Assembly (NCBI RefSeq): GCF_018283675.1 | Contig: NZ_JAGVRK010000001.1 | Location: 1,178,001 to 1,242,000 of the forward strand | DNA length: 64,000 nucleotides | Direction: 5' to 3' | From: Metabacillus flavus | Lineage (GTDB): Bacteria; Bacillota; Bacilli; Bacillales; Bacillaceae | Shown: in pieces, positions 1 to 64,000 of the stretch | Layout of the letters: the number at the start of each line of letters is the position of its first letter | Position numbering within the stretch: position 1 is the first letter of the stretch | Made by a program: the position numbers and the translations under genes | Notes under the pieces: generated by a model | What the model saw: the letters and a program-made list of their open reading frames with translations, nothing else | Told to the model about the DNA's origin: nothing | The model's database searches: none

Positions 1-1
1 A

Positions 2-352
2 GCAGACATGCAGCTGATAGGAACTGTAGCATACTATTGGGAGTATGAGCCTTCAAATTGGCTGGAGGCTGGTATTGTTATCTATCATCCGGATTTCTGG
101 AGCGGAGGGTACGGATCGGAAGCTTTAGCCCTTTGGATTGAACATTTATTTACATCAATGCCGATTCCAAGGGTCGGTATCACGACGTGGTCAGGCAACG
201 AACGCATGATGCGCACCGCTGCCAAACAGGGGATGAAGCTAGAGGGCAGGATGAGAAAATGCAGACTGTATAATGGCGAATATTACGATTCCATTAGAAT
301 GGGTATATTAAGAGAGGAATGGGACGTCAGAAAAAGCAGAAGTCTTCCATAG
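2..352 (+). CDS. GNAT-family N-acetyltransferase, C-terminal part
   Basis: The reading frame is open to the left edge, so the true start lies outside the window and about 116 residues of the C-terminal part are seen. The segment HPDFWSGGYGSEAL fits the acetyl-CoA binding loop of the RimJ/RimL type of GNAT enzymes. It is followed by the typical NERMMRTAAKQGMKLEGRMRK helix and strand and a C-terminal Y/D-rich strand. Such enzymes acetylate amino groups of proteins or small molecules in the cytoplasm; the substrate cannot be told. A weak stem with a T-run (about 335-360) follows the stop codon. Confidence 0.75.
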   Translation, partial: ADMQLIGTVAYYWEYEPSNWLEAGIVIYHPDFWSGGYGSEALALWIEHLFTSMPIPRVGITTWSGNERMMRTAAKQGMKLEGRMRKCRLYNGEYYDSIRMGILREEWDVRKSRSLP

Positions 353-567
353 GCTTCTTTTTTTCTATTATTCTGGAATAACCTTGCAAGGAAGGAGCAT
401 CACATCTTCAATTATCCATAAATGTCCAGATGGCGCACCTGAATGACTGAATAGAAATGGGGTTGAGTCTGTTTTTGGAAAAAAATAAATTTTCATATAA
501 TACTAAATAATGATAAAATAGGAGAGATTTATTTAGAATGTTATCGCTTACATAGAAGGAGGATCCC

Positions 568-1974
568 ATGTCAGAACAGCGTCATGAACTAAAAAAAGAA
601 TTAAAAGACAGACATATTTTAATGATTGCCCTTGGAGGGGTAATCGGTACAGGATTATTCTTGAGTACCGGCTTTACAATTGGCGAGGCTGGTCCCGGTG
701 GAGCTATTCTTGCTTACCTGATTGGCGGATTTGTCATGTACTTGACAATGCTTTGCCTTGGTGAATTGGCGGTTGCACTTCCCCATGTTGGATCCTATCA
801 AAAATATGCAACAAAGTTTATATCACCCGGAGCAGGCTATGTAGTGGGATGGATGGGCTGGCTGAACTGGTCGGTCACCGTCGGTTTAGAATTGCTTACC
901 GTGAGTATATTAATGAAACGGTGGTTTCCGGATGTTCCGGCATGGATTTGGTGCGTCGTATTTGCTGTGCTGCTATTTAGCATTAACGCCTTATCCTCAA
1001 AAAGCTTTGCAGAAGTAGAATTCTGGTTTGCAAGTATTAAAGTCATAACTGTTCTTGCATTTATTTTGTTAGGCGGAGCCGCTATGTTTGGATTGCTTCA
1101 GATGGGGGGCGGCAATCCTGCACCATTTTTCAGCAATTATACCGGCCAAGGGGGGCTCTTTCCGAACGGATTGACCGCCGTTTTAATCACCATGATCAGT
1201 GTTAACTTTGCCTTTCAGGGCACTGAGCTCGTGGGGATTGCAGCGGGAGAAAGTGAAAATCCAGAAAAAACGATCCCAAAAGCTATTAATAACACAGCAT
1301 GGAGGATCTTGATATTCTTTATTCTTTCTGTTTTTGTATTGGCAGGACTGTTTCCGTGGAAAGAAGCAGGCGTTATGGAAAGCCCGTTTGTCGTTGTATT
1401 TGATAAAATCGGGATCCCATATGCTGCCGATATTATGAACTTTGTTATTATTACCGCTGTCTTATCAGTTGCAAATTCCGGATTATATGCCACATCACGT
1501 ATGCTTTGGTCAATGTCCCAAGAAGGGATGATCAATAAAAGATTCGGGAAACTGAGTAAAAGAGGAGTTCCAATCAATGCTTTGATTGCAAGCATGGTAG
1601 TTGGCTGTCTATGCCTGCTATGCGGATTTTTTGCAGAAGATACGGTGTACTTGTGGCTGCTATCAATAGCAGGATTTGGAGCGGTATTTGTTTGGGCATC
1701 GATTGCGCTTTCCAATTACATGGGAAGAAAATCATTTTTAAAAAAAGGCGGGAATATTGAGGATTTAAAATTCAAAACCCCACTATATCCAATTGTTCCG
1801 CTGACAGCACTCGCAGCGAATGTTCTAGTCATGATCAGTCTTGCCTTTATCCCTGATCAAAGAATGGCTCTTTACTGCGGAATTCCTTTCTTAGTCGCCT
1901 GTGCATTATATTATCGTTTTTACGCAAAGGGCAAAATGGAGAGGAAAGGTTTCGGAGAAGGAGAAAATCTATAG
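568..1974 (+). CDS. Amino-acid permease, APC superfamily (AAT type)
   Basis: 468 residues, about 12 hydrophobic segments. The N-terminal motif ALGGVIGTGLF after a short charged cytoplasmic tail is the hallmark of the AAT branch (LysP, RocE, AroP, MmuP relatives) of proton-coupled amino-acid importers. ELAVALPHVGSYQKYA and the FQGTELVGIAAGESENPEKTIPKAI stretch are the other family signatures. By memory the sequence is closest to S-methylmethionine/RocE-like permeases, but substrate is inference. A good ribosome site (AAGGAGG) precedes the ATG by 7 bases. A TATAAT box at 496-501 may be the promoter -10. No SAM riboswitch or T-box is visible in the 215-bp upstream gap. Confidence 0.88.
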   Translation: MSEQRHELKKELKDRHILMIALGGVIGTGLFLSTGFTIGEAGPGGAILAYLIGGFVMYLTMLCLGELAVALPHVGSYQKYATKFISPGAGYVVGWMGWLNWSVTVGLELLTVSILMKRWFPDVPAWIWCVVFAVLLFSINALSSKSFAEVEFWFASIKVITVLAFILLGGAAMFGLLQMGGGNPAPFFSNYTGQGGLFPNGLTAVLITMISVNFAFQGTELVGIAAGESENPEKTIPKAINNTAWRILIFFILSVFVLAGLFPWKEAGVMESPFVVVFDKIGIPYAADIMNFVIITAVLSVANSGLYATSRMLWSMSQEGMINKRFGKLSKRGVPINALIASMVVGCLCLLCGFFAEDTVYLWLLSIAGFGAVFVWASIALSNYMGRKSFLKKGGNIEDLKFKTPLYPIVPLTALAANVLVMISLAFIPDQRMALYCGIPFLVACALYYRFYAKGKMERKGFGEGENL

Positions 1975-2022
1975 AATAAAAGCCCTGATGGAAGAAGGTG
2001 CTTCTCTATCAATAAGATTCTA

Positions 2023-2310
2023 TTGGCTGTATCCATAGCAGTAATCGGCTTGGCAATTTCACCGCGCCGGAGAAACAGCAAAAGCTTCGGACAAACTGTC
2101 TATAAGCCAACCGGAATACAAACGAAATTTACTCTTATCGATTTAGAAAAGCAGCAGGCTGCAGGAATAGGAACCTGCAAAGGGAAAAGGGTTCTTACGG
2201 TTCATGTTGACTTAATCGCGGACAAGGTAAAGACAAAAGAGCGGATTAGCAGAAAAATCGAACGAAAAGCTGGCGGGACGGATGCTTTGCTGAACTTTAT
2301 TAGAATTTAA
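2023..2310 (+). CDS. Hypothetical small protein, start unclear
   Basis: An open frame of about 95 residues begins with a hydrophobic stretch (ILLAVSIAVIGLAIS) followed by a basic run and a soluble tail rich in K, R and E. This is the layout of a small membrane-anchored protein. No ATG lies at the expected place. The only canonical start is a TTG at 2023, about 20 bases from the GAAGAAGG sequence that would be the ribosome site, so either a non-standard start upstream is used or the start codon has been lost. I do not recognise a family. It could be a decayed gene. Confidence 0.45.
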   Translation: MAVSIAVIGLAISPRRRNSKSFGQTVYKPTGIQTKFTLIDLEKQQAAGIGTCKGKRVLTVHVDLIADKVKTKERISRKIERKAGGTDALLNFIRI

Positions 2311-2375
2311 GCCGAATTTTTAATTATCAACCGCATTTCCGATCCAGAAGCATTTTACCGCTCAATATCATAAAT

Positions 2376-2412
2376 AAAGGAAAAAGGACCCATCGTGGGT
2401 CCTTTTTCCTTT
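2376..2412. terminator. Bidirectional rho-independent terminator
   Basis: A long perfect stem, AAAGGAAAAAGGACCC paired with GGGTCCTTTTTCCTTT around a five-base loop, has T-runs on both strands. It separates the rightward gene ending at 2310 from the leftward esterase whose stop codon it overlaps. Confidence 0.9.
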
Positions 2413-3178
2413 AATCAAACAAATACCCCAAAATCTTAGGAAGCCTTGCTCTCCAGGCAGATTCATGATGAATCCCGTCATGAATAAGCTCAAACCGGCA
2501 ATCTCTTACTTTCCTCTTCATGATTTCATAAACCGGAATGCTTGAATCTATATAGGTTTGAGCGTTAATAATCGATGTTTCTTCAGCTGTTCCAACGTCC
2601 ATATAAAATTTTTCTGCGGCGCTTAAATCGCTGCTGCGGATTTTTTCTTCCATCTCAGGCTGGTTAAACCAATAAGCAGAGGAGAGGGAAGCCGCTCTTT
2701 TGAAAATTTCCGGATACTCGCAAATGGCATAAGTTGTAATGTGACCGCCCATTGAGCTTCCCATCATGATGGATTCTTCCGGAATCGTTGGATAGTTCGC
2801 ATCAATCATCGGCTTGAATTCTTCAGCTAAAAACCGAATATACTCCTTGCCTTCTCCACCCAGCTCTTCATCTAACTTAAACAGGCGCTGACCAAGACCA
2901 GGGCTGACCCACGGACCGTATTCATTAAACCGTCCAAAGCGTTCCTCATTGCAGTCGATTCCAGCTACGATGATCTCCAGACCTATTTCAGCGAGCACAT
3001 CAGCCATTCCCCATGACACACCATACCCTGCATCCTCATCCCGGAACAGATTTTGCCCGTCATGCATATACAGCACAGGATAACTTTTACCGGATGTCTT
3101 GCAGTCATCAGGCAAATACATACGAACCTTTCTTTTTCTATTAAAGGGAGTGAGGGTAATTTCAAATGTTTCGAGCAT
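2411..3178 (-). CDS. Alpha/beta-hydrolase esterase (PF00756-type)
   Basis: 255 residues. YPVLYMHDGQNLF is the oxyanion-side strand of the Fes/IroE/antigen-85 type of esterase, and MMGSSMGGHITT carries the nucleophile elbow GxSxG. A C-terminal GIHHESAW supplies the catalytic His. Start: the ATG at 3178 is chosen over a GTG one codon earlier because it has the better distance to GGAGGG. The gene begins 3 bases after the stop codon of the GH13 gene upstream, so the two are translationally coupled and form one leftward operon. Its presence beside maltodextrin genes suggests de-esterification of carbohydrate or another imported ester, which is inference. Cytoplasmic; no signal peptide. Confidence 0.8.
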   Translation of the reverse strand: MLETFEITLTPFNRKRKVRMYLPDDCKTSGKSYPVLYMHDGQNLFRDEDAGYGVSWGMADVLAEIGLEIIVAGIDCNEERFGRFNEYGPWVSPGLGQRLFKLDEELGGEGKEYIRFLAEEFKPMIDANYPTIPEESIMMGSSMGGHITTYAICEYPEIFKRAASLSSAYWFNQPEMEEKIRSSDLSAAEKFYMDVGTAEETSIINAQTYIDSSIPVYEIMKRKVRDCRFELIHDGIHHESAWRARLPKILGYLFD

Positions 3179-3181
3179 CAC

Positions 3182-4981
<1,800 letters not shown>

Positions 4982-4998
4982 TCATTTAAGATATTTAA

Positions 4999-5027
4999 AG
5001 AGTAGGTGAAAGCGTTATTAAAGTCAA
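4999..5027 (-). promoter_or_regulatory. Predicted SigA promoter for the leftward amylase-esterase operon
   Basis: On the minus strand TTGACT (5022-5027) and TACTCT (4999-5004) are separated by 17 bases. The -10 is weak. An operator-like TGAAAGCGTTATTA lies between the two boxes, and a perfect palindrome lies just downstream of the predicted start. Confidence 0.5.
5007..5020. promoter_or_regulatory. cre/MalR-like operator within the leftward promoter
   Basis: TGAAAGCGTTATTA matches the first ten positions of the catabolite-responsive element consensus (TGWAANCGNT). It lies between the -35 and -10 boxes of the leftward promoter. Confidence 0.6.
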
Positions 5028-5071
5028 TGATGCGATTTTTTCAAAATGTGCAAAAATATCAAAAAAAATGC

Positions 5072-5099
5072 TTGTCAAAACACAAATAGGCGCTATAAT
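5072..5099 (+). promoter_or_regulatory. SigA promoter of the maltodextrin transporter operon
   Basis: TTGTCA (5072-5077) and a perfect TATAAT (5094-5099) are 16 bases apart, with an AT-rich stretch upstream. Four operator-like sequences follow the predicted start point near 5106, before the first gene at 5237. Confidence 0.75.
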
Positions 5100-5112
5100 A
5101 AGATTTAGGTTG

Positions 5113-5187
5113 TGCAATCGTTTTCACAGAAATGCAAGCGCTTAAGTGAAAGCGTTATATTTTGAACAGTCCGTGCAAACGCTTGTA
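5113..5187. promoter_or_regulatory. Cluster of four cre/MalR-like operators
   Basis: Four related 14-mers with a central CG occur in the leader: TGCAATCGTTTTCA (5113-5126), TGCAAGCGCTTAAG (5133-5146), TGAAAGCGTTATAT (5147-5160) and TGCAAACGCTTGTA (5174-5187). The first differs from the cre consensus at one position. Their number and their place downstream of the promoter argue for combined control by CcpA and a maltose-specific LacI-family repressor; which protein binds which copy cannot be told. Confidence 0.7.
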
Positions 5188-5236
5188 CATACTGCTACTA
5201 CTTTTTTACTAGACAACAATATTAGGAGGGGTCAGA

Positions 5237-6514
5237 ATGAAGAAAGTCATGTCCTTATTCATGATGGTAATTCTTCTTATCGGCGTATTGGCTGCATGCG
5301 GACCAGACGCGAAAAAGGGAGCATCAACTGATGGAAGTAACGAGAAATCCGGAGAAGCAGCAAAACCGGAAAAACTAATTGTTTGGGAAGATAAAGATAA
5401 ATCCAAATGGCTAGAAAAAGCCGCTGCTGACTTTGAAAAAGAAAACGGTATCAAAATTGAGTTTAAAGAAGTTGAAATGGCAACAAAAATGCGTGATCAG
5501 CTTCGTCTTGACGGACCGGCTGGAACAGGTCCGGACGTAGTAACACTTCCGCATGACCAAATCGGCCAGGTTGCAATCGAAGGTCTGATTGCAGAACTTA
5601 AAGTTGACAAAGCAGTAACAGATACATTCACTGAATCTTCAATTGAATCTCAAACATACGACGGCAAGCTATACGGACTTCCAAAGTCTACTGAAACGCC
5701 TGTCCTTATTTATAACAAAGCTCTAGCAACAGAAGTTCCAGCTACAATGGAAGATCTTCAAGCAAAAGCAAAAGAACTTACAACTGGCGGCAAATACGGC
5801 TTCCTTGCTCTATTCGATAACTTCTACTTTGCAAACGCTGTTATCGGCGGTATGGGCGGCTATGTATTCGGTGATGAAGGCGGCAAGCCAAATCCGAAAG
5901 ATCTTGGACTTAACAATGATGGCGCTGTCAAAGGTGCAGAATTCATTCAAACTTTCTACAAAGACGGTCTTTTCCCTAAAGGAATCATCGGTGAAAACGG
6001 CGGATCTGCTATGGACGGACTTTTCAATGAAGGCAAAGCAGCTTACGTTATGAACGGACCATGGGCTTTCCAATCTTATAAAGATGCTGGAATTGATATT
6101 GGTGTAGCACCGCTTCCTAAATTCGCAAACGGCGAAGCAATGAAAACATTCGTTGGAGTTAAAGGATGGCATGTAAGTGCATTCTCTAAAAACCAGGAAT
6201 GGGCAACTAAATTTGTTGAGTATGTAACAAGCGAAGACGTTGCAAAAGCACGTTATGAGCAAACATTTGAAATTCCACCGGTAAAAGCTCTTGCTGAGGA
6301 TCCAATCATTGCTGAAAATCCGGAAGCAAAAGCAGTAGCAGAACAATCTGCTGTAGGTATCCCAATGCCGAACATCCCTGAAATGGGTGAAGTATGGAAG
6401 CCTATGGCTGACAACCTTCAAACACTTGTAACAGGCAAAACAGAGCCTAAAGCTTCTCTTGATGCTGCAACAAAAGCAATCGAGCAGAACATTACAGCTA
6501 ACCACTCTAAATAA
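5237..6514 (+). CDS. mdxE: Maltodextrin ABC transporter, substrate-binding lipoprotein
   Basis: 425 residues. The lipoprotein signal peptide ends in LAAC (lipobox, Cys about residue 21), and a charged low-complexity linker follows. The mature part is a family 1 sugar-binding protein: LIVWEDKDKSKWLEKAAADFEKENGI, GPDVVTLPHDQIGQ, LPKSTETPVLIYNKAL and NGPWAFQSYKDAGI are typical of MalE/MdxE/CymE proteins. It captures maltodextrins outside the membrane for the permease pair encoded next. The ATG follows TTAGGAGGGG. A stem-loop and a 195-bp gap separate it from mdxF, consistent with extra expression of the binding protein. Confidence 0.93.
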   Translation: MKKVMSLFMMVILLIGVLAACGPDAKKGASTDGSNEKSGEAAKPEKLIVWEDKDKSKWLEKAAADFEKENGIKIEFKEVEMATKMRDQLRLDGPAGTGPDVVTLPHDQIGQVAIEGLIAELKVDKAVTDTFTESSIESQTYDGKLYGLPKSTETPVLIYNKALATEVPATMEDLQAKAKELTTGGKYGFLALFDNFYFANAVIGGMGGYVFGDEGGKPNPKDLGLNNDGAVKGAEFIQTFYKDGLFPKGIIGENGGSAMDGLFNEGKAAYVMNGPWAFQSYKDAGIDIGVAPLPKFANGEAMKTFVGVKGWHVSAFSKNQEWATKFVEYVTSEDVAKARYEQTFEIPPVKALAEDPIIAENPEAKAVAEQSAVGIPMPNIPEMGEVWKPMADNLQTLVTGKTEPKASLDAATKAIEQNITANHSK

Positions 6515-6525
6515 GAACTACCTGT

Positions 6526-6557
6526 GAAGTAGTACCTCTAATAAGGGGTACTGCTTC
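6526..6557 (+). terminator. Intercistronic stem-loop after mdxE
   Basis: GAAGTAGTACC pairs with GGTACTGCTTC (one G-U pair) around a short loop, followed only by a weak pyrimidine run. It is better read as a partial terminator or 3'-end stabiliser that lets the binding-protein transcript exceed that of the permeases than as a full stop. Confidence 0.65.
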
Positions 6558-6708
6558 CTTTCCTAAAAAGGATATTGAAAGCGGAGCAGGCTTTTAAGAA
6601 GCGGTAAATCAGCAAGGATTACTGTTTCCTAAGAGCCTGGCTCTTCCAAAGAATGATCAGTCAGCAGCAGGCAACCGTGTTCTGCTAGAAAGAAAGGGGA
6701 ATACCGAC

Positions 6709-8025
6709 ATGGCAGATTTAGCTTACAAGCCAAACCAAGAACCAGCAGAGCTCGTTCATCAGTCCAGCCACAGAAAAAAAGCAGCAGCCCTTTCCATCAT
6801 CCCTGGATTAGGTCAAGTTTATAACAAGCAATATGTGAAAGCGGCAGCGTTCCTGGTGATTGCGGCATCCTTCCTATTTGTGACATGGGATATGCTCGAC
6901 ATTGGAGTATGGGGCCTCATGACCCTTGGAACGGAAACACCGAGAGATCATTCTATTTTCCTGTTAGTCTACGGAATCATCGCTCTTTTTATCTTAGCGT
7001 TTGGATTAGCATTTTATTTTATCAATATACGCGATGCTTATAAAAATGGAGAGAAGAGGGACCTGAATATTCCTTTAAGCTCCATTAAAGAACAGTATAG
7101 AAATCTTGTAGATAACGGATTTCCATATTTAATTATGACACCCGGCTTTATGCTTCTCGCCTTTGTGGTCATTCTGCCGATCATTTTCATCGTTCTGCTT
7201 TCCTTTACAAACTATGATCTTTACCACTCTCCGCCCGCTAAGCTTGTAGACTGGGTTGGATTCCAGAACTTTGTCGATATTTTCAAAATTGATATTTGGC
7301 GTCAGACCTTCTTCTCCGTATTTGCATGGACGATTGTCTGGACTTTCGGTGCAACCACATTGCAAGTAGCGCTCGGTATTTTCCTCGCTATTCTTGTAAA
7401 CCAAAAGGATTTAAAAGGAAAAGCAATTATCCGTACTGTTTTCATTTTGCCTTGGGCAGTACCATCATTCGTTTCAATCCTAATCTTTGCAGGCCTGTTC
7501 AATGAGTCATTCGGAGCAATCAATGTAGATATCCTATCAATGTTTGGAATCGATCCCATTCCTTGGATGACAGAGCCGATGTACGCAAGAATCGCTCTGA
7601 TCTTCATTCAGTGCTGGCTTGGATTCCCATTCATCTTCGCTATGACGACAGGGGTTCTTCAATCCATACCGGATGAGCTTTATGAAGCAGCAACAGTAGA
7701 TGGAGCCAACACTTGGCAGAAGTTCAAAGGCATTACACTTCCGCTTGTGTTATTCTCAACGGCACCAATCATCATCACTCAATACACGTTTAACTTTAAT
7801 AACTTTAACGTAATCTATCTATTCAATGGCGGGGGACCTGCAGTAGCTGAACAAAATGCGGGATCAACCGATATCCTGATTTCATGGATCTACCGCTTGA
7901 CGATGTCATCTGCCCAGTATTCAAAAGCAGCTGCTATTACTTTAATGCTTTCAGCCATTGTAATAATTGTAGCCATCTGGCAATTTAGAAGAACGAAATC
8001 ATTCCAAGAGGAGGATATGATGTAA
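6709..8025 (+). CDS. mdxF: Maltodextrin ABC transporter permease, MalF type
   Basis: 438 residues, about eight membrane spans. The first 110 residues are an extension containing SIIPGLGQVYNKQ and two or three spans, as in Bacillus MdxF. The transporter domain follows, with the ATPase-contact EAA loop at YEAATVDGANTWQKFKGITLPL. It forms the channel with the next gene product. ATG start; RBS AAAGGGG. The stop codon shares one base with the start of mdxG (TAATG). Confidence 0.93.
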   Translation: MADLAYKPNQEPAELVHQSSHRKKAAALSIIPGLGQVYNKQYVKAAAFLVIAASFLFVTWDMLDIGVWGLMTLGTETPRDHSIFLLVYGIIALFILAFGLAFYFINIRDAYKNGEKRDLNIPLSSIKEQYRNLVDNGFPYLIMTPGFMLLAFVVILPIIFIVLLSFTNYDLYHSPPAKLVDWVGFQNFVDIFKIDIWRQTFFSVFAWTIVWTFGATTLQVALGIFLAILVNQKDLKGKAIIRTVFILPWAVPSFVSILIFAGLFNESFGAINVDILSMFGIDPIPWMTEPMYARIALIFIQCWLGFPFIFAMTTGVLQSIPDELYEAATVDGANTWQKFKGITLPLVLFSTAPIIITQYTFNFNNFNVIYLFNGGGPAVAEQNAGSTDILISWIYRLTMSSAQYSKAAAITLMLSAIVIIVAIWQFRRTKSFQEEDMM

Positions 8026-8867
8026 TGAGCTCAAAACAGCAGAAATTAGTCAGATTAACATTATCCTACCTCGTCATCCTGTTTATGTTTGCGGTCATTC
8101 TTTATCCTGTAGCTTGGGTAGTTGGTTCTTCCTTCAACCCGGGTAACAGCTTATCGGGGTCAACGATTATCCCGAAAAATCCTTCTTTGAAACATTATCA
8201 ATTCCTGTTTGATATAAAAGAGAGCAACTATTTGTTTTGGTACTGGAACTCATTGAAAATCAGCGTGCTCACTATGCTTTTGACGCTCATTATGGTTTCC
8301 TTAACTGCCTATTCTTTTTCCCGCTACCGCTTCGTCGGCCGGAAAAATGGATTAATGACGTTCCTTATTCTTCAAATGATTCCAAACTTCGCAGCACTTA
8401 TTGCGATTTACGTGCTTGCTCTTGTTACAGGACTTCTTGATTCCCACTTTGGTTTAATTCTTGTGTATGTGGGCGGTCAAATTCCGATGAATACGTATTT
8501 GATGAAGGGATATCTTGATACAATCCCGAAAGAATTAGATGAGTCAGCAAGAATGGACGGCGCTGGCCACCTTCGGATCTTCTTCCAGATTGTCATGCCG
8601 CTTGCAAAGCCAATCATAGCGGTTGTCGGATTATTCTCATTCATCGCACCGCTGACAGATTTTATTATTGCGAGCGTGCTGCTTCGTTCAGAGAAAAACT
8701 TTACATTGGCAGTCGGACTTTATGACATGGTTGCAAAGCAATTTGGAGCAGAATTCACAAAGTTCGCAGCAGGTTCTGTGTTAATTGCCGTACCAATCGC
8801 CATTCTGTTCCTGTCATTGCAAAGATTTTTCGTTTCCGGACTTACAGCTGGAGGAACAAAAGGATAA
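8025..8867 (+). CDS. mdxG: Maltodextrin ABC transporter permease, MalG type
   Basis: 280 residues with six membrane spans and the EAA loop at DESARMDGAGHLRIFFQIVMPLAKP. It completes the channel with MdxF. The start codon overlaps the mdxF stop by one base, and the GAGGAGG near the end of mdxF is its ribosome site. No ATPase gene follows, so the transporter must borrow a multitask ATPase such as MsmX encoded elsewhere, as in B. subtilis (known for the family; inferred here). Confidence 0.93.
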   Translation: MSSKQQKLVRLTLSYLVILFMFAVILYPVAWVVGSSFNPGNSLSGSTIIPKNPSLKHYQFLFDIKESNYLFWYWNSLKISVLTMLLTLIMVSLTAYSFSRYRFVGRKNGLMTFLILQMIPNFAALIAIYVLALVTGLLDSHFGLILVYVGGQIPMNTYLMKGYLDTIPKELDESARMDGAGHLRIFFQIVMPLAKPIIAVVGLFSFIAPLTDFIIASVLLRSEKNFTLAVGLYDMVAKQFGAEFTKFAAGSVLIAVPIAILFLSLQRFFVSGLTAGGTKG

Positions 8868-8879
8868 GCATTTAAAGAA

Positions 8880-8928
8880 AGGTTCGGAGAAAAGGGCGCA
8901 GGCCCGTGCTTTCCCCGAGCCTTTTTTT
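8880..8928 (+). terminator. Terminator or attenuator between mdxG and the amylase gene
   Basis: AGGTTCGG...CCGAGCCT forms the outer stem, and GAAAAGG...CTTTCC with GGGC/GCCC extends it inward; seven T residues follow. As the amylase gene begins only 25 bases later with no clear promoter, this is probably a leaky terminator. Confidence 0.75.
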
Positions 8929-8952
8929 GAAGAAAAAACAAAGGGGTAAGGC

Positions 8953-10491
8953 ATGTTTATGATGAAAAAGCAGATAATTCTATGCTTCGCACTGCTGCTG
9001 ATTCTGCCGTTTCAAACGGTTTCTGCGGCAGACAGCAATGCTTCAGGCTGGCAGGATGAACGGATTTATTTTCTCATGGTAGACCGGTTTGCAAATGGAG
9101 ATCCGGCAAATGATCTCGACGCGGACCGCAGTAATCCATCTGCCTATCATGGGGGAGACTTTAAAGGAATTACAAATAAACTCGACTATTTGAAAGAGAT
9201 GGGGTTTACGGCTATCTGGCTCACTCCTGTGTTTGAGAACGAAGGACAGGGCTACCACGGCTACTGGATTTCTGATTTCAGAAACACGGAAGAGCATTTC
9301 GGAACGATGGAAGAGTTTAAAACCCTTGTGAAGGAAGCCCATAAAAGGGACATAAAGGTTTTGCTCGATTTTGTCGTCAACCATACAGGCTATCAGCATG
9401 AATGGCTAAACGATCCGAAAAAGAAAAACTGGTTCCATGAAAAACAGGAACTAACCAACTGGGAAAGCCAGAAGGATCTCGAAAACAATTGGCTCTATGG
9501 GCTTCCGGATTTAAATCAGGAAAATCCCGAAACGAGAAAGTACCTTCTTGATACGGCAAAATGGTGGATAAATGAGACAGACATTGATGGATACCGACTG
9601 GACACGGTCCGCCACGTACCAAAAGACTTTTGGACTGATTTTGCGGAAGAGGTGAAATCAGTAAAAAAGGATTTCTTCCTGCTCGGTGAGGTATGGTCGG
9701 ATGATCCAGCCTATTTAGCAGAATATGAAAAGACAGGGATTGATTCATTCGTTGACTATCCGTTCTACGAAGAAGCCTCTGAAATTTTCTCGAAATCCGG
9801 TCAATCAGCAGCTCCTCTAATTGATGTATGGAAACGGAATGAGCATTATTATCAATCTCCCTATCTGCTCGGTACCTTCCTCGACAATCATGATAACATT
9901 CGATTTACGAGAAAAGCGCTGATTAATCAGGAACCCCCAGGCGTCAGATGGAAGCTTGGACTAACTTATTTGTTCACAGCACCAGGGATACCAATCGTTT
10001 ATTACGGCAGTGAAATTGCCCTTGACGGAGCAGCGGATCCGGACAATCGCAGAATGATGGATTTCAGGGCAGATAAAGAACTGATAACGTATATAACGAA
10101 GCTAAACAGCATCCGCGGTCATGAATCTGCACTCTTAAAAGGAAACATGGAAAAACTGTATGATGATAAGGGGCTGACAGTCTTCAAACGTTCCTACAAG
10201 GGAGACACCGTTGTTGTAGCCATTAACAATTCAGACAAAACAGGTAAGGCAACTCTCTCAGCAGATGTTCTGGCAAAAGGGAAAGAGCTGAATGGATATC
10301 TGACTGGTGAAGCGGTGAAGGAATCAGACGGCGGATACGAGCTTGTCCTTGATCGAGAGACATCCGAAATTTATAAGCTTGAGGAGAAATCGGGTCCTCA
10401 TTGGGGATTAATCAGTGCAACTGTATTTGTACCAGTCCTGTTTGCTGGATTTATTTATGGGGCAGGCAGAAGAAGAAAGGCAAATTCATAA
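8953..10491 (+). CDS. Secreted, membrane-anchored alpha-amylase-family enzyme (GH13)
   Basis: 512 residues. A Sec signal peptide (about residues 1-26, cut after VSAA) leads into a GH13 barrel: FLMVDRFANGD, LLDFVVNHTG (region I), IDGYRLDTVRH (nucleophile Asp), LLGEVWSDD (acid/base Glu) and FLDNHDNIRF (third Asp). The C-terminus is HWGLISATVFVPVLFAGFIY followed by GAGRRRK, one membrane span with a positive stop, so the enzyme should be tethered outside the cell beside the transporter. It would cut starch-like polymers to maltodextrins for MdxEFG. The ATG at 8953 follows AAGGGG. Substrate range is inference. Confidence 0.9.
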   Translation: MFMMKKQIILCFALLLILPFQTVSAADSNASGWQDERIYFLMVDRFANGDPANDLDADRSNPSAYHGGDFKGITNKLDYLKEMGFTAIWLTPVFENEGQGYHGYWISDFRNTEEHFGTMEEFKTLVKEAHKRDIKVLLDFVVNHTGYQHEWLNDPKKKNWFHEKQELTNWESQKDLENNWLYGLPDLNQENPETRKYLLDTAKWWINETDIDGYRLDTVRHVPKDFWTDFAEEVKSVKKDFFLLGEVWSDDPAYLAEYEKTGIDSFVDYPFYEEASEIFSKSGQSAAPLIDVWKRNEHYYQSPYLLGTFLDNHDNIRFTRKALINQEPPGVRWKLGLTYLFTAPGIPIVYYGSEIALDGAADPDNRRMMDFRADKELITYITKLNSIRGHESALLKGNMEKLYDDKGLTVFKRSYKGDTVVVAINNSDKTGKATLSADVLAKGKELNGYLTGEAVKESDGGYELVLDRETSEIYKLEEKSGPHWGLISATVFVPVLFAGFIYGAGRRRKANS

Positions 10492-10497
10492 GCGCTT

Positions 10498-10526
10498 TTG
10501 TTTCTCTGGGCTGAATATGATATAAC
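10498..10526 (+). promoter_or_regulatory. Predicted SigA promoter of the LacI-type regulator gene
   Basis: TTGTTT (10498-10503) and TATAAC (10521-10526) are separated by exactly 17 bases, directly after the stop codon of the amylase gene. The regulator therefore has its own promoter in addition to operon read-through. Confidence 0.55.
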
Positions 10527-10613
10527 AAAATGATAGAGTCATGTACGGAACAATAGAATGTAAGCATTTTCTTTTTGTTGAAATGGATTGGGTGGGAGAG
10601 AGGAAGTGGGAAA

Positions 10614-11654
10614 ATGGCGACAATTAAAGACGTGGCAAAACTGGCAAAAGTGGCGCCATCTACAGTGTCGAGGGTCATTGCGAACAACCCTCGCATCAGT
10701 GACCGAACGAAAGAACGCGTACGCGAGGCAATGAAAAACCTTGGGTATCATCCGAATTTTATTGCAAGAAGCCTTGCAAATCAGTCTACGCAGGCAATTG
10801 GCATCGTGCTGCCAAGCTCTGCAGACAAAGCATTTCAAAATCCATTTTTTCCGGAAGTCATCAGAGGAATAAGCAAAGCTGCTCATCAAAAGCAGTATGC
10901 CCTATATATGTCAACAGGTGAAACAGAAGAAGAAATATATGAAGGCGTTGTCCATATGGTTGAAGGGAAAAGAGTAGATGGAATTGTTCTGCTTTATTCC
11001 AGCGTCAATGATAAGCTCACTCATTTTCTCAGGAAAAAAGAGTTTCCTTTCGTTATAGTCGGCAAGCCCTTCAAGGATGTCAATGAAATCACCCATGTTG
11101 ATAATGACAACTATCGTGCTTCTAAAGAAGTAACCGAGCACTTAATTGAGATAGGCCATGAGCAAATTGCCTTTATCGGAGGAGATTTGAACCTGGTGGT
11201 CACCATTGATCGCTTGCTGGGCTATGAAAAAGCCGTTCGAAACGCCGGACTGCCATATAAAGATGAATACATTGTCCACGAGGAATTTCTGAAAGAAGGC
11301 GGACAGGAAGCGGTTAAGGAGCTGTTCGGACTGAACGAACCGCCAACAGCCCTGGTCGTGGCCGATGACCTCATGGCAGTCGGCGTCCTGAAAATGCTTT
11401 TCAAAATGGGAATCCGCGTACCTGAAGATGTATCCGTCGTCTCATTCAATAACATCATGATGGCCGAGCTGTCGCAGCCGCCGCTTACTACCGTAGACAT
11501 TAACATCTTCCAGCTCGGGTGCGAATCAGCAAGAAGCATCATTCAAACGATTGAGCATCCGATGGAACCGGCAAGACGAATTATCATTCCGCATAAAGTC
11601 ATCAAACGCCAATCCTGTAAAGCCAAGGATACGGCAGAATTGAAGGAAGCTTAA
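10614..11654 (+). CDS. malR: LacI-family transcriptional regulator, MalR-like
   Basis: 346 residues. The N-terminal helix-turn-helix ATIKDVAKLAKVAPSTVSRVIANNPRIS is followed by the hinge helix NFIARSLANQ and a periplasmic-binding-protein-like effector domain (about residues 60-335). It is the last gene of the maltodextrin locus and most likely binds the palindromic sites at 4967-5187, released by maltose or maltodextrin; this is inference from position and operator type. The ATG at 10614 behind AGGAAG is chosen; the in-frame ATG 39 bases upstream adds residues that LacI proteins lack. Confidence 0.88.
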   Translation: MATIKDVAKLAKVAPSTVSRVIANNPRISDRTKERVREAMKNLGYHPNFIARSLANQSTQAIGIVLPSSADKAFQNPFFPEVIRGISKAAHQKQYALYMSTGETEEEIYEGVVHMVEGKRVDGIVLLYSSVNDKLTHFLRKKEFPFVIVGKPFKDVNEITHVDNDNYRASKEVTEHLIEIGHEQIAFIGGDLNLVVTIDRLLGYEKAVRNAGLPYKDEYIVHEEFLKEGGQEAVKELFGLNEPPTALVVADDLMAVGVLKMLFKMGIRVPEDVSVVSFNNIMMAELSQPPLTTVDINIFQLGCESARSIIQTIEHPMEPARRIIIPHKVIKRQSCKAKDTAELKEA

Positions 11655-11661
11655 TAAGGAA

Positions 11662-11692
11662 AAGCCCGCTGCAGTTATAGTACAGCGGGCTT
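11662..11692 (+). terminator. Terminator of the maltodextrin operon
   Basis: The perfect 10-bp stem AAGCCCGCTG/CAGCGGGCTT with an 11-base loop is followed by TTATTG. It lies 8 bases after the malR stop codon. Confidence 0.85.
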
Positions 11693-11734
11693 ATTGTGTG
11701 CGCACTCAGAAGCAGGAGATTGACTGGGTACATA

Positions 11735-11877
11735 CAGGGTAACTAATGGGGAGAAACAGACAAACAATGGAACGGACAAATTCTGGTCTTGATCGGCTAA
11801 AAAAGGGGGAGAAACAGCTAAAATGTAAAGCAGAACGGCTAGATTAAATGCACGGCCGGACAAATAAATTAAGATTC
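11735..11877. repeat. Degenerate 21-bp tandem array
   Basis: Five copies of an 8-base core, C[GA]G[AC][CT]A[AG]A, start at 11773, 11794, 11815, 11836 and 11857, each exactly 21 bases after the last; two poorer copies start near 11735 and 11757. The other 13 bases of each unit differ. The array fills the space between the malR terminator and the terminator of the dehydrogenase gene. Confidence 0.7.
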
Positions 11878-11887
11878 CAGGCAACAA

Positions 11888-11921
11888 AAAATTCTCCCGC
11901 TGCTCAGAGCGGAAGAATTTT
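11888..11921 (-). terminator. Terminator of the leftward short-chain dehydrogenase gene
   Basis: The stem AAAATTCTcCCGCT/AGCGGaAGAATTTT with a six-base loop has a T-run on the minus strand, just after the stop codon at 11930. Confidence 0.85.
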
Positions 11922-11929
11922 CTAAGTTT

Positions 11930-12799
11930 TTATCCGTTTACAACTTTCCCGCCATTTACATGCAGGACTTGTCCCGTTACATAAGTAGAGTCTGCGCTTG
12001 CAAGGTATACATAGCTTGGTGCCAATTCTTCAGGCTGTCCTGGTCTTTGCATTGGAGTATCCGCACCGAACTCGGCAACTTTATCTTCCGGGAAAGTGGA
12101 TGGAATCAGCGGCGTCCATATTGGACCCGGTGCAACGCCGTTCACGCGGATCCCTTTTTTTATCAGGTTACCTGATAAGGATCGGGTAAAGGAAGTGATG
12201 GCCCCTTTAGTTGCGGAATAGTCGATTAGCCCTGGGGAGCCGGCATATGCTGTAATCGATGTTGTATTTATGATGGAGCTGCCTTCCTTCAGATGCGGAA
12301 GGGCTGCCTTTGTTAGATGAAACATAGAGAAAATGTTTGTTTTGAAGGTCCGCTCAAGCTGCCCGGCTGTAATGTCTTCGAAGTTTTCCTGTGGATGCTG
12401 TTCTGCTGCATTGTTTACGAGAATATCGAGTTTGCCGAACTTGACGATTGTCTCTCGGACAACCTGTTTGCAAAACCCTTCATCGCCTATATCTCCGGCA
12501 ATCAGAAAGCAGCTGCGGCCTTCTTTCTCCACTAATCGCTTCGTTTCGGATGCATCATCATGTTCATTTAAGTAAGCGATGGTGACGTCAGCGCCTTCTC
12601 TTGCAAAAAAGACGGCCACGGCGCGTCCGATTCCGCTGTCTCCGCCAGTAATAATAGCTGTTTTTCCTTCCAGCTTCCCGCTGCCTTTATAGAAATCACC
12701 TGCAAATTTGGGTGCTGGATTCATCAAGGTTTCCTGCCCCGGCTGTACATCCTGTTCCTGTGCCGGCATCGTTTGCTTTTGTTCATTTTGTCCGCTCAT
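11930..12799 (-). CDS. Short-chain dehydrogenase/reductase, YhxC/YdaD (Gsp39) type
   Basis: 289 residues. An N-terminal hydrophilic tail of about 40 residues (MSGQNEQKQTMPAQEQD) is typical of the YdaD/YhxC/YhdF group of general-stress dehydrogenases. The Rossmann fold follows: TGGDSGIGRA (NAD(P) binding), LVNNAAEQ, the catalytic Ser at NTTSITAY and YSATKGA with the YxxxK pair. It reduces or oxidises an unknown alcohol/carbonyl in the cytoplasm. The start at 12799 has GGAGTGG at the right distance; a longer frame upstream is not supported. Confidence 0.9.
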   Translation of the reverse strand: MSGQNEQKQTMPAQEQDVQPGQETLMNPAPKFAGDFYKGSGKLEGKTAIITGGDSGIGRAVAVFFAREGADVTIAYLNEHDDASETKRLVEKEGRSCFLIAGDIGDEGFCKQVVRETIVKFGKLDILVNNAAEQHPQENFEDITAGQLERTFKTNIFSMFHLTKAALPHLKEGSSIINTTSITAYAGSPGLIDYSATKGAITSFTRSLSGNLIKKGIRVNGVAPGPIWTPLIPSTFPEDKVAEFGADTPMQRPGQPEELAPSYVYLASADSTYVTGQVLHVNGGKVVNG

Positions 12800-12885
12800 A
12801 TTTTCCACTCCTGACTTATCATTAATTCGCTCATACTTGATGATTCCCCAAGAATGGAAAATAAAACATACTAGGACTGACAAAA

Positions 12886-12912
12886 ACAGAACCGGCAAAT
12901 GCCGGCTCTGTT
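12886..12912 (-). terminator. Terminator of the yitJ-metH operon
   Basis: On the minus strand AGAGCCGGC pairs with GCCGGTTCT around a four-base loop, followed by GTTTTTGT. The stem starts at the metH stop codon. Confidence 0.9.
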
Positions 12913-15900
12913 ACATCACATTGAAATATCTTGCATCGGGATGGGAGACGACGATCGCTGAAACGGACGCTTCCGGTTCCATCATAAATCCGTCTGTCAA
13001 CTCTATGCCTATCGTTTCAGGGCGTATCAGTCTGAATAGTTTAGCCTGATCATCTAGATCCGGGCAGGCAGGATAGCCGAATGAGTAGCGCTGTCCCTGA
13101 TACTTGGCGGAGAACCGCTGATCCATTGTAAAGTCCGTTGCGTCCGGGAACCCCCATCGGTCACGGATGAGCTGATGAGTGCGCTCAGCGAGGCCCTCTG
13201 CCATTTCAAGCGCCAGTGCCTGGACCGCATGGCTCTTCAGGTAATCACCCTGTTCTTTAAAGCGATTTGCTGCTTCGCGAACATTTCGTCCCGCTGTAAC
13301 GGCAAAGAAGGATACATAATCCTCACCCTCGCTTTCTTCGCGGACGTAGTCCGATATACAGCGGTTTGGAAGCTTGGCCTGACGCGGGAAATCAAAGGTT
13401 TCGAGCGGAGCGCCGACTCCTTCAGAAAAAATGTGGAGCTTGTTGCCTTCGCTTTGAGCCCTGAAAAACTGGTACACAAATGCGGGTTCAAACCAATTTT
13501 CTTTTTTTCCCTGAACAATCAGGTCTTCAATCAGCTGCTTCAGCGCCAGCGTTTTTTCATCTTTACTCGCAATAAGTTCTTTAATCTTTCCTTTTACCCC
13601 CAGATGGTGGCCAAGGAGCATCTGCATGTTAATGTACGGCAGGATATGCTCAAGACTGATGGATTTTACCACATGCCGTTTACAGTCGGCCGGCTTGAGA
13701 AGCTCCGCCGCCGTAATGGTTTTTCTTTTTTCCAGAAGTGTTGCCACTGCGGAGGATGGCTCTCTTGTAACCGTAATGGTTTCCGGAATTTCTTTTTTAA
13801 CAAATTGAGCAGGGTCTTGTCTCAGTCTGTTAGCCAGAGAGAGGCCATCCATGGCATCTTTTGCATACAGCACGGTACCTTGATATTCAGGAGAAATTTT
13901 ATAATCTGTGAATTTTCTTGATAGAGCCGCACCACCGACCATAATCGGAGTTTCAATTTCAGCCTGCTTTAAATCCTGTGCCGTCAAAACCATTTGCTGG
14001 GCTGATTTAACAAGAAGGCCGGACAATCCGATTACATCTGGTTTTTCCCTGCGGACGGCTTCGATGATTTCCTGCGGTGTGACTTTGATACCGAGATCGA
14101 CAACTCGAAACCCGTTATTGCTTAAAATAATCTCCACTAGATTTTTGCCGATATCATGAACATCGCCTTTTACGGTGGCCAGCAGGATTTTTCCTTTCCC
14201 GCTGTCATCCTTGATTTCCATATGCGGCTCAAGGTAGGAGACGGACGTCTTCATAACCTCTGCACTTTGCAGAACCTCGGCGACAATGAGCTGATTCGTG
14301 TTAAACAGCACGCCAACCTCCGCCATTCCATCCATTAGCGGGCCGTTAATAATATCAAGTGGGTCCGGATATTTCTGAAGAGCTTTTTCCAAATCCGGAA
14401 TCAGTCCTTCTTTTGTTCCTTCTACTACATAAGTTGCAAGCCGCTCTTCAAGTGTCAGTGTTTCAGCCGGTTTTTTGACCGTTTTTTTCTTTTCTCTGTA
14501 AAAATTTGTGAACAAAGCCAGGTTTTCATCGGTTGTATGGAAAAGCAGGTCTTCAGCCATTTTAATTTCCTCTGCCGGAATGCTTGCGAAACGCTCCAGT
14601 TTTTCTGTATTCACGATCGCGTAGTCGAGACCTGCCTTTGTACAGTAATACAGGTAGACGGCGTTTAATATTTCTCTTCCGACCGGAGGGAGACCGAAAG
14701 ATACGTTGCTGACACCTAGGATGGTCAAACAATCAGGCAATTCTTTTTTTATCAGTTCAAGGCCCTTAACTGTCTCAGCAGCTGAGCCGATGTATTGTTC
14801 ATCCCCTGTTCCAACTGGGAAAACAAGCGGATCGAAAATGATGTCAGAGGATTTCAATCCATGCTTGTTCACTAGCAGGTCGTGAGAACGTTTGGCGATT
14901 TCAAGTTTCTTTTCTGCTGTTGTAGCCATGCCAATCTCATCAATTGTACCAACTACAATGGCAGCGCCGTATTTTTTAACGAGAGGAAGGACGGCTTCAA
15001 ACCGTTCCTCTCCATCCTCAAGATTGATGGAGTTAATGATGGCTTTCCCCTGTGAATATTTCAAAGCCGTCTCAATGACGATATGATCGGTTGAATCGAT
15101 TACGAGCGGCACTTTAACCTTCTTCGTGATTTCCTGGATAAACTGCTCCATATCCTCGTTTTCTTCCCTGTCCGGATCAGCGAGACAAATATCAATGACG
15201 TGGGCTCCATTTTTTACTTGAAGACGGGCAATTTCAGCGGCCTCTTCAAATTTCTGTTCGGAGATGAGGCGCTTAAATTTACGTGAACCGATCACATTTG
15301 TTCGTTCTCCAACAAACAGCGGTCTCATGGAATCGTCATAAACGAGCGGCTCAATCCCGGAAACGGTATGCTGCTTAAGCTGCTCCCTTACTGGACGAGG
15401 CGGAAGGTCTTTAACGGCTTCAGCTAATGCTTCAATATGTGCGGGGGTTGTTCCGCAGCAGCCTCCGACAATGTTCAGCCAGCCTTTTTCCGCAAATCCC
15501 CTGATTTTAGCTGCAAGGGTGGAAGGGGATTCGTGATAATTGCCTTCTTCATCAGGAAGCCCGGCGTTTGGGTAACAGCTGACCGCCGTTCCCGCCATAT
15601 CCGAGAGAGTACGAATGTGATCGGTCATGAATTCCGGTCCTGTTGCACAGTTCAGACCGACAGAGATTGGATTCATGTGCTCTAATGAGATATAGAAGGA
15701 ATCGATTGTCTGGCCGGCAAGCGTGGTACCCATTGGTTCGATGGTTCCGGATACCATCAGCGGAATCTCCTTGCCTGTTTTCGCAAAGGCTTCTTTAATT
15801 CCAAGAAAGCCCGCTTTCACATTGAGCATATCCTGGCTCGTTTCAAGCAAAAGCAAATCTGAGCCGCCGTCAATCAGTCCCCGCGCCTGTTCTTCATAAT

Positions 15901-16321
15901 TGTCGATTAACCGGTCAAACGTCGTGCCTCCTGTGACGGATAATGTTTTGGTCGTCGGTCCCATGGAGCCGGCGACATACCGCGGACGCTCATCTGTCGA
16001 AAAAGCTTCCGCAGCCTGTTTGGCAAGCTGTGCCCCCTTGAAATTGATTTCATAGGCAAGGTGCCCGAGCTCGTATTCATCTAAAACAATGGCGGTTCCG
16101 CCGAAGGTATTCGTTTCAATAATATCGGCCCCAGCCTGCAAATACGTTTCATGGATTCGGGAAATGACGTCAGGCATGGTTAAGGTCAAATATTCATTAC
16201 ACCCGTCATAAGCCTCTCCGCCAAAATCATCTGCCGTTAAATTAGCGTCTTGAATCATCGTTCCCATTGCGCCGTCTAGTACTAGAATTCTTTTTGCGAT
16301 TTGTTCACGAATGCTGGACAT
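12911..16321 (-). CDS. metH: Cobalamin-dependent methionine synthase
   Basis: 1136 residues, the usual Bacillus length. Domains in order: homocysteine S-methyltransferase (1-310, zinc ligands in GLNCATGP near 224 and GGCCGTTP near 289); pterin-binding methyl-THF domain (about 330-590, starting [14 protein letters not shown]); cobalamin cap and B12 domain (about 620-860, with the B12 ligand motif DVHDIGKN near 718); and the S-adenosylmethionine reactivation domain at the C-terminus ([11 protein letters not shown] region). It methylates homocysteine with methyl-THF via cob(I)alamin. ATG behind AAAGGGAG. The start overlaps the end of yitJ by 17 bases, so translation is coupled; both lie downstream of one SAM riboswitch. 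Confidence 0.97.
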
Positions 16322-18161
16322 GTGAAAACTCCCTTTCTGAACGCTGCTTCTCTTTTTCCCGGATGTACTCTGCCAGTTCGACTGAGTATTCGTATTTTAA
16401 AAACGGCGTAATCAGATAAATGCCGTTAAATAAGTCAAATGCCGCATCAATCAGGTCTTTTGCAATCGCAATGCCTTCTTTTTTTGATTGAATAGGATCC
16501 CCGCCCGCTTTTGCCATCGTTTCACGAATGCTGTCAGAAAGCTTGATGCCTGGGATTTCATGATGAATAAATTCTGCGTTCCGGCTGCTTGTCAGCGGCA
16601 TGATGCCGATATACAGCGGTGCAGTCAGATGCTTGACCGCTTCATGCACCTCTTCCATCTGCTGGATGGAATAAATCGGCTGAGAGATAAAATAATCCGC
16701 TCCGCAGGCAATTTTTTTCTCCAGGCGTTCGGCCGCTTTATTTAAATGCCGGACATTTGGATTGAATGCTCCTGCCACAGTGAAATTCGTTTTGCCGCCA
16801 AGTGCTTTTCCTGAGTAGGATAACCCTTCATTGAACTGCTTGATCAGTGAAATCAAGTCGAAGGAGGACAGGTCATACACGGAGGTAGCACCTGGGAAAT
16901 CGCCAATTTTAGAGGGATCACCTGTAATCGCCAGCACGTCCGTCAATCCAAGGGAATGAAGTCCCATTAGATGAGATTGAAGGCCAATCAAATTCCGGTC
17001 GCGGCAGGTGAGGTGAATAAGCGGCCTCATATCATGTTTTTCCTTCAGCTGGGTTCCGACAGCTGCATTGCTTACTCTCGGTGAAGCGAGAGAGTTGTCA
17101 GCAAGCGTGATGCTGTCAATACCGGTCTTTTTCAGTTCTTCGGCCCCTTTAAAAAACTTTTCCAAACCGAGCGTTTTTGGGGGATCCAGTTCGACAATAA
17201 CGGACCTGCGCTCCTTAACAATTTGGTGGAGCGGGGGATAGGCAGGCTCGAGCCGTTCATGAACGGTGACGGGCTTTCGCTGCTTTACGGATTTTTCCTT
17301 GATTGGTGCAAGTCCTCTTAATGCATCAGCCATTGCCTTTATGTGTTTAGGCGTCGTCCCGCAGCAGCCGCCGATCAGCCTGGCACCTTGATTGCGGAAG
17401 GCTAGGGCGCTCTCTGCAAAGTACCCTTCATCCGATTCATACACAAGTCTTCCTTCTTCAACAGATGGAAGACTGCCATTTGGATAGACAGAGAGAAATG
17501 CTTTTTCAAGCAGCGGAACCTCTTCAAGCGATTCGAGCATGTGATACGGGCCAAGCCGGCAGTTCAGGCCGACAACATCTGCGCCGAGTGCTTCTAAGTC
17601 CTTTAAGCCTTTTTCAAGAGGTGTCCCATCCTGCAGCACACCGGTTTCATGCAGCGACACATTGGCGACAATCGGCTTATTGGTTTCTTTTCTCGCTATC
17701 TCAAGAATTGTTTTCAGCTCTTCCAAATCGTAAAATGTTTCGAGCAGAAGTCCATCGATGTCTTCATTAAGGAGTACATAAAGCTGCTCGCGGAAGCTGC
17801 GTTTCAGCTCATCCAGCGTGTGAGAGCTTTTTTTGAAAGCACGGACTCCGCCCATTGTGGCAAGAACATAAGCCTGGCTGCCTGCAGCTTTTCTCGCAAG
17901 CCGTGCCGCTTTCGAATTGATAGCCCGGATATCATCTTCCAGTCCATAGCGGGACAGTTTAATATGATTTCCGCCATATGTGTTCGTTTGAATAACCCGT
18001 GCACCAGCGTTAATGTATGCCTCATGAATGCTCTGGACCTGATCAGGGTTTGACAGATTCAACTCTTCAAAACATCGGTCAATGCCATGGGAGTATAAAA
18101 GTGTCCCCATTGCCCCGTCTGCTATTAAAATTTCATTTTGTAAATCTTCTAGAAAGCCCAC
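16305..18161 (-). CDS. yitJ: Bifunctional homocysteine S-methyltransferase / methylenetetrahydrofolate reductase
   Basis: 618 residues, as in B. subtilis YitJ (612). Residues 1-290 are a BHMT-type domain with the zinc cysteines in GLNCRLGP (about 200) and GGCCGTTP (about 265). From about 315 the MetF-like reductase domain follows ([50 protein letters not shown]). It makes methyl-THF for the methionine synthase encoded next and may itself methylate homocysteine. First gene after the SAM riboswitch; the ATG follows AGAGGGGGGATC. Confidence 0.96.
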
Positions 18162-18183
18162 CTGCTGATCCCCCCTCTAAAAA

Positions 18184-18213
18184 ATAAAAAGCCTTCTTGT
18201 AGAAGAAGGCTTT
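18184..18213 (-). terminator. Intrinsic terminator of the SAM-riboswitch expression platform
   Basis: On the minus strand AAAGCCTTCTTC pairs with GAAGGCTTT, followed by TTATTTT, between the aptamer and the yitJ start codon. Confidence 0.88.
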
Positions 18214-18229
18214 AACATTCGGACTTCTT

Positions 18230-18338
18230 CTTATCTTCCAAGCACAATGCTTAGCTGGATTTAGCACCTTGGCACGCGCACTTGCATGACCGGTTGCTGA
18301 AGCGTCATCGGGCCAGTCCCTCAGCTTCTCTTGATAAG
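18230..18338 (-). ncRNA. SAM-I riboswitch (S-box) for yitJ-metH
   Basis: The minus-strand sequence has the conserved S-box parts in order: CTTATCAAGAG at the 5' side of P1, AGCTGAGGGACTGGCCC, GATGACGCTTCAGCAACC, AAGGTGCTAAATCCAGC, and GGAAGATAAG closing P1. S-adenosylmethionine binding stabilises the aptamer and lets the downstream terminator form, shutting off methionine synthesis (established for the family). Confidence 0.96.
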
Positions 18339-18373
18339 AACGATATGGAGTTGTTTAAAAATAGATTACTCCC

Positions 18374-18402
18374 AATTTACCTAATTTTTCGAAAACATTC
18401 AA
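18374..18402 (-). promoter_or_regulatory. Predicted promoter of the yitJ-metH operon
   Basis: On the minus strand TTGAAT (18397-18402) and TAAATT (18374-18379) are 17 bases apart. A start near 18366 would give a leader beginning about 28 bases before the S-box. Confidence 0.5.
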
Positions 18403-18479
18403 GGGGGAAGGGGAGGTTTTTTACAATGGTACACTCATTTTCTAGGCTGAGAGCCTTCGTGAATGGCTGTTTATCAATT

Positions 18480-18619
18480 TATGCGTACACTTTCCAGTTT
18501 TATGATGAATTTTTGACGTTTATGATGAATTTTTCCAACTTATGATGAATTTTAGAGATATATGATGAATTTTAGAGATATATGATGAAAATTTAGAATT
18601 TATGCTGAATTGGAGGACA
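18480..18619. repeat. Degenerate 20-bp tandem array (TTATGATGAA units)
   Basis: Six units in exact 20-bp phase start at 18500, 18520, 18540, 18560, 18580 and 18600, each opening with (T/A)TATGATGAA(TTT) or a one-base variant; a poorer seventh starts at 18480. The second half of each unit varies. It lies in the 325-bp space between the yitJ leader and the yajQ terminator, which holds no gene. Confidence 0.85.
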
Positions 18620-18624
18620 GTTCC

Positions 18625-18652
18625 GAAAAAAGACCGCTCACCCAAAGCGGTC
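18625..18652 (-). terminator. Terminator of yajQ
   Basis: On the minus strand GGACCGCT...AGCGGTC is followed by six T residues, directly downstream of the yajQ stop codon. Confidence 0.85.
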
Positions 18653-18663
18653 CACGACAAAAA

Positions 18664-19155
18664 TTATCGGTAATTAATAAATTGCACATCGATTGGAAGT
18701 TCAGCCTGTCTGATCGCCGCGATCACCTGCTGCAAATCATCACGGTTTTTTCCGGTGACGCGCACCTGGTCATCCTGAACCTGGGATTTCACTTTCAAGC
18801 CGGAGTTTTTAATTATCGTGTTAATACGCTTTGCATTGTCCTTATCGATCCCTTGAACGAGCTTGCCGCGCTGGCGTACTGTGCCGCCTGATGCACCTTC
18901 TACTTTTCCATACTGAATGTTCTTTACCGGTACTTCACGGCGAATCAGTTTGCTGATTAGCACATCTTTCAGCTGTTCAAGTTTATAATCATCGTCAGAT
19001 ACAAGAACAAGCTCTTCTTTTTCAAGTTTAATGTCGCTTTTGCTTCCTTTGAAGTCATAGCGGTTCTGAACTTCCTTTAACGCCACCACGATTGCATTCT
19101 GCACTTCCGGCAATTCGACCTTTGAAACGATGTCAAATGAGTTCTCCTTAGACAT
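18664..19155 (-). CDS. yitK: YajQ-family nucleotide-binding protein (YitK)
   Basis: 163 residues with the family opening [21 protein letters not shown] and the [15 protein letters not shown] segment. It has two ferredoxin-like domains and a C-terminal [18 protein letters not shown] strand. YajQ proteins bind RNA/nucleotides, and some bind cyclic di-GMP; the role in Bacillus is not settled. The place beside yitJ and cvfB equals B. subtilis yitK. The ATG follows GGGAGGAATGAC. Confidence 0.93.
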
Positions 19156-19191
19156 GTCATTCCTCCCGCGTTTTCATACTTGCACTTTACT

Positions 19192-19681
19192 CCACTAACC
19201 TTAAGCGAGATTCCCCTGCTGAAGGAAGTTTCACTTTATCCCGCACTAACGGGCAGTAGGGGACCGAGCCTTGGACTGGTTCACCTGCCAAATATGGAGC
19301 GTTCAATCTCATAACTGCCCGTAAGTGCCCGATTCTGTTCCACTAACCTTCAGCGAACCCCCCCGCTGAAGGAAGTTTCACTTTATCCCGCACTAACGGG
19401 CAGTAGGGGACCGAGCCTTGGACTGGTTCACCTACCAAATATGGAGCGTTCAATCTCATAACTGCCCGTAAGTGCCCGATTCTGTTCCACTAACCTTCAG
19501 CGAACCCCCCACTGAAGGAAGTTTCACTTTATCCCGCACTAACGGGCAGTAGGGGACCGAGCCTTGGACTGGTTCACCTGCCAAATATGGAGCGTTCAAT
19601 CTCATAACTGCCCGTAAGTGCCCGATTCTGTTCCACTAACCTTCAGCGAACCCCCCCGCTGAAGGAAGTTTCACTTTATCC
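19192..19681. repeat. 147-bp tandem repeat, 3.3 copies
   Basis: Near-identical units beginning CCACTAACCTT start at 19192, 19340, 19487 and 19633 (steps of 148, 147 and 146); the last stops after about 49 bases. Each unit has a short hairpin (TTCAGCG/CGCTGAA around a C-run) and a longer inverted pair ACGGGCAGT/ACTGCCCGT about 60 bases apart. The steps differ only through small indels. No reading frame persists. It fills the divergent space between yajQ and cvfB up to the cvfB promoter region. Confidence 0.95.
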
Positions 19682-19746
19682 TTTGATTATAGTAGAATTA
19701 AACATGCCATACAACATGTACGCGGTACAGAAAGGTTAGGTGACTT

Positions 19747-20601
19747 GTGAGAGCAGGCACGTATGAACGACTGGAAATTGATGAGCGTTTGGAATTTGGC
19801 TATTTCCTGACGGATGGGGAGACGAGAGTTCTTCTTCATGACAGTGAAATAACGGAGCCAATTGAAGATAAAGAGTTTGTAGATGTTTTCCTTTACCTGG
19901 ATTATGAGAGCAGATTGGCTGCAACAATGAAAATGCCGACTCTACGGGAAGGAGAATACGGCTGGGTGGAAGCGATGGATGCGGTTGATCACATGGGTGT
20001 ATTTGTGAATATTGGTCTTTCCAAGGATGCCCTTATCGCAAATGATATTCTGCCTGAAGATCGGCTGATTTGGCCTGAAAAGGGAGATCAGCTCTACTGT
20101 ACGATGAGAATTACTGAAAATGGCCGCTTTTTTGCTAGACTGGCATCAGAGGATATCATTAGCGAAAAATTTGTGCCGGCGACACGCGAGGTGTTTAATA
20201 AAAGTGTTTCTGGGCATGTATACCGCCATATCGAAGCGGGGTGTTTCTTTATTTCGGTAGAAGGCTATAAAGGGTTTATTCACTCCAGCCAGATGACAAG
20301 GGAACCCCGTCTTGGAGAACTCGTCGAAGGCAGAGTAATTGATGTAAAAGAAGATGGGTCCATTAACGTTTCTCTTCTTCCGAGGAAGCAGGATGCGATG
20401 AGTGCGGATGCAGAAAAAATTCTGGATTATATGGGTCTTCGAAACGGTGCTATGCCTTATTGGGATAAATCAGATCCAGAGGATATTAAAGAACGGTTTG
20501 GAATGAGCAAGGCTGCATTTAAACGGGCACTTGGACATCTTATGAAGGAAAGAAGAGCCTATCAGGAGAATGGATGGACGTATTTCACGAAAGAGCAATA
20601 A
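19747..20601 (+). CDS. cvfB: S1-domain RNA-binding regulator, CvfB family (YitL)
   Basis: 284 residues, three S1-like segments (about 5-65, 68-135 and 145-215; GYFLTDGETRVLLHDSEIT, GVFVNIGLSKDALIAN, GFIHSSQMTREPRLGELVEGRVIDVKEDGSINVSLLPR) and a C-terminal winged-helix (GMSKAAFKRALGHLMKE). CvfB binds RNA and affects virulence and stress traits in Staphylococcus (family knowledge); YitL is the B. subtilis counterpart in the same place. GTG start behind AGGTGA. The upstream region is unusual: the 147-bp array ends about 65 bases before the start codon. Confidence 0.92.
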   Translation: MRAGTYERLEIDERLEFGYFLTDGETRVLLHDSEITEPIEDKEFVDVFLYLDYESRLAATMKMPTLREGEYGWVEAMDAVDHMGVFVNIGLSKDALIANDILPEDRLIWPEKGDQLYCTMRITENGRFFARLASEDIISEKFVPATREVFNKSVSGHVYRHIEAGCFFISVEGYKGFIHSSQMTREPRLGELVEGRVIDVKEDGSINVSLLPRKQDAMSADAEKILDYMGLRNGAMPYWDKSDPEDIKERFGMSKAAFKRALGHLMKERRAYQENGWTYFTKEQ

Positions 20602-20626
20602 GCCGACCCGGCTTTTGCTCTTTTTA
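20590..20626 (+). terminator. Terminator of cvfB
   Basis: AAAGAGCA...TGCTCTTT with an inner AGCCG/CGGCT stem, then a T-run. It overlaps the cvfB stop codon. Confidence 0.9.
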
Positions 20627-20635
20627 TTGTACATA

Positions 20636-20662
20636 TTAATTCCTGTTTAAAATCGCCGATAA
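20636..20662 (+). promoter_or_regulatory. SigD-type (flagellar/chemotaxis) promoter
   Basis: TTAA (20636-20639), 15 bases, then GCCGATAA (20655-20662). The -10 matches the SigD consensus exactly, and the -35 matches three of four bases of TAAA. It lies 40 bases before the lipoprotein-chemoreceptor gene pair, which fits the chemotaxis regulon. Confidence 0.75.
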
Positions 20663-20702
20663 AGAAGGTGTAGTCATAAATAGATAAAAGGGGAGTACCA
20701 TT

Positions 20703-21662
20703 TTGAGAAAATATATATCCATCCTCTTTAGCCTGATCCTTCTGGCGGGATGCATGCAGCAGCCTGTTCAAAGTACTCAGGAAAAGAAAACGAAAGTGGG
20801 AATCATGCTATCAGATGTGGGGCTTGGAGATCAATCTTTCAGTGACTCTGCGTTCAGAGGGCTGCAGAAATCAAGAGATGAGCTCGGCATTCAGTTTGAT
20901 TATAAGGAATTAAAAGATTCGAAAACCTATGAAAAAGGTATCGAGGACTTAGTTAAAGCAGGAAATGATGTGGTGGTCGGTCTAGGGTTTATGGTCCAGG
21001 AGGATCTGGAAAAAGTGGCTAAGAAGTATCCGAAACAGCGCTTTATTCTGATTGATGCGGTATCGGAGCTGAAAAATATTACTTCCCTTACATTTAAGGA
21101 AGATGAGGGAAGCTATTTAGCCGGAGCGCTTGCAGCCATGAAATCTAAGTCTGCTGTAATTGGCTTCGTTGGAGGAGCGGATGTGCCGCTGATCCGAAAG
21201 TTTTTGGATGGTTTTCAAAAAGGAGCCCTGGCGATTAATCCGGAAGTTCAAGTGAAATCCGTTTTTGCTGAAAATTTCGGGGACGATAAACTAGGAGCAG
21301 AGCTTGCTTCAAATCTGATTAAAGAGGATGCAGATCTATTGTATGCTGCCGCTGGATTTACAGGGGTAGGGGTGCTGAAAGAGGCACAAAAGCAAGGCGT
21401 TTATGGAATCGGAGTGGACAGTGATCAATATTTCTATGCAGAAAAAGCAGTCATTACCTCGATGCTGAAAAACGTGGATGTTGCCCTTTATGAAATCGTA
21501 AAGGATTACAAAAAAAGCGGGAAACTGCCTGAGGGACATGTAGAATTCGGCATAGCGGAAAATGGTGTCGCACTTGCTCCAGTTCGTATTTTGGAACTCT
21601 CTCCGGATGAACAAAGCAAGCTTGACAGCATGATTAAAGAATTCGGAGGGACAGCGAAATGA
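20703..21662 (+). CDS. BMP/PnrA-family substrate-binding lipoprotein
   Basis: 319 residues. A short signal peptide with lipobox LAGC (Cys about 16) precedes a BMP-type periplasmic-binding fold ([83 protein letters not shown]). Relatives bind purine nucleosides (PnrA) or act as sensors (Med). No ABC permease or ATPase follows; instead a chemoreceptor gene overlaps by 4 bases, so this protein probably presents its ligand to that receptor. TTG start behind GGGGAG. Confidence 0.88.
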
Positions 21663-23311
21663 CCATACGCAAACGTTTGCTTATCAATATTTTGGGCATG
21701 ATGGGTCTTGCTGCCGGCCTGATCATGTTCATTATCATTAGTATGCTTTCCATTCAATCCTCCAACCAGGATTATGTTCCGATTATGATGGATGTTCAGC
21801 AGCTCGATGCCGATATGAACGGTCTAAAGCAAAGCATCAGCAACTTTTCGTTTTCTTTAACAGATGCGCAAAAGGATGAATCAATATTGGGAATGAAAAA
21901 TGTAGAAAATCGAATTTCAAGCTTGGACAAAAGACTGGGGAAGAATGCAGACGCAGTATTTTTCGCCCGTGCCAAGCAAAAATATGAAGCATGGAAGCCG
22001 GAAGCAATGGCGGCGCTTGAATCCAGGAATTCAGCTGAGGCCAAGCGCCAATCCATCCGGATTGAAGGAATTCAAAATGACGTCTATATGCTGAATGATC
22101 AATCCAAAGCTTATTATGATACTCTTCAAACAGAATTGAAGAACCAAATTACGTTCGTTATTTTTTCAGGCATTGCCGGGAGTCTTCTTCTTTTAATTGT
22201 TTCGGTGGTAATTGCCATCCGGATTACTTCCCGGATTACGAAGCCGCTTAAAAAGCTTTCAGAAAATGCGAAGCAGATTACAGAAGGAAATCTTTTAGTG
22301 GAAGAGGTTTCATACAAAGGGAAGGATGAAATTGGCGTTTTAAACGAGGCGTTTGGCCAAATGACCAATCAGCTAAAAGCACTCCTTTTTTCAATCGACA
22401 GTGTCAGCAAGGATGTCGAGGGGTTTGCGAAGCAGCTTGAGACAGATAACCGTTCCCTCACCGAAATCAGCAACCAGGTGGCGGTGTCTACGGATGAACT
22501 GTCTGCAGGCTCGCAATCCATTTCTGAGGATCTGCAGGATGCTGTAAATCTGATTGATGAAATGGACCGCAGTTTCCAAAAGAACGTAGAGACAAGCGGT
22601 CAAGTGCTTAATCATGGAAAGCTTGCACAGGCAGCCGTACACGGAGGAAAGGCAGCCCTTGAAAATCAGAAATCCCTTATTAAGAGCAATTTGGAAGCAA
22701 GTGAATACATCCAGAAAACCACAATGGACTTTGCAGGCTACACAGCAAAAATTGAAGACATGGCGAAAATTGTATCAGGCATTGCCGATCAGACCAATCT
22801 GCTTGCCCTGAATGCAGCCATCGAAGCAGCAAGAGCGGGTGAAGCTGGAAAAGGCTTTGCTGTCGTGGCAGAAGAGGTGAGGAAGCTCGCTGAACAATCT
22901 GCCAACTCGACTCATCATATTTTTGATATGGCAGCGATGATTAAAAGAGGAATCACTGAAGTTTCAGCAGCTGTAGACAGAGGCATGAATCTTGCACACA
23001 AGCAGGAGGATTCCATGATGGAGACAACCCAGACCTTTATGGATATCGAAAAGGCTATGAATGATATATCCGAAGAGCTGAATGTTCTAAGCACAGGTCT
23101 GGTGAATTCAAAGGATTTGGGCGGAAAAGTGCTGTACAATGTTGAAAGCATCAGTGCGGTTGTAGAGGAGACAGCAGCGGGCAGCGAGGAAATTTCCGCT
23201 TCCACTACAGAACAGCTTGCGGCTTTTGAAAAACTGACGGCAAAAGTAACTGAGCTTAGAGTGCTGACAGATGATCTGAATGTTACACTTGCTCAATTTA
23301 CGATTAAATAA
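21659..23311 (+). CDS. Methyl-accepting chemotaxis protein
   Basis: 550 residues: a first membrane span (about 10-32), a roughly 130-residue outer helical sensor of the four-helix-bundle type, a second span (about 162-186), a HAMP linker ([18 protein letters not shown]) and a long signalling coiled coil. The hairpin tip reads [41 protein letters not shown], the invariant CheA/CheW contact. It overlaps the lipoprotein gene (ATGA), so the two are made together, and a SigD-type promoter lies upstream. Ligand unknown; a purine nucleoside delivered by the lipoprotein is the best guess. Confidence 0.95.
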
Positions 23312-23318
23312 GTATGAG

Positions 23319-23347
23319 AGCTCTCCTTTTTGGGGGGGCTTTTTTTG
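23319..23347 (+). terminator. Terminator of the lipoprotein-chemoreceptor operon
   Basis: AGCTCTCC pairs with GGGGGGCT using G-U pairs, followed by seven T residues. Confidence 0.75.
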
Positions 23348-23431
23348 TCGGAAACCCTCTAATTCCCAGATTAACAAGGTTGAATTCAGGGAAAAAGTAT
23401 CGATATCTGCATCTTAAGGAGATGTCCAACT

Positions 23432-24454
23432 GTGTTGATCAACTTTATTCTTGGCATCGCATCAAAAGCTCTAAGCAAACTGTTCAGCTTTGCGACTGCC
23501 TCTTTTCTTGGCAGGGTACCTTCAAAAGACGATTCCAAAGTGAGCCTAATTGGAGTGCTCTCTTTTTATTGGCTGCTGGTCGCTATCACATTTATTTTTC
23601 CGAAAGCATCCCGAAGCCTTATTCCGCTTGCACCCGATGATCCCAACCTAGTACGGCTTATGGCCGCCGTTCTGCTGATTGGCATCCCGTTTTTCAATGG
23701 CTGGCTGACTACTAGGGTTGAAAATTATTCGAGTAATCAGCGTTCCTTCTTCATGCAATTGCTAATGGGATTCCCTGTTACCATAATTATGAGTTTTTTG
23801 GTGGTTTCGCTTGTCATAACGATTCCCATTATAAAAGCACCTTATTTTATCAACATGTATTATCTGGACACCATTAAAATCATGATTAAAAAGGGCCAAT
23901 TCGATCACGTGTATGACCAAATGAAAGAGAGTTTGTCTGATTTCACTTATAAAGAAGAAGATCCTCCAAAAATTATGCAATATCAATTCAACTTTTTAAC
24001 ATGGGTTCAAAGCAAAATTTTTCATAAGCATATGTCAAAGGATATGCGGGTTTTAAAGGGAGAGGATGATGGTGAGCATTTTCAGATAATCCTTCATGCT
24101 ACGGATATTGCGATTACGGCTAAAAGAAAAACGGCGACGAAGCTCCGTTCGATTCTTGCTGAAAGCTTAAATGAAGAGTATGTATACTTCTCATGGGACG
24201 ATCCTTCCCATGAAATTGAGGACGAGATCCTTGAATATAAGCATATGCTTACAAACAACGAACACGTCAGCGAAGAGAACATTACGCGTTTAGCGGAGAA
24301 AATTAAAGAAACTGGCCTTTCCCAGGAGGAATGGAACTCGATCCGCAGACAGATTTATAAGCTGCAAATCGCGTATTATGACCGGAACACCGGTGATTTG
24401 CCCAGCCAGATTACCGTTGTACCTGATTACTTAATGGCATCAAAAGAGCGATAA
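23432..24454 (+). CDS. Unrecognised membrane protein
   Basis: 340 residues. The first 150 hold about four hydrophobic segments (near 40-55, 75-90, 108-130), and the C-terminal half is soluble and charged (KIFHKHMSKDMRVLKGEDDGEHFQIILHATDIAITAKRK, then an acidic helix-rich tail). I recognise no domain. The GTG at 23432 follows AAGGAGATG at a good distance. Base composition is like its neighbours. It has its own terminator and no partner gene. B. subtilis has no gene I can match here. Confidence 0.85.
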   Translation: MLINFILGIASKALSKLFSFATASFLGRVPSKDDSKVSLIGVLSFYWLLVAITFIFPKASRSLIPLAPDDPNLVRLMAAVLLIGIPFFNGWLTTRVENYSSNQRSFFMQLLMGFPVTIIMSFLVVSLVITIPIIKAPYFINMYYLDTIKIMIKKGQFDHVYDQMKESLSDFTYKEEDPPKIMQYQFNFLTWVQSKIFHKHMSKDMRVLKGEDDGEHFQIILHATDIAITAKRKTATKLRSILAESLNEEYVYFSWDDPSHEIEDEILEYKHMLTNNEHVSEENITRLAEKIKETGLSQEEWNSIRRQIYKLQIAYYDRNTGDLPSQITVVPDYLMASKER

Positions 24455-24490
24455 AAAAGAGACAGCGGATGAATTCCCGCTGTCTCTTTT
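24455..24490. terminator. Bidirectional terminator
   Basis: AAAAGAGACAGCGG pairs perfectly with CCGCTGTCTCTTTT, with T-runs on both strands. It serves the membrane-protein gene and the leftward small gene whose stop it overlaps. Confidence 0.92.
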
Positions 24491-24620
24491 ATAAATGATC
24501 CGTTTTTTTGGAAAACTGTTTTTTCCCGGCCTTGCGGTTTTGATCTTCGAGCATATTTTTTTTATGCTCTTTTGCGTTATTATCTTTAGCCTTTTTATCG
24601 TTATCGCTTGTATGCGGCAT
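24489..24620 (-). CDS. Small basic protein, DUF3941-like
   Basis: 43 residues: MPHTSDNDKKAKDNNA, then KNMLEDQNRKAGKKQF and SKKTDHL. The KKAKDNNA start and SKKTDHL end match my memory of the DUF3941 family, a tiny hydrophilic protein widespread in Bacillaceae with unknown function. AAAGGAGCGGG precedes the ATG. It lies downstream of, and is read in the same direction as, the DegV gene. Confidence 0.85.
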   Translation of the reverse strand: MPHTSDNDKKAKDNNAKEHKKNMLEDQNRKAGKKQFSKKTDHL

Positions 24621-24683
24621 CTGTCATCCCGCTCCTTTCGAATGGAGATGGTGTTAGGATAACCGCCAGGCTTTCAGATTATG

Positions 24684-25541
24684 TCACAGATCCTTGTTTA
24701 AGAAAAAGAGTGCAATCGTTCCCGGGCCTGAATGGGATCCGACAGCTGAACCAATCATATTGATAACGACTTCCTTTGGGGAAAACTCCTCCAGGATCAT
24801 GGCCTTCAGCTCTTCAGCGGTTTCGAGGTCATCTCCATGGCTTATTGCAATGACTTGGTTATCAATTCCCTGGCCCCGTTCTTTCATGAGCTCCACCATC
24901 CGGCGGAAAACCTTTTTGCGCCCTCTTATTTTTTCAATTGGGATGAGTTTGCCGTCCTCAACATGCAGAAGCGGCTTAATATTCAGCAGGCCGCCGACAA
25001 ACGCAGAAGCCTTGCTTACCCGTCCGCCTCGTGCCAAATACTCAAGGTCATCTACTGTAAAAAGGTGTTCCATATGCTCGGCATAGTTTTTTACAGAGGC
25101 CTCAATTTCTTCAAGAGAGTGACCATCATTGGAAAGCTCAAGTGCCCGCCTTACAGCAAGTCCGCATCCGAGAGATGCACACTTTGTATCGATAATGGCA
25201 AGCCTGAAGTCTGGATATTCCTCCTTTACTTCATTTGCAACCATCACTGCTGTCTGATAGGTCCCCGATAGTTCAGAAGAAAAAGCAACGTAGAGCGCCG
25301 TCCGGCCTTTTTCTGCCAGCCCTGTAAAGACTTCTTTCACCGTCATCGGGCTGCATTGGGATGTTTTAGCTGTATGTCCCGCTTTCATTTCATTGAAAAT
25401 ATCTTTTGAATGAATGGTCAGCAAATCTTCATAGTCTTCGCCTTTAAGATGAACTCCAAGAGGAAGGAGGATCACACCGGTATTCTCAAAAAAATCCAAT
25501 GGCAGATCGCTTGCACTGTCCGCTATTATTTGAACGTTCAT
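24684..25541 (-). CDS. yitS: DegV-family fatty-acid-binding protein (YitS)
   Basis: 285 residues. [10 protein letters not shown] at the N-terminus and [52 protein letters not shown] and [18 protein letters not shown] are the DegV signatures. DegV/FakB proteins hold a fatty acid for the FakA kinase (known for the family). The place before yitT equals B. subtilis yitS. Confidence 0.92.
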
Positions 25542-25720
25542 ATGTACACCTCAGTTTTTTCAATTATTTTCTATATTTTACTTGATATTAAATAAAAAGA
25601 ATACGAATAAATTCAATACACATTGTATAGCAAGGAGCAAGCCTTGACAAACAATGTATTCGGAAACGCATAAATGGGGTAAACCAACAATATGAACAAC
25701 GTCTCGGGAGGTATCCAATT

Positions 25721-26563
25721 ATGATCAAAGAAGAAACCAGAAAAATCATCGTTGTCATTTTCGGGGCGCTGCTGAATGCAATTGCGCTGAATCTGTTCCT
25801 AATCCCTGCAAAAGTATACGCGAGCGGTTTTACCGGAGTCGCCCAGCTCATTTCCAACGTGCTGACCCGTTATACACCGTTTAGCATCTCTACGGGTGTG
25901 CTGCTGCTCCTGCTCAATATTCCGGTATTCTTTTTAGGCTGGAAGATGGTCGGCAAGTCTTTTACCGTTTACAGTATAATAAGTGTTGCAGCGACAACCG
26001 TTTTTCTCGGGTTCATTCCGCTTCAGGAAATCTCGGAGGACATTTTGCTTAATGCTGTATTTGGAGGAGTCATTGCTGCAGTAGGTGTCGGTTTGACACT
26101 GAAATACGGTGCTTCAACCGGAGGGCTGGATATTGTCGCCATGGTATTATCCAGGATGAAGGACAAGCCTGTCGGTACGTATTTTTTCATGCTGAATGCA
26201 GTCATCATTTTTTCAGCGGGTGTTTTGTTCGGCTGGGAAAAAGCCCTTTACACCTTAGTTGCTTTGTATGCATCAACACGCGTCATTGATGCAATCCATA
26301 CACGGTATGAAAAATTGACGGCTATGATTGTTACGAAAAAAAGTGAAGAATTGAAAAAAGCCATTCATGCCAAGCTAGTCCGCGGGATTACGGCGGTTCC
26401 TGCAAAAGGCGGGTTTACAAACGAATCAAAGGAAATGCTGGTAATGGTCATAACAAGATACGAGCTGTATGACCTGGAAAAAACCATTCAGGAAGTGGAT
26501 CCGCATGCCTTCACCAATATCGTGGAGACAACCGGGATTGTAGGCTCCTTCCGAAAAGACTAA
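25721..26563 (+). CDS. yitT: YitT-family membrane protein
   Basis: 280 residues: five or six hydrophobic segments over residues 1-170 (DUF161 repeats, GFTGVAQLIS and GASTGGLDIVAMVLSRMK glycine motifs) and a soluble C-terminal DUF2179 domain (KGGFTNESKEMLVMVITRYELYDLEKTIQEVDPHAFTNIV). Function unknown; the family is common in Firmicutes. GGGAGG precedes the ATG. The next gene begins 10 bases after its stop, so they form one transcript. Confidence 0.93.
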   Translation: MIKEETRKIIVVIFGALLNAIALNLFLIPAKVYASGFTGVAQLISNVLTRYTPFSISTGVLLLLLNIPVFFLGWKMVGKSFTVYSIISVAATTVFLGFIPLQEISEDILLNAVFGGVIAAVGVGLTLKYGASTGGLDIVAMVLSRMKDKPVGTYFFMLNAVIIFSAGVLFGWEKALYTLVALYASTRVIDAIHTRYEKLTAMIVTKKSEELKKAIHAKLVRGITAVPAKGGFTNESKEMLVMVITRYELYDLEKTIQEVDPHAFTNIVETTGIVGSFRKD

Positions 26564-26573
26564 GAGGTGTAAA

Positions 26574-27044
26574 ATGAAAAAAACGCTCCTGCTTCTGTGC
26601 ATAATCCTGCTCTCAGCCTGCACCAATAAGACGGATGAAGAAAAAGAGGTGACCGCACCCATGGAGAAAACGAACCAGGTGCTATTAAAAGCTTCAGCCG
26701 AGGAAAGCATTGACCAGGCTATATTGAAGCTGACCATCCATAATGATACGGACAGGAAAAAAATCTTCACCTTCCAGACAGGCCAAACCTATGAACTGAC
26801 GGTATTGGACTCGGAAGGAAAAGAAATGTACAAATACTCTAAAGGTAAAATGTTTACGCAGGCGATAAGGGAATTAGCACTCCAACCCGGGGAGAAAAAG
26901 GTATATCAGGAAGTCTGGGGATATGACCAGCAGGGACAAAAGGCCTCACCCGGCGAATATAAAGTGATAGCGGTGTTCCTTGGTAAAGAAAAAGGCGGAG
27001 AGCCTTTAACGGCAGAAGGAACACTGGAAATACCTGAATCGTAA
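26574..27044 (+). CDS. Lipoprotein with BsuPI proteinase-inhibitor-like domain
   Basis: 156 residues. The signal peptide ends in LLSAC (lipobox). The mature part, ILKLTIHNDTDRKKIFTFQTGQTYELTVLDSEGKEMYKYS through LALQPGEKKVYQEVWGYDQQG, is the beta-rich BsuPI domain first known from the B. subtilis intracellular proteinase inhibitor, whose gene ipi sits in the same neighbourhood. Here the protein has an export signal, so it would act outside the membrane rather than inside. AGAGGTG precedes the ATG. Confidence 0.85.
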   Translation: MKKTLLLLCIILLSACTNKTDEEKEVTAPMEKTNQVLLKASAEESIDQAILKLTIHNDTDRKKIFTFQTGQTYELTVLDSEGKEMYKYSKGKMFTQAIRELALQPGEKKVYQEVWGYDQQGQKASPGEYKVIAVFLGKEKGGEPLTAEGTLEIPES

Positions 27045-27070
27045 AAAACCGCCCGGGAATGGGCGGTTTT
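27045..27070. terminator. Bidirectional terminator
   Basis: AAAACCGCCC/GGGCGGTTTT around a six-base loop, T-runs both ways, between convergent genes. Confidence 0.9.
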
Positions 27071-27073
27071 CAT

Positions 27074-27250
27074 TTACTCTGTGCGGCTTTCTAAATCCTG
27101 CTGAAGCTCCTGAAGCTGGGCTTTTTCAGCCTCAGAGCAGTTGGCATATGCAGAAGATAGGGCATTTTTTGCACGATCGATTGAGGCCTGATCGTGAGGA
27201 GCAGCTTCATTTACGGATTCACGTGCTTTTTGAAATAATTTATTCCCCAT
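27074..27250 (-). CDS. Small protein, DUF3813-like
   Basis: 58 residues, MGNKLFQKARESVNEAAP then DQASIDRAKNALSSAYANCS and a Q/E-rich helical tail. It resembles the DUF3813 family of short helical proteins in Bacillaceae (from memory, not checked). The ATG at 27250 follows GGAGGG, which lies at the end of the preceding small gene. Function unknown. Confidence 0.8.
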   Translation of the reverse strand: MGNKLFQKARESVNEAAPHDQASIDRAKNALSSAYANCSEAEKAQLQELQQDLESRTE

Positions 27251-27251
27251 C

Positions 27252-27413
27252 TTAAAACCCTCCAAGAGAAAGGTCTTCAGCGCGTTCCTGCTTGCGGCTG
27301 ACCTGTTCCTCTGCTTCGGCCATTGTTAAATGGTAAGGAATGCGTTCATCATGCAATGCGACCGCATTTTTTCCTTGCTGAATAAAACGTCTCGATTTTC
27401 CGCTGCCCATCAT
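27252..27413 (-). CDS. Small hydrophilic protein of unknown function
   Basis: 53 residues, MMGSGKSRRFIQQGKNAVAL, then HDERIPYHLTMAEAEEQVSR and a charged tail ending LSLGGF. GAGGAGCTGG precedes the first ATG. Its stop codon lies one base before the next small gene, and its last codons hold the ribosome site of that gene, so the two form a mini-operon. I do not recognise a family. Confidence 0.75.
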   Translation of the reverse strand: MMGSGKSRRFIQQGKNAVALHDERIPYHLTMAEAEEQVSRKQERAEDLSLGGF

Positions 27414-27437
27414 TACCAGCTCCTCAGGGTTTAGAAT

Positions 27438-27471
27438 AAAAGGGATTCCCCCGTGCGAAGGAATCCCTTTT
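27438..27471. terminator. Terminator between yitU and the small-gene pair
   Basis: AAAAGGGATTCC pairs perfectly with GGAATCCCTTTT around a ten-base loop. It ends the leftward yitU transcript. Confidence 0.85.
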
Positions 27472-27513
27472 ATCTTTGGCTTTGGCCGCCATTTTATGGG
27501 TGGGAATTTAAGC

Positions 27514-28326
27514 TTACAAACCCAATTCTTTTTTCAAGTAAACCGCAATGCCATCATCCATATTGGAGAGGGTTTCTTTATTAGCCGTCTCTTTTAGAAT
27601 GTCAATCGCATTTCCCATCGCGACACCATGACCGGCAAACTCAAGCATTTCCAAATCATTATCCTCGTCTCCGAACGCTATAACCCGCTCAGGCGGAATG
27701 CCGAAATGGTCCGTAAGCTTTTTAAGTCCGACCGCTTTATTGATGCCGGATTTAATAATTTCAATGACATGCCATGGTGCTGCCCATCTGCGGTGCTCGA
27801 CCACTTCTGCATGAACGTCGGATAAATAAGAGCGGATCTTATCTACATTTTGCTCTTCAGCGTGGATGAGGATACTGGTAACATCCTCACCGAGGGTTTC
27901 GCCAAGATGGCCGATCGTCATTTCAGGATCGCCCATGCTGAACACATCCAGAAGCCGTTCATCATGTTTATGGAAATAAACGCGGTCCTTCACCTCTGCA
28001 AGCATATTATGTACACCATGATTATCCGCTGTTTTAATAATTTCCTGCACCACATCAAGCTCTAGAGTCGTATGAAACATTCCCCAGCTCTCATCCTTTG
28101 GATGATGAACGAACGCTCCATTAAAATTAACGATCGGAGTATCGAGCGCAAGCTCCCTGTAATAAAGCGAGCTGGAACGGTATGGCCTGCCTGTAGCGAT
28201 GCAAACGATGTGTCCGGCTGCCCGTGCCTTTTGTATGATTTCCTTTGAATAGCTGGAAATGGTTTTATCATCCCGCAGCAATGTGCCATCTAAGTCTAAT
28301 GCAATCAAATAAGGTTTGTTATCCAT
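27514..28326 (-). CDS. yitU: HAD-superfamily sugar/nucleotide phosphatase, Cof type (YitU)
   Basis: 270 residues. YLIALDLDGTLL carries the nucleophile DxD, IATGRPYRS is motif II, the Lys of INKAVGLKKL is motif III, and VIAFGDEDNDLEMLEFAGHGVAMGNA is motif IV. The large cap (about 85-195) places it in the Cof/YkrA group that removes phosphate from sugar or flavin phosphates. The ATG at 28326 after GGGAG is preferred to one at 28347 lacking a ribosome site. Same place as B. subtilis yitU. Confidence 0.92.
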   Translation of the reverse strand: MDNKPYLIALDLDGTLLRDDKTISSYSKEIIQKARAAGHIVCIATGRPYRSSSLYYRELALDTPIVNFNGAFVHHPKDESWGMFHTTLELDVVQEIIKTADNHGVHNMLAEVKDRVYFHKHDERLLDVFSMGDPEMTIGHLGETLGEDVTSILIHAEEQNVDKIRSYLSDVHAEVVEHRRWAAPWHVIEIIKSGINKAVGLKKLTDHFGIPPERVIAFGDEDNDLEMLEFAGHGVAMGNAIDILKETANKETLSNMDDGIAVYLKKELGL

Positions 28327-28497
28327 AAAATCTCCCTTAATCATCATTTTCTTAGTCCCTATATTTATTATATCAAAAATACTCCAGTCTTAACGAATTC
28401 TCAGTCTGTAATTTAGCCTGCGGATTTTTTTAAAAGAAACCAAAAGCATGATACACTATACTTGGATAAAGTGTTAGCACAACAAGGAGGATGCTGA

Positions 28498-29283
28498 GTG
28501 GTCATTGTGGAAAAAATTATGGCAGGCGGAGTACCGAGTCTGCATGTTGTAAAAGAAGAACTGAAAAATGAGCAGACCCCGTTTGTGCTGTTTGTACACG
28601 GTTTTACAAGCGCAAAGGAACACAATCTGCATTACGCCTACCTGCTTGCTGAAAAGGGAGCCAGAGTCGTTCTTCCGGAAGCTCTCTACCATGGTGAACG
28701 GTCTGAATCAATGCCCCCAATGGAATTGAATGTCCGCTTTTGGGACATCGTAATGAATACCATTCATGAACTGAAGGCAATCAAGGATTTCTTTGCAGAT
28801 GAAGGTTTGATTGATGAATCCCGAATTGGCGTATCCGGAACATCAATGGGCGGAATTGTCACGCTTGGGGCGCTGACTCAATATAAATGGATCACAGCTG
28901 GAGTCAGCTTGATGGGAAGTCCATACTACGTCCACTTTTTACGAAAACAAGTGGAATACTTGAGAGATGCAGGGCATGTCCTGCCAATTTCAGACGAAGA
29001 TCTGGAAGCGAAAATGCAATCGCTCGAGCATTTTGATCTGAGCTTACATAAAGAGAGTCTAAACGAACGTCCGCTCCTGTTCTGGCACGGAGAAAAAGAC
29101 CAAGTCGTGCCTTTCAAGCCTACATGGGCATTTTATGAAGATATTCGGTCTGCATACGAAGCAAAACCTGAAAACATTCAATTCATACGCGACCCGAACG
29201 CCGACCATAAAGTATCCAGAGAAGGTCTGTTTGGACTTGTAAATTGGTTCGATACCCATCTTTACTTAAGCACGCGGGTTTAA
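28498..29283 (+). CDS. yitV: Alpha/beta hydrolase (YitV)
   Basis: 261 residues. FVHGFTSAKEHN (oxyanion strand), IGVSGTSMGGIVTLGAL (nucleophile elbow, Ser in GTSMG), FWHGEKDQVVPF (Asp) and DPNADHKVSREGL (His) give the hydrolase triad. It resembles the dienelactone-hydrolase/YitV group of esterases. GTG start with AAGGAGG eight bases upstream. Divergent from yitU. Confidence 0.9.
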   Translation: MVIVEKIMAGGVPSLHVVKEELKNEQTPFVLFVHGFTSAKEHNLHYAYLLAEKGARVVLPEALYHGERSESMPPMELNVRFWDIVMNTIHELKAIKDFFADEGLIDESRIGVSGTSMGGIVTLGALTQYKWITAGVSLMGSPYYVHFLRKQVEYLRDAGHVLPISDEDLEAKMQSLEHFDLSLHKESLNERPLLFWHGEKDQVVPFKPTWAFYEDIRSAYEAKPENIQFIRDPNADHKVSREGLFGLVNWFDTHLYLSTRV

Positions 29284-29342
29284 CAATTAACCAAAGTCCG
29301 TTATAATGCGAAAATAGGCACTGATTGAAGGAGTGAACCAAA

Positions 29343-29651
29343 ATGGAAGAAGCATTAAAAGAAAATCTAATGGGCGCGCTTGAACAAGTCGTCGATCCTG
29401 AACTTGGAATCGACATCGTCAACCTCGGCCTCGTATACGACGTCGAGATGGATGAAGCCGGTGCAACCACAGTTACCATGACCCTGACATCCATGGGCTG
29501 CCCGCTCGCAGGAACAATTGTAGATCAAGTGAAAATCGCACTAAGCGATATCCCGGAAGTGAAAGAAACAGAAGTAAACATCGTCTGGAATCCGCCATGG
29601 TCCAAAGACCGCATGTCACGCTATGCGAAAATTGCGCTGGGCATTACCTGA
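29343..29651 (+). CDS. yitW: MIP18/SufT-type metal-sulfur cluster assembly protein (YitW)
   Basis: 102 residues: LMGALEQVVDPELGIDIVNLGLVYDVEMDE, the conserved Cys in TSMGCPLAG, and VNIVWNPPWSKDRMS. The DUF59/MIP18 fold supports iron-sulfur cluster insertion (family knowledge). GAAGGAGTG precedes the ATG. A terminator follows 12 bases after the stop. Confidence 0.95.
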   Translation: MEEALKENLMGALEQVVDPELGIDIVNLGLVYDVEMDEAGATTVTMTLTSMGCPLAGTIVDQVKIALSDIPEVKETEVNIVWNPPWSKDRMSRYAKIALGIT

Positions 29652-29662
29652 TTGTGAACAAG

Positions 29663-29696
29663 CACCGCTTGCCTTATAGGCAGGCGGTGTTTTTAT
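29663..29696 (+). terminator. Terminator of yitW
   Basis: CACCGCTTGCC pairs with GGCAGGCGGTG (one G-U type mismatch) and TTTTT follows. Confidence 0.88.
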
Positions 29697-29733
29697 GTTG
29701 GAACAGGGGATGCTGGAGATGCTGCTGAGCGTG

Positions 29734-29980
29734 TACATCGGACATTGTGGATGGGATATCGCACACTCAGTCCGAGATATCGGCCACTCGCAGGTATATC
29801 GGACACCTACCCCGTATATCGGACTTCTAACTGGCGGTCCCGTATCCCGCCAAAGTTGGCCCGCAAAACCTCGAACTTGGCCCGTATCCCGCCAAAGTTG
29901 ACCCGCAAAACCTCGGACTTGGCCCGTATCCCGCCAAAGTTGGCCCGCAAAACCTCGGACTTGGCCCGTATCCACTTTAA
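29734..29980. repeat. Two-part degenerate array: about 20-bp units, then 42-bp (2 x 21) repeats
   Basis: Five copies of a TATATCGGAC-like core start near 29734, 29755, 29776, 29795 and 29815 (steps 21, 21, 19, 20), with unrelated second halves. Then an almost exact 42-bp repeat starts at 29839, 29881, 29923 and 29965 (last copy partial). Each 42-mer is two related 21-mers that open with CCCG and close with TTGG. TCGGACTT is shared by both parts, so they look like one lineage. It fills the space between the yitW terminator and the argC promoter region. No gene is supported here. Confidence 0.92.
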
Positions 29981-30162
29981 GTAAGCCTGGATTTTTCCAG
30001 AACTAGCCCCCTCAAAAAAATTCTCCTCGCATGTCAAACAAAAATGCGATCCGTTCTCCTAAAATCATTCCCGCAAAAAATTCTCCGTCCCATACACCAA
30101 CGCTGTAAAGGAGTTTAGGAGCTTATCTGCCAGAGTTCGTCAATAAAATTATAAATATACAG

Positions 30163-30191
30163 TTGATTTTATTTATATGCGTATTTATAAT
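30163..30191 (+). promoter_or_regulatory. Promoter of the arginine operon with overlapping ARG-box-like sequence
   Basis: TTGATT (30163-30168), 17 bases, TATAAT (30186-30191). AT-rich inverted segments around it (ATTATAAATATACA at 30149-30162 and the TATTTATA...TATTTATAATG stretch) resemble the ArgR/AhrC operator. The promoter excludes the longer reading frame that begins inside it. Confidence 0.7.
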
Positions 30192-30228
30192 GGTAACTAA
30201 TTCAAAGAAGGATACGGCGGGTGATGGT

Positions 30229-31257
30229 TTGAATATAGGAATTGTGGGGTCTACTGGTTATGGAGGTATTGAGCTTTATAGATTGCTAGTGAATCATCCT
30301 TATACAGATAAATGTATATTATATACATCCTCTCATGGCGGCAATCTCTATTCAGATGTTTATCCTCATTTGAACAGCATAGAGGATGAACCCTTGCGAA
30401 ATGTGGACGAAGCGGAAGGAATCGATGTCATGTTTATTGCAGCTCCTCCAGGTGTATCGGTTGAATTGACGCCTAAGCTGTTGAATAAAGGGTTTAAAGT
30501 GATCGATTTATCCGGAGATCTCAGGCTGAAAAACAGCAGTGATTATAAGAAGTGGTATAAACGGCCTCCTGCGCCGGAAGAAATCCTTAAACATGCCGTA
30601 TATGGATTGTCTGAATTGAACCGGGTGAATATCACTGATACAAGGATCCTTTCAAATCCCGGCTGCTATCCGACAGCCTCATTGCTTGGGCTTGCCCCGC
30701 TTGTTCACCAGCATGCAATCGATCCAGCATCGATTATCATAGATGCGAAGTCGGGTATTTCCGGGGCAGGAAGAAAGGCCGGTCTTGGGACACATTACTC
30801 CGAACTTAATGAGAATTTCAAAGTTTACAAGATTGGAGAGCACCAGCACATTCCTGAGATTGAGCAGCAGCTTGGGCAGTGGATGGGAGAGCCTGTCACA
30901 ATCAGCTTTACCCCTCATCTCGTCCCGATGACAAGAGGGATTATGGCGACGATGTATGTGACGCTTACTGAAAAAATCAGTACAGAATTGCTGATCGAGA
31001 GTTATCAGTCTTTTTATGAGCAGTCTCCATTTGTAAGAGTGCGAAAGCCCGGAAGTGAACCGCAGACGAAGGAAGTAGCGGGCTCTAATTTTTGCGATAT
31101 CGGGTTAAAAGTTGATGACCGCACAGGCAGGGTTGTGATTGCATCCGTTATTGATAACTTGATGAAGGGAGCTGCCGGGCAGGCGGTTCAAAATTACAAT
31201 TTAATGAATGGATGGGATGAACAGACAGGGCTAAGGCTCGTTCCGATGTATCCATAA
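30229..31257 (+). CDS. argC: N-acetyl-gamma-glutamyl-phosphate reductase
   Basis: 342 residues. NIGIVGSTGYGGIELYRLLVNHP is the NADP-binding start, and SNPGCYPTASLLGLAP holds the catalytic Cys. GISGAGRKAGLGTHYSE and FTPHLVPMTRGI are further family marks. It reduces N-acetylglutamyl phosphate in arginine synthesis. The TTG at 30229 is chosen because it is preceded by GGGTGATGG and gives the family's usual N-terminus; frames from 30163 start inside the promoter. First gene of argCJBD-carAB-argF. Confidence 0.95.
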   Translation: MNIGIVGSTGYGGIELYRLLVNHPYTDKCILYTSSHGGNLYSDVYPHLNSIEDEPLRNVDEAEGIDVMFIAAPPGVSVELTPKLLNKGFKVIDLSGDLRLKNSSDYKKWYKRPPAPEEILKHAVYGLSELNRVNITDTRILSNPGCYPTASLLGLAPLVHQHAIDPASIIIDAKSGISGAGRKAGLGTHYSELNENFKVYKIGEHQHIPEIEQQLGQWMGEPVTISFTPHLVPMTRGIMATMYVTLTEKISTELLIESYQSFYEQSPFVRVRKPGSEPQTKEVAGSNFCDIGLKVDDRTGRVVIASVIDNLMKGAAGQAVQNYNLMNGWDEQTGLRLVPMYP

Positions 31258-31340
31258 AGTCGTTAGAGGTGCCAAAAAATGGCTAGTTGATCTAACCGGG
31301 ATTTTCCCCATTTAAAAATAAATTTTCGGGAGTGTTGAAT

Positions 31341-32570
31341 GTGCAGGAAGTAATGGAGGCATCCATGACGATTGAAAAGCATGGGTCCGTCGTATCGCCG
31401 ATAGGATTTAGTGCAGATGGGGTCCATTGCGGCCTTCGGTACTCCAAAAAAGATTTAGGCGTGATTTTCAGTGAGGTGCCTGCAAATGCCGCTGCCGTTT
31501 ATACGCAAAGCCATTTTCAGGCCGCGCCGTTAAAAGTAACCCAGGAAAGCATTGCAGCAGGGAAAAAGATTCAGGCACTGATTGTAAACAGCGGCAACGC
31601 AAATGCGTGCACGGGAAAACAGGGGCTGGCAGACGCCTATCAAATGAGACGCGCGTGCGCTGAAAGGTTCGGCATTAATGAATACTTGATCGCCGTTGCT
31701 TCAACAGGGGTGATCGGCGAGCGAATGAATATGGAGAAAATCCTTGAGGGAATTCCGCTGCTGAACCCGGCAAGCACAGAAGAAAACGGCCATTCTTTTG
31801 AAACAGCTATTCTTACAACCGATACGGGCGTTAAGCATACGGGAGCAAAGCTTGCCATCGATGGAAAGGAAATATGGATTGGCGGGGCGGCAAAGGGTTC
31901 GGGAATGATTCATCCGAACATGGCAACCATGCTTGGCTTTATTACCACAGATGCCGCAATTGATCCTGTCCATCTTCAGCAGCTGTTAAGCGAGGCAACA
32001 GATACATCCTTTAATCAGATTACAGTGGATGGAGAAACATCCACCAATGATATGGTGCTTGTGCTGGCAAATGGAATGGCAGAAAATGATCCGCTTGCCC
32101 CGGACCATCCTCAATGGGGGGTTTTTAAAAACGGATTCCAGGAGGTTTGCAAGGACCTCGCCAAACAAATTGCTAAGGATGGAGAGGGAGCAACCAAACT
32201 GATTGAGGTTCAGGTTAACGGGGCTGCCTCCGTTCAGGAAGCAAGAGAGACCTCGAAAAAAATTGTTGGTTCCAGTCTTGTGAAAACAGCGGTTTTCGGA
32301 GAAGACGCGAATTGGGGAAGGATCCTTGGGGCCATTGGCCACAGCCGGTCATCCGTCAATCCGGATCAAACCGAAATCTGGCTGGGGGGACTCTGTCTAT
32401 TCAGCAGCGGCGAACCGCAGGACTTTAGCGAAGAACAAGCAGCGGAGTATCTAAAAAATAATACGATTATCATTCGCGTGGATTTAGCGTCCGGAGATGC
32501 GAAAGCGACCGCTTGGGGCTGCGATTTAACGTATGATTATGTAAAAATCAATGCGAGCTACAGAACGTGA
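31341..32570 (+). CDS. argJ: Bifunctional glutamate N-acetyltransferase / amino-acid N-acetyltransferase
   Basis: About 409 residues. GLRYSKKDLGVIFSEVPANAAAVYTQSHFQAAP, GNANACTGKQGL and the self-cleavage site KGSGMIHPNMATMLGF (Thr nucleophile of the beta chain) define ArgJ. It recycles the acetyl group between N-acetylornithine and glutamate. Start is uncertain: GTG at 31341 has GGGAG eight bases before it and gives the N-terminal length seen in Geobacillus ArgJ; an ATG at 31365 with GGAGG is the alternative. Confidence 0.94.
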   Translation: MQEVMEASMTIEKHGSVVSPIGFSADGVHCGLRYSKKDLGVIFSEVPANAAAVYTQSHFQAAPLKVTQESIAAGKKIQALIVNSGNANACTGKQGLADAYQMRRACAERFGINEYLIAVASTGVIGERMNMEKILEGIPLLNPASTEENGHSFETAILTTDTGVKHTGAKLAIDGKEIWIGGAAKGSGMIHPNMATMLGFITTDAAIDPVHLQQLLSEATDTSFNQITVDGETSTNDMVLVLANGMAENDPLAPDHPQWGVFKNGFQEVCKDLAKQIAKDGEGATKLIEVQVNGAASVQEARETSKKIVGSSLVKTAVFGEDANWGRILGAIGHSRSSVNPDQTEIWLGGLCLFSSGEPQDFSEEQAAEYLKNNTIIIRVDLASGDAKATAWGCDLTYDYVKINASYRT

Positions 32571-32583
32571 AGGAGGAAAAAAA

Positions 32584-33363
32584 GTGAGTCGAGTTGTGGT
32601 GATCAAATGCGGGGGAAGCATCATATCCGAGCTTTCAGAATCCTTTTTTTCCTCCATTCATTCTTTAAAGCACTCAGGATGGAACGTCGTCCTTGTTCAT
32701 GGCGGCGGTCCCGATATAACCAATACGTTAAAGTTAATGAAGATTCAGACAGAATTTAAGAACGGCCAGCGGAAAACAACAAAGGAAGTATTAAATGTCG
32801 TTCAGATGATCCTTGCGGGAAAATTGAATAAGCAGCTCGCTGGTGAGTGCCAAAGACGGGGACTTTCCGCAGTCGGATTGTCGGGTCAGGATGCCGGTCT
32901 CCTTACTGCAAGGCTGCTTAATGAAGAATTGCTTGGATTTGTAGGGGAAATTGAGAAGGTTAACACGGATGTGCTTGAACTCTTGCTGAAACAGGATTAC
33001 ATTCCTGTCATCGCTCCCATCGGTGTTACCGAAGCATTTGAAACACTGAACGTAAATGCTGATACGGCAGCAGCTGCCATTGCTCAGGCGCTAAATGCCG
33101 ATAAGCTGCTTTTTGTTACAGATGTGGATGGAATTCTAAATAACGGTGAGCTTATTTGCGAAACGGATCCGGCTGAGATCGAAGGCTGCATTAAAAGGGG
33201 CATCATCTCAGGAGGGATGATTCCAAAAACAGAAGCTGCAATAAATTCGTTATCAGGGACGCTCAAAGAAGTCATGATCGTAAACGGAAAGAAAGCTTTT
33301 CTAAAGGATAATGAATTTTTCGGCACAAAAATTTGTCCCAACAAGGAGGCGGCGGCAGGATGA
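32584..33363 (+). CDS. argB: Acetylglutamate kinase
   Basis: 259 residues. VVIKCGGSI and LVHGGGPDI form the nucleotide/acyl-phosphate site; FVTDVDGIL and GGMIPKTEAAINSL are typical of the carbamate-kinase-like fold. It phosphorylates N-acetylglutamate. GTG start with AAGGAGG seven bases upstream; the stop overlaps the argD start (ATGA). Confidence 0.96.
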   Translation: MSRVVVIKCGGSIISELSESFFSSIHSLKHSGWNVVLVHGGGPDITNTLKLMKIQTEFKNGQRKTTKEVLNVVQMILAGKLNKQLAGECQRRGLSAVGLSGQDAGLLTARLLNEELLGFVGEIEKVNTDVLELLLKQDYIPVIAPIGVTEAFETLNVNADTAAAAIAQALNADKLLFVTDVDGILNNGELICETDPAEIEGCIKRGIISGGMIPKTEAAINSLSGTLKEVMIVNGKKAFLKDNEFFGTKICPNKEAAAG

Positions 33364-34514
33364 GTTCTTTATTTCCTACATATGCGCGGTGGAATCTCAC
33401 CATTGAAGAAGCAAAAGGCGCCTGGGTTAAGGATAAGGAGGGGAATAAATACCTCGATTTTATCTCAGGGATTGCGGTGTGCAACCTCGGCCATCAGTTT
33501 GAGCCTGTTAAGCAAGCAGTGGCGGAGCAGCTGGACAAAGTATGGCATGTTTCAAACTTATTCGGGATTGATCTGCAGGAAGAAGCTGCCAGACTTTTAA
33601 CTAAGCATTCGTTTGCTGATGCGGTATTTTTTTGCAACAGCGGTGCAGAGGCGAATGAAGCAGCGATCAAGCTTGCGAGGAAACATACGGGAAAAGGAAA
33701 AATTGTCACCTTCAAGCAGTCCTTCCATGGCCGGACATTTGCCACTATGGCCGCTACTGGCCAGGAAAAAGTCAGAACAGGATATGGAGAAATGCTCCCG
33801 TCCTTTGAATATTTGTCATACAACGATACAAAAGCGCTGGATGAGCTAGATGGAGAGAACTGTGCGGCAATCATGCTTGAAATCATTCAGGGTGAGGGCG
33901 GGGTGGTACCGGGGACGGAAGTTTTTTTTCAAAAAGTTCAGGAAACTTGTCATTCATTAGGCTGCTTGCTGATTGTGGATGAAGTCCAAACAGGGATAGG
34001 CCGTACTGGTAAATTGTTTGCACATGAAGGGCTATTAACGCCTGACATCGTGACTTCAGCTAAAGGTCTAGGTAATGGATTTCCGGTTGGGGCGATGCTA
34101 GGCAAGAGTGAATGTATCCCGTCCTTTCAGCCCGGTTCGCACGGATCAACTTTTGGAGGCAATCCACTGGCAATGGCTGCGGTGAAGGCCGTTTTGGAAA
34201 CCGTTCTTGAAGATGGGTTTCTGGATGCTGTTCAGAAAAATGGAGAGAGTCTAATGGACGAACTTAAAAGCGAGCTGGAGATCCTTCCTATGGTAAAGGA
34301 GGTCAGGGGACAGGGAATGATGATTGGCATTGAATGGAATGGTCCTGTTACAGGCATCATTTCAGAGCTTAGAGAAAATGGGCTGCTCGTTCTTCCTGCA
34401 GGCGAGAACGTCATCCGGCTGCTGCCGCCTATTAATAGTACAGAGGAAGAATGCAGGATGGCTGTTACCATGCTGAAAGCGGTTCTTGGCACTCATTCCA
34501 AAGCAAGCGTCTAA
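33360..34514 (+). CDS. argD: Acetylornithine aminotransferase
   Basis: 384 residues. Class III PLP aminotransferase: FISGIAVCNLGHQ, FCNSGAEANEAAIKLARKH, FHGRTFATMAATGQEK, IVDEVQTGIGRTG, and the lysine in SAKGLGNGFPVGAMLG that holds PLP. ATG overlaps the argB stop by 4 bases; AAGGAGG lies in argB. Confidence 0.96.
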   Translation: MSSLFPTYARWNLTIEEAKGAWVKDKEGNKYLDFISGIAVCNLGHQFEPVKQAVAEQLDKVWHVSNLFGIDLQEEAARLLTKHSFADAVFFCNSGAEANEAAIKLARKHTGKGKIVTFKQSFHGRTFATMAATGQEKVRTGYGEMLPSFEYLSYNDTKALDELDGENCAAIMLEIIQGEGGVVPGTEVFFQKVQETCHSLGCLLIVDEVQTGIGRTGKLFAHEGLLTPDIVTSAKGLGNGFPVGAMLGKSECIPSFQPGSHGSTFGGNPLAMAAVKAVLETVLEDGFLDAVQKNGESLMDELKSELEILPMVKEVRGQGMMIGIEWNGPVTGIISELRENGLLVLPAGENVIRLLPPINSTEEECRMAVTMLKAVLGTHSKASV

Positions 34515-34530
34515 ATTTTTTTAACAACAA

Positions 34531-34547
34531 ATGAATAAAAATACAAT
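34531..34547. promoter_or_regulatory. ARG box upstream of carA
   Basis: ATGAATAAAAATACAAT is one substitution away from my recollection of the Bacillus ArgR/AhrC consensus. A weaker partner follows at about 34550-34572. It lies in the only real gap of the arginine cluster, so carA-carB-argF probably has a second control point. Confidence 0.75.
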
Positions 34548-34582
34548 AATTCTTATTAATATACAAATATGAGGTGAGCGGA

Positions 34583-35635
34583 ATGAAAGGATATATCAAG
34601 CTAGAAAACGGATTGGAATTAGCAGGGGAGCTTGGAGATGAAGCTCAGCCGGAAGCGGAAGGCGAAGCCGTATTTTTTACAGGTATGACGGGTTATCAGG
34701 AGGTTTTAAGTGATCCATCCTATCAAAACCAAATCCTAGTCTTTACGTATCCGCTTATCGGAAATTACGGCATCAATTTAGAGGATTTCGAAAGCAAACG
34801 ACCTCAAATTAAAGGGGCCGTATTTTATGAATGCTGCGAAGCTTTCTCTCATTATGAAGCTGTATACAGCCTGCAAGCATACTTGAAAAAGTGGAAGATT
34901 CCGTTCCTGCAACATGTTGACACGAGATTTTTAGTGAAAAACATCCGGTCTTCCGGAACGATGAACGCTAAAATCACGTCAGTTCCCGAAACCAATGTCC
35001 CTCCAATCAAACTTCCGGAGCATTGCAGTGGAGATACATCTACACATGGTGAAGGTGCACAGCATACCGTTCTCATTGATTTTGGATTTAAAAAATCCAT
35101 CCTGACTGCTTTGGTTGAACGCGGTCAGAAGGTTACCGTTCTCCCTTATGAAAAAATGGAGGCGGTGTTTGACCTTCATCCGGATGGCGTTGTTTTATCC
35201 AATGGTCCCGGAGATCCGAAACAGCTTGCAGGGTATTTACCGGCCGTTAAAAAAATCGCACGTGCCTTCCCGGTACTCGGCATCTGTTTAGGGCACCAGC
35301 TCCTTGCACTTGCCCATGGGCAGGATACTGAAAAGCTGCCATTCGGCCACCGCGGCGCGAATCATCCTGTTCTGGACAGGGAAACGGGAAAGGTATTCAT
35401 GACCTCCCAAAACCACAGCTATGTCGTTAAAAGAAACCATGGCACCCAGGAGCTTAATGTTCGCTTTGAAAATGTAAATGATGGAAGTGTAGAAGGGTTA
35501 TTCCATCCGGAAAAAAGAATTCTTTCCGTTCAGTTTCACCCTGAGGCGAATCCTGGACCTCGTGAAAGCGAATGGATATTTGACGAATACACAGCGATGA
35601 TGAATCAGACAGGGAGAGTTGCTATTTATGCCTAA
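34583..35635 (+). CDS. carA: Carbamoyl-phosphate synthase small (glutaminase) subunit, arginine-specific
   Basis: 350 residues. N-terminal CarA domain (FFTGMTGYQEVLSDPSYQNQ) and class I glutamine amidotransferase domain with SNGPGDP, the nucleophile Cys in LGICLGHQLLALA, and the His/Glu in SVQFHPEANPGP. It supplies ammonia to CarB. ATG at 34583 after GAGGTGA; its end overlaps carB by 8 bases. The position in the arginine operon marks it as the arginine-repressed paralogue. Confidence 0.95.
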   Translation: MKGYIKLENGLELAGELGDEAQPEAEGEAVFFTGMTGYQEVLSDPSYQNQILVFTYPLIGNYGINLEDFESKRPQIKGAVFYECCEAFSHYEAVYSLQAYLKKWKIPFLQHVDTRFLVKNIRSSGTMNAKITSVPETNVPPIKLPEHCSGDTSTHGEGAQHTVLIDFGFKKSILTALVERGQKVTVLPYEKMEAVFDLHPDGVVLSNGPGDPKQLAGYLPAVKKIARAFPVLGICLGHQLLALAHGQDTEKLPFGHRGANHPVLDRETGKVFMTSQNHSYVVKRNHGTQELNVRFENVNDGSVEGLFHPEKRILSVQFHPEANPGPRESEWIFDEYTAMMNQTGRVAIYA

Positions 35636-38225
35636 GGATCAAGCCATTAAGCGGGTTCTTGTTATCGGGTCCGGCCCAATTGTGATCGGCCAGGCTGCAG
35701 AATTTGATTATTCCGGGACGCAGGCCTGTCTCGCTTTGAAGGAAGAAGGCTGCGAGGTCATTCTGATCAATAATAACCCCGCGACTATTATGACGGACCC
35801 GGATATTGCCGATACGGTCTACTTTGAACCGATGACTGCATCATCCGTCGAGAAGATTTTTGAAAAAGAAAAACCGGATGGTCTGCTCCCGACAGTAGGA
35901 GGGCAAACCGGATTGAATCTGGCACTTGAACTGGACGAAAAGGGCGTGCTTGACCGTTACGGAGTCAAGCTGCTTGGAACCTCGGCAGCCTCGATTAAAA
36001 AAGGGGAAGACCGGGAGCAATTCCGAAAACTCATGCATGACATGAAAGAGCCGGTTCCTGAAAGCATGATTGTAAATGATGTGGCGAAGGGTGCTGATTT
36101 TGCCAAAGAAATCGGATATCCCATCATTATCCGTCCCGCCTATACTCTTGGCGGCAAAGGCGGCGGTATTGCCGGAACGGAGAAAGAGCTTGAACAAATG
36201 CTGCTTCATGGATTAGAAGCAAGTCCGATTCATCAATGCCTGGTGGAAAAAAGCATTGCCGGTTTTAAGGAGGTGGAGTACGAGGTCATGCGGGATGCGG
36301 CGGGTACATCGGTCACCATCTGCAATATGGAAAATTTCGATCCTGTCGGAATTCACACGGGAGACTCCATCGTTGTTGCGCCATCCCAGACACTAACGGA
36401 CAAAGAATACCACATGCTTAGACAGTCGGCTTTAAGAATTATTGGAGAGCTTGGCATCATTGGGGGCTGCAACATTCAATTTGCCCTCGATCCGGAAAGT
36501 AAGCAGTATTTTGTCATTGAAGTGAATCCAAGGGTGAGCCGTTCATCGGCCCTTGCCTCGAAGGCAACCGGTTATCCAATTGCCCGGATTGCTGCAAAGC
36601 TTGCACTCGGTTTTACCCTAAATGAATTAAAAAATCCGTTAACCGAGACAACATACGCAAGCTTTGAACCGGCACTTGATTATGTGGCAGTCAAATTTCC
36701 GAGATGGCCCTTTGATAAATTCAAAGACCTGGACCGTCTGCTCGGAACAAAAATGAAAGCAACCGGAGAAGTCATGTCGCTTGCTAGAAACATGGAAGCA
36801 GGTTTTTTAAAAGCCCTTGATTCTCTTGAGCTTGATACGATGGGTGCCTATTCCCCTGAAATGGCAGGGAAAACGGATGAAGAGCTTGTAAATCTCATCA
36901 ATCATCCGGATGACCGCCGATTTTTCGCCATTGCTGAGAGCATGAGAAGAGGGACTTCCCTGGAAGACATTCATAGTATGACGCAAATTGACCGCTATTT
37001 CTTGGCTGTTGTCCAACTCATTATAAAAATGGAAAAGGAAATGAAAACTGCAGCCGTTTTTGAAAAGGAACAGCTTGCACGCTGGAAGGAAAAGGGCTTT
37101 TCAGATCAGTCAATTGCGCTATGGGCTGGCTGTCAGGAGAGTGAAGTCAGAGAGCTTCGCAGAAAATGGGGTATTAAAGCGGTCTATAAAATTGTCGACA
37201 CGTGTGCGGCAGAATTCGAAGCAAGGACCAATTATTTTTATTCGGCGTATTTCGGCGAACAGGAGCTGATTCCGGAAAAGAGCGGGGCGAAACGTGTCCT
37301 GATCATTGGTTCCGGACCAAATCGGATCGGGCAGGGAATTGAGTTTGACTATAGCGCCGTTCATGGAATAAAAGCATTAAAGAAAATGGGCTGTGAAGCC
37401 ATAATGATCAACAGCAATCCAGAGACAGTGAGTACAGATTATGAATTGGCAGACCGGCTCTATTTTGAACCGCTCACCTTTGAATATGTCATGAATGTAA
37501 TAGAACATGAACAAGCAGATGCTGTAATCGTGCAATATGGAGGACAGACGGCGATAAATCTTGCCGAAAAGCTTGAAGAGGCAGGGGTCACACTGCTTGG
37601 AACCGATCATCAGACGCTTTTTAAATTGGAAGACCGAGACGCTTTTTATCAGCTTCTTGATGAATGCGGCATCGCCCGCGTGAAAGGGTCAACTGCCCAT
37701 ACAGCATCGGAAGCGGAGGCCGCAGCAAAAGAGATTGGATTTCCGATTCTTCTACGTCCTTCCTATGTAATTGGAGGTAAGGGAATGGCTGCGGCTGAAA
37801 ATGAAGAACAGCTAAAAGCTCTCCTTCAAAAAGCAGGGCCGGATGCATTCCCGGTTCTTGTGGACCGATTTGCTGTAGGAAAGGAAGCGGAGCTTGATCT
37901 TGTTTCAGACGGAAAAAATGTATGGATTCCTGTTGTCATCGAGCATGTGGAGCGCGCAGGGGTGCACTCTGGAGACAGTATGGCGATTCTTCCCGCTCAA
38001 TCCTATTCCGAAAAACAAATCCATGCTTTAAAGGACTATGCTTCAACAATCGCCCGCTCTATAGACTTTAAAGGAATTATGAATATTCAGTTCATCATAC
38101 AAGGAGAGCAGATTTATGTGCTGGAAGTGAATCCCCGGGCAAGCAGGACTGCACCAGTTGTCAGCAAGGTGATGCAGCGCTCCTTGATTGAAGCTGCTAC
38201 GAAGGCGCTGCTCGGGGGGAATTGA
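35628..38225 (+). CDS. carB: Carbamoyl-phosphate synthase large subunit, main part (possible frameshift at its 3' end)
   Basis: 865 residues. Two homologous ATP-grasp halves are present: VLVIGSGPIVIGQAAEFDYSG and, from about residue 545, VLIIGSGPNRIGQGIEFDYS; IEVNPRVSRSSALASKATGYP and LEVNPRASRTAPVVSKVM. The frame stops just after ATKALLGG, about 135 residues short of the arginine-type CarB, and the missing C-terminus follows at once in another frame. The break is at a run of six G (38214-38219). It makes carbamoyl phosphate from bicarbonate, two ATP and ammonia from CarA. Confidence 0.93.
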   Translation: MPKDQAIKRVLVIGSGPIVIGQAAEFDYSGTQACLALKEEGCEVILINNNPATIMTDPDIADTVYFEPMTASSVEKIFEKEKPDGLLPTVGGQTGLNLALELDEKGVLDRYGVKLLGTSAASIKKGEDREQFRKLMHDMKEPVPESMIVNDVAKGADFAKEIGYPIIIRPAYTLGGKGGGIAGTEKELEQMLLHGLEASPIHQCLVEKSIAGFKEVEYEVMRDAAGTSVTICNMENFDPVGIHTGDSIVVAPSQTLTDKEYHMLRQSALRIIGELGIIGGCNIQFALDPESKQYFVIEVNPRVSRSSALASKATGYPIARIAAKLALGFTLNELKNPLTETTYASFEPALDYVAVKFPRWPFDKFKDLDRLLGTKMKATGEVMSLARNMEAGFLKALDSLELDTMGAYSPEMAGKTDEELVNLINHPDDRRFFAIAESMRRGTSLEDIHSMTQIDRYFLAVVQLIIKMEKEMKTAAVFEKEQLARWKEKGFSDQSIALWAGCQESEVRELRRKWGIKAVYKIVDTCAAEFEARTNYFYSAYFGEQELIPEKSGAKRVLIIGSGPNRIGQGIEFDYSAVHGIKALKKMGCEAIMINSNPETVSTDYELADRLYFEPLTFEYVMNVIEHEQADAVIVQYGGQTAINLAEKLEEAGVTLLGTDHQTLFKLEDRDAFYQLLDECGIARVKGSTAHTASEAEAAAKEIGFPILLRPSYVIGGKGMAAAENEEQLKALLQKAGPDAFPVLVDRFAVGKEAELDLVSDGKNVWIPVVIEHVERAGVHSGDSMAILPAQSYSEKQIHALKDYASTIARSIDFKGIMNIQFIIQGEQIYVLEVNPRASRTAPVVSKVMQRSLIEAATKALLGGN

Positions 38226-38629
38226 TGGAGCAGAGCAATGATCCTGCATTTACAGCTGTAAAATTCCCTGTATTCTCTACACATGCTCTTCACGATCAAA
38301 AACTGGACCTGGGACCGGAGATGAAATCTACAGGAGAAGGAATGTGCATCGGAAAAACCCTTGAAGAGGCCTTCAGCAAGGTATTTGATGACGGCAAGGA
38401 AAAGCAGCTGCTGACGGACGCGCAAACCTTGAGCTATGAGCAGCTGAAATCCTGTGTGTTATACAGTCCAATCGGGAACGAGGAAGCAAGAACCACTGCA
38501 CTTGCATACGGACAGCGGGTTATGACAGAGGAAGAGACGTATTTGGCATATGTAAAAGGGAAGGCGGCGGTATCAGCCGGGCCGATTCCCATCCAAAGCA
38601 GAAAGGGAGTGGGCGCATGCACGCCTTAA
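38225..38629 (+). CDS. carB: C-terminal piece of CarB in a shifted frame
   Basis: 134 residues from an ATG that overlaps the stop of the main carB frame (TGATG). TAVKFPVFST followed by LGPEMKSTGEGMCIGKTLEEAFSKVF is the CarB segment that normally joins the second ATP-grasp domain to the C-terminal allosteric domain; the remainder is a short, poorly conserved allosteric region, as in arginine-specific CarB. One extra G in the six-G run would fuse the two frames as ...LGGELMEQ. Whether it is a sequencing error, a mutation, ribosomal slippage or a two-chain enzyme cannot be told here. It overlaps argF by 13 bases. Confidence 0.8.
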   Translation: MEQSNDPAFTAVKFPVFSTHALHDQKLDLGPEMKSTGEGMCIGKTLEEAFSKVFDDGKEKQLLTDAQTLSYEQLKSCVLYSPIGNEEARTTALAYGQRVMTEEETYLAYVKGKAAVSAGPIPIQSRKGVGACTP

Positions 38630-39558
38630 CGAATGAACAGCAAAGCTTGAAGGGGCAGGATTTTTTAACCCTTTTAGAGCTGGATACAGATATCATCCAT
38701 GCTCTTCTTGATGAAGCAGCGGCTTTGAAAAAAGCACCGATTGAGTCATCTCTGAAAGGAAAAATGCTAGCCATGATTTTTGAAAAATCTTCAACGAGAA
38801 CACGCGTATCTTTTGAAGCTGGAATGCTTCAGCTAGGCGGGCATGCCCTGTTTTTAAGCAGCAGCGATCTGCAGCTTGGAAGAGGAGAAACCATCGCTGA
38901 TACTGCGAAGGTGCTTTCAGCATACGTCGATGCGATTATGATCCGGACATTCGAGCATGAAAAGGCAGCCGAACTGGCTGCGCATGCATCGGTTCCTGTC
39001 ATTAACGGGTTAACAGACTTATTCCATCCTTGTCAGGCATTAGCAGATTTATTGACGATTCAGGAGCTTAAAGGCAGCTTTATCGGCAAAAAAATTGTAT
39101 ACATAGGGGACGGCAACAATGTAGCACATTCCCTTATGATTGCATGTGCAAAAATGGGGATGGATTTTGCCCTTGCGGCACCTAAAGGGTATGAGGCTGA
39201 TGCATCAGTTATAAATGAAGCAAAAAAGATTTCGAGCAGCACCGGCTCAAAACTTGAATTTACAAGCCCTCCTCGAGAAGCTGCAGCAGGAGCGGATATC
39301 CTTTATTCCGATGTCTGGACCAGCATGGGACAGGAAGGGGAGTCATTGAAGAGGCTAAAGGATTTTGAGGGCTTCCAAGTGAATGCGGAACTGATGAAGC
39401 ATGCGAAGCCTGACGCCCATTTCCTGCATTGTCTTCCGGCTCATCGGGAAGAGGAAGTCACCTCAGAAGTGATTGATGGACCGCAATCCGCTGTCTTCCA
39501 GCAGGCTGAAAATCGTCTTCATGCTCAAAAAGCTCTTTTAAAAATGATTCTCTGCTAA
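38617..39558 (+). CDS. argF: Ornithine carbamoyltransferase
   Basis: 313 residues. FEKSSTRTRVSFEAGM (carbamoyl phosphate site), FHPCQALADLLTI, and HCLPAHREEEVTSEVI (ornithine site Cys) define OTC. It joins carbamoyl phosphate and ornithine to citrulline. GGGAG precedes the ATG. Last gene of the arginine cluster; no clear terminator is seen before yjzC. Confidence 0.96.
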   Translation: MHALTNEQQSLKGQDFLTLLELDTDIIHALLDEAAALKKAPIESSLKGKMLAMIFEKSSTRTRVSFEAGMLQLGGHALFLSSSDLQLGRGETIADTAKVLSAYVDAIMIRTFEHEKAAELAAHASVPVINGLTDLFHPCQALADLLTIQELKGSFIGKKIVYIGDGNNVAHSLMIACAKMGMDFALAAPKGYEADASVINEAKKISSSTGSKLEFTSPPREAAAGADILYSDVWTSMGQEGESLKRLKDFEGFQVNAELMKHAKPDAHFLHCLPAHREEEVTSEVIDGPQSAVFQQAENRLHAQKALLKMILC

Positions 39559-39600
39559 ACGGGCATACTATGCAGGAACTTTGTATTAGGAGGGTTTGAC

Positions 39601-39780
39601 ATGGGACAGCAGCATCGTTTTCGTGAGGGCCAAAAAGCGCCCAATAACGGCGTTTATGTAGAAATCGGAGAAACGGGAGACAACGTTATGCATCCAAAGC
39701 AAATTAAGCTGAATGCCGGCGATCATTTTCCCGAAACTTCGAACCATAACAGGCAATGGACATATAAAAGAAAACCGTAA
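39601..39780 (+). CDS. yjzC: YjzC-family small protein
   Basis: 59 residues: MGQQHRFREGQKAPNNGVYV, then EIGETGDNVMHPKQIKLNAG and DHFPETSNHNRQWTYKRKP. Matches the YjzC family in sequence layout and in position after argF. Function unknown. AGGAGGG lies 5 bases before the ATG. Confidence 0.92.
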   Translation: MGQQHRFREGQKAPNNGVYVEIGETGDNVMHPKQIKLNAGDHFPETSNHNRQWTYKRKP

Positions 39781-39877
39781 GAGCAGTACATTGACTCATT
39801 GCAAGGAATTATTCGGAGCTGTTCTGCCGTTTTTCCTGTATTCGGAGTGCCGGGCGCTATGAAATTCTTGCCAAAAT

Positions 39878-39910
39878 AAAAAAGACCTGTCCGGATGGAA
39901 GGTCTTTTTT
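39878..39910. terminator. Bidirectional terminator between yjzC and yjzD
   Basis: AAAAAGACCT/AGGTCTTTTTT around an eleven-base loop, T-runs on both strands. Confidence 0.88.
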
Positions 39911-39915
39911 GCTTA

Positions 39916-40101
39916 TTAATGCTGATCATTCACAGGCTCGTTTGGAATCAAAGCAGCTATAGCGAAGATCAAAATGGTTACGACAACTGATAAAATGGTT
40001 GCTGTCATGAAATCGTATGCGCTTCCAACCATTGACGAAGTAACGTAAGTAAGCATATGTACTAACAGAAACGCCCAGAAAAACGTCCAAAAATAACGCA
40101 A
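39916..40101 (-). CDS. yjzD: YjzD-family (DUF2929) small membrane protein
   Basis: 61 residues with two membrane spans (FWTFFWAFLLVHMLTYVTSSM and TATILSVVVTILIFAIAALI). The TTG at 40101 is chosen because GGAGGGG lies seven bases before it; an ATG 15 bases upstream forms part of that ribosome site. The resulting length equals B. subtilis YjzD. Function unknown. Confidence 0.88.
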   Translation of the reverse strand: MRYFWTFFWAFLLVHMLTYVTSSMVGSAYDFMTATILSVVVTILIFAIAALIPNEPVNDQH

Positions 40102-40311
40102 AATTTTCCCCTCCATTTGCACACAATTCTTCTTTTATGATATCACACATAAATTAGACAATAAAGGTTAGAAATGAAACATTTGTGACAAGGATTTGTC
40201 CGTTAGCCATAGAATTTCCTAAAGAGAGGGTGGGCTCCTTCCCACGCCATTTGTTTTCTCTGTCATAAGATAAAGCGGGCACATCTCTCAATAGGAAAGG
40301 CGGTGAGCAGC

Positions 40312-41046
40312 ATGGAAATTTATGATCGTTTTTTTCAGTATGAGTCAGAATGGACGGTTATTCATACTCCTTATCAGCCAAATGGTTTTGGAATATTGAT
40401 TTTAGGCGATAAAAATCATTTTGTGGATGGGCAAACAAGTTTCTGGATGCAGCATCTTGGGCGCAAACAGCTGCTTGCCGCTTTGAGAAAAGCTGGCTTT
40501 ACTCTCATTCAGTCCAATCTCCATGGCAGCCATTGGGGATCGCCTAAGGCAGGGGATCTGGCAGAAAAGCTCCTCCATCTTTTTCCTAAAAAAGAAATTA
40601 TTAATGACAAGGTCCACCTTCTCGCAGAAGGAACAGGGGCGCTTGCAGCACTTGAATTAATGGAAAGAAGCCCTGAAAGGCTGCGTTCAATCGGACTCTT
40701 TAACCCGTGTTTAGATCTTCAAAGCTATATCAATGATGAGAAGATGAATAAGCTTTTTTATAAACGCCTTACTAGAGAAATTGCAGCAGCCTATGAGATC
40801 GATGTAAAGGAATTGGAGCATTATTCCTTCAGGTCCATTAACCAGCTGGAATCCACGGTACCGGTAAAAATTTGGGACCGGATGAGCGGGACGCCATTTC
40901 CCTATCAAAAACACAGCAAAGCTTTTGAAGAGCAGCGGAAAGAAGAGGGCTATCCGATTGAATTGATCCTGCATTTAGGCGAGCAGCCATACCGTATCCA
41001 CCAATCTGTTATTAAGTACTTTTCGCTGCATCAGAAAAATTTATAG
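40312..41046 (+). CDS. yjaU: YjaU-like alpha/beta-hydrolase-fold protein
   Basis: 244 residues. Layout resembles an alpha/beta hydrolase (FGILILGDKNHF; HLLAEGTGALAALELM at the place of the nucleophile elbow; LILHLGEQPYRIHQS near the end). The elbow reads AEGTG and lacks the usual Ser, so the enzyme may be inactive. Position equals B. subtilis yjaU. The ATG at 40312 follows AAGGCGGTGAG. It is followed closely by yjaV. Confidence 0.8.
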   Translation: MEIYDRFFQYESEWTVIHTPYQPNGFGILILGDKNHFVDGQTSFWMQHLGRKQLLAALRKAGFTLIQSNLHGSHWGSPKAGDLAEKLLHLFPKKEIINDKVHLLAEGTGALAALELMERSPERLRSIGLFNPCLDLQSYINDEKMNKLFYKRLTREIAAAYEIDVKELEHYSFRSINQLESTVPVKIWDRMSGTPFPYQKHSKAFEEQRKEEGYPIELILHLGEQPYRIHQSVIKYFSLHQKNL

Positions 41047-41083
41047 CATGGTGAGCATCATTATTTCTTAGAGGAGGGAAGCC

Positions 41084-41725
41084 ATGAAGAAGGCAGCCGT
41101 ATTGGGAGCTCATACGTTTCTTGGTTTCGCGCTGTGCATGGAGTGGCTCGAAAAAGGTGTTGAAGTTCTGGCTGTATATGAAAAAGCAAAGAACAGTCTG
41201 GAAGAAAGGCGAATGGAAGAAATGTGGATGACAGTAGGAAGGAACGCGCTGTTTGAGCTAGTGTGCAAGGAAGAAAATCCTGACTTGCAATCATGCGATG
41301 CAGCGGTTTGTGAAACGGAATGGCTAGAGCATCATAATACAATAGATATACCCCTGCTTATTATTGAAAAAGGAGGCAAAGCAAGAAAAGAGGTTAGTGA
41401 TCACAATGGTGTAATTTATGCAGGCAAAATGTACGGACCATGGCAGCCTGCAACGGAGGAGCTTACAAATTGGAGGGCTGAAGATTTTGCAGTCCCGCCA
41501 TTTAAAAAAGATCCTGGACTGTATATTGAAGATGCAGCTAAAACCATTGCAGAGTTGGCAGCCAAGGATTTCAAAGGCCAATCATTTTATCTCCCGGGAA
41601 ATGGTGTGCGCAGAGAAGAACTATATCCTCTCGTTCAGGAAACCCCTATAAAGAAGGGGCTGGAAGAACTGAAAAAGCATATGGAGCAGTATCCTTTTCT
41701 TTATGACTCTTCCGCGCTTGTCTAA
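41084..41725 (+). CDS. yjaV: YjaV-like protein, NAD-epimerase-like fold
   Basis: 213 residues. The start MKKAAVLGAHTFLGFALCMEW looks like a Rossmann-type GxxxxxG loop, as in nucleoside-diphosphate-sugar epimerases; the remainder is not conserved enough for a function. Position and pairing with yjaU equal B. subtilis. GAGGAGGGAAG precedes the ATG. Confidence 0.8.
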   Translation: MKKAAVLGAHTFLGFALCMEWLEKGVEVLAVYEKAKNSLEERRMEEMWMTVGRNALFELVCKEENPDLQSCDAAVCETEWLEHHNTIDIPLLIIEKGGKARKEVSDHNGVIYAGKMYGPWQPATEELTNWRAEDFAVPPFKKDPGLYIEDAAKTIAELAAKDFKGQSFYLPGNGVRREELYPLVQETPIKKGLEELKKHMEQYPFLYDSSALV

Positions 41726-41803
41726 TGAAGGGTTTGCGAATATAGTTATAAAAGAAACCCGCTGGACAAGCAGGAGTATTTAACAAAAAGGAGACACTAA
41801 AAT

Positions 41804-41989
41804 ATGGATCAGCACGAAAAACAAATGGAATTCATGCAAATAGCGATGAAATATTTTCCTGAAGCAAAACAGCAGCTTGATGAACTCGGTCTGGAGCTGT
41901 CTATGGAACACATTCAGCCTCTACTAGGTTTGTTCAATAAAGTAATGGCTGAGGCGTATGATTTAGGTAAACAAGACGCTTTAAAATAA
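41804..41989 (+). CDS. comZ: Competence operon regulator ComZ
   Basis: 61 residues. FMQIAMKYFPEAKQQLDELGLELSMEHIQPLLGLFNKVMAEAYDLGKQDA agrees with B. subtilis ComZ almost throughout, including the leucine-rich helix. ComZ lowers expression of comG. In B. subtilis it is translated with med; here med is absent and comZ stands alone behind AAAAGGAGA. Its stop codon lies inside the 8-bp target duplication of a MITE. Confidence 0.93.
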   Translation: MDQHEKQMEFMQIAMKYFPEAKQQLDELGLELSMEHIQPLLGLFNKVMAEAYDLGKQDALK

Positions 41990-41990
41990 T

Positions 41991-42175
41991 GGCTCTGTTA
42001 AACTTGGCTGTTGATTGCAGCTAGCAGGCGTTCGCTTATCCTTGGGCGGGCGGTGAGCCTCCTCGCCGCTTTGCGCCTGCGGGGTCTCACCTGGCCCGCT
42101 GCTCCCGCTGGAGGCTCACGCCTTCCGCTCCAATCAACAGGTGTTAATAAATCAACTTAATGCTTTAACAAAGCC
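41991..42175 (+). mobile_element. MITE copy A, 185 bp, 8-bp target duplication
   Basis: Terminal inverted repeats GGCTCTGTTAAA (41991-42002) and TTTAACAAAGCC (42164-42175). The flanks carry the exact direct repeat AAAATAAT (41983-41990 and 42176-42183). The inside holds a GC-rich core (about 42029-42146; GGGCGGGCGGTGAGCC, GCGCCTGCGGGGTCTCACC, GCCTTCCGCTCCAATCAAC) that can fold extensively. No transposase is encoded. Confidence 0.92.
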
Positions 42176-42189
42176 AAAATAATAGAAAG

Positions 42190-42225
42190 GCTTGAACCCG
42201 GAAAAGGCAGTTCAAGCTTTTTTTT
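42190..42225 (+). terminator. Terminator, probably originally of comZ
   Basis: GCTTGAAC/GTTCAAGC stem and eight T residues. It lies directly after the second target duplication, so the MITE has separated it from the comZ stop codon. Confidence 0.85.
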
Positions 42226-42476
42226 CATTCTTCACTAAATTTCTTTTTTATAATATCCAGCATCGGTGACAGTTTTTTAAACATGGGTTTCATTTCTTTA
42301 AGGGACCCCATGATATCATCAACCTGCATCATAATTTTCATGTAATCAAGCTGGTCTTCGTCTTCATTGGATTCAAGGGTGGATTCTTTAGGCGCTTCAA
42401 CCATTTTTTCATCCATTTTTTCCTGACGGCTTCCGAACATCAGTTGATCAAATTTATTTTTCTGGGGACTTGCCAT
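42225..42476 (-). CDS. Hypothetical protein at the yjzB position
   Basis: 83 residues. The N-terminus is basic (MASPQKNKFDQLMFGSRQEK), the middle acidic, and the C-terminus a helix (DYMKIMMQVDDIMGSLKEMKPMFKKLSPMLDIIKKKF). The ATG at 42476 follows AAGGTGA. It sits between comZ and fabH, where B. subtilis has yjzB, but I cannot confirm similarity. Function unknown. Confidence 0.7.
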   Translation of the reverse strand: MASPQKNKFDQLMFGSRQEKMDEKMVEAPKESTLESNEDEDQLDYMKIMMQVDDIMGSLKEMKPMFKKLSPMLDIIKKKFSEE

Positions 42477-42562
42477 TCTTTTCACCTTCCCGGCAATGTA
42501 TTTCTGCTGATATTAATCTATGAAATGGAGACAATTGTGCATGGACGAATGCATCAGTCTTA

Positions 42563-42608
42563 TTGATAAATTAAAAGAGATAAGCTAAAATTAGTACCAA
42601 GTCATAAT
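42563..42608 (+). promoter_or_regulatory. fabH promoter with FapR-type operator
   Basis: TTGATA (42563-42568), 17 bases, TAAAAT (42586-42591). ATTAGTACC at 42590 continued by AAGTCATAAT (to 42608) is an imperfect match to the FapR palindrome and overlaps the end of the -10 box. FapR with malonyl-CoA controls fabHA-fabF in B. subtilis, so the same control is likely. Confidence 0.6.
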
Positions 42609-42648
42609 ATATGATGTTAAAAATTATAATACTAAAGGGGCTGCACAT

Positions 42649-43581
42649 ATGAACGCTGGAATTATCGGAATTGGCCGGTATATCCCTGAAAATGTGATTA
42701 CCAATCATGACCTTGAGAAACGGATGGATACGTCGGATGAATGGATCCGTACCCGAACTGGAATAGAAGAAAGACGCATTGCAAGCGATGATATTGATAC
42801 ATCTGATATGGCGTTTATGGCTGCAGAAAAAGCACTTATAGACGCAGGAATTACGGCTAAGGAACTGGATATGATCCTTGTAGCAACGGTTACGCCTGAT
42901 CAGCCGTTCCCTTCGGTTGCATGCCGCATACAGGAGAGACTTGGTGCCGGCCAGATCCCTGCAATGGATATAAGCGCTGCATGTGCAGGATTTATGTATG
43001 GGCTTGTTACTGGAAAACAGTTTATCGAAACCGGTGTTTATAAAAATATTTTGGTAGTAGGCGTTGAGAAGCTTTCAAAGGTGACAAACTGGGAGGACCG
43101 GAATACGGCGGTTCTTTTCGGAGATGCAGCAGGTGCCGCAGTTTTAGGGCCTGTTTCTGAAGGGAAAGGAATTCTTTCTTTCGATTTGGGAGCAGACGGA
43201 TCAGGCGGCAAGCACTTATACCAGGAAGAATATATTATCATGAACGGCCGCGAAGTTTTCAAGTTTGCCGTTAGACAAATGGGCGAATCCAGCGTTAAAG
43301 TACTCGAGAAAGCAGGATTGACAAAGGCTGATGTAGATATGCTTGTTCCTCACCAGGCGAACATCCGTATCATGGAAGCATCGAGAGAACGCCTTGAGCT
43401 TCCGCCCGAGAAAATGTCCAAAACAGTAAATAAATTCGGAAATACATCCGCAGCTTCTATTCCGCTAAGTATTGTAGAAGAGCTGGAAGCTGGTAAAATA
43501 AAAGACGGAGATCTGCTTGTCATGGTAGGATTCGGAGGCGGCTTAACCTGGGGCGCCATTGCCATGAGATGGGGACGTTAA
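42649..43581 (+). CDS. fabH: 3-oxoacyl-ACP synthase III
   Basis: 310 residues. The catalytic triad is visible: Cys in [12 protein letters not shown], His in [10 protein letters not shown] and Asn in [28 protein letters not shown] is the substrate-entry loop. It condenses acyl-CoA with malonyl-ACP to begin fatty-acid synthesis (branched-chain primers in Bacillus). First gene of fabH-fabF, with 40 bases between. Confidence 0.97.
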
Positions 43582-43621
43582 AACGATAGATTATTCTAAT
43601 TTAAAATGAGGTGTTTTCTAT

Positions 43622-44860
43622 ATGGAAAAGAAAAGAGTAGTGGTTACAGGGCTGGGGGCTGTCAGTCCTCTTGGATTGGATGCAGAAACAACCTGGGAGA
43701 ACGCGATTAATGGCGTTTCCGGAATCAAGCCGCTTACGCGTGTAAATGCGGATGACTATCCAGCAAAAGTAGCGGGAGAAATTACAGATTTTGATCCTGA
43801 ACAATTTATGGATAGAAAAGAAGCTAGAAAAATGGACCGCTTCACGCAATATGCTGTAGCGGCGTCAATGATGGCTGTAAAAGATGCAAACCTTGAAATT
43901 ACAGATGAAAATGCTCCTAGAGTGGGAGTATGGGTAGGTTCCGGTATCGGAGGAATGGAAACATTCGAAACCCAGCACAGGATTCTTATGGAAAAAGGAC
44001 CTAAACGCGTAAGCCCGTTTTTTGTTCCGATGATGATACCTGACATGGCAGCCGGCCAGGTATCCATTGCACTTGGAGCGAAAGGATTTAACGCTTGTAC
44101 AGTAACTGCCTGTGCTACCGGTACGAACTCCATTGGTGATGCCTACCGTGTAATTGAACGCGGCGATGCAGATGTGATGATTTCCGGAGGAGCAGAAGCA
44201 CCGCTGTCACAAATGGCATTTGCAGGTTTCAGCTCAAGCAAAGCGCTATCCACAAATCCGGATCCTGCTAAAGCAAGCCGTCCGTTTGACGCAGATCGTG
44301 ATGGTTTTGTAATGGGTGAGGGCGCAGGAATACTTGTTCTTGAAGAGCTTGAACACGCTCTTGCACGCGGTGCTAAAATTTATGCGGAAATTGTTGGCTA
44401 CGGTGCAACGGGTGACGCTTATCACATTACCGCTCCGGCTCCGGGTGGAGAAGGCGGGGTCCGTGCGATGAGACAGGCAATTGAGACAGCGAATCTTCAG
44501 CCAGAAGATGTGGATTACATTAATGCCCACGGAACAAGCACACCGTATAATGATAAATTTGAAACACTGGCTATTAAAGAAGTATTCGGAGAGCACGCGA
44601 AAAAAGTTGCAATCAGTTCAACGAAATCCATGACTGGACATTTGCTTGGAGCAGCTGGCGGAGTTGAAGCCATCTTCTCAGTACTTGCGATTAAGGAAGG
44701 AATTATTCCTCCTACAATCAATCTGGAAAATCCTGATCCGGAATGTGATCTTGACTACGTTCCGAATGAAGCCCGCAAGACAAAAGTGAATGTCGCACTA
44801 AGCAATTCACTTGGCTTTGGCGGTCATAACGCAACGATTTTGTTTAAAAAATACGTATAA
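43622..44860 (+). CDS. fabF: 3-oxoacyl-ACP synthase II
   Basis: 412 residues. Cys in [14 protein letters not shown], His in [14 protein letters not shown] and [17 protein letters not shown] form the KAS II active site; [11 protein letters not shown] and [14 protein letters not shown] close the fold. It elongates acyl-ACP. A terminator follows directly. Confidence 0.97.
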
Positions 44861-44862
44861 GT

Positions 44863-44896
44863 AAAAAGCTGCCGATTTATTCGGCAGCTTTTTTGT
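44863..44896 (+). terminator. Terminator of fabH-fabF
   Basis: AAAAGCTGCCGA/TCGGCAGCTTTT and further T residues directly after the fabF stop. Confidence 0.92.
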
Positions 44897-44998
44897 GTTT
44901 CTGCACTGATTCACTGCCTGCTGCAGGGCCCAATTCCACTGAAAATTCTCCTCCCACTTTCAGCCGTCCCTTCATACATTAATAGAGGGGTGATAGAG

Positions 44999-45784
44999 AT
45001 GGGTGTGATGAGAACGGACCAATGGTTTGAAAAGGAGCTGAGCCTGAACGAGCTAGCCAAAAAGCTAAAACCGTATTTCCCGGACAGGAGCGAAAAAACA
45101 CTTGTTAAGTCGCTGCTGCCGTTCGGGGTTTACCGAAATGGCCAATCTGCTCTGAAGACTATGCAAACCATCAAGGAAGAGAAAATCCTGCCTTATATTA
45201 ATAAAGAGTATGAAGATCTTCGGAAGAAATGGTCGGGCCCGGATGCGCCAGTCTTTATTTTGCCCGGTGATTTATCAAACGGGAAAATTAAGCGGGAATA
45301 TGGCGGGAAGTCCGGACTTGCTTTTCATGATAAGCTGTTTCTTTTTTTGGCCCCAGATGTTCCAAAGGAAGAGGTAAAGGCCCTGCTGATTCATGAATAT
45401 CATCATATTTGCCGCTTAGCCAAGGATCCTAAGAAAGAAAAAGATTATACGCTTGCAGATGTGGTAATCATGGAGGGACTTGCTGAAAATGCAGTAAGAG
45501 AACTGCTTGGCGAGGATAAAACGGCAAGCTGGACCAGGCTTTACCAGGATGCTCAGCTTCGCCAATTTTGGAAAAGACATATCCTTCCCAACCAGACCAT
45601 CAAGCAGGAGGACCGGCATTTCGATAAAATGATATACGGTCTTGGCATGTATCCGAAAATGCTTGGCTATACAGCCGGGTATTATGCTGTTAAATCCTAT
45701 ATGAAAGATACTGGCTCAATGACGGAGAGTCTTTTCAAAACGCCTTCCGAGCGCATTATAAAGGCTCTTAAAATAGAGGAATAA
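44999..45784 (+). CDS. yjaZ: YjaZ-like zinc metalloprotease (DUF2268)
   Basis: 261 residues. LLIHEYHHICRLA has the HExxH zinc motif, with a downstream Glu candidate in VIMEGLAENAVRELLG. The remainder matches the DUF2268 layout. It has no signal peptide. The ATG at 44999 follows AGAGGGGTGAT. Substrate unknown; position equals B. subtilis yjaZ. Confidence 0.88.
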   Translation: MGVMRTDQWFEKELSLNELAKKLKPYFPDRSEKTLVKSLLPFGVYRNGQSALKTMQTIKEEKILPYINKEYEDLRKKWSGPDAPVFILPGDLSNGKIKREYGGKSGLAFHDKLFLFLAPDVPKEEVKALLIHEYHHICRLAKDPKKEKDYTLADVVIMEGLAENAVRELLGEDKTASWTRLYQDAQLRQFWKRHILPNQTIKQEDRHFDKMIYGLGMYPKMLGYTAGYYAVKSYMKDTGSMTESLFKTPSERIIKALKIEE

Positions 45785-45886
45785 ATACGAAAGAAAATCC
45801 GCCCATAATCTGAAGAAACTGGAATATTTTCTGCTCGTCCTGCCTATACTGATTGACAAACAGATTGAGAAGGTGAGGGGTAAGAA

Positions 45887-46639
45887 ATGTTGTTTCTTCA
45901 TGATGTATGGGTAAATTGGTTTGAGGGAGAAGAAAATGGATACAATGTGTGCCATTTCCATGAATGGCGAAAGGATGACAGTGTTGAGCTGCTGGATCAG
46001 GTGCCGTTGCTCAAAGTCAATCAAGTGCTGTTCAGGTACATTGAAAATGATCTTTCCGAGATACCGCAAAGCCTCCTGAAAGACATTCATCAGAAAGCCT
46101 ACATCCGGAAAAATCATGAAAGAATACAACTTGATTACTGCTTCGTCATCACAGATGGCCAGGGAATTATCGCAGTTGATACAATCGGCTACAGCATCCC
46201 TGTACGGAAAAGCCGTTTGATTCCAAGGCAGGAACAGCTCGTTTATGAAATGGTTAAGGACGTAGATGCGGATGACTATCCTTTTCACGGGCCGCTGCAT
46301 GGGGAAGAAAAGGAATTTCATATTCTGTCTCTTGCTCCTGACCACATGAGAGGACTCACCCGTAAGGAACGGCAGCTAAAGCAGCTTCTATTCATGGCAT
46401 TGGATCAGCTGCAAACCACAAAAAATACGGCAGAAATAAAATATTGGTACACAGAATGGAATCCGCAGGAGTATGAACAAATCCGTTCCATGGAATTTCA
46501 TGATGTCTTCCAAAAGCTTTACAGCGAAACCGTAAATGGGTGGTCCCCGAAGCATATGTCGCTATGCGAGCATCTAGTAAAAGGACAACCCTTCTTTGAA
46601 AAACTATGGGATACCGAGCACGAATCGAAAGTAAATTGA
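45887..46639 (+). CDS. yjbA: YjbA-family (DUF3603) protein
   Basis: 250 residues, [27 protein letters not shown] at the start and a C-terminal [20 protein letters not shown]. Length and position agree with B. subtilis YjbA. It is a soluble protein of unknown function. Preceded by GAAGGTGAGGGG. The app operon that lies near here in B. subtilis is absent. Confidence 0.88.
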
Positions 46640-46662
46640 ATGCAATGGACAAGCCTCCTGAT

Positions 46663-46696
46663 AACCCCGGCTGAAGACTGGGTGAAGGGGGTTTTT
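46663..46696 (+). terminator. Terminator of yjbA
   Basis: AACCCC...GGGGTT with a long loop, followed by T residues. Moderate stem only. Confidence 0.55.
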
Positions 46697-46734
46697 GTGT
46701 GTTTAGGCTTACAGTCAGCTTCTAGGTGGTACGG

Positions 46735-46759
46735 TATAATAGAAGGTAAAGCGCTTTCT
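46735..46759 (+). promoter_or_regulatory. -10 box and cre-like palindrome upstream of the kgtP-like gene
   Basis: TATAAT at 46735-46740 is followed by GTAAAGCGCTTTCT (46746-46759), whose AAAGCGCTTT centre fits a CcpA site placed at the start of transcription. The -35 box is not clear. Confidence 0.5.
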
Positions 46760-46789
46760 TTTTAAAAACCGCTTCAAGGAGGTATAATT

Positions 46790-48130
46790 ATGGCAAAAGC
46801 AGCAGACCACGCAAGTACAAAGCGCATAACAGGCAATATTTTTAAAGGATCGGTCGGAAATTTAATCGAGTGGTATGACTGGTATGTATACTCCGCTTTC
46901 GCTGTGTATTTTTCAGCAGAATTCTTTCCTGCAGGAGATTCAACGAGCCAGCTGCTTAATACCGCAGCCATTTTTGCTGTAGGATTTTTAATGCGGCCGA
47001 TTGGCAGTCTCATAATGGGAAGATATGCGGATCGTCATGGGAGAAGGGCTGCGCTGACGCTGTCCATCACCATTATGGCGGCAGGATCTTTGATCATTGC
47101 CTGTACGCCGGGCTACAGTTCGATCGGTGTAATGGCTCCAGTCATACTTGTTCTTGCAAGGCTTCTCCAAGGACTTTCATTGGGTGGAGAATATGGTACA
47201 TCAGCTACATACTTATCTGAAATGGCCAGTTCGGGCCGCCGCGGATATTATTCAAGTTTTCAATACGTCACGCTGGTTGCCGGACAGCTTACCGCGTTAG
47301 GCGTTCAAATTATTCTTCAGCAAGTTCTTAGCGAACCAGATATGAATGCTTGGGGCTGGCGCATTCCGTTTGTTATTGGAGCGATGGGGGCCCTCGCGGT
47401 TTTATGGCTGAGGCGATCCATGGATGAGTCCGATCAGTTCGAAAAAATGGGCAAAGAAAAAAGAACGAATGCCGGGACCCTCAAGGTGCTGATGAAGTAT
47501 CCGAAAGCAGTATGGACAGTAGTCGGTCTGACACTCGGAGGAACGGTTGCATTTTACACATACACGACCTACTTGCAAAAATTCATGATTAATACATCAG
47601 GCATTCCAAAAGAAACCGTGAGCTGGATCAACTTTGCTGCACTTTTTATCTTTATTATTTTGCAGCCGCTAGCGGGAATGCTTTCAGACCGAATTGGAAG
47701 AAGACCTCTACTCATGTGCTTTGGCATACTGGGAACCATTCTTACCGTTCCGATCTTCCTGCTTCTCGAGCAAACGCAAAATCCAACCGGCGCGTTTTTG
47801 CTTATGATGACAGGGCTTATTATTGTGACCGGCTATACATCCATCAATGCAATCGTAAAAGCCGAGCTGTTTCCTACCCAAATCCGGGCACTGGGTGTTG
47901 GATTCCCTTATGCTTTAACAGTGGCAATCTTTGGTGGAACCGCCGAATTCATTGCTTTGTGGATGAAGAGTATGGGAGTGGAATGGCTGTTTTACGCCTA
48001 TGTCGCTCTCTGTATTGCCATTAGTTTTTTTACTTATTGGAGGATGACAGAGTCATCAAAGGATTCCCATTTGGAATCAGAGCTGAAGGCGGAGAAAGTG
48101 GAGATTTCCGATTCTGGTCACTCGATGTAA
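46790..48130 (+). CDS. kgtP: MFS transporter, metabolite:H+ symporter family, KgtP-like
   Basis: 446 residues, twelve membrane spans. NLIEWYDWYVYSAFAVYF at span 1, GFLMRPIGSLIMGRYADRHGRR (loop 2-3 motif), RLLQGLSLGGEYGTSATYLSEMA, YYSSFQYVTLVAGQL and KAELFPTQIRALGVGFPYAL follow E. coli 2-oxoglutarate permease KgtP closely from memory. It should import 2-oxoglutarate or a similar dicarboxylate with protons. AAGGAGG precedes the ATG. A cre-like site upstream suits a carbon-source gene. It interrupts the B. subtilis order (yjbA-trpS), so it may be a local insertion. Confidence 0.85.
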   Translation: MAKAADHASTKRITGNIFKGSVGNLIEWYDWYVYSAFAVYFSAEFFPAGDSTSQLLNTAAIFAVGFLMRPIGSLIMGRYADRHGRRAALTLSITIMAAGSLIIACTPGYSSIGVMAPVILVLARLLQGLSLGGEYGTSATYLSEMASSGRRGYYSSFQYVTLVAGQLTALGVQIILQQVLSEPDMNAWGWRIPFVIGAMGALAVLWLRRSMDESDQFEKMGKEKRTNAGTLKVLMKYPKAVWTVVGLTLGGTVAFYTYTTYLQKFMINTSGIPKETVSWINFAALFIFIILQPLAGMLSDRIGRRPLLMCFGILGTILTVPIFLLLEQTQNPTGAFLLMMTGLIIVTGYTSINAIVKAELFPTQIRALGVGFPYALTVAIFGGTAEFIALWMKSMGVEWLFYAYVALCIAISFFTYWRMTESSKDSHLESELKAEKVEISDSGHSM

Positions 48131-48138
48131 ACAAACGG

Positions 48139-48170
48139 TGATGCCTGGTCTCGCGGCCGGGCATCTTTTT
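48139..48170 (+). terminator. Terminator of the kgtP-like gene
   Basis: GATGCC...GGGCATC with an inner TGG/CCG extension, followed by TTTTT. Confidence 0.85.
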
Positions 48171-48229
48171 GAGTTTTGGAACAGGGTCTTTTTGCTTTAG
48201 AGCCGTTTGGCATGCGGTTATCAGGAAAT

Positions 48230-48528
48230 TGATAAGTGGAAAAAAGACCAAAAAAAAGTGCTTCCTCTCTTAGAATTTAGATTGGTTTTGGCTGATTTAC
48301 GCTGCAGGATGCTTGCTTTCCGCGGGGCGGGCGGTGAGCCTCCGCGGCGCAAGCGCCTGTGGGGTCTCACCTGTCCCGCTGCTCCCGCAGGAGTCGCGCA
48401 CCTTCCGCTCCAATCAGCCTAACCAGAATTGTTCTAAGTACCTATATAAAATTACACCCATGCGAATGCTTTCACAACGTCAAGGGGTTTCGATCATTTT
48501 CTATCAGTAAGACTTTTTAGACAGTCTC
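48230..48528 (+). mobile_element. MITE-like element copy C (family 2)
   Basis: Contains the GC-rich core (about 48311-48424) inside the family 2 arms GATTGGTTTTGGCTGATTT and CCAATCAGCCTAACC. The right end GACTTTTTAGACAGTCTC (48511-48528) is a family 2 terminal repeat. The left end has diverged and is placed only roughly. It lies with two terminators in the 457-bp gene-free space between the kgtP-like gene and trpS. Confidence 0.7.
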
Positions 48529-48553
48529 TTTTTTTCCTCAAACCTGCTCGTAT

Positions 48554-48579
48554 AAAAAAAGCCCAGCTAGGCTGAGCTT
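48554..48579 (-). terminator. Terminator of trpS
   Basis: On the minus strand AGCTCAGC/GCTGGGCT (one G-U pair) followed by seven T residues. Confidence 0.88.
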
Positions 48580-48587
48580 CCTTCTAA

Positions 48588-49604
<1,017 letters not shown>

Positions 49605-49627
49605 TTACGGCTCTGTGTTAAGCCAAT

Positions 49628-49855
49628 AAAAAAAGGCCCACTCATCCCTGAAGAAGGGACGAATGAACCGTGGTGCCACCCTGATTGCTCTCCGATCCAA
49701 CGGAAAGCCGCTTAAAATCCTTTAACGCAGGACATACGGCATTGCCTAATTCTATTTCGGCATGCGGCTCAAAAGTCCATTCCACGAAGTTCAATGCCTG
49801 ATTTCCAGCAGCCTCAGGCTCTCTGCAAATGAATAATCCGTGTACTACTCTTTAT
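49628..49855 (-). ncRNA. T-box leader of trpS
   Basis: On the minus strand AGGGTGGCACCACGG (about 49668-49682) is the T-box core that binds the uncharged tRNA acceptor end. It is followed by a terminator stem CGTCCCTTCTTCAGGGATG and a T-run ending at about 49628. Further upstream is a long hairpin with ...CGTGGAATGGACTTTTGAGC..., which offers UGG codons as tryptophan specifier. Uncharged tRNA-Trp promotes read-through. Confidence 0.95.
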
Positions 49856-49882
49856 CATAGCCGGTACATTTAACTGATACAT

Positions 49883-49911
49883 ATTATAAAAAAGAAATGC
49901 TTTTCGTGCAA
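49883..49911 (-). promoter_or_regulatory. SigA promoter of trpS
   Basis: On the minus strand TTGCAC (49906-49911) and a perfect TATAAT (49883-49888) are 17 bases apart, giving a start about 20 bases before the T-box leader. The -35 abuts the stop codon of the upstream membrane-protein gene. Confidence 0.85.
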
Positions 49912-50265
49912 CTATACATAGTATAGGCCAAGCCCGATCATCATTAAACCTAATAAGGCCAAACTGGCAAACAGGAGAGGGGAAACGGAAAAGGAAACGA
50001 GCTCGGAAAATGGACGCATGCTCTGCGCTTCTTCTTTATCCATATCTTTCCCGTTAATTTTAAACGTCCTTCTCATCCCATAAGTAGCAGCATCGAAAAA
50101 TCCGCTCTGCGCAACCGTCCCGAATAAAGAAGCGAACAGTAGAAAGCCGCCAACAATAAAAGAGGAATTAATAAAACCAAGAAGAGTCAGCTCTCTATAG
50201 TATAGAAAACATCCAATGAGGGAAATGGCCAATCCACCCAGGAAAATAAAGACGCTTTTTTTCAA
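49912..50265 (-). CDS. Small membrane protein, DUF3899-like
   Basis: 117 residues with three or four hydrophobic segments (FIFLGGLAISLIGCFLYY, GFINSSFIVGGFLLFASLFG, LLFASLALLGLMMIGLGLYY) and a charged loop with RRTFKINGKDMDKEEAQ. The segment FGTVAQSGFFDAATYG resembles the DUF3899 family as I recall it. Function unknown. The ATG follows AAAGCGGTGATT. Confidence 0.78.
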   Translation of the reverse strand: MKKSVFIFLGGLAISLIGCFLYYRELTLLGFINSSFIVGGFLLFASLFGTVAQSGFFDAATYGMRRTFKINGKDMDKEEAQSMRPFSELVSFSVSPLLFASLALLGLMMIGLGLYYV

Positions 50266-50644
50266 CTGGAATCACCGCTTTCTAATGAATAATACTAGTA
50301 TAACCATAATATTTCGTGTGAGGTTCATTATATTTGAAAAGTAGCACACACATTTATATCCCTATATTTTACCATTATGCATAGGGAATCTTACACTCTC
50401 TTTACATAAACATTAATTATTTTTTACAGACACCCTGCTTGTCAAGGCTAAGCTAGCAACTTTTTAAAAATTCTCTGAAATATAAAACGAAACAACTAGG
50501 TACAAAGAACTATTTTTATAGGCCTGAATTATTAGTATTATTGCATTTGTGTAAATTTTTTTAAAAAAACACATGTACAAATATTTAAAAGCTTGTATAA
50601 TAATCCTTGTAAGAATTATCAGAAAATAAAAGGGGGTCAAACAA
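50266..50644 (+). promoter_or_regulatory. AT-rich control region of oppA
   Basis: 379 bases without a gene. A TATAAT at 50596-50601 with TGTACA 16 bases upstream (50574-50579) is a possible promoter, giving a leader of about 38 bases. The remaining sequence is very AT-rich with no repeat, riboswitch or palindrome that I can defend. Confidence 0.5.
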
Positions 50645-52333
50645 GTGAAAAATTCTAAATTTTCACTTCTAGTAGTACTTACTTTAGTCCTTAGTTTGTT
50701 CTTGACTGCTTGCTACGGCGGCAACAAAAACGAATCAAGCACTACGCCTAAGGATAACGGTAATGGCGAAAAAGCAGAAACACCATCTGTACCACAAGAA
50801 CTTAAAGTTTTTGAAAGTGCTGAGCTTCCGTCCATGGACAGCGTTATGGCTGAGGATGCAGCAAGCTTCGAAATCATCAATAACGTTAATGAAGGACTTT
50901 ACCGCTTGGATAAAGACCAACAGGCAATCCCGGCTGTTGCTAGTGAAGATCCAGCTGAAAGCGAAGATAAGCTAACTTACACTATTAAACTTAAAGATAA
51001 CGCTAAATGGACAAACGGAGATCCTGTAACAGCAAACGATTTCGTTTTTGCATGGCAGCGCGCTCTTGACCCTAAAACAGCTTCTCCTTACGGCCCATAC
51101 ATGATGATCGGCAAAATCGCTAATGCTGACAAGGTTTATGACCAATCTGCTAAACCTGAAGAGCTTGGTGTTAAAGCAATCGACGATCATACTCTTGAAG
51201 TAAAACTTGTAAAGCCTATCACTTATTTCAAAGAATTGATGGCATTCCCATCCTTCTACCCGCAAAACAAAAAATTTGTTGAAGAAAAAGGCGACAAATT
51301 TGGAACAAATGCAGAAAACCTAGTATTTAACGGACCATTCAAAATGACTGATTGGGGCGGACCTACTGCATCCTCTTGGAAACTTGAGAAAAATGCAGAC
51401 TACTGGGATGCTGCTAATGTAAAACTTGAAACTATCCAATTCAACGTTTCTAAAGATCCTCAAGCATCTGTAAATGCTTTTGAATCTGGTGAAGCGGATA
51501 AAACTCCTAAACTTGCAACTGCTGCTATCATCTCTCAATACGAGAATGACGACCAAATGGAAAGATTCCTTGAGCCATCTGTATGGTGGATCAAGATGAA
51601 CCAAAAGAATCCTGCACTTAAAAATGAAAACATCCGCCGCGCAATAGCGTTAGCTGTGGACAGAAAAGCGCTTGTTGATGATGTACTGCAAAATGGATCT
51701 ATCATTGCTGACGGTATCGTTCCAAAAGAATTCGCAGCTGATGATTCTGGAAAAGACTTCCGTGAAACAGGCAAATACCTTGAAACAAATAAAGAAGAAG
51801 CGAAAAAACTTTGGGCACAAGGCTTAAAAGAGCTTGGCGAATCTAAACTTAATCTTGGATATGTGAGCCAGGATACTGAAACAGCTAAACTAGAAGCTTC
51901 TTTTGTAAAAGAGCAGCTGGAAACAACTCTTGAAGGACTAACAATTGAAGTGAAGAGCGTACCTTTCAAAATCCGTTTGGATCTTGAAGACAAAATGGAT
52001 TACGACCTATTGAATGGCGGATGGGGCCCTGATTACCAAAATCCAATGACATACATGGATCTTTGGATCACTGACGGAGCACAAAACAAAATGGCTTATT
52101 CTAATCCAAAATTCGATGATCTAATCAAACAAGCTGACAAAGAAACTGACCTGAATAAACAATTCGAAATCTTCGCTCAAGCTGAAAAAGTTCTTCTTGA
52201 AGAGGATGTAGCACTTTCTCCACTTTACCAGCGTTCAGTAAACGTACTGGTAAAAGAAAAAGTTAAAGGTCTTGTTCACCACAACATCGGTGGTGAGTAC
52301 AGCTACCAATGGGTAACAATTGAAGGCGAATAA
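50645..52333 (+). CDS. oppA: Oligopeptide ABC transporter, substrate-binding lipoprotein
   Basis: 562 residues. The signal peptide ends in FLTAC (lipobox, Cys about 23) and leads to a long family 5 peptide-binding protein (INNVNEGLYRLDKDQQAIPAVASE, WTNGDPVTANDFVFAWQRALDP, NENIRRAIALAVDRKALVDDVL). It captures oligopeptides, including signalling peptides, for OppBCDF. GTG start behind AGGGGGT. Codon use is strongly biased, as in highly expressed genes. A hairpin separates it from oppB. Confidence 0.95.
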   Translation: MKNSKFSLLVVLTLVLSLFLTACYGGNKNESSTTPKDNGNGEKAETPSVPQELKVFESAELPSMDSVMAEDAASFEIINNVNEGLYRLDKDQQAIPAVASEDPAESEDKLTYTIKLKDNAKWTNGDPVTANDFVFAWQRALDPKTASPYGPYMMIGKIANADKVYDQSAKPEELGVKAIDDHTLEVKLVKPITYFKELMAFPSFYPQNKKFVEEKGDKFGTNAENLVFNGPFKMTDWGGPTASSWKLEKNADYWDAANVKLETIQFNVSKDPQASVNAFESGEADKTPKLATAAIISQYENDDQMERFLEPSVWWIKMNQKNPALKNENIRRAIALAVDRKALVDDVLQNGSIIADGIVPKEFAADDSGKDFRETGKYLETNKEEAKKLWAQGLKELGESKLNLGYVSQDTETAKLEASFVKEQLETTLEGLTIEVKSVPFKIRLDLEDKMDYDLLNGGWGPDYQNPMTYMDLWITDGAQNKMAYSNPKFDDLIKQADKETDLNKQFEIFAQAEKVLLEEDVALSPLYQRSVNVLVKEKVKGLVHHNIGGEYSYQWVTIEGE

Positions 52334-52374
52334 GCAAATTAAATAGCAATAAACTATTTTTCTATGAACAGTAG

Positions 52375-52404
52375 AAGAGAGTATAGAAATATACTCTCTT
52401 TTTA
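52375..52404 (+). terminator. Intercistronic terminator-like hairpin between oppA and oppB
   Basis: AAGAGAGTAT/ATACTCTCTT around a six-base loop and then TTT. It would stop a fraction of transcripts and favour OppA over the membrane subunits. Confidence 0.82.
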
Positions 52405-52463
52405 CCTATCGTCAAATTGTCGAAATTCGTTGAATATTGCATTAATTAGGAGGTGTCTGCATC

Positions 52464-53396
52464 ATGACAAAATACATCTTGCAACGTATTGTTTATATGA
52501 TAATCACTTTGTTCATTGTTGTTTCTGCAACCTTTTTCCTCATGAAACTAATCCCTGGAAGTCCATTTAACTCTGCAGAAAAATTATCAGAGGCACAGCT
52601 GCAGATTATGAATGAAAAATACGGACTGAATGATCCCGTGCCTGTACAATATGTAAAGTACATGGGCGGAATGCTGAAAGGCGACCTGGGTACATCCTTC
52701 CAATTCAATAACACTCCCGTAACCACTATCCTTGCCGATGGAATTGGTCCTTCTGCCACACTTGGTTTACAGGCAATGTTCTTTGGAACAATTATTGGTA
52801 TTTTCCTCGGGGTTATCGCAGCTCTGAAACAAAACACATGGATCGATTACGGTTCTACTTTTTTGGCGGTTGTTGGTAAATCAATACCATCATTTGTTTT
52901 TGCTGCATTGCTTCAGTATTATATCGCACGAGAACTTGGCTGGTTTCCGGTTATGCTATGGAACGGACCCGAGTACAGTGTTTTGCCGACTGTTGCCCTT
53001 GCCATGTTCCCAATTTCAATTGCCGCACGGTTTATGCGTACTGAGATGATCGATGTACTGAACTCAGACTATATTACATTAGCCAAAGCCAAAGGTGCCA
53101 GCAGTTTTCAAATATCTATGAAACATGCTCTTCGAAACGCGCTTATTCCAGTTGTTACTGTACTTGCTCCGTTAGCTGTCGGATTAATGACTGGTTCGCT
53201 TGTTATTGAGAAGATTTTTGGTATTCCTGGAATCGGGGAGCAGTTCGTTAAATCCATCGTTACGAATGATTATCCGGTAATTATGGGAACTTCAATTCTT
53301 TTCGCAACATTATTTGTGGTGGTAATTCTATTAGTGGACATTCTATATGGCGTAATTGATCCGCGTATCCGTGTGAGTGGGGGGAGCAGCAAATGA
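52464..53396 (+). CDS. oppB: Oligopeptide ABC transporter permease OppB
   Basis: 310 residues, six membrane spans; MTKYILQRIVYMIITLFIVVSATFFLMKLIPGSP is the family start. The EAA loop is at LAKAKGASSFQISMKHALRNALIPVVTVLA, and VIEKIFGIPGIGEQFVKS follows. Pairs with OppC. AGGAGGTG precedes the ATG; 4-bp overlap with oppC. Confidence 0.96.
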   Translation: MTKYILQRIVYMIITLFIVVSATFFLMKLIPGSPFNSAEKLSEAQLQIMNEKYGLNDPVPVQYVKYMGGMLKGDLGTSFQFNNTPVTTILADGIGPSATLGLQAMFFGTIIGIFLGVIAALKQNTWIDYGSTFLAVVGKSIPSFVFAALLQYYIARELGWFPVMLWNGPEYSVLPTVALAMFPISIAARFMRTEMIDVLNSDYITLAKAKGASSFQISMKHALRNALIPVVTVLAPLAVGLMTGSLVIEKIFGIPGIGEQFVKSIVTNDYPVIMGTSILFATLFVVVILLVDILYGVIDPRIRVSGGSSK

Positions 53397-54418
53397 TAAA
53401 CACAGAAAAGAAATCACAGGACTTGTTCGTCCCTGCCCCGCTTGATTCTACAAAAAGCGAACGTATTGAAAAACCGAGTTTAAACTATTGGCAGGATAGC
53501 TGGCTGAGAATTAAGAAAAATAAAGCCGCTATTGTAAGTTTAATTGTCTTATTTCTAATTGTGATTATGGCATTTGTCGGACCTTTCATGACCCCGCACA
53601 GTGCACGTGAACAAAATACAAAGCATTCCAATTTGCCACCTCGTATTCAAGGAATTGAAAATGTAAGCTGGCTTCCATTTGATGGAGAACTTAAGAAAAA
53701 AGATGGTACTATAATTCAGCCTTATGAGCAGCGCGAAGTTAAAGAGTATTATTGGTTTGGAACAGATCAGCTTGGACGTGACATCTTCGCCCGTATTTGG
53801 AAAGGAACACAAATTTCTCTTTTAATTGCCTTTGTCGCATCATTGATTGATTTGCTGGTTGGGGTGGCATACGGTGCGATCTCCGGTTATATAGGGGGAA
53901 AAGTAGACGGCTTTATGCAGAGGATTATTGAAATCCTTGTAGGGATACCGAATTTAGTCGTTGTAATTCTTATGATTTTGATCCTTAAACCAGGTATCAT
54001 TCCTATTATTATTGCTTTGACCATTACAGGATGGACAACAATGGCTCGTGTCGTACGAGCATCTGTATTAAGGATGAAAAACCAGGAGTTTGTGCTTGCC
54101 TCCAGAACATTAGGAGCTTCTGATGCTAAAATTATTTTCAGACATATGCTTCCAAACATGTTTGGAGTTATGATCATTAATACAATGTTCAGTATTCCTA
54201 ATGCCATTTTCTTTGAAGCTTTCTTAAGCTTTATCGGGTTAGGTCTTCAGGATCCAAATGCATCACTCGGAACGCTTGTAAATGATGGTTTTAGAAGTAT
54301 GATTTTATTCCCATATCAAATGATGATTCCGGCAATTATGATTGCCCTTCTAATGGTAGCATTCAACTTGATTGCAGATGGATTGCGTGATGCGCTTGAT
54401 CCAAAAATGCGCGACTAA
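53393..54418 (+). CDS. oppC: Oligopeptide ABC transporter permease OppC
   Basis: 341 residues. A cytoplasmic N-terminal tail of about 40 residues, then six spans; the FGTDQLGRDIFARIWKGTQISL segment and the EAA loop RVVRASVLRMKNQEFVLASRTLGASD...HMLPN are typical. The 4-bp overlap with oppB (ATGA) couples translation. Confidence 0.96.
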   Translation: MINTEKKSQDLFVPAPLDSTKSERIEKPSLNYWQDSWLRIKKNKAAIVSLIVLFLIVIMAFVGPFMTPHSAREQNTKHSNLPPRIQGIENVSWLPFDGELKKKDGTIIQPYEQREVKEYYWFGTDQLGRDIFARIWKGTQISLLIAFVASLIDLLVGVAYGAISGYIGGKVDGFMQRIIEILVGIPNLVVVILMILILKPGIIPIIIALTITGWTTMARVVRASVLRMKNQEFVLASRTLGASDAKIIFRHMLPNMFGVMIINTMFSIPNAIFFEAFLSFIGLGLQDPNASLGTLVNDGFRSMILFPYQMMIPAIMIALLMVAFNLIADGLRDALDPKMRD

Positions 54419-54433
54419 GGCAGGTGAACGATA

Positions 54434-55477
54434 ATGGAAAAAGTATTAGAAGTTAAAGACCTTGAAATCTCCTTCCATACGTTTGGCGGAGAAGTTCAAG
54501 CCATACGTAATGTGAGTTTTGATTTATATAAAGGGGAAACTCTTGCGATTGTAGGAGAATCCGGTTCCGGAAAATCAGTAACAACTAAATCCATTATGAG
54601 GCTTCTTCCTGAAAGCAATTCTGAAATTAAGAATGGCAGCATTCTTTTTGAAGGCAAGGATTTAACGAAGCTAAAAGAAAAACAAATGCAAAAAATCCGC
54701 GGAAAAGACATCTCGATGATTTTCCAGGATCCGATGACTTCCTTAAATCCAACCATGACAGTCGGCAAGCAGATTATGGAGCCGATTATCCGTCACCAAA
54801 ATTTGAGCAGGGGAGAGGCTAAACGCCGTGCGATTGACCTGCTGAAGCTGGTAGGGATCCCGATGCCTGAAGAACGCTTTAAGCAATATCCCCACCAATT
54901 TTCAGGCGGTATGAGACAGCGTGTGGTCATCGCGATTGCTCTTGCCTGCAACCCTAAGGTTTTGATTGCAGATGAACCTACAACTGCTCTGGATGTTACC
55001 ATTCAAGCTCAAATTCTTGATTTAATGAAAGAACTGCAAAAGAAAATTGATACGTCGATTATCTTTATTACCCATGACCTTGGTGTAGTAGCAAATGTAG
55101 CTGACCGTGTAGCTGTTATGTACGGTGGTAAAATAGTGGAATACGGTACAGCTGACGAAATTTTCTACAATCCAAAACATCCTTATACTTGGGGACTAAT
55201 CAGTTCCATGCCGGATTTGGATTCTAAAGAAGATGAGTTGTTCTCCATTCCGGGAACACCGCCTGATTTGCTGGCTCCGCCGAAAGGGGATGCATTCGCT
55301 GCCCGTAATCCTTTTGCGCTGAAAATTGATTTGGAAGAGCAGCCGCCTTTCTTTAAAATTTCGAATTCTCATTATGTTGCCTCCTGGCTCTATCATGAAA
55401 ATGCACCGCAAGTTGAACCGCCGGAAGCGGTCAAAAAGAGAATGCGTCAGTTCCCTGAAATTAAGGAGGGAAAATAA
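54434..55477 (+). CDS. oppD: Oligopeptide ABC transporter ATPase OppD
   Basis: 347 residues. Walker A GESGSGKS, signature FSGGMRQR, Walker B VLIADEPTTALD, switch THDLG, and the C-terminal oligopeptide-type extension (GTPPDLLAPPKGDAFAARNPFA), in which the iron-sulfur cysteines seen in some OppD are absent. It works as a heterodimer with OppF. AAGGAGG near its end is the ribosome site of oppF. Confidence 0.96.
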   Translation: MEKVLEVKDLEISFHTFGGEVQAIRNVSFDLYKGETLAIVGESGSGKSVTTKSIMRLLPESNSEIKNGSILFEGKDLTKLKEKQMQKIRGKDISMIFQDPMTSLNPTMTVGKQIMEPIIRHQNLSRGEAKRRAIDLLKLVGIPMPEERFKQYPHQFSGGMRQRVVIAIALACNPKVLIADEPTTALDVTIQAQILDLMKELQKKIDTSIIFITHDLGVVANVADRVAVMYGGKIVEYGTADEIFYNPKHPYTWGLISSMPDLDSKEDELFSIPGTPPDLLAPPKGDAFAARNPFALKIDLEEQPPFFKISNSHYVASWLYHENAPQVEPPEAVKKRMRQFPEIKEGK

Positions 55478-55478
55478 A

Positions 55479-56423
55479 ATGGCAAAAGAAAAATTGCTCG
55501 AAGTTAGAAATTTAAAGCAGTATTTCAATAAAGGAAAATCCAACGAAGTAAGAGCAGTTGATAACGTCTCATTTGATATTTTCAAAGGGGAAACACTTGG
55601 ACTGGTTGGGGAATCCGGATGCGGTAAATCCACAACAGGCCGTACAATCATTCGCCTGTACGATGCTACAGGCGGAGAAGTATTATTTGACGGAGAGAAC
55701 GTTCATGGGAAAAAGAATAAATCCCAGCTGAAGAAGTTCAACCGTAAAATGCAAATGATCTTCCAGGATCCTTATGCTTCTCTAAATCCCAGACTGAAAG
55801 TATCAGAAATCATTGCAGAAGGCATTGATATTCATGGGCTTGCTAAATCATCCAAAGAACGTATGGACCGAGTAGTTGAGCTATTGGAAACAGTCGGATT
55901 AAACCGGGAGCATGCGAACCGTTATCCGCATGAATTCAGCGGCGGACAGCGGCAGCGGATTGGAATTGCACGTGCTCTTGCAGTGGATCCTGAATTCATC
56001 ATCGCTGATGAGCCAATCTCTGCATTGGATGTATCCATTCAAGCTCAAGTTGTAAATCTGCTTAAAAAGCTTCAAAAAGAAAAAGGCTTAACGTTTTTAT
56101 TCATCGCCCATGATTTATCCATGGTGAAATATATTAGTGACCGTATTGGGGTTATGTACTACGGAAAATTAGTAGAACTTGCGGAAGCGGATGAGCTTTA
56201 TAAAAATCCAATTCACCCTTATACACAAGCGCTATTATCTGCAATCCCTCTGCCCGATCCCGATTATGAGCGCGCACGTGTAAGAAAGGCGTATGAGCCT
56301 TCTAAACACAAATTGCAGCCCGGTGAAGAGATGGAGCTTCGCGAAGTAAAACCAGGACACTTCGTAATGTGCTCAAATGAAGAGTTCACTCAATATCAAA
56401 AACAATATGCTGCTACTATTTAA
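55479..56423 (+). CDS. oppF: Oligopeptide ABC transporter ATPase OppF
   Basis: 314 residues from the ATG at 55479, one base after the oppD stop. Walker A GESGCGKS, signature FSGGQRQR, Walker B FIIADEPISALD and AHDLS. A longer frame from 55326 lies inside oppD and is rejected. The stop codon TAA (56421-56423) is part of the 8-bp target duplication of MITE copy B. Confidence 0.96.
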   Translation: MAKEKLLEVRNLKQYFNKGKSNEVRAVDNVSFDIFKGETLGLVGESGCGKSTTGRTIIRLYDATGGEVLFDGENVHGKKNKSQLKKFNRKMQMIFQDPYASLNPRLKVSEIIAEGIDIHGLAKSSKERMDRVVELLETVGLNREHANRYPHEFSGGQRQRIGIARALAVDPEFIIADEPISALDVSIQAQVVNLLKKLQKEKGLTFLFIAHDLSMVKYISDRIGVMYYGKLVELAEADELYKNPIHPYTQALLSAIPLPDPDYERARVRKAYEPSKHKLQPGEEMELREVKPGHFVMCSNEEFTQYQKQYAATI

Positions 56424-56428
56424 TAGAA

Positions 56429-56611
56429 GGCTCTGTTAAAGCCTGATGTTGATTTTTAACACCTGTTGATTGGAGTGGAAGGCGCGAGACTCCTGCGGGA
56501 GCAGCGGGACAGGTGAGACCCCGCAGGCGCAAAGCGGCGAGGAGGCTCACCGCCCGCCCCGCGGAAAGCGAGCGCCTGCAACGGAAATCAACAGCCAAGT
56601 TTAACAGAGCC
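56429..56611 (-). mobile_element. MITE copy B, 183 bp, 8-bp target duplication
   Basis: Terminal inverted repeats GGCTCTGTTAAA (56429-56440) and TTTAACAGAGCC (56600-56611) are perfect. Exact direct repeats TAATAGAA flank them (56421-56428 and 56612-56619). Inside is the same GC-rich core as copy A, in the opposite orientation. It occupies most of the gene-free space after oppF and separates oppF from its terminator. Confidence 0.95.
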
Positions 56612-56621
56612 TAATAGAAAG

Positions 56622-56658
56622 AAAACGCACTGACCTTAACGAGTCAGTGCGTTTTTTA
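56622..56658 (+). terminator. Terminator of the opp operon
   Basis: AAAACGCACTGAC/GTCAGTGCGTTTT with an eight-base loop, then TT. It lies directly behind the MITE. Confidence 0.92.
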
Positions 56659-56821
56659 TTCTGTGCAGGTATCACGGCATTCAGAATAGCAAATTTCAGC
56701 CTTTTAATAGGCGGATTGGCTCATTTTGTATTTTTGCATAATGTGCGGTATATCCTCTATCAACCTATGTAAAACTGCCCTATACTTTTATATAGAGTGA
56801 TTAATAAGGAGGAACCGGAGC

Positions 56822-58033
56822 TTGAAAAGATTGTATAAAAAGAAAATAATTGGTCTGGCTAGTGTGTTAATCCTGGCAGGAACCGCATTCGCAGCTCAGC
56901 CTGTTCAAGCAGCCAGTGGCTCTTCGCTTGCGCTGAATGAGGTCATGATTCCAGAAAAGAAATTGCCCGATACCATGCCGAGATTTGCTTATGAATCTGG
57001 CTACAAATTTGAATATCCGGACGCGGTAAGAGGGGTGTATGTCACCGGGACATCCGCTGGGGGAGAAAAAATGGATTCCCTCATTAAACTGATGGATGAT
57101 ACGGAATTGAACAGCATGGTGATCGATGTCAAGGACGATTCCGGTAACTTTACGTTCCATCCAGATAAAAAATCTCCATTTTACAGCATTAGCAAATCCT
57201 ACATAAAAGATCCAAAGGGCATGATGAAAAAGCTTGAGGATCATAAAATTTATCCGATTGGCCGCATTGTGGTGTTTAAAGACAATGTCCTGGCAGATAA
57301 GAAGCCTGAGTGGTCCTATAAGAAGGGCGAACAGGTTTGGGAGAACGGCACAGGCGCTAAATTCGTGAACCCGTTTGTAAAAGAGGTCTGGGATTACAAT
57401 GTACAGGCAGCAATTGAAGCGGCAAAAATGGGTTTTAAAGAAATTCAGTTTGATTATGTCCGTTTCCCGGAGGGTTTTGAAACGAAGGATAAAGAGCTCT
57501 CCTACAGTGAGGGAGATTATGAAAAGGACAGCCGTGATAACACGCAGAAGCGAGTGCAGGCTGTAACAGACTTCACCAAGTATGCACGTGAGAAGCTGAA
57601 GCCATATGGTGTAAAAGTGTCAGTTGATATTTTCGGATATTCTGCTACACTGCCTGAAGCACCAGGAATTGGACAGAACTTCTCCAAGATTTCGGATAAT
57701 GTAGATGTCATATCATCTATGATCTACCCAAGCCACTGGGGACCATATTTTGGCATTGAAAAACCTGATACAGAGCCATATAAGCTCGTGAAGGAATATG
57801 CAAAACTTGAGAACGACAAACTTGGGAAATTGAAAACAAGACCAGTTTCACGTCCTTGGCTGCAGGATTTTACCGCTTCTTATTTAGGAAAGGGCAACTA
57901 CTTGAAATATGGCAAGCCGGAGGTAGAAGCCCAAATAAAAGCGCTGAATGGGGAAGGAATTAATGAATTCCTTCTTTGGAATGCTGGCAACCGCTATACA
58001 GAGGGAGTAGACTATACCCCTGTAAAGAAATAG
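56822..58033 (+). CDS. Exported glycosidase-like protein (DUF4015, TIM-barrel type)
   Basis: 403 residues. A Sec signal peptide (1-30, cut near VQAAS) is followed by RGVYVTGTSAGGEKMDSLIKLMDDTELNSMVIDVKDDSG. Then come IYPIGRIVVFKDNVLADKKPEWSYK, FKEIQFDYVRFPEG, VKVSVDIFGYSA and NEFLLWNAGNRYTEG, which match the DUF4015 'putative glycosyl hydrolase' family. The Asp of FDYVRFP is a candidate catalytic residue. It likely acts in or on the cell wall; substrate unknown. TTG start behind AAGGAGG. Confidence 0.88.
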   Translation: MKRLYKKKIIGLASVLILAGTAFAAQPVQAASGSSLALNEVMIPEKKLPDTMPRFAYESGYKFEYPDAVRGVYVTGTSAGGEKMDSLIKLMDDTELNSMVIDVKDDSGNFTFHPDKKSPFYSISKSYIKDPKGMMKKLEDHKIYPIGRIVVFKDNVLADKKPEWSYKKGEQVWENGTGAKFVNPFVKEVWDYNVQAAIEAAKMGFKEIQFDYVRFPEGFETKDKELSYSEGDYEKDSRDNTQKRVQAVTDFTKYAREKLKPYGVKVSVDIFGYSATLPEAPGIGQNFSKISDNVDVISSMIYPSHWGPYFGIEKPDTEPYKLVKEYAKLENDKLGKLKTRPVSRPWLQDFTASYLGKGNYLKYGKPEVEAQIKALNGEGINEFLLWNAGNRYTEGVDYTPVKK

Positions 58034-58044
58034 CTGCAAAAAGT

Positions 58045-58270
58045 GGGGCTATCTAATAAGTCTTGCATAGAGGAAATGATTGAAGCCAAAACCCCCTGAA
58101 CGCTTTGTTTGAGCACTCATGGGGTTTTGGCTTTTACATAGGTACTTTAAACATTTATGGGTTAGGCTGATTGAAGCGGAAAGCAAGCAGCCTGCAGCGG
58201 AAATCAGCCAAAACCAATCCAATTTTAAAATGCGAAAGGAGCTTTGAAAATTGACTTACTGGACAGCCCC
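58045..58270 (-). mobile_element. MITE-like element copy E (family 2), core-less form
   Basis: Terminal repeats GGGGCTATCTAATAAGTC (58045-58062) and GACTTACTGGACAGCCCC (58253-58270) match at 15 of 18 positions when inverted. The family 2 arms are present (GGTTAGGCTGATTG and AATCAGCCAAAACC), but the GC-rich core is missing: the join reads TTGAAGCGGAAAGC. An internal hairpin AAGCCAAAACCCC/GGGGTTTTGGCTT (about 58083-58137) can act as terminator. It abuts the stop codon of the leftward gene at 58271 and shows no target duplication that I can see. Confidence 0.85.
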
Positions 58271-58450
58271 TTATTTGCGTTTAACTGGATTCCAGCCTTT
58301 TTGCGTTTTGGAGGATTGTTCATAAAATGCATTTTTTGTTTTGCCTCCGAACAATCCGGATCCGATTCCATTCGCTAAAACACCCATTGTAGCAGTGAGC
58401 CCAATTACAAAAATGGCGAAAAGGGCGAAATCAGTAAAATAGCTGATCAA
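58271..58450 (-). CDS. Small membrane protein of unknown function
   Basis: 59 residues with one or two hydrophobic segments (YFTDFALFAIFVIGLTATMGVLA) and a basic tail ending WNPVKRK. The TTG at 58450 is chosen: AAGGAG lies nine bases upstream, whereas the ATG at 58480 has no ribosome site and overlaps a TATAAT-like box that may be the promoter. I do not recognise a family. Its stop codon touches element E. Confidence 0.65.
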   Translation of the reverse strand: MISYFTDFALFAIFVIGLTATMGVLANGIGSGLFGGKTKNAFYEQSSKTQKGWNPVKRK

Positions 58451-58588
58451 ACCAATCAACTCCTTGTTCCTATTATACATAAAAAGTATTCAATTTTCAG
58501 TTAATTTAACTAAATACCCTCTATCATGTTTATGCAAAAGCAAAATGGGTAAATTACCAATACAACTACATTTAACAGGAGAGAAAGC

Positions 58589-59167
58589 ATGAATTGGTAC
58601 GAGAAGCTGAGTCAGTATTTTCCGATTGAGGAAATGAAATCACGTGATCATATAGAAGGTCTTTTAAAAGACAGAGGCGACATTTATTACAAGGATGAAG
58701 GACCGAAACATGTGCTTATGTATGCGGAGCTGGATGATTTTCTTTTTATAGATTACATATATGTCTCCAAAGATGCGCGCGGTGAAGGTCTTGGACATAA
58801 GCTTATTGCAAAGCTGAAAGAGAAAAACAAACCCATTATTTTAGAGGTTGAGCCTGTTGATGATTCCGATCAGGATACGGCAAAACGTCTTAAATTTTAC
58901 CAAAGGGAAGGTTTTCATCATGCAAGTTCTATAGGGTATTCGAGAAGATCGTTAGCAACGAATGAAGTGAATCATATGGAAATTCTCTATTGGTCCCCAA
59001 ATGACCGTCCGGAATCTGAAATTTTTTCTGCAATGAAGGAAACCTACAAGCACATTCATACGTATAAGGATAAAGAGTGGTACGGCCGTTCGTATGAAGA
59101 TGTGAAGAAAGTACTGAAGATCCGCAGCGAAGAAGAAGCGACTAATATTTTCGATGAGAAAAACTAA
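58589..59167 (+). CDS. yjbC: GNAT acetyltransferase YjbC
   Basis: 192 residues, as in B. subtilis YjbC. DYIYVSKDARGEGLGHKLIAKL is the acetyl-CoA loop (RGxGxG type), and LKFYQREGFHHASSIGYSRRSL follows. The gene lies directly before spx, as in B. subtilis, where the two share a transcript. Substrate unknown. Confidence 0.92.
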   Translation: MNWYEKLSQYFPIEEMKSRDHIEGLLKDRGDIYYKDEGPKHVLMYAELDDFLFIDYIYVSKDARGEGLGHKLIAKLKEKNKPIILEVEPVDDSDQDTAKRLKFYQREGFHHASSIGYSRRSLATNEVNHMEILYWSPNDRPESEIFSAMKETYKHIHTYKDKEWYGRSYEDVKKVLKIRSEEEATNIFDEKN

Positions 59168-59319
59168 TTGAGAATGGCTCTGTGAATGATACGCCTGAAG
59201 TTAGTAAGCCTGTGCCCTGAATAGTACGTTAATGAAGTTGTCAGAATGTTAAACTAATATGATGAATACTGATTTATTGGGAATTGTAACGAATTCGTCA
59301 AACTTTTGCGGAAAAGATA

Positions 59320-59348
59320 TTCACTTACTTACTTTTTTATAGTATAAT
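59320..59348 (+). promoter_or_regulatory. SigA promoter of spx
   Basis: TTCACT (59320-59325), 17 bases, TATAAT (59343-59348), about 60 bases before the spx start codon. No clear PerR or YodB operator is visible. Confidence 0.7.
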
Positions 59349-59414
59349 GAGCAATAGATATTACTTGTTTAAAGTAATTTTATTTTAAACTACGTACAGA
59401 GGAGTGAAAGTTCC

Positions 59415-59813
59415 ATGGTAACCTTATATACATCACCAAGCTGTACTTCATGTAGAAAAGCAAAGGCGTGGCTGGAAGAGCATGATATTCCATATACAGA
59501 AAGAAACATTCTTTCCGATACAATGTCTATCAATGAAATCAAAGAAATTTTGAGGATGACAGAAGACGGAACAGATGAGATCATTTCCACGCGGTCTAAG
59601 ATTTTCCAAAAACTAAATGTTAATCTTGAGAGCATGCCTCTTCAAGACTTATATCAGCTGATTCAGAATCATCCTGGACTGCTTAGAAGACCAATCATGA
59701 TTGATGAAAAACGCCTTCAAGTAGGCTACAATGAAGATGAAATTCGCCGCTTTCTTCCTAGAAAAGTACGGACTTATCAGCTGCGTGAAGCACAGCGCCT
59801 AGTAAATGAATAA
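59415..59813 (+). CDS. spxA: Global redox regulator Spx
   Basis: 132 residues. The redox switch CxxC is at Cys10 and Cys13 ([11 protein letters not shown]). The ArsC-like fold, [29 protein letters not shown] and the C-terminal tail QRLVNE recognised by the ClpXP adaptor are present. Spx binds the RNA polymerase alpha subunit and turns on thiol-stress genes. mecA, an adaptor of the same proteolysis system, lies 1 kb away. Confidence 0.97.
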
Positions 59814-59822
59814 ATCATTGAT

Positions 59823-59853
59823 AAAAGCCTGCCATTAAAAATGGGAGGCTTTT
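59823..59853. terminator. Bidirectional terminator between spx and the TerC gene
   Basis: AAAAGCCTgCCAT/ATGGgAGGCTTTT with T-runs on both strands; it overlaps the end of the leftward gene. Confidence 0.9.
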
Positions 59854-60516
59854 TTACATGCTTGTTCTCATTTTTTTCATCAGAATCCCGCTTAAAACAA
59901 AGATGAGTACAGTAAAGAAGGGCAGACCCTCAAGGAATAGTGGTTTATTGGCCAGAAATTGAAGTTGATCCTCATGCGAAATCATTTTACCAGCAGTATA
60001 AGCAAGCATTCCTCCTCCGACATAAATTAAATAAGGGAATCGGTCAATCAGCTGCAGAACAAATTTGCTTCCCCAGATAATTACGGGAATAGAGATGAAA
60101 AGTCCCGTGACTACGAGCATGGTGTGTCCGTTTGCTGCCCCTGCAACGGCTATAACGTTATCCAGCCCCATTAGGACATCCGCTGCAACAATTGTTCTTA
60201 CCGCCTTCCACAAACTCCCGTGACTTTTTATGTTCTCATTTTCCTCCTCTTTTCCAGCCATTAAGCCGAAAGAAATATACAAAAGGAATATCCCGCCTGC
60301 CAGCTGGAGATAAGGGATTGTCAGAAGATAAACAGCAACCGTCGTGAGAGCGGTTCTAAGTGTAATGGCAAGCAGCGTACCAATAATAATTGCCTTTTGC
60401 CTTTGCTTTTCTGGAAGCTTCCTGCTGGCCATAGCAATAACAATGGCATTGTCTCCTCCAAGGATCAAATCAATGCCAATAATCATTAATAATGAAATCA
60501 GAAACTCCTGCTCCAT
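59854..60516 (-). CDS. yjbE: TerC-family membrane protein (YjbE)
   Basis: 220 residues with seven spans. IIGIDLILGGDNAIVIAMASRKLP and AADVLMGLDNVIAVAGAANGH hold the paired Asp/Asn residues thought to bind metal in TerC proteins. TerC proteins export manganese or help metalate secreted enzymes (family knowledge). The ATG at 60516 is chosen to match B. subtilis YjbE length; an earlier in-frame start at 60540 is less likely. Confidence 0.92.
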   Translation of the reverse strand: MEQEFLISLLMIIGIDLILGGDNAIVIAMASRKLPEKQRQKAIIIGTLLAITLRTALTTVAVYLLTIPYLQLAGGIFLLYISFGLMAGKEEENENIKSHGSLWKAVRTIVAADVLMGLDNVIAVAGAANGHTMLVVTGLFISIPVIIWGSKFVLQLIDRFPYLIYVGGGMLAYTAGKMISHEDQLQFLANKPLFLEGLPFFTVLIFVLSGILMKKMRTSM

Positions 60517-60827
60517 CCAATACCCCCGTTTGCTTCGCATTAAAGGTTCGTGCTTGTACCAAATATATGAAAAGCAGGCTCCAATATGCCTCTTCGTAGG
60601 TTAATAACTGTTTTCGTTCTTTTCAGGGTTTTTTTATTTCATTTATGTCCGATTTATCATAAAATAGGAGTACAAGATTCTCTAAGCTAAGGTTGACTAC
60701 TATGAGGGTGTTGTGGTAAGCGAAAAGGCGGTTAAAAAGACAGGCTTTGGGGTAAAGTGTAGGAAAGTGCAACTATCGGGGGTTTAGTTGTCCCTTCAAC
60801 ATCAAAAAAAGAAGGGAAGTGTAATCC

Positions 60828-61484
60828 ATGGAAATCGAACGAATTAATGAGCATACCGTGAAATTTTACATTTCATATGGCGATATAGAAGAGCGCGGCT
60901 TTGACCGGGATGAAATCTGGTACAACCGTGAACGTAGCGAAGAACTTTTCTGGGAAATGATGGATGAGGTGCACGAGGAAGAAGACTTTATGATGGAAGG
61001 ACCACTCTGGATCCAGGTTCAGGCAATGGACAAAGGTCTGGAAGTTGTGGTCACTAGGGCACAGATGTCGAAGGATGGACAGAAGCTCGAACTGCCGATC
61101 AGTGATGATAAGTATCACGAAATTCCCGTTGATGAAAACATTGATAGCTTAATGGATGAGCATTTCTCCAAATCCCCTGCTGAAGGCGAGGAACAGCCTC
61201 CGCAGCTTGAATATGTTATTCACTTCGGTGATTTTGAGGATCTCATCTCCTTAGCAAAAACAAATCTATCCGGATTTTCAAATAGCCTTTTTGCGCTGAA
61301 CAATCAATATTATTTGTATGCTGAATTTACCGAGGAGCAAGCTGCCGAGGAAATGGATAATGTACTCAGCATTATTTCGGAGTATGGAAGCCAATCCAAG
61401 GTTACGGTTCACAGGCTTGAAGAGTACGGAAAGAAAGTAATGGACGAACATGCTTTGCATACACTGCGAAAGCATTTTGATTAA
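60828..61484 (+). CDS. mecA: Adaptor protein MecA
   Basis: 218 residues. N-terminal substrate-binding domain (MEIERINEHTVKFYISYGDIEERGFDRDEIWYNRERSEELFWEMMDEV), acidic linker (about 100-125) and C-terminal ClpC-binding domain (YVIHFGDFEDLISLAKTNLSGFSNSLFALNNQYYL). MecA delivers ComK and other proteins to ClpCP and so restrains competence. GAAGGGAAG precedes the ATG. The 287-bp upstream space holds one small hairpin (60771-60792, CAACTA/TAGTTG) and nothing else I can name. Confidence 0.96.
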   Translation: MEIERINEHTVKFYISYGDIEERGFDRDEIWYNRERSEELFWEMMDEVHEEEDFMMEGPLWIQVQAMDKGLEVVVTRAQMSKDGQKLELPISDDKYHEIPVDENIDSLMDEHFSKSPAEGEEQPPQLEYVIHFGDFEDLISLAKTNLSGFSNSLFALNNQYYLYAEFTEEQAAEEMDNVLSIISEYGSQSKVTVHRLEEYGKKVMDEHALHTLRKHFD

Positions 61485-61492
61485 ACTTTTCG

Positions 61493-61527
61493 GAGCCGAT
61501 TTCAAATGGAATCGGTTCTTTTTTTTT
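61493..61527 (+). terminator. Terminator of mecA
   Basis: GAGCCGATT/AATCGGTTC (one G-U pair) followed by nine T residues. Confidence 0.9.
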
Positions 61528-61664
61528 GAATTTTTCCAGGGCATGATAAGTAGGCTATAATAAAGCCATATCATATTTTCAAATCTGGTATGATTATGAA
61601 TGAAACTTTTAGGGAATGTAATTCGTACTATATTTTAAGCTGCAGAAAAGTCAGGTGATAGCGG

Positions 61665-63179
61665 ATGAAAAATTTTATACAAGTCATTATTTTTTCTTTA
61701 TTTGTTACAGGGGTTATTCTTTTAACGAAGAATTATTGGGGAGATTGGATTTTAGCTGCATTGAGCATCATTTTTACACTTTCCATCGTTTTTATCGGCT
61801 TTGTCATTTTTATGGAAAACCGAAAACCCAATCAGACCTTAACATGGCTGATCGTCCTCGGCGCATTTCCGATTGTCGGTTTTTTATTTTATCTGCTTTT
61901 TGGACGAAATGTCAGAAAAAGAAGGCTATTTGAAAAGAAAGCGCTTATCGATCAGCAAGTGTATTTGCAAATAGAAGGAGATCATAAGGATTATGAAGAA
62001 CGGGCAGCACAAATGGGAGACCACCAGAAGCTCATGTTCAAGCTTGCTCACAATCTGAGTCACAGTCCTGTTTCTTTTGCGTCAGAAACATCCATCTTAA
62101 CGAATGGGGATGAAAAGTTTCCAGCTATTCTAAAGGAAATTAAAGAAGCCAAAAAGTACATTCATTTAGAGTATTATATAGTCCGTCATGATGAAATCGG
62201 TCTTCAGCTTCAGGACGCTTTAATTGAAAAAGCCCGTGAAGGGGTCAAAATCAGGTTTTTATATGATGCAGTAGGAAGCTGGAAGCTTTCCAAAGGATAC
62301 ATTAGCAAAATGCACCGGGCAGGAATTGAAATGGTGCCATTTCTTCCGGTAACCCTTCCTTTCCTAAGCAATAAGATTAACTTCAGGAACCATCGTAAAA
62401 TTATTATTATTGACGGTAAAATTGGATTTATGGGCGGCCTAAACGTCGGAGATGAGTATTTAGGAAAGGTCGACTTCTTTGGCTTTTGGCGTGATACACA
62501 CCTGATGGTAAAGGGAGAAGAGGTGCGGACGCTGCACATGATTTTCCTTCAGGACTGGTATTATATGACCGGCAAGGAGCTTGATACAGAAACCTATCTT
62601 AAAGCAGACCCAGCAGATTTCCCTGAGGGCAACGGCGGTGTTCAGATGATAGCCGGAGGGCCTGATAATAAGTGGGAAAACATCAAAAATTTATTTTTCT
62701 CGATGATTGTCTCAGCTAAAGACTCCATCTGGATTGCCTCTCCTTATTTCATTCCGGATGAGGACATCCTTTCAGCATTGAAAGTCGCAGCGCTTAGCGG
62801 TGTAGACGTACGCCTCCTTGTTCCGAAAAGACCTGATAAAAAGCTGGTCTTTTACGCATCAAGATCCTATTTTGCTGAACTGATGGAAGCCGGAGCGCAA
62901 ATTTACGAGTATGAAAAAGGATTCATGCACAGCAAGATCGTCATTGTGGACTATGAGCTTGCATCCATTGGTACAGCCAATATGGATATGAGGAGTTTTC
63001 ACTTGAACTTTGAGGTGAATGCATTCTTATACAGAACAGACAGTACGGTCACTCTTGTAGAAGAGTACGAAAAAGACCTGCTGGAATCTAAGAAGCTTGA
63101 TATGGAAGACTTCGTTAAACGGAGCTTTTTCCAGCGTGTTTTCGAATCATTTGCAAGGCTGCTTTCGCCGATGCTTTAA
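61665..63179 (+). CDS. cls: Cardiolipin synthase
   Basis: 504 residues. Two N-terminal membrane spans (about 5-25 and 33-55) precede two phospholipase-D motifs: NFRNHRKIIIIDGKIGFMGGLNVGDEY and FMHSKIVIVDYELASIGTANMDMRS. It joins two phosphatidylglycerol molecules into cardiolipin at the membrane. The ATG follows CAGGTGAT. Position after mecA differs from B. subtilis, where clsA lies elsewhere. Confidence 0.95.
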   Translation: MKNFIQVIIFSLFVTGVILLTKNYWGDWILAALSIIFTLSIVFIGFVIFMENRKPNQTLTWLIVLGAFPIVGFLFYLLFGRNVRKRRLFEKKALIDQQVYLQIEGDHKDYEERAAQMGDHQKLMFKLAHNLSHSPVSFASETSILTNGDEKFPAILKEIKEAKKYIHLEYYIVRHDEIGLQLQDALIEKAREGVKIRFLYDAVGSWKLSKGYISKMHRAGIEMVPFLPVTLPFLSNKINFRNHRKIIIIDGKIGFMGGLNVGDEYLGKVDFFGFWRDTHLMVKGEEVRTLHMIFLQDWYYMTGKELDTETYLKADPADFPEGNGGVQMIAGGPDNKWENIKNLFFSMIVSAKDSIWIASPYFIPDEDILSALKVAALSGVDVRLLVPKRPDKKLVFYASRSYFAELMEAGAQIYEYEKGFMHSKIVIVDYELASIGTANMDMRSFHLNFEVNAFLYRTDSTVTLVEEYEKDLLESKKLDMEDFVKRSFFQRVFESFARLLSPML

Positions 63180-63198
63180 GGTTAGGCATATAGGAAAA

Positions 63199-63426
63199 GA
63201 GGCTTTCAAGAAAGTCATTTTTCGAAGCTCCTTTCGCATCTTTAAATTCGATTAGTTTTGGCAGATTTCCACTGCAGGATGCTCCCTTTCCGCGGGGCGG
63301 GCAGTGAGCATCCGCGGCGCAAGCGCCTGCGGGGTCTCACCTGTCCCGCTGCTCCAGCTGGAGTCTCGCACCTTCCGCTCCAATCAGCCTAACCCATTTT
63401 TGTTTAAAGTACCTATGTAAAAGCCA
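63199..63426 (+). mobile_element. MITE-like element copy D (family 2), right end lost
   Basis: The left end GAGGCTTTCAAGAAAGTC (63199-63216) is a diverged family 2 terminal repeat. The arms and the GC-rich core follow (core about 63289-63385). After GTACCTATGTAAAAGCC the sequence departs from copy E at the hairpin, and no right terminal repeat is found. Part of the 733-bp gene-free space between cls and coiA. Confidence 0.78.
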
Positions 63427-63463
63427 AAACAGCCGGGATGCTTACAAAGCATCCCGGCTGTTT
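63427..63463 (+). terminator. Strong terminator downstream of cls
   Basis: AAACAGCCGGGATGCT/AGCATCCCGGCTGTTT, a perfect 16-bp stem with a five-base loop. It takes the place of the internal hairpin of element E. Confidence 0.9.
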
Positions 63464-63486
63464 CAATTTCAATCGTCCTGGTGGAA

Positions 63487-63741
63487 TATACCACTTCAAT
63501 TGCGGTTCCAGCCAAAAACAGAGCTTTTCCAGCCAAATTGATTATTCCAGCCAAATTGATTATTCCAGCCGATTCACTTCTTTTACCAGCCGTGTTCGCT
63601 TACATTTCAGCCAGTTCAGTCGCGGTTCCAGCCCAAAACAGGGCATTCCAGCCAAACTAATTATTCCAGTTGATTTACTTCTTTTTCCAGACGAAATCGT
63701 CTATTTTTCATCCCCTTCGATTTTTTTGCTTAATTCCAGCC
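63487..63741. repeat. Degenerate 18-21-bp tandem array (TTCCAGCC units)
   Basis: CCAGCC or close variants start at 63508, 63529, 63547, 63565, 63586, 63607, 63628, 63648, 63666, 63687 and 63736, mostly 18-21 bases apart; an older copy is at 63487 and a poor one near 63708. The other 10-14 bases of each unit vary. A higher-order period of 120 bases is visible (63508 against 63628, both preceded by CGGTT or GCGGTT). No reading frame is credible. Confidence 0.85.
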
Positions 63742-63912
63742 AACAGAACCAGCATCGTTACCTAGCTGCTTTATGAGTGCCTTGGAATGCCAACTTCTAA
63801 CCACTGAAAATTCCCTTTTCAACCCCGGAAATTCAATCTTCTCTCATAAGAAGGATTGTCCAAAGCCCTTGTAGAATGGGTATTTGCAGTCCATTAATAA
63901 GGAGGAAGATCC

Positions 63913-64000
63913 GTGCTAACATCATTAACTGAATCAGGAGCATTTTCTTTACTCAGCAGGGTTTATTCATTTGAGGAGCTAGATCAGCTCCGGACCACCG
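63913..64000 (+). CDS. coiA: Competence protein CoiA, start only
   Basis: The first 29 codons, from a GTG behind AAGGAGGAAG, read (M)LTSLTESGAFSLLSRVYSFEELDQLRTT and run off the right edge. Position after mecA and the pattern of the N-terminus (short strand, then a 'YSxEEL' helix) fit CoiA, a DNA-uptake competence factor. The call rests mostly on gene order. Confidence 0.65.
   Translation, partial: MLTSLTESGAFSLLSRVYSFEELDQLRTT

Follow-up and report, generated by a model that had tools for sequence, protein, structure and literature searches.

Largely non-coding arrays of 20-21 bp units are linked to one group of NERD-domain proteins

The window, a stretch of 64 kb, carries tandem arrays with a step of 20-21 bp, and arrays of this kind are linked to one group of NERD-domain proteins, a link that is new. 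The arrays are probably DNA landing strips for this group of chromosomal proteins, with a core of its own for each paralog. Sequence comparison demonstrated the adjacency of arrays and genes, the limit to one NERD group, allele swaps, the tracking of the core by the C-terminus and the conservation of the cores, on which this reading is based. Naming the protein group makes the function of the repeats directly testable.

Arrays of the window, their step and their cores

An earlier note on this DNA had described four sites with one array of 20-21 bp units each, part of the unit being kept and part drifting. Such arrays were confirmed at 18.5, 29.7-29.98 and 63.5-63.7 kb, whereas the array at 11.75 kb is weak: it is absent from the lag-scan listing and four regular cores remain. 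In the sister genome G001, the syntenic position carries a long, clean array to which it can be aligned. The 29.7-kb site holds two arrays instead of one (TATATCGGAC and CCCG..TTGG), and the 21-bp step at 63.5 kb is accompanied by steps of 18 and 20 bp. The kept part differs between the four sites because they hold different array families, but it is not unique to its locus, since each core recurs at other loci of this genome or of sister genomes.

Table 1. Arrays of the window and the candidate reader gene of family A (window positions, unless a genome contig is named)
Feature	Position	Strand	Remarks
Degenerate family-B array	11757..11864	+	CGGACAAA/CGGCTAAA cores; neighbouring genes convergent; terminator-like hairpins adjacent
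Family-A array	18500..18609	+	five TTATGATGAA-type cores followed by a final TTATGCTGAA; step 20
Short family-C array	29734..29825	+	core TATATCGGAC
Family-F array	29839..29973	+	42-bp double units CCCGTATCC../CCCGCAAAACC..; TRF period 21 and 42
Family-E array	63506..63692	+	core TTCCAGCC; steps 18-21
A reader candidate gene	G000:C1:3356843-3357808 (outside the window)		own A array beside it

The 18.5-kb array has the terminator of a DUF520 gene on one side and a SAM-riboswitch gene on the other. The family-B array exists in a long version in G001 and G005, and the syntenic counterpart of the family-C array of the 29.7-kb site extends over about 950 bp in G001. At the position syntenic to the 63.5-kb site, G001 has only a short remnant of the family-E array; long family-E arrays lie elsewhere in G001 and G005.

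The arrays are real, tied to the 20-21 bp step and largely non-coding. In 864 kb of three genomes, 10, 8 and 4 non-coding matches were obtained at a lag of 20-21 (and 1, 4 and 3 additional ones inside frames of at least 150 aa), versus 1, 1 and 0 matches over all lags of 11-69 after one first-order shuffle of each of the same stretches. The comparison with shuffled DNA, proposed in the earlier note, thus came out in favour of the arrays. The repeat size of 20-21 nt does not depend on the sequence; several array families occur per genome, each with a short conserved core, and single cores between genes are rare, with 0-3 found for each core in the stretches sampled. A coding function was rejected, as several frames are open simultaneously and none is conserved. 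The open reading frames overlapping the arrays, 29616-29975 (-) and 63438-63776 (+), were regarded as fortuitous; with the 20-bp step present in the 63.5-kb array, no seven-codon frame is kept. Several frames stay open together in some of the long arrays, which was likewise taken as chance.

Family A comprises 12 loci in the window genome (G000) with 5-7 TTATGATGAA-type cores each, and all 57 steps measure 20 or 21 bp; in families B and E 18-bp steps are present beside those of 20-21 bp. Between species the cores stay and the linkers change. In family A, 1/170 core positions changed versus 14/134 in linkers and 116/1035 in flanks, in family G 14/255 versus 24/78 outside the cores, and in family D 11/155 versus 35/291 outside the cores (not significant alone), in pairs that came from array matches, a selection favouring conserved arrays.

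Ordinary minisatellites, that is duplications by slippage or unequal exchange that then drift without function, would explain part of this picture. Block duplication is certain, the long B, E and J arrays having one 18-bp step among 21-bp steps, which gives blocks of about 102 bp, and some arrays differ in length between close relatives. However, no degenerate core was found inside the 12 A arrays (0 steps of 40-42 bp among 57) though the linkers are free, the cores of families A, G and D change less than linkers or flanks, and the arrays are tightly linked to one protein group, so that arrays of this purely passive kind appear very improbable. Slippage alone had been regarded as insufficient before, and the fixed steps and the cores conserved between species agree with this. 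Comparison of the same intergenic spaces in relatives revealed longer and shorter versions of the arrays. No sign was seen of copying in a fixed register of 20-21 bases, also considered earlier: the likeness of A-array linkers across loci was 0.51 at the same position and 0.49 at different positions.

NERD proteins adjoining the arrays

The proteins linked to the arrays have about 320 residues and consist of a NERD nuclease-type domain, a four-cysteine zinc ribbon and a putative HTH-like C-terminus, the latter suggested by the sequence pattern and by Pfam matches below the cut-off. An array was located at most 500 bp upstream of 36/53 NERD genes encoding 300-345 aa versus 34/948 control genes with a minimum length of 200 aa (Fisher p 1.3e-33, a value that is too small because orthologs in congeners were counted separately). 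In 24/37 cases the array edge nearest to the start codon lies 48-123 bp before it. In a tree of 67 NERD proteins, with array labels assigned by eye, 46/51 rows of one group carried an array label and 5/51 did not, whereas the label was found in 0/15 rows of two other NERD clades from the same genome set; the support of the fork holding the 51 rows is not strong (89/69). For the protein aligned on one DNA face that the earlier note had envisaged, this zinc-ribbon group now offers a candidate.

The reader candidates match PF08378 over the curated cut-off. E46, D79, K94 and the four zinc-ribbon cysteines are present in 100% of the 51 proteins and E92 in 96%, and the retention of the active-site residues (E46, D79, E92-x-K94) characterizes them as putatively nuclease-like. 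PADLOC returned partial matches to PDC-M16A and PglW, and the NCBIfam matches (MAD6, PglW, L37ae) were far below the cut-off. A search of the PDB with the A-type protein gave a best E of 0.18. Full-length family members were found in 114/150 genomes sampled from the order (Bacillales) and therefore are a common but undescribed part of the chromosomes. Some genomes are without any member; in one of those examined, G023, an array-like stretch is present, yet family members are lacking at E<=1e-20.

The core appears to follow the C-terminal domain and not the nuclease domain. Over 895 pairs, the partial correlation of core similarity with C-terminal identity was 0.22 when NERD identity was held (0/1000 permutations as high), versus -0.10 with NERD identity when the C-terminus was held; the raw correlation with C-terminal identity was modest (r 0.20). 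Mean core similarity was 0.80 at a protein identity above 0.8, 0.15 at 0.6-0.8 (5 pairs), 0.23 at 0.5-0.6 (11 pairs) and, for identities under 0.5, about 0.035. Taken over all pairs, core similarity and protein identity showed a slightly negative rank correlation (-0.08).

Dispersed arrays, allele swaps and placement

The window genome has three full family members, located beside arrays of families A, G and D respectively, and each of these array families is also dispersed in this genome. The 18.5-kb array thus apparently has a candidate reader here (Table 1). Three of the four window sites hold array families for which no reader gene was found in this genome, and the 11.7-kb array (B) and the C part of the 29.7-kb site look orphaned; B-type NERD genes occur in G001, G005 and G002, and none was found in the window genome. 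For families E, F, H and J, the family members detected in G000-G005 include no reader, despite numerous E arrays (15 matches in G001, 11 in G005).

Of six congeners, only G001 (37 matches) and G005 (11 matches), the two that carry a C-type NERD gene, are rich in family-C arrays; G000 has one match, G002, G003 and G004 have none, and no gene typed C is present in these four. A arrays are intact in G001 and G005 without an A-type gene, G005 has eight G-array matches yet carries another allele at the NERD locus concerned, and D arrays are present in G002, where the gene is I-type. Different cassettes occupy the same locus: A-type in G000 and G002 versus C-type in G001 and G005 (one flank, 93.6%, between G000 and G001; both flanks, 82%, between G002 and G001), and G-type in G001 versus another core in G005 with both flanks 99.7-99.8% identical. 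Array specificity can therefore differ between genomes whose locus flanks are 99.7% identical.

These replacements at fixed loci would also be expected if NERD gene and array formed a mobile element, the dispersed arrays being solo remains or passive copies. Such an element is in line with the absence of the family from some genomes and with arrays flanking the NERD gene on either side: at 8/10 loci compared, these have core words in common, in direct orientation (of the other two, one was inverted and one ambiguous). We regard it as unlikely, because the replacements lie at syntenic loci with intact flanks, as in homologous exchange, and the dispersed A arrays have linkers that were not copied from one another. 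Moreover, the A-type protein had no relatives in 50,697 phage records, one partial match in 72,556 plasmid records and no close relatives in a viral-contig scan. The array pattern itself gave three matches in viral contigs, all short exact repeats or coding-like, and five matches in genome contigs outside the genus, of which the three inspected were one near-exact 23-nt repeat and two coding-like stretches. A phage or plasmid origin of the arrays is thus unsupported by either array or protein searches.

Unit size, number and spacing resemble arrays of the iteron or ParR type, and the arrays could be iterons or centromeres of the plasmid type that the chromosome retains as anti-plasmid decoys. 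No match was obtained in the 72,556 plasmid records for three arrays, one each of families A, G and D, and the adjoining gene encodes a NERD protein and not rep or par, which makes this the least credible of the explanations considered. CRISPR arrays have identical repeats of about 24-47 nt, unique spacers and adjacent cas genes; neither the steps of 20-21 bp nor the neighbouring genes fit them.

A promoter-only role was rejected, as 3/12 A arrays of G000 sit between convergent genes. A bias towards the replication origin or strand was dropped: with the origin assumed at base 1, the ori-proximal half held 25/36 listed places in G000 and 34/47 in G001, but 13/30 in G002. Family D has a terminator-like site on the same strand upstream in 15/19 places and on the other side in 3/19 (orthologs merged by hand); this polarity is weak in family G (14 versus 5 of 24 rows) and absent in family A (5 versus 3 of 16 rows), and was rejected as a general rule.

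The tendency of D arrays to come after a terminator in fixed orientation would suit a role as RNA, in which the arrays act as small RNAs, as sponges or as sites of an RNA-binding protein, maybe the NERD protein, which could act on RNA through its zinc ribbon and nuclease fold; a role as RNA was also suggested by Subirana & Messeguer (2021; PMC8161180). However, A and G arrays occur in both orientations relative to the neighbouring genes, Rfam 15 gave no match over the arrays (window and 12 loci), and the strict steps of 20, 20-21 or 21 bp suit helical phasing better. A function as RNA is thus quite unlikely.

Proposed role and relation to known systems

If the arrays are landing strips, each NERD paralog would read its own core via the C-terminal domain, and protein copies would align on one face of the DNA at sites about two helical turns apart. 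The array upstream of the reader gene would most simply be an autoregulatory operator, and the other arrays of the same core, at up to about a dozen loci, would sit between genes elsewhere. We infer binding, oligomerisation and autoregulation by the NERD proteins from this arrangement. The most likely role of the bound protein is regulation of its own gene together with a nucleoprotein block at intergenic sites; alternatively, it may serve chromosome organisation, or cut DNA by means of the conserved active-site residues.

A wider proposal, which we put forward tentatively and as doubtful, is a hitherto unrecognised chromosomal specificity system with up to 13 nuclease-like paralogs per genome, fast-changing C-terminal readers, own dispersed phased arrays, exchange of specificities at fixed loci by cassettes of gene and operator, and decay of old arrays. 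Its logic would be one of self-marking or conflict, either between the array-bearing chromosome and array-free DNA or between rival alleles. Restriction specificity loci and PRDM9 with its sites follow a similar logic.

Tandem or dispersed asymmetric sites are also known from iteron origins, pSK41-type ParR/parC, phage stoperators and STAR and BOX repeats, the iterons and ParR sites being near 20 bp. These differ in neighbouring genes, step or layout, whereas the arrays described here are chromosomal and have several specificities per genome. Among NERD (PF08378) proteins, the reader candidates share the domain match and the residues E46, D79 and E92-x-K94, and two other NERD clades are without an array by labels read by eye. 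The titles retrieved in a literature search included none that concerns a DNA target of NERD proteins, nor was a NERD partner of 20-21-nt repeats found reported there.

The view of the earlier note that no described family covers the arrays does not hold, since this kind of repeat is already in print. Subirana & Messeguer (2021; PMC8161180) described 'enigmatic' repeats of 20-21 nt in Bacillus, constant in size and variable in sequence, non-coding, largely species-specific and of unknown function, with several families per genome and a short core per family, and proposed a protein polymerising on DNA. The main text of that paper contains no occurrence of 'NERD', 'nuclease', 'promoter' or 'intergenic' and names no partner gene. 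As described there, those repeats share with the window arrays the step of 20-21, the several families with short cores and the non-coding location; to these, the present analysis adds the partner protein group, the position upstream of its genes, the allele swaps, the apparent tracking by the C-terminus and the orphan arrays.

Array families in the window and beyond

Arrays had been proposed in the earlier note at four sites of the window, and this was largely right: all four exist (family A at 18.5 kb, B at 11.75 kb, C and F at 29.7-29.98 kb, E at 63.5 kb), though they are not new in themselves. Tandem Repeats Finder reported three of the four sites, and the 11.75-kb site is a degenerate array. 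In 464 kb of the genome holding the window (G000) and in 200 kb each of the congeners G001 and G002, 7-mers recurring three or more times 17-24 bp apart, frames included, formed 11, 16, and 7 clusters, respectively, versus 0, 0, and 0 after one first-order shuffle per genome. Other step ranges of equal width gave 0-7 clusters. A mismatch-tolerant scan found 10, 8, and 4 non-coding matches at lags 20-21 in the same genomes, with multiples present at 40-42 and 60-63. The kept part of the unit (core) had been described as different at each locus; each core in fact recurs elsewhere.

Features of the window with their coordinates
Feature	Window position	Strand	Detail
SAM riboswitch leader of homocysteine S-methyltransferase/MTHFR gene	18228-18340	-	
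Array	18499-18611		period 20 (Tandem Repeats Finder)
Tandem repeat, 147 bp	19191-19681		3.3 copies, 96%
Array	29839-29973		periods 21 and 42 (Tandem Repeats Finder)
Dispersed repeats, about 180-200 bp	41993-42168, 48274-48451, 56419-56621, 63241-63422		
T-box leader	49652-49867	-	
Array	63527-63570		period 18 (Tandem Repeats Finder)

G000 carries the A pattern seen at 18.5 kb at 12 loci in all (13 matches, two within one array), with six cores per array at 7 loci, five at 4, and seven at 1 (range 5-7). The search demanded ATGATGAA or ATGCTGAA, with steps of 17-24 or 38-44 permitted, and the core letters are therefore fixed by the search. Twenty-nine of the 57 steps measured 20 bp and 28 measured 21 bp, often alternating; none was doubled, and thus no degenerate core lies inside the A arrays. 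A TTATGCTGAA unit closes the array at 7 of the 12 loci. The exact three-core pattern had 32 overlapping matches in G000 and none in 298 other genomes drawn from the order (a draw without the congeners G001-G005); read backwards, it had none among the genomes listed. Family G (core TGTCGATTACGGGCA) steps mostly by 21 bp, with a half unit at the start and often an inverted half-site at the end, and family D mostly by 20 bp. In families B, E, and J the arrays are long and built of blocks of about 102 bp, a single 18-bp step interrupting the 21-bp ones. Single cores between genes, outside arrays, are few.

Several further features were observed near the arrays. The window A array sits upstream of the SAM riboswitch leader. 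The 147-bp tandem repeat is missing from the syntenic position of G001, and the dispersed repeats also match repeats in G001, some inverted. The D arrays (loci L159-L188) often begin with a head like GTCGAA..CGAAAARTCGATAT, and at 7 of 19 merged D places the first core follows 20-40 bp after the end of a terminator-like site on the same strand. Between G001 and G005, family-E arrays (L037, L038, L044, L045) vary in length by steps of about 102 bp and might serve as a typing marker. Mutator-family transposase genes directly adjoin an A array (L140, 1287-2201) and a D array (L159, 1737-2924), and the adjacent array edges share sequence, as if an IS had inserted into both arrays.

NERD genes beside the arrays

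A Pfam scan of 50 of the 69 listed neighbour proteins returned mostly ordinary genes; families A, G, and D each had one array adjoined by the gene of a protein of about 320 aa with the nuclease-type NERD domain (PF08378). PF08378 was present in 18 of 21 genomes searched. An array lay at most 500 bp upstream of 36 of 53 NERD genes encoding 300-345 aa, and on either side of 41 of 54; upstream arrays accompanied 2 of 12 shorter genes, 1 of 4 encoding 345-500 aa, and 0 of 3 above 600 aa. Among control genes encoding 200 aa or more, from sampled stretches of the same and related genomes and including a few NERD genes themselves, 34 of 948 had an upstream array (highest in G004, 4/40).

A 67-sequence tree placed the array-linked proteins in one group of 51 rows (support of its fork 89/69); 46 of these rows carried an array label, two of unclear core. 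No label was carried by the 15 rows of two other NERD clades or by one long-branch row; L275, a row outside the group, has a weak lag-21 match 548 bp downstream in coding-looking DNA. Three NERD-linked cores matched arrays in sampled stretches of G016, one stretch being chosen to include a known match, and likewise three in G004, one via the D search. G000 has only three full members, typed A, G, and D by their adjoining arrays; its fourth PF08378 match (375 aa) is without array. Among the family members found in G000-G005 there was no candidate reader gene for array families E, F, H, and J.

Residues E46, D79, and K94 are kept in 51 of 51 proteins and E92 in 96%; they belong to a PD-(D/E)xK-like site. 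A four-cysteine zinc ribbon is likewise kept in 51 of 51 array-linked proteins. The last 60 residues resemble a helix-turn-helix, for which Pfam matches stayed below cut-off. Only close orthologs had similar cores (mean similarity 0.80 at protein identity >0.8, about 0.035 at <0.5). Over the 895 of 990 pairs with NERD identity <0.8, core similarity correlated with C-terminal identity (r 0.20; partial r 0.22 with NERD identity removed, 0 of 1000 permutations as high); its partial r with NERD identity, C-terminal identity removed, was -0.10.

Conservation, turnover and allele swaps

Substitutions were counted in 12 partly non-independent pairs of orthologous arrays, one of which gave no core positions. 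Cores changed less than the drifting linkers in family A (1/170 versus 14/134 substitutions, p = 6e-5; flanks 116/1035) and family G (14/255 versus 24/78, p = 2e-8; flanks 206/1881), and family D gave p = 0.14 (11/155 versus 35/291; flanks 198/1293); because array matches served to find the pairs, these counts favour conserved arrays. Arrays also undergo loss or replacement: at the 18.5-kb site G001 and G005 have the same flanks around a different array (TTGCTGACT), and three further G000 A arrays are absent or shorter at their syntenic positions in G001.

Genomes can differ at a given locus in both the NERD gene and its array. One such locus has an A-type gene and array in G000 and G002 and a C-type in G001 and G005 (flanks 93.6% between G000 and G001, one flank; 82% between G002 and G001, both). 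At a second (L297, L190), flanks of G001 and G005 are 99.7-99.8% identical and the NERD genes and arrays differ (identity 57% in the NERD domain and 47% in the C-terminus; cores TGCCCGTAATCGACA versus TATTCGACATA). Arrays of the alternative G005 core gave 4 matches in G005, one of them adjoining the gene, and 3 in G001; arrays therefore outlive a swap.

C-array matches numbered 37 in G001, 11 in G005, 1 in G000, and 0 in G002-G004. Where an A-type gene is present, A-array matches numbered 13 (G000) and 10 (G002); without a gene so typed, they numbered 5 each in G001, G003, and G005 and 1 in G004, and intact A arrays are still present in G001 and G005. B-array matches numbered 18 (G001), 16 (G005), and 2 (G002) with a B-type gene, and 2 (G000), 4 (G003), and 0 (G004) without. 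The decayed arrays in the window are those of families B and C, neither of them a type among the full members of G000. For families G and D the fit between array numbers and gene presence is looser.

Distribution and earlier descriptions

Among 150 genomes sampled from the order, 114 contained the full-length family (E<=1e-20), with up to 13 copies. Arrays were visible by eye in samples of G009, G016, G017, G023, G029, G031, G041, and G058. None was seen in the 20-80 kb sampled of the family-free genomes G010, G018, G053, and G054, nor in many 20-kb samples of family-bearing genomes. The link between absence of the family and absence of arrays is therefore weak, and G023 (array visible, family absent) is an exception to it.

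The earlier note knew of no described family covering the arrays; repeats of this kind are already covered by Subirana and Messeguer (2021; PMC8161180). In Bacillus they describe tandem repeats whose size is constant (20-21 or 52 nt) and whose sequence varies; most families are species-specific, a short sequence is conserved within them, and the authors suggest that a polymerising protein or a small RNA is involved. The words "NERD", "nuclease", and "promoter" are absent from the main text of that paper, and a literature search judged by titles and the start of abstracts found no link of such arrays to NERD proteins. As far as the literature was searched, what is new relative to those repeats is the proposed protein partner of the arrays.
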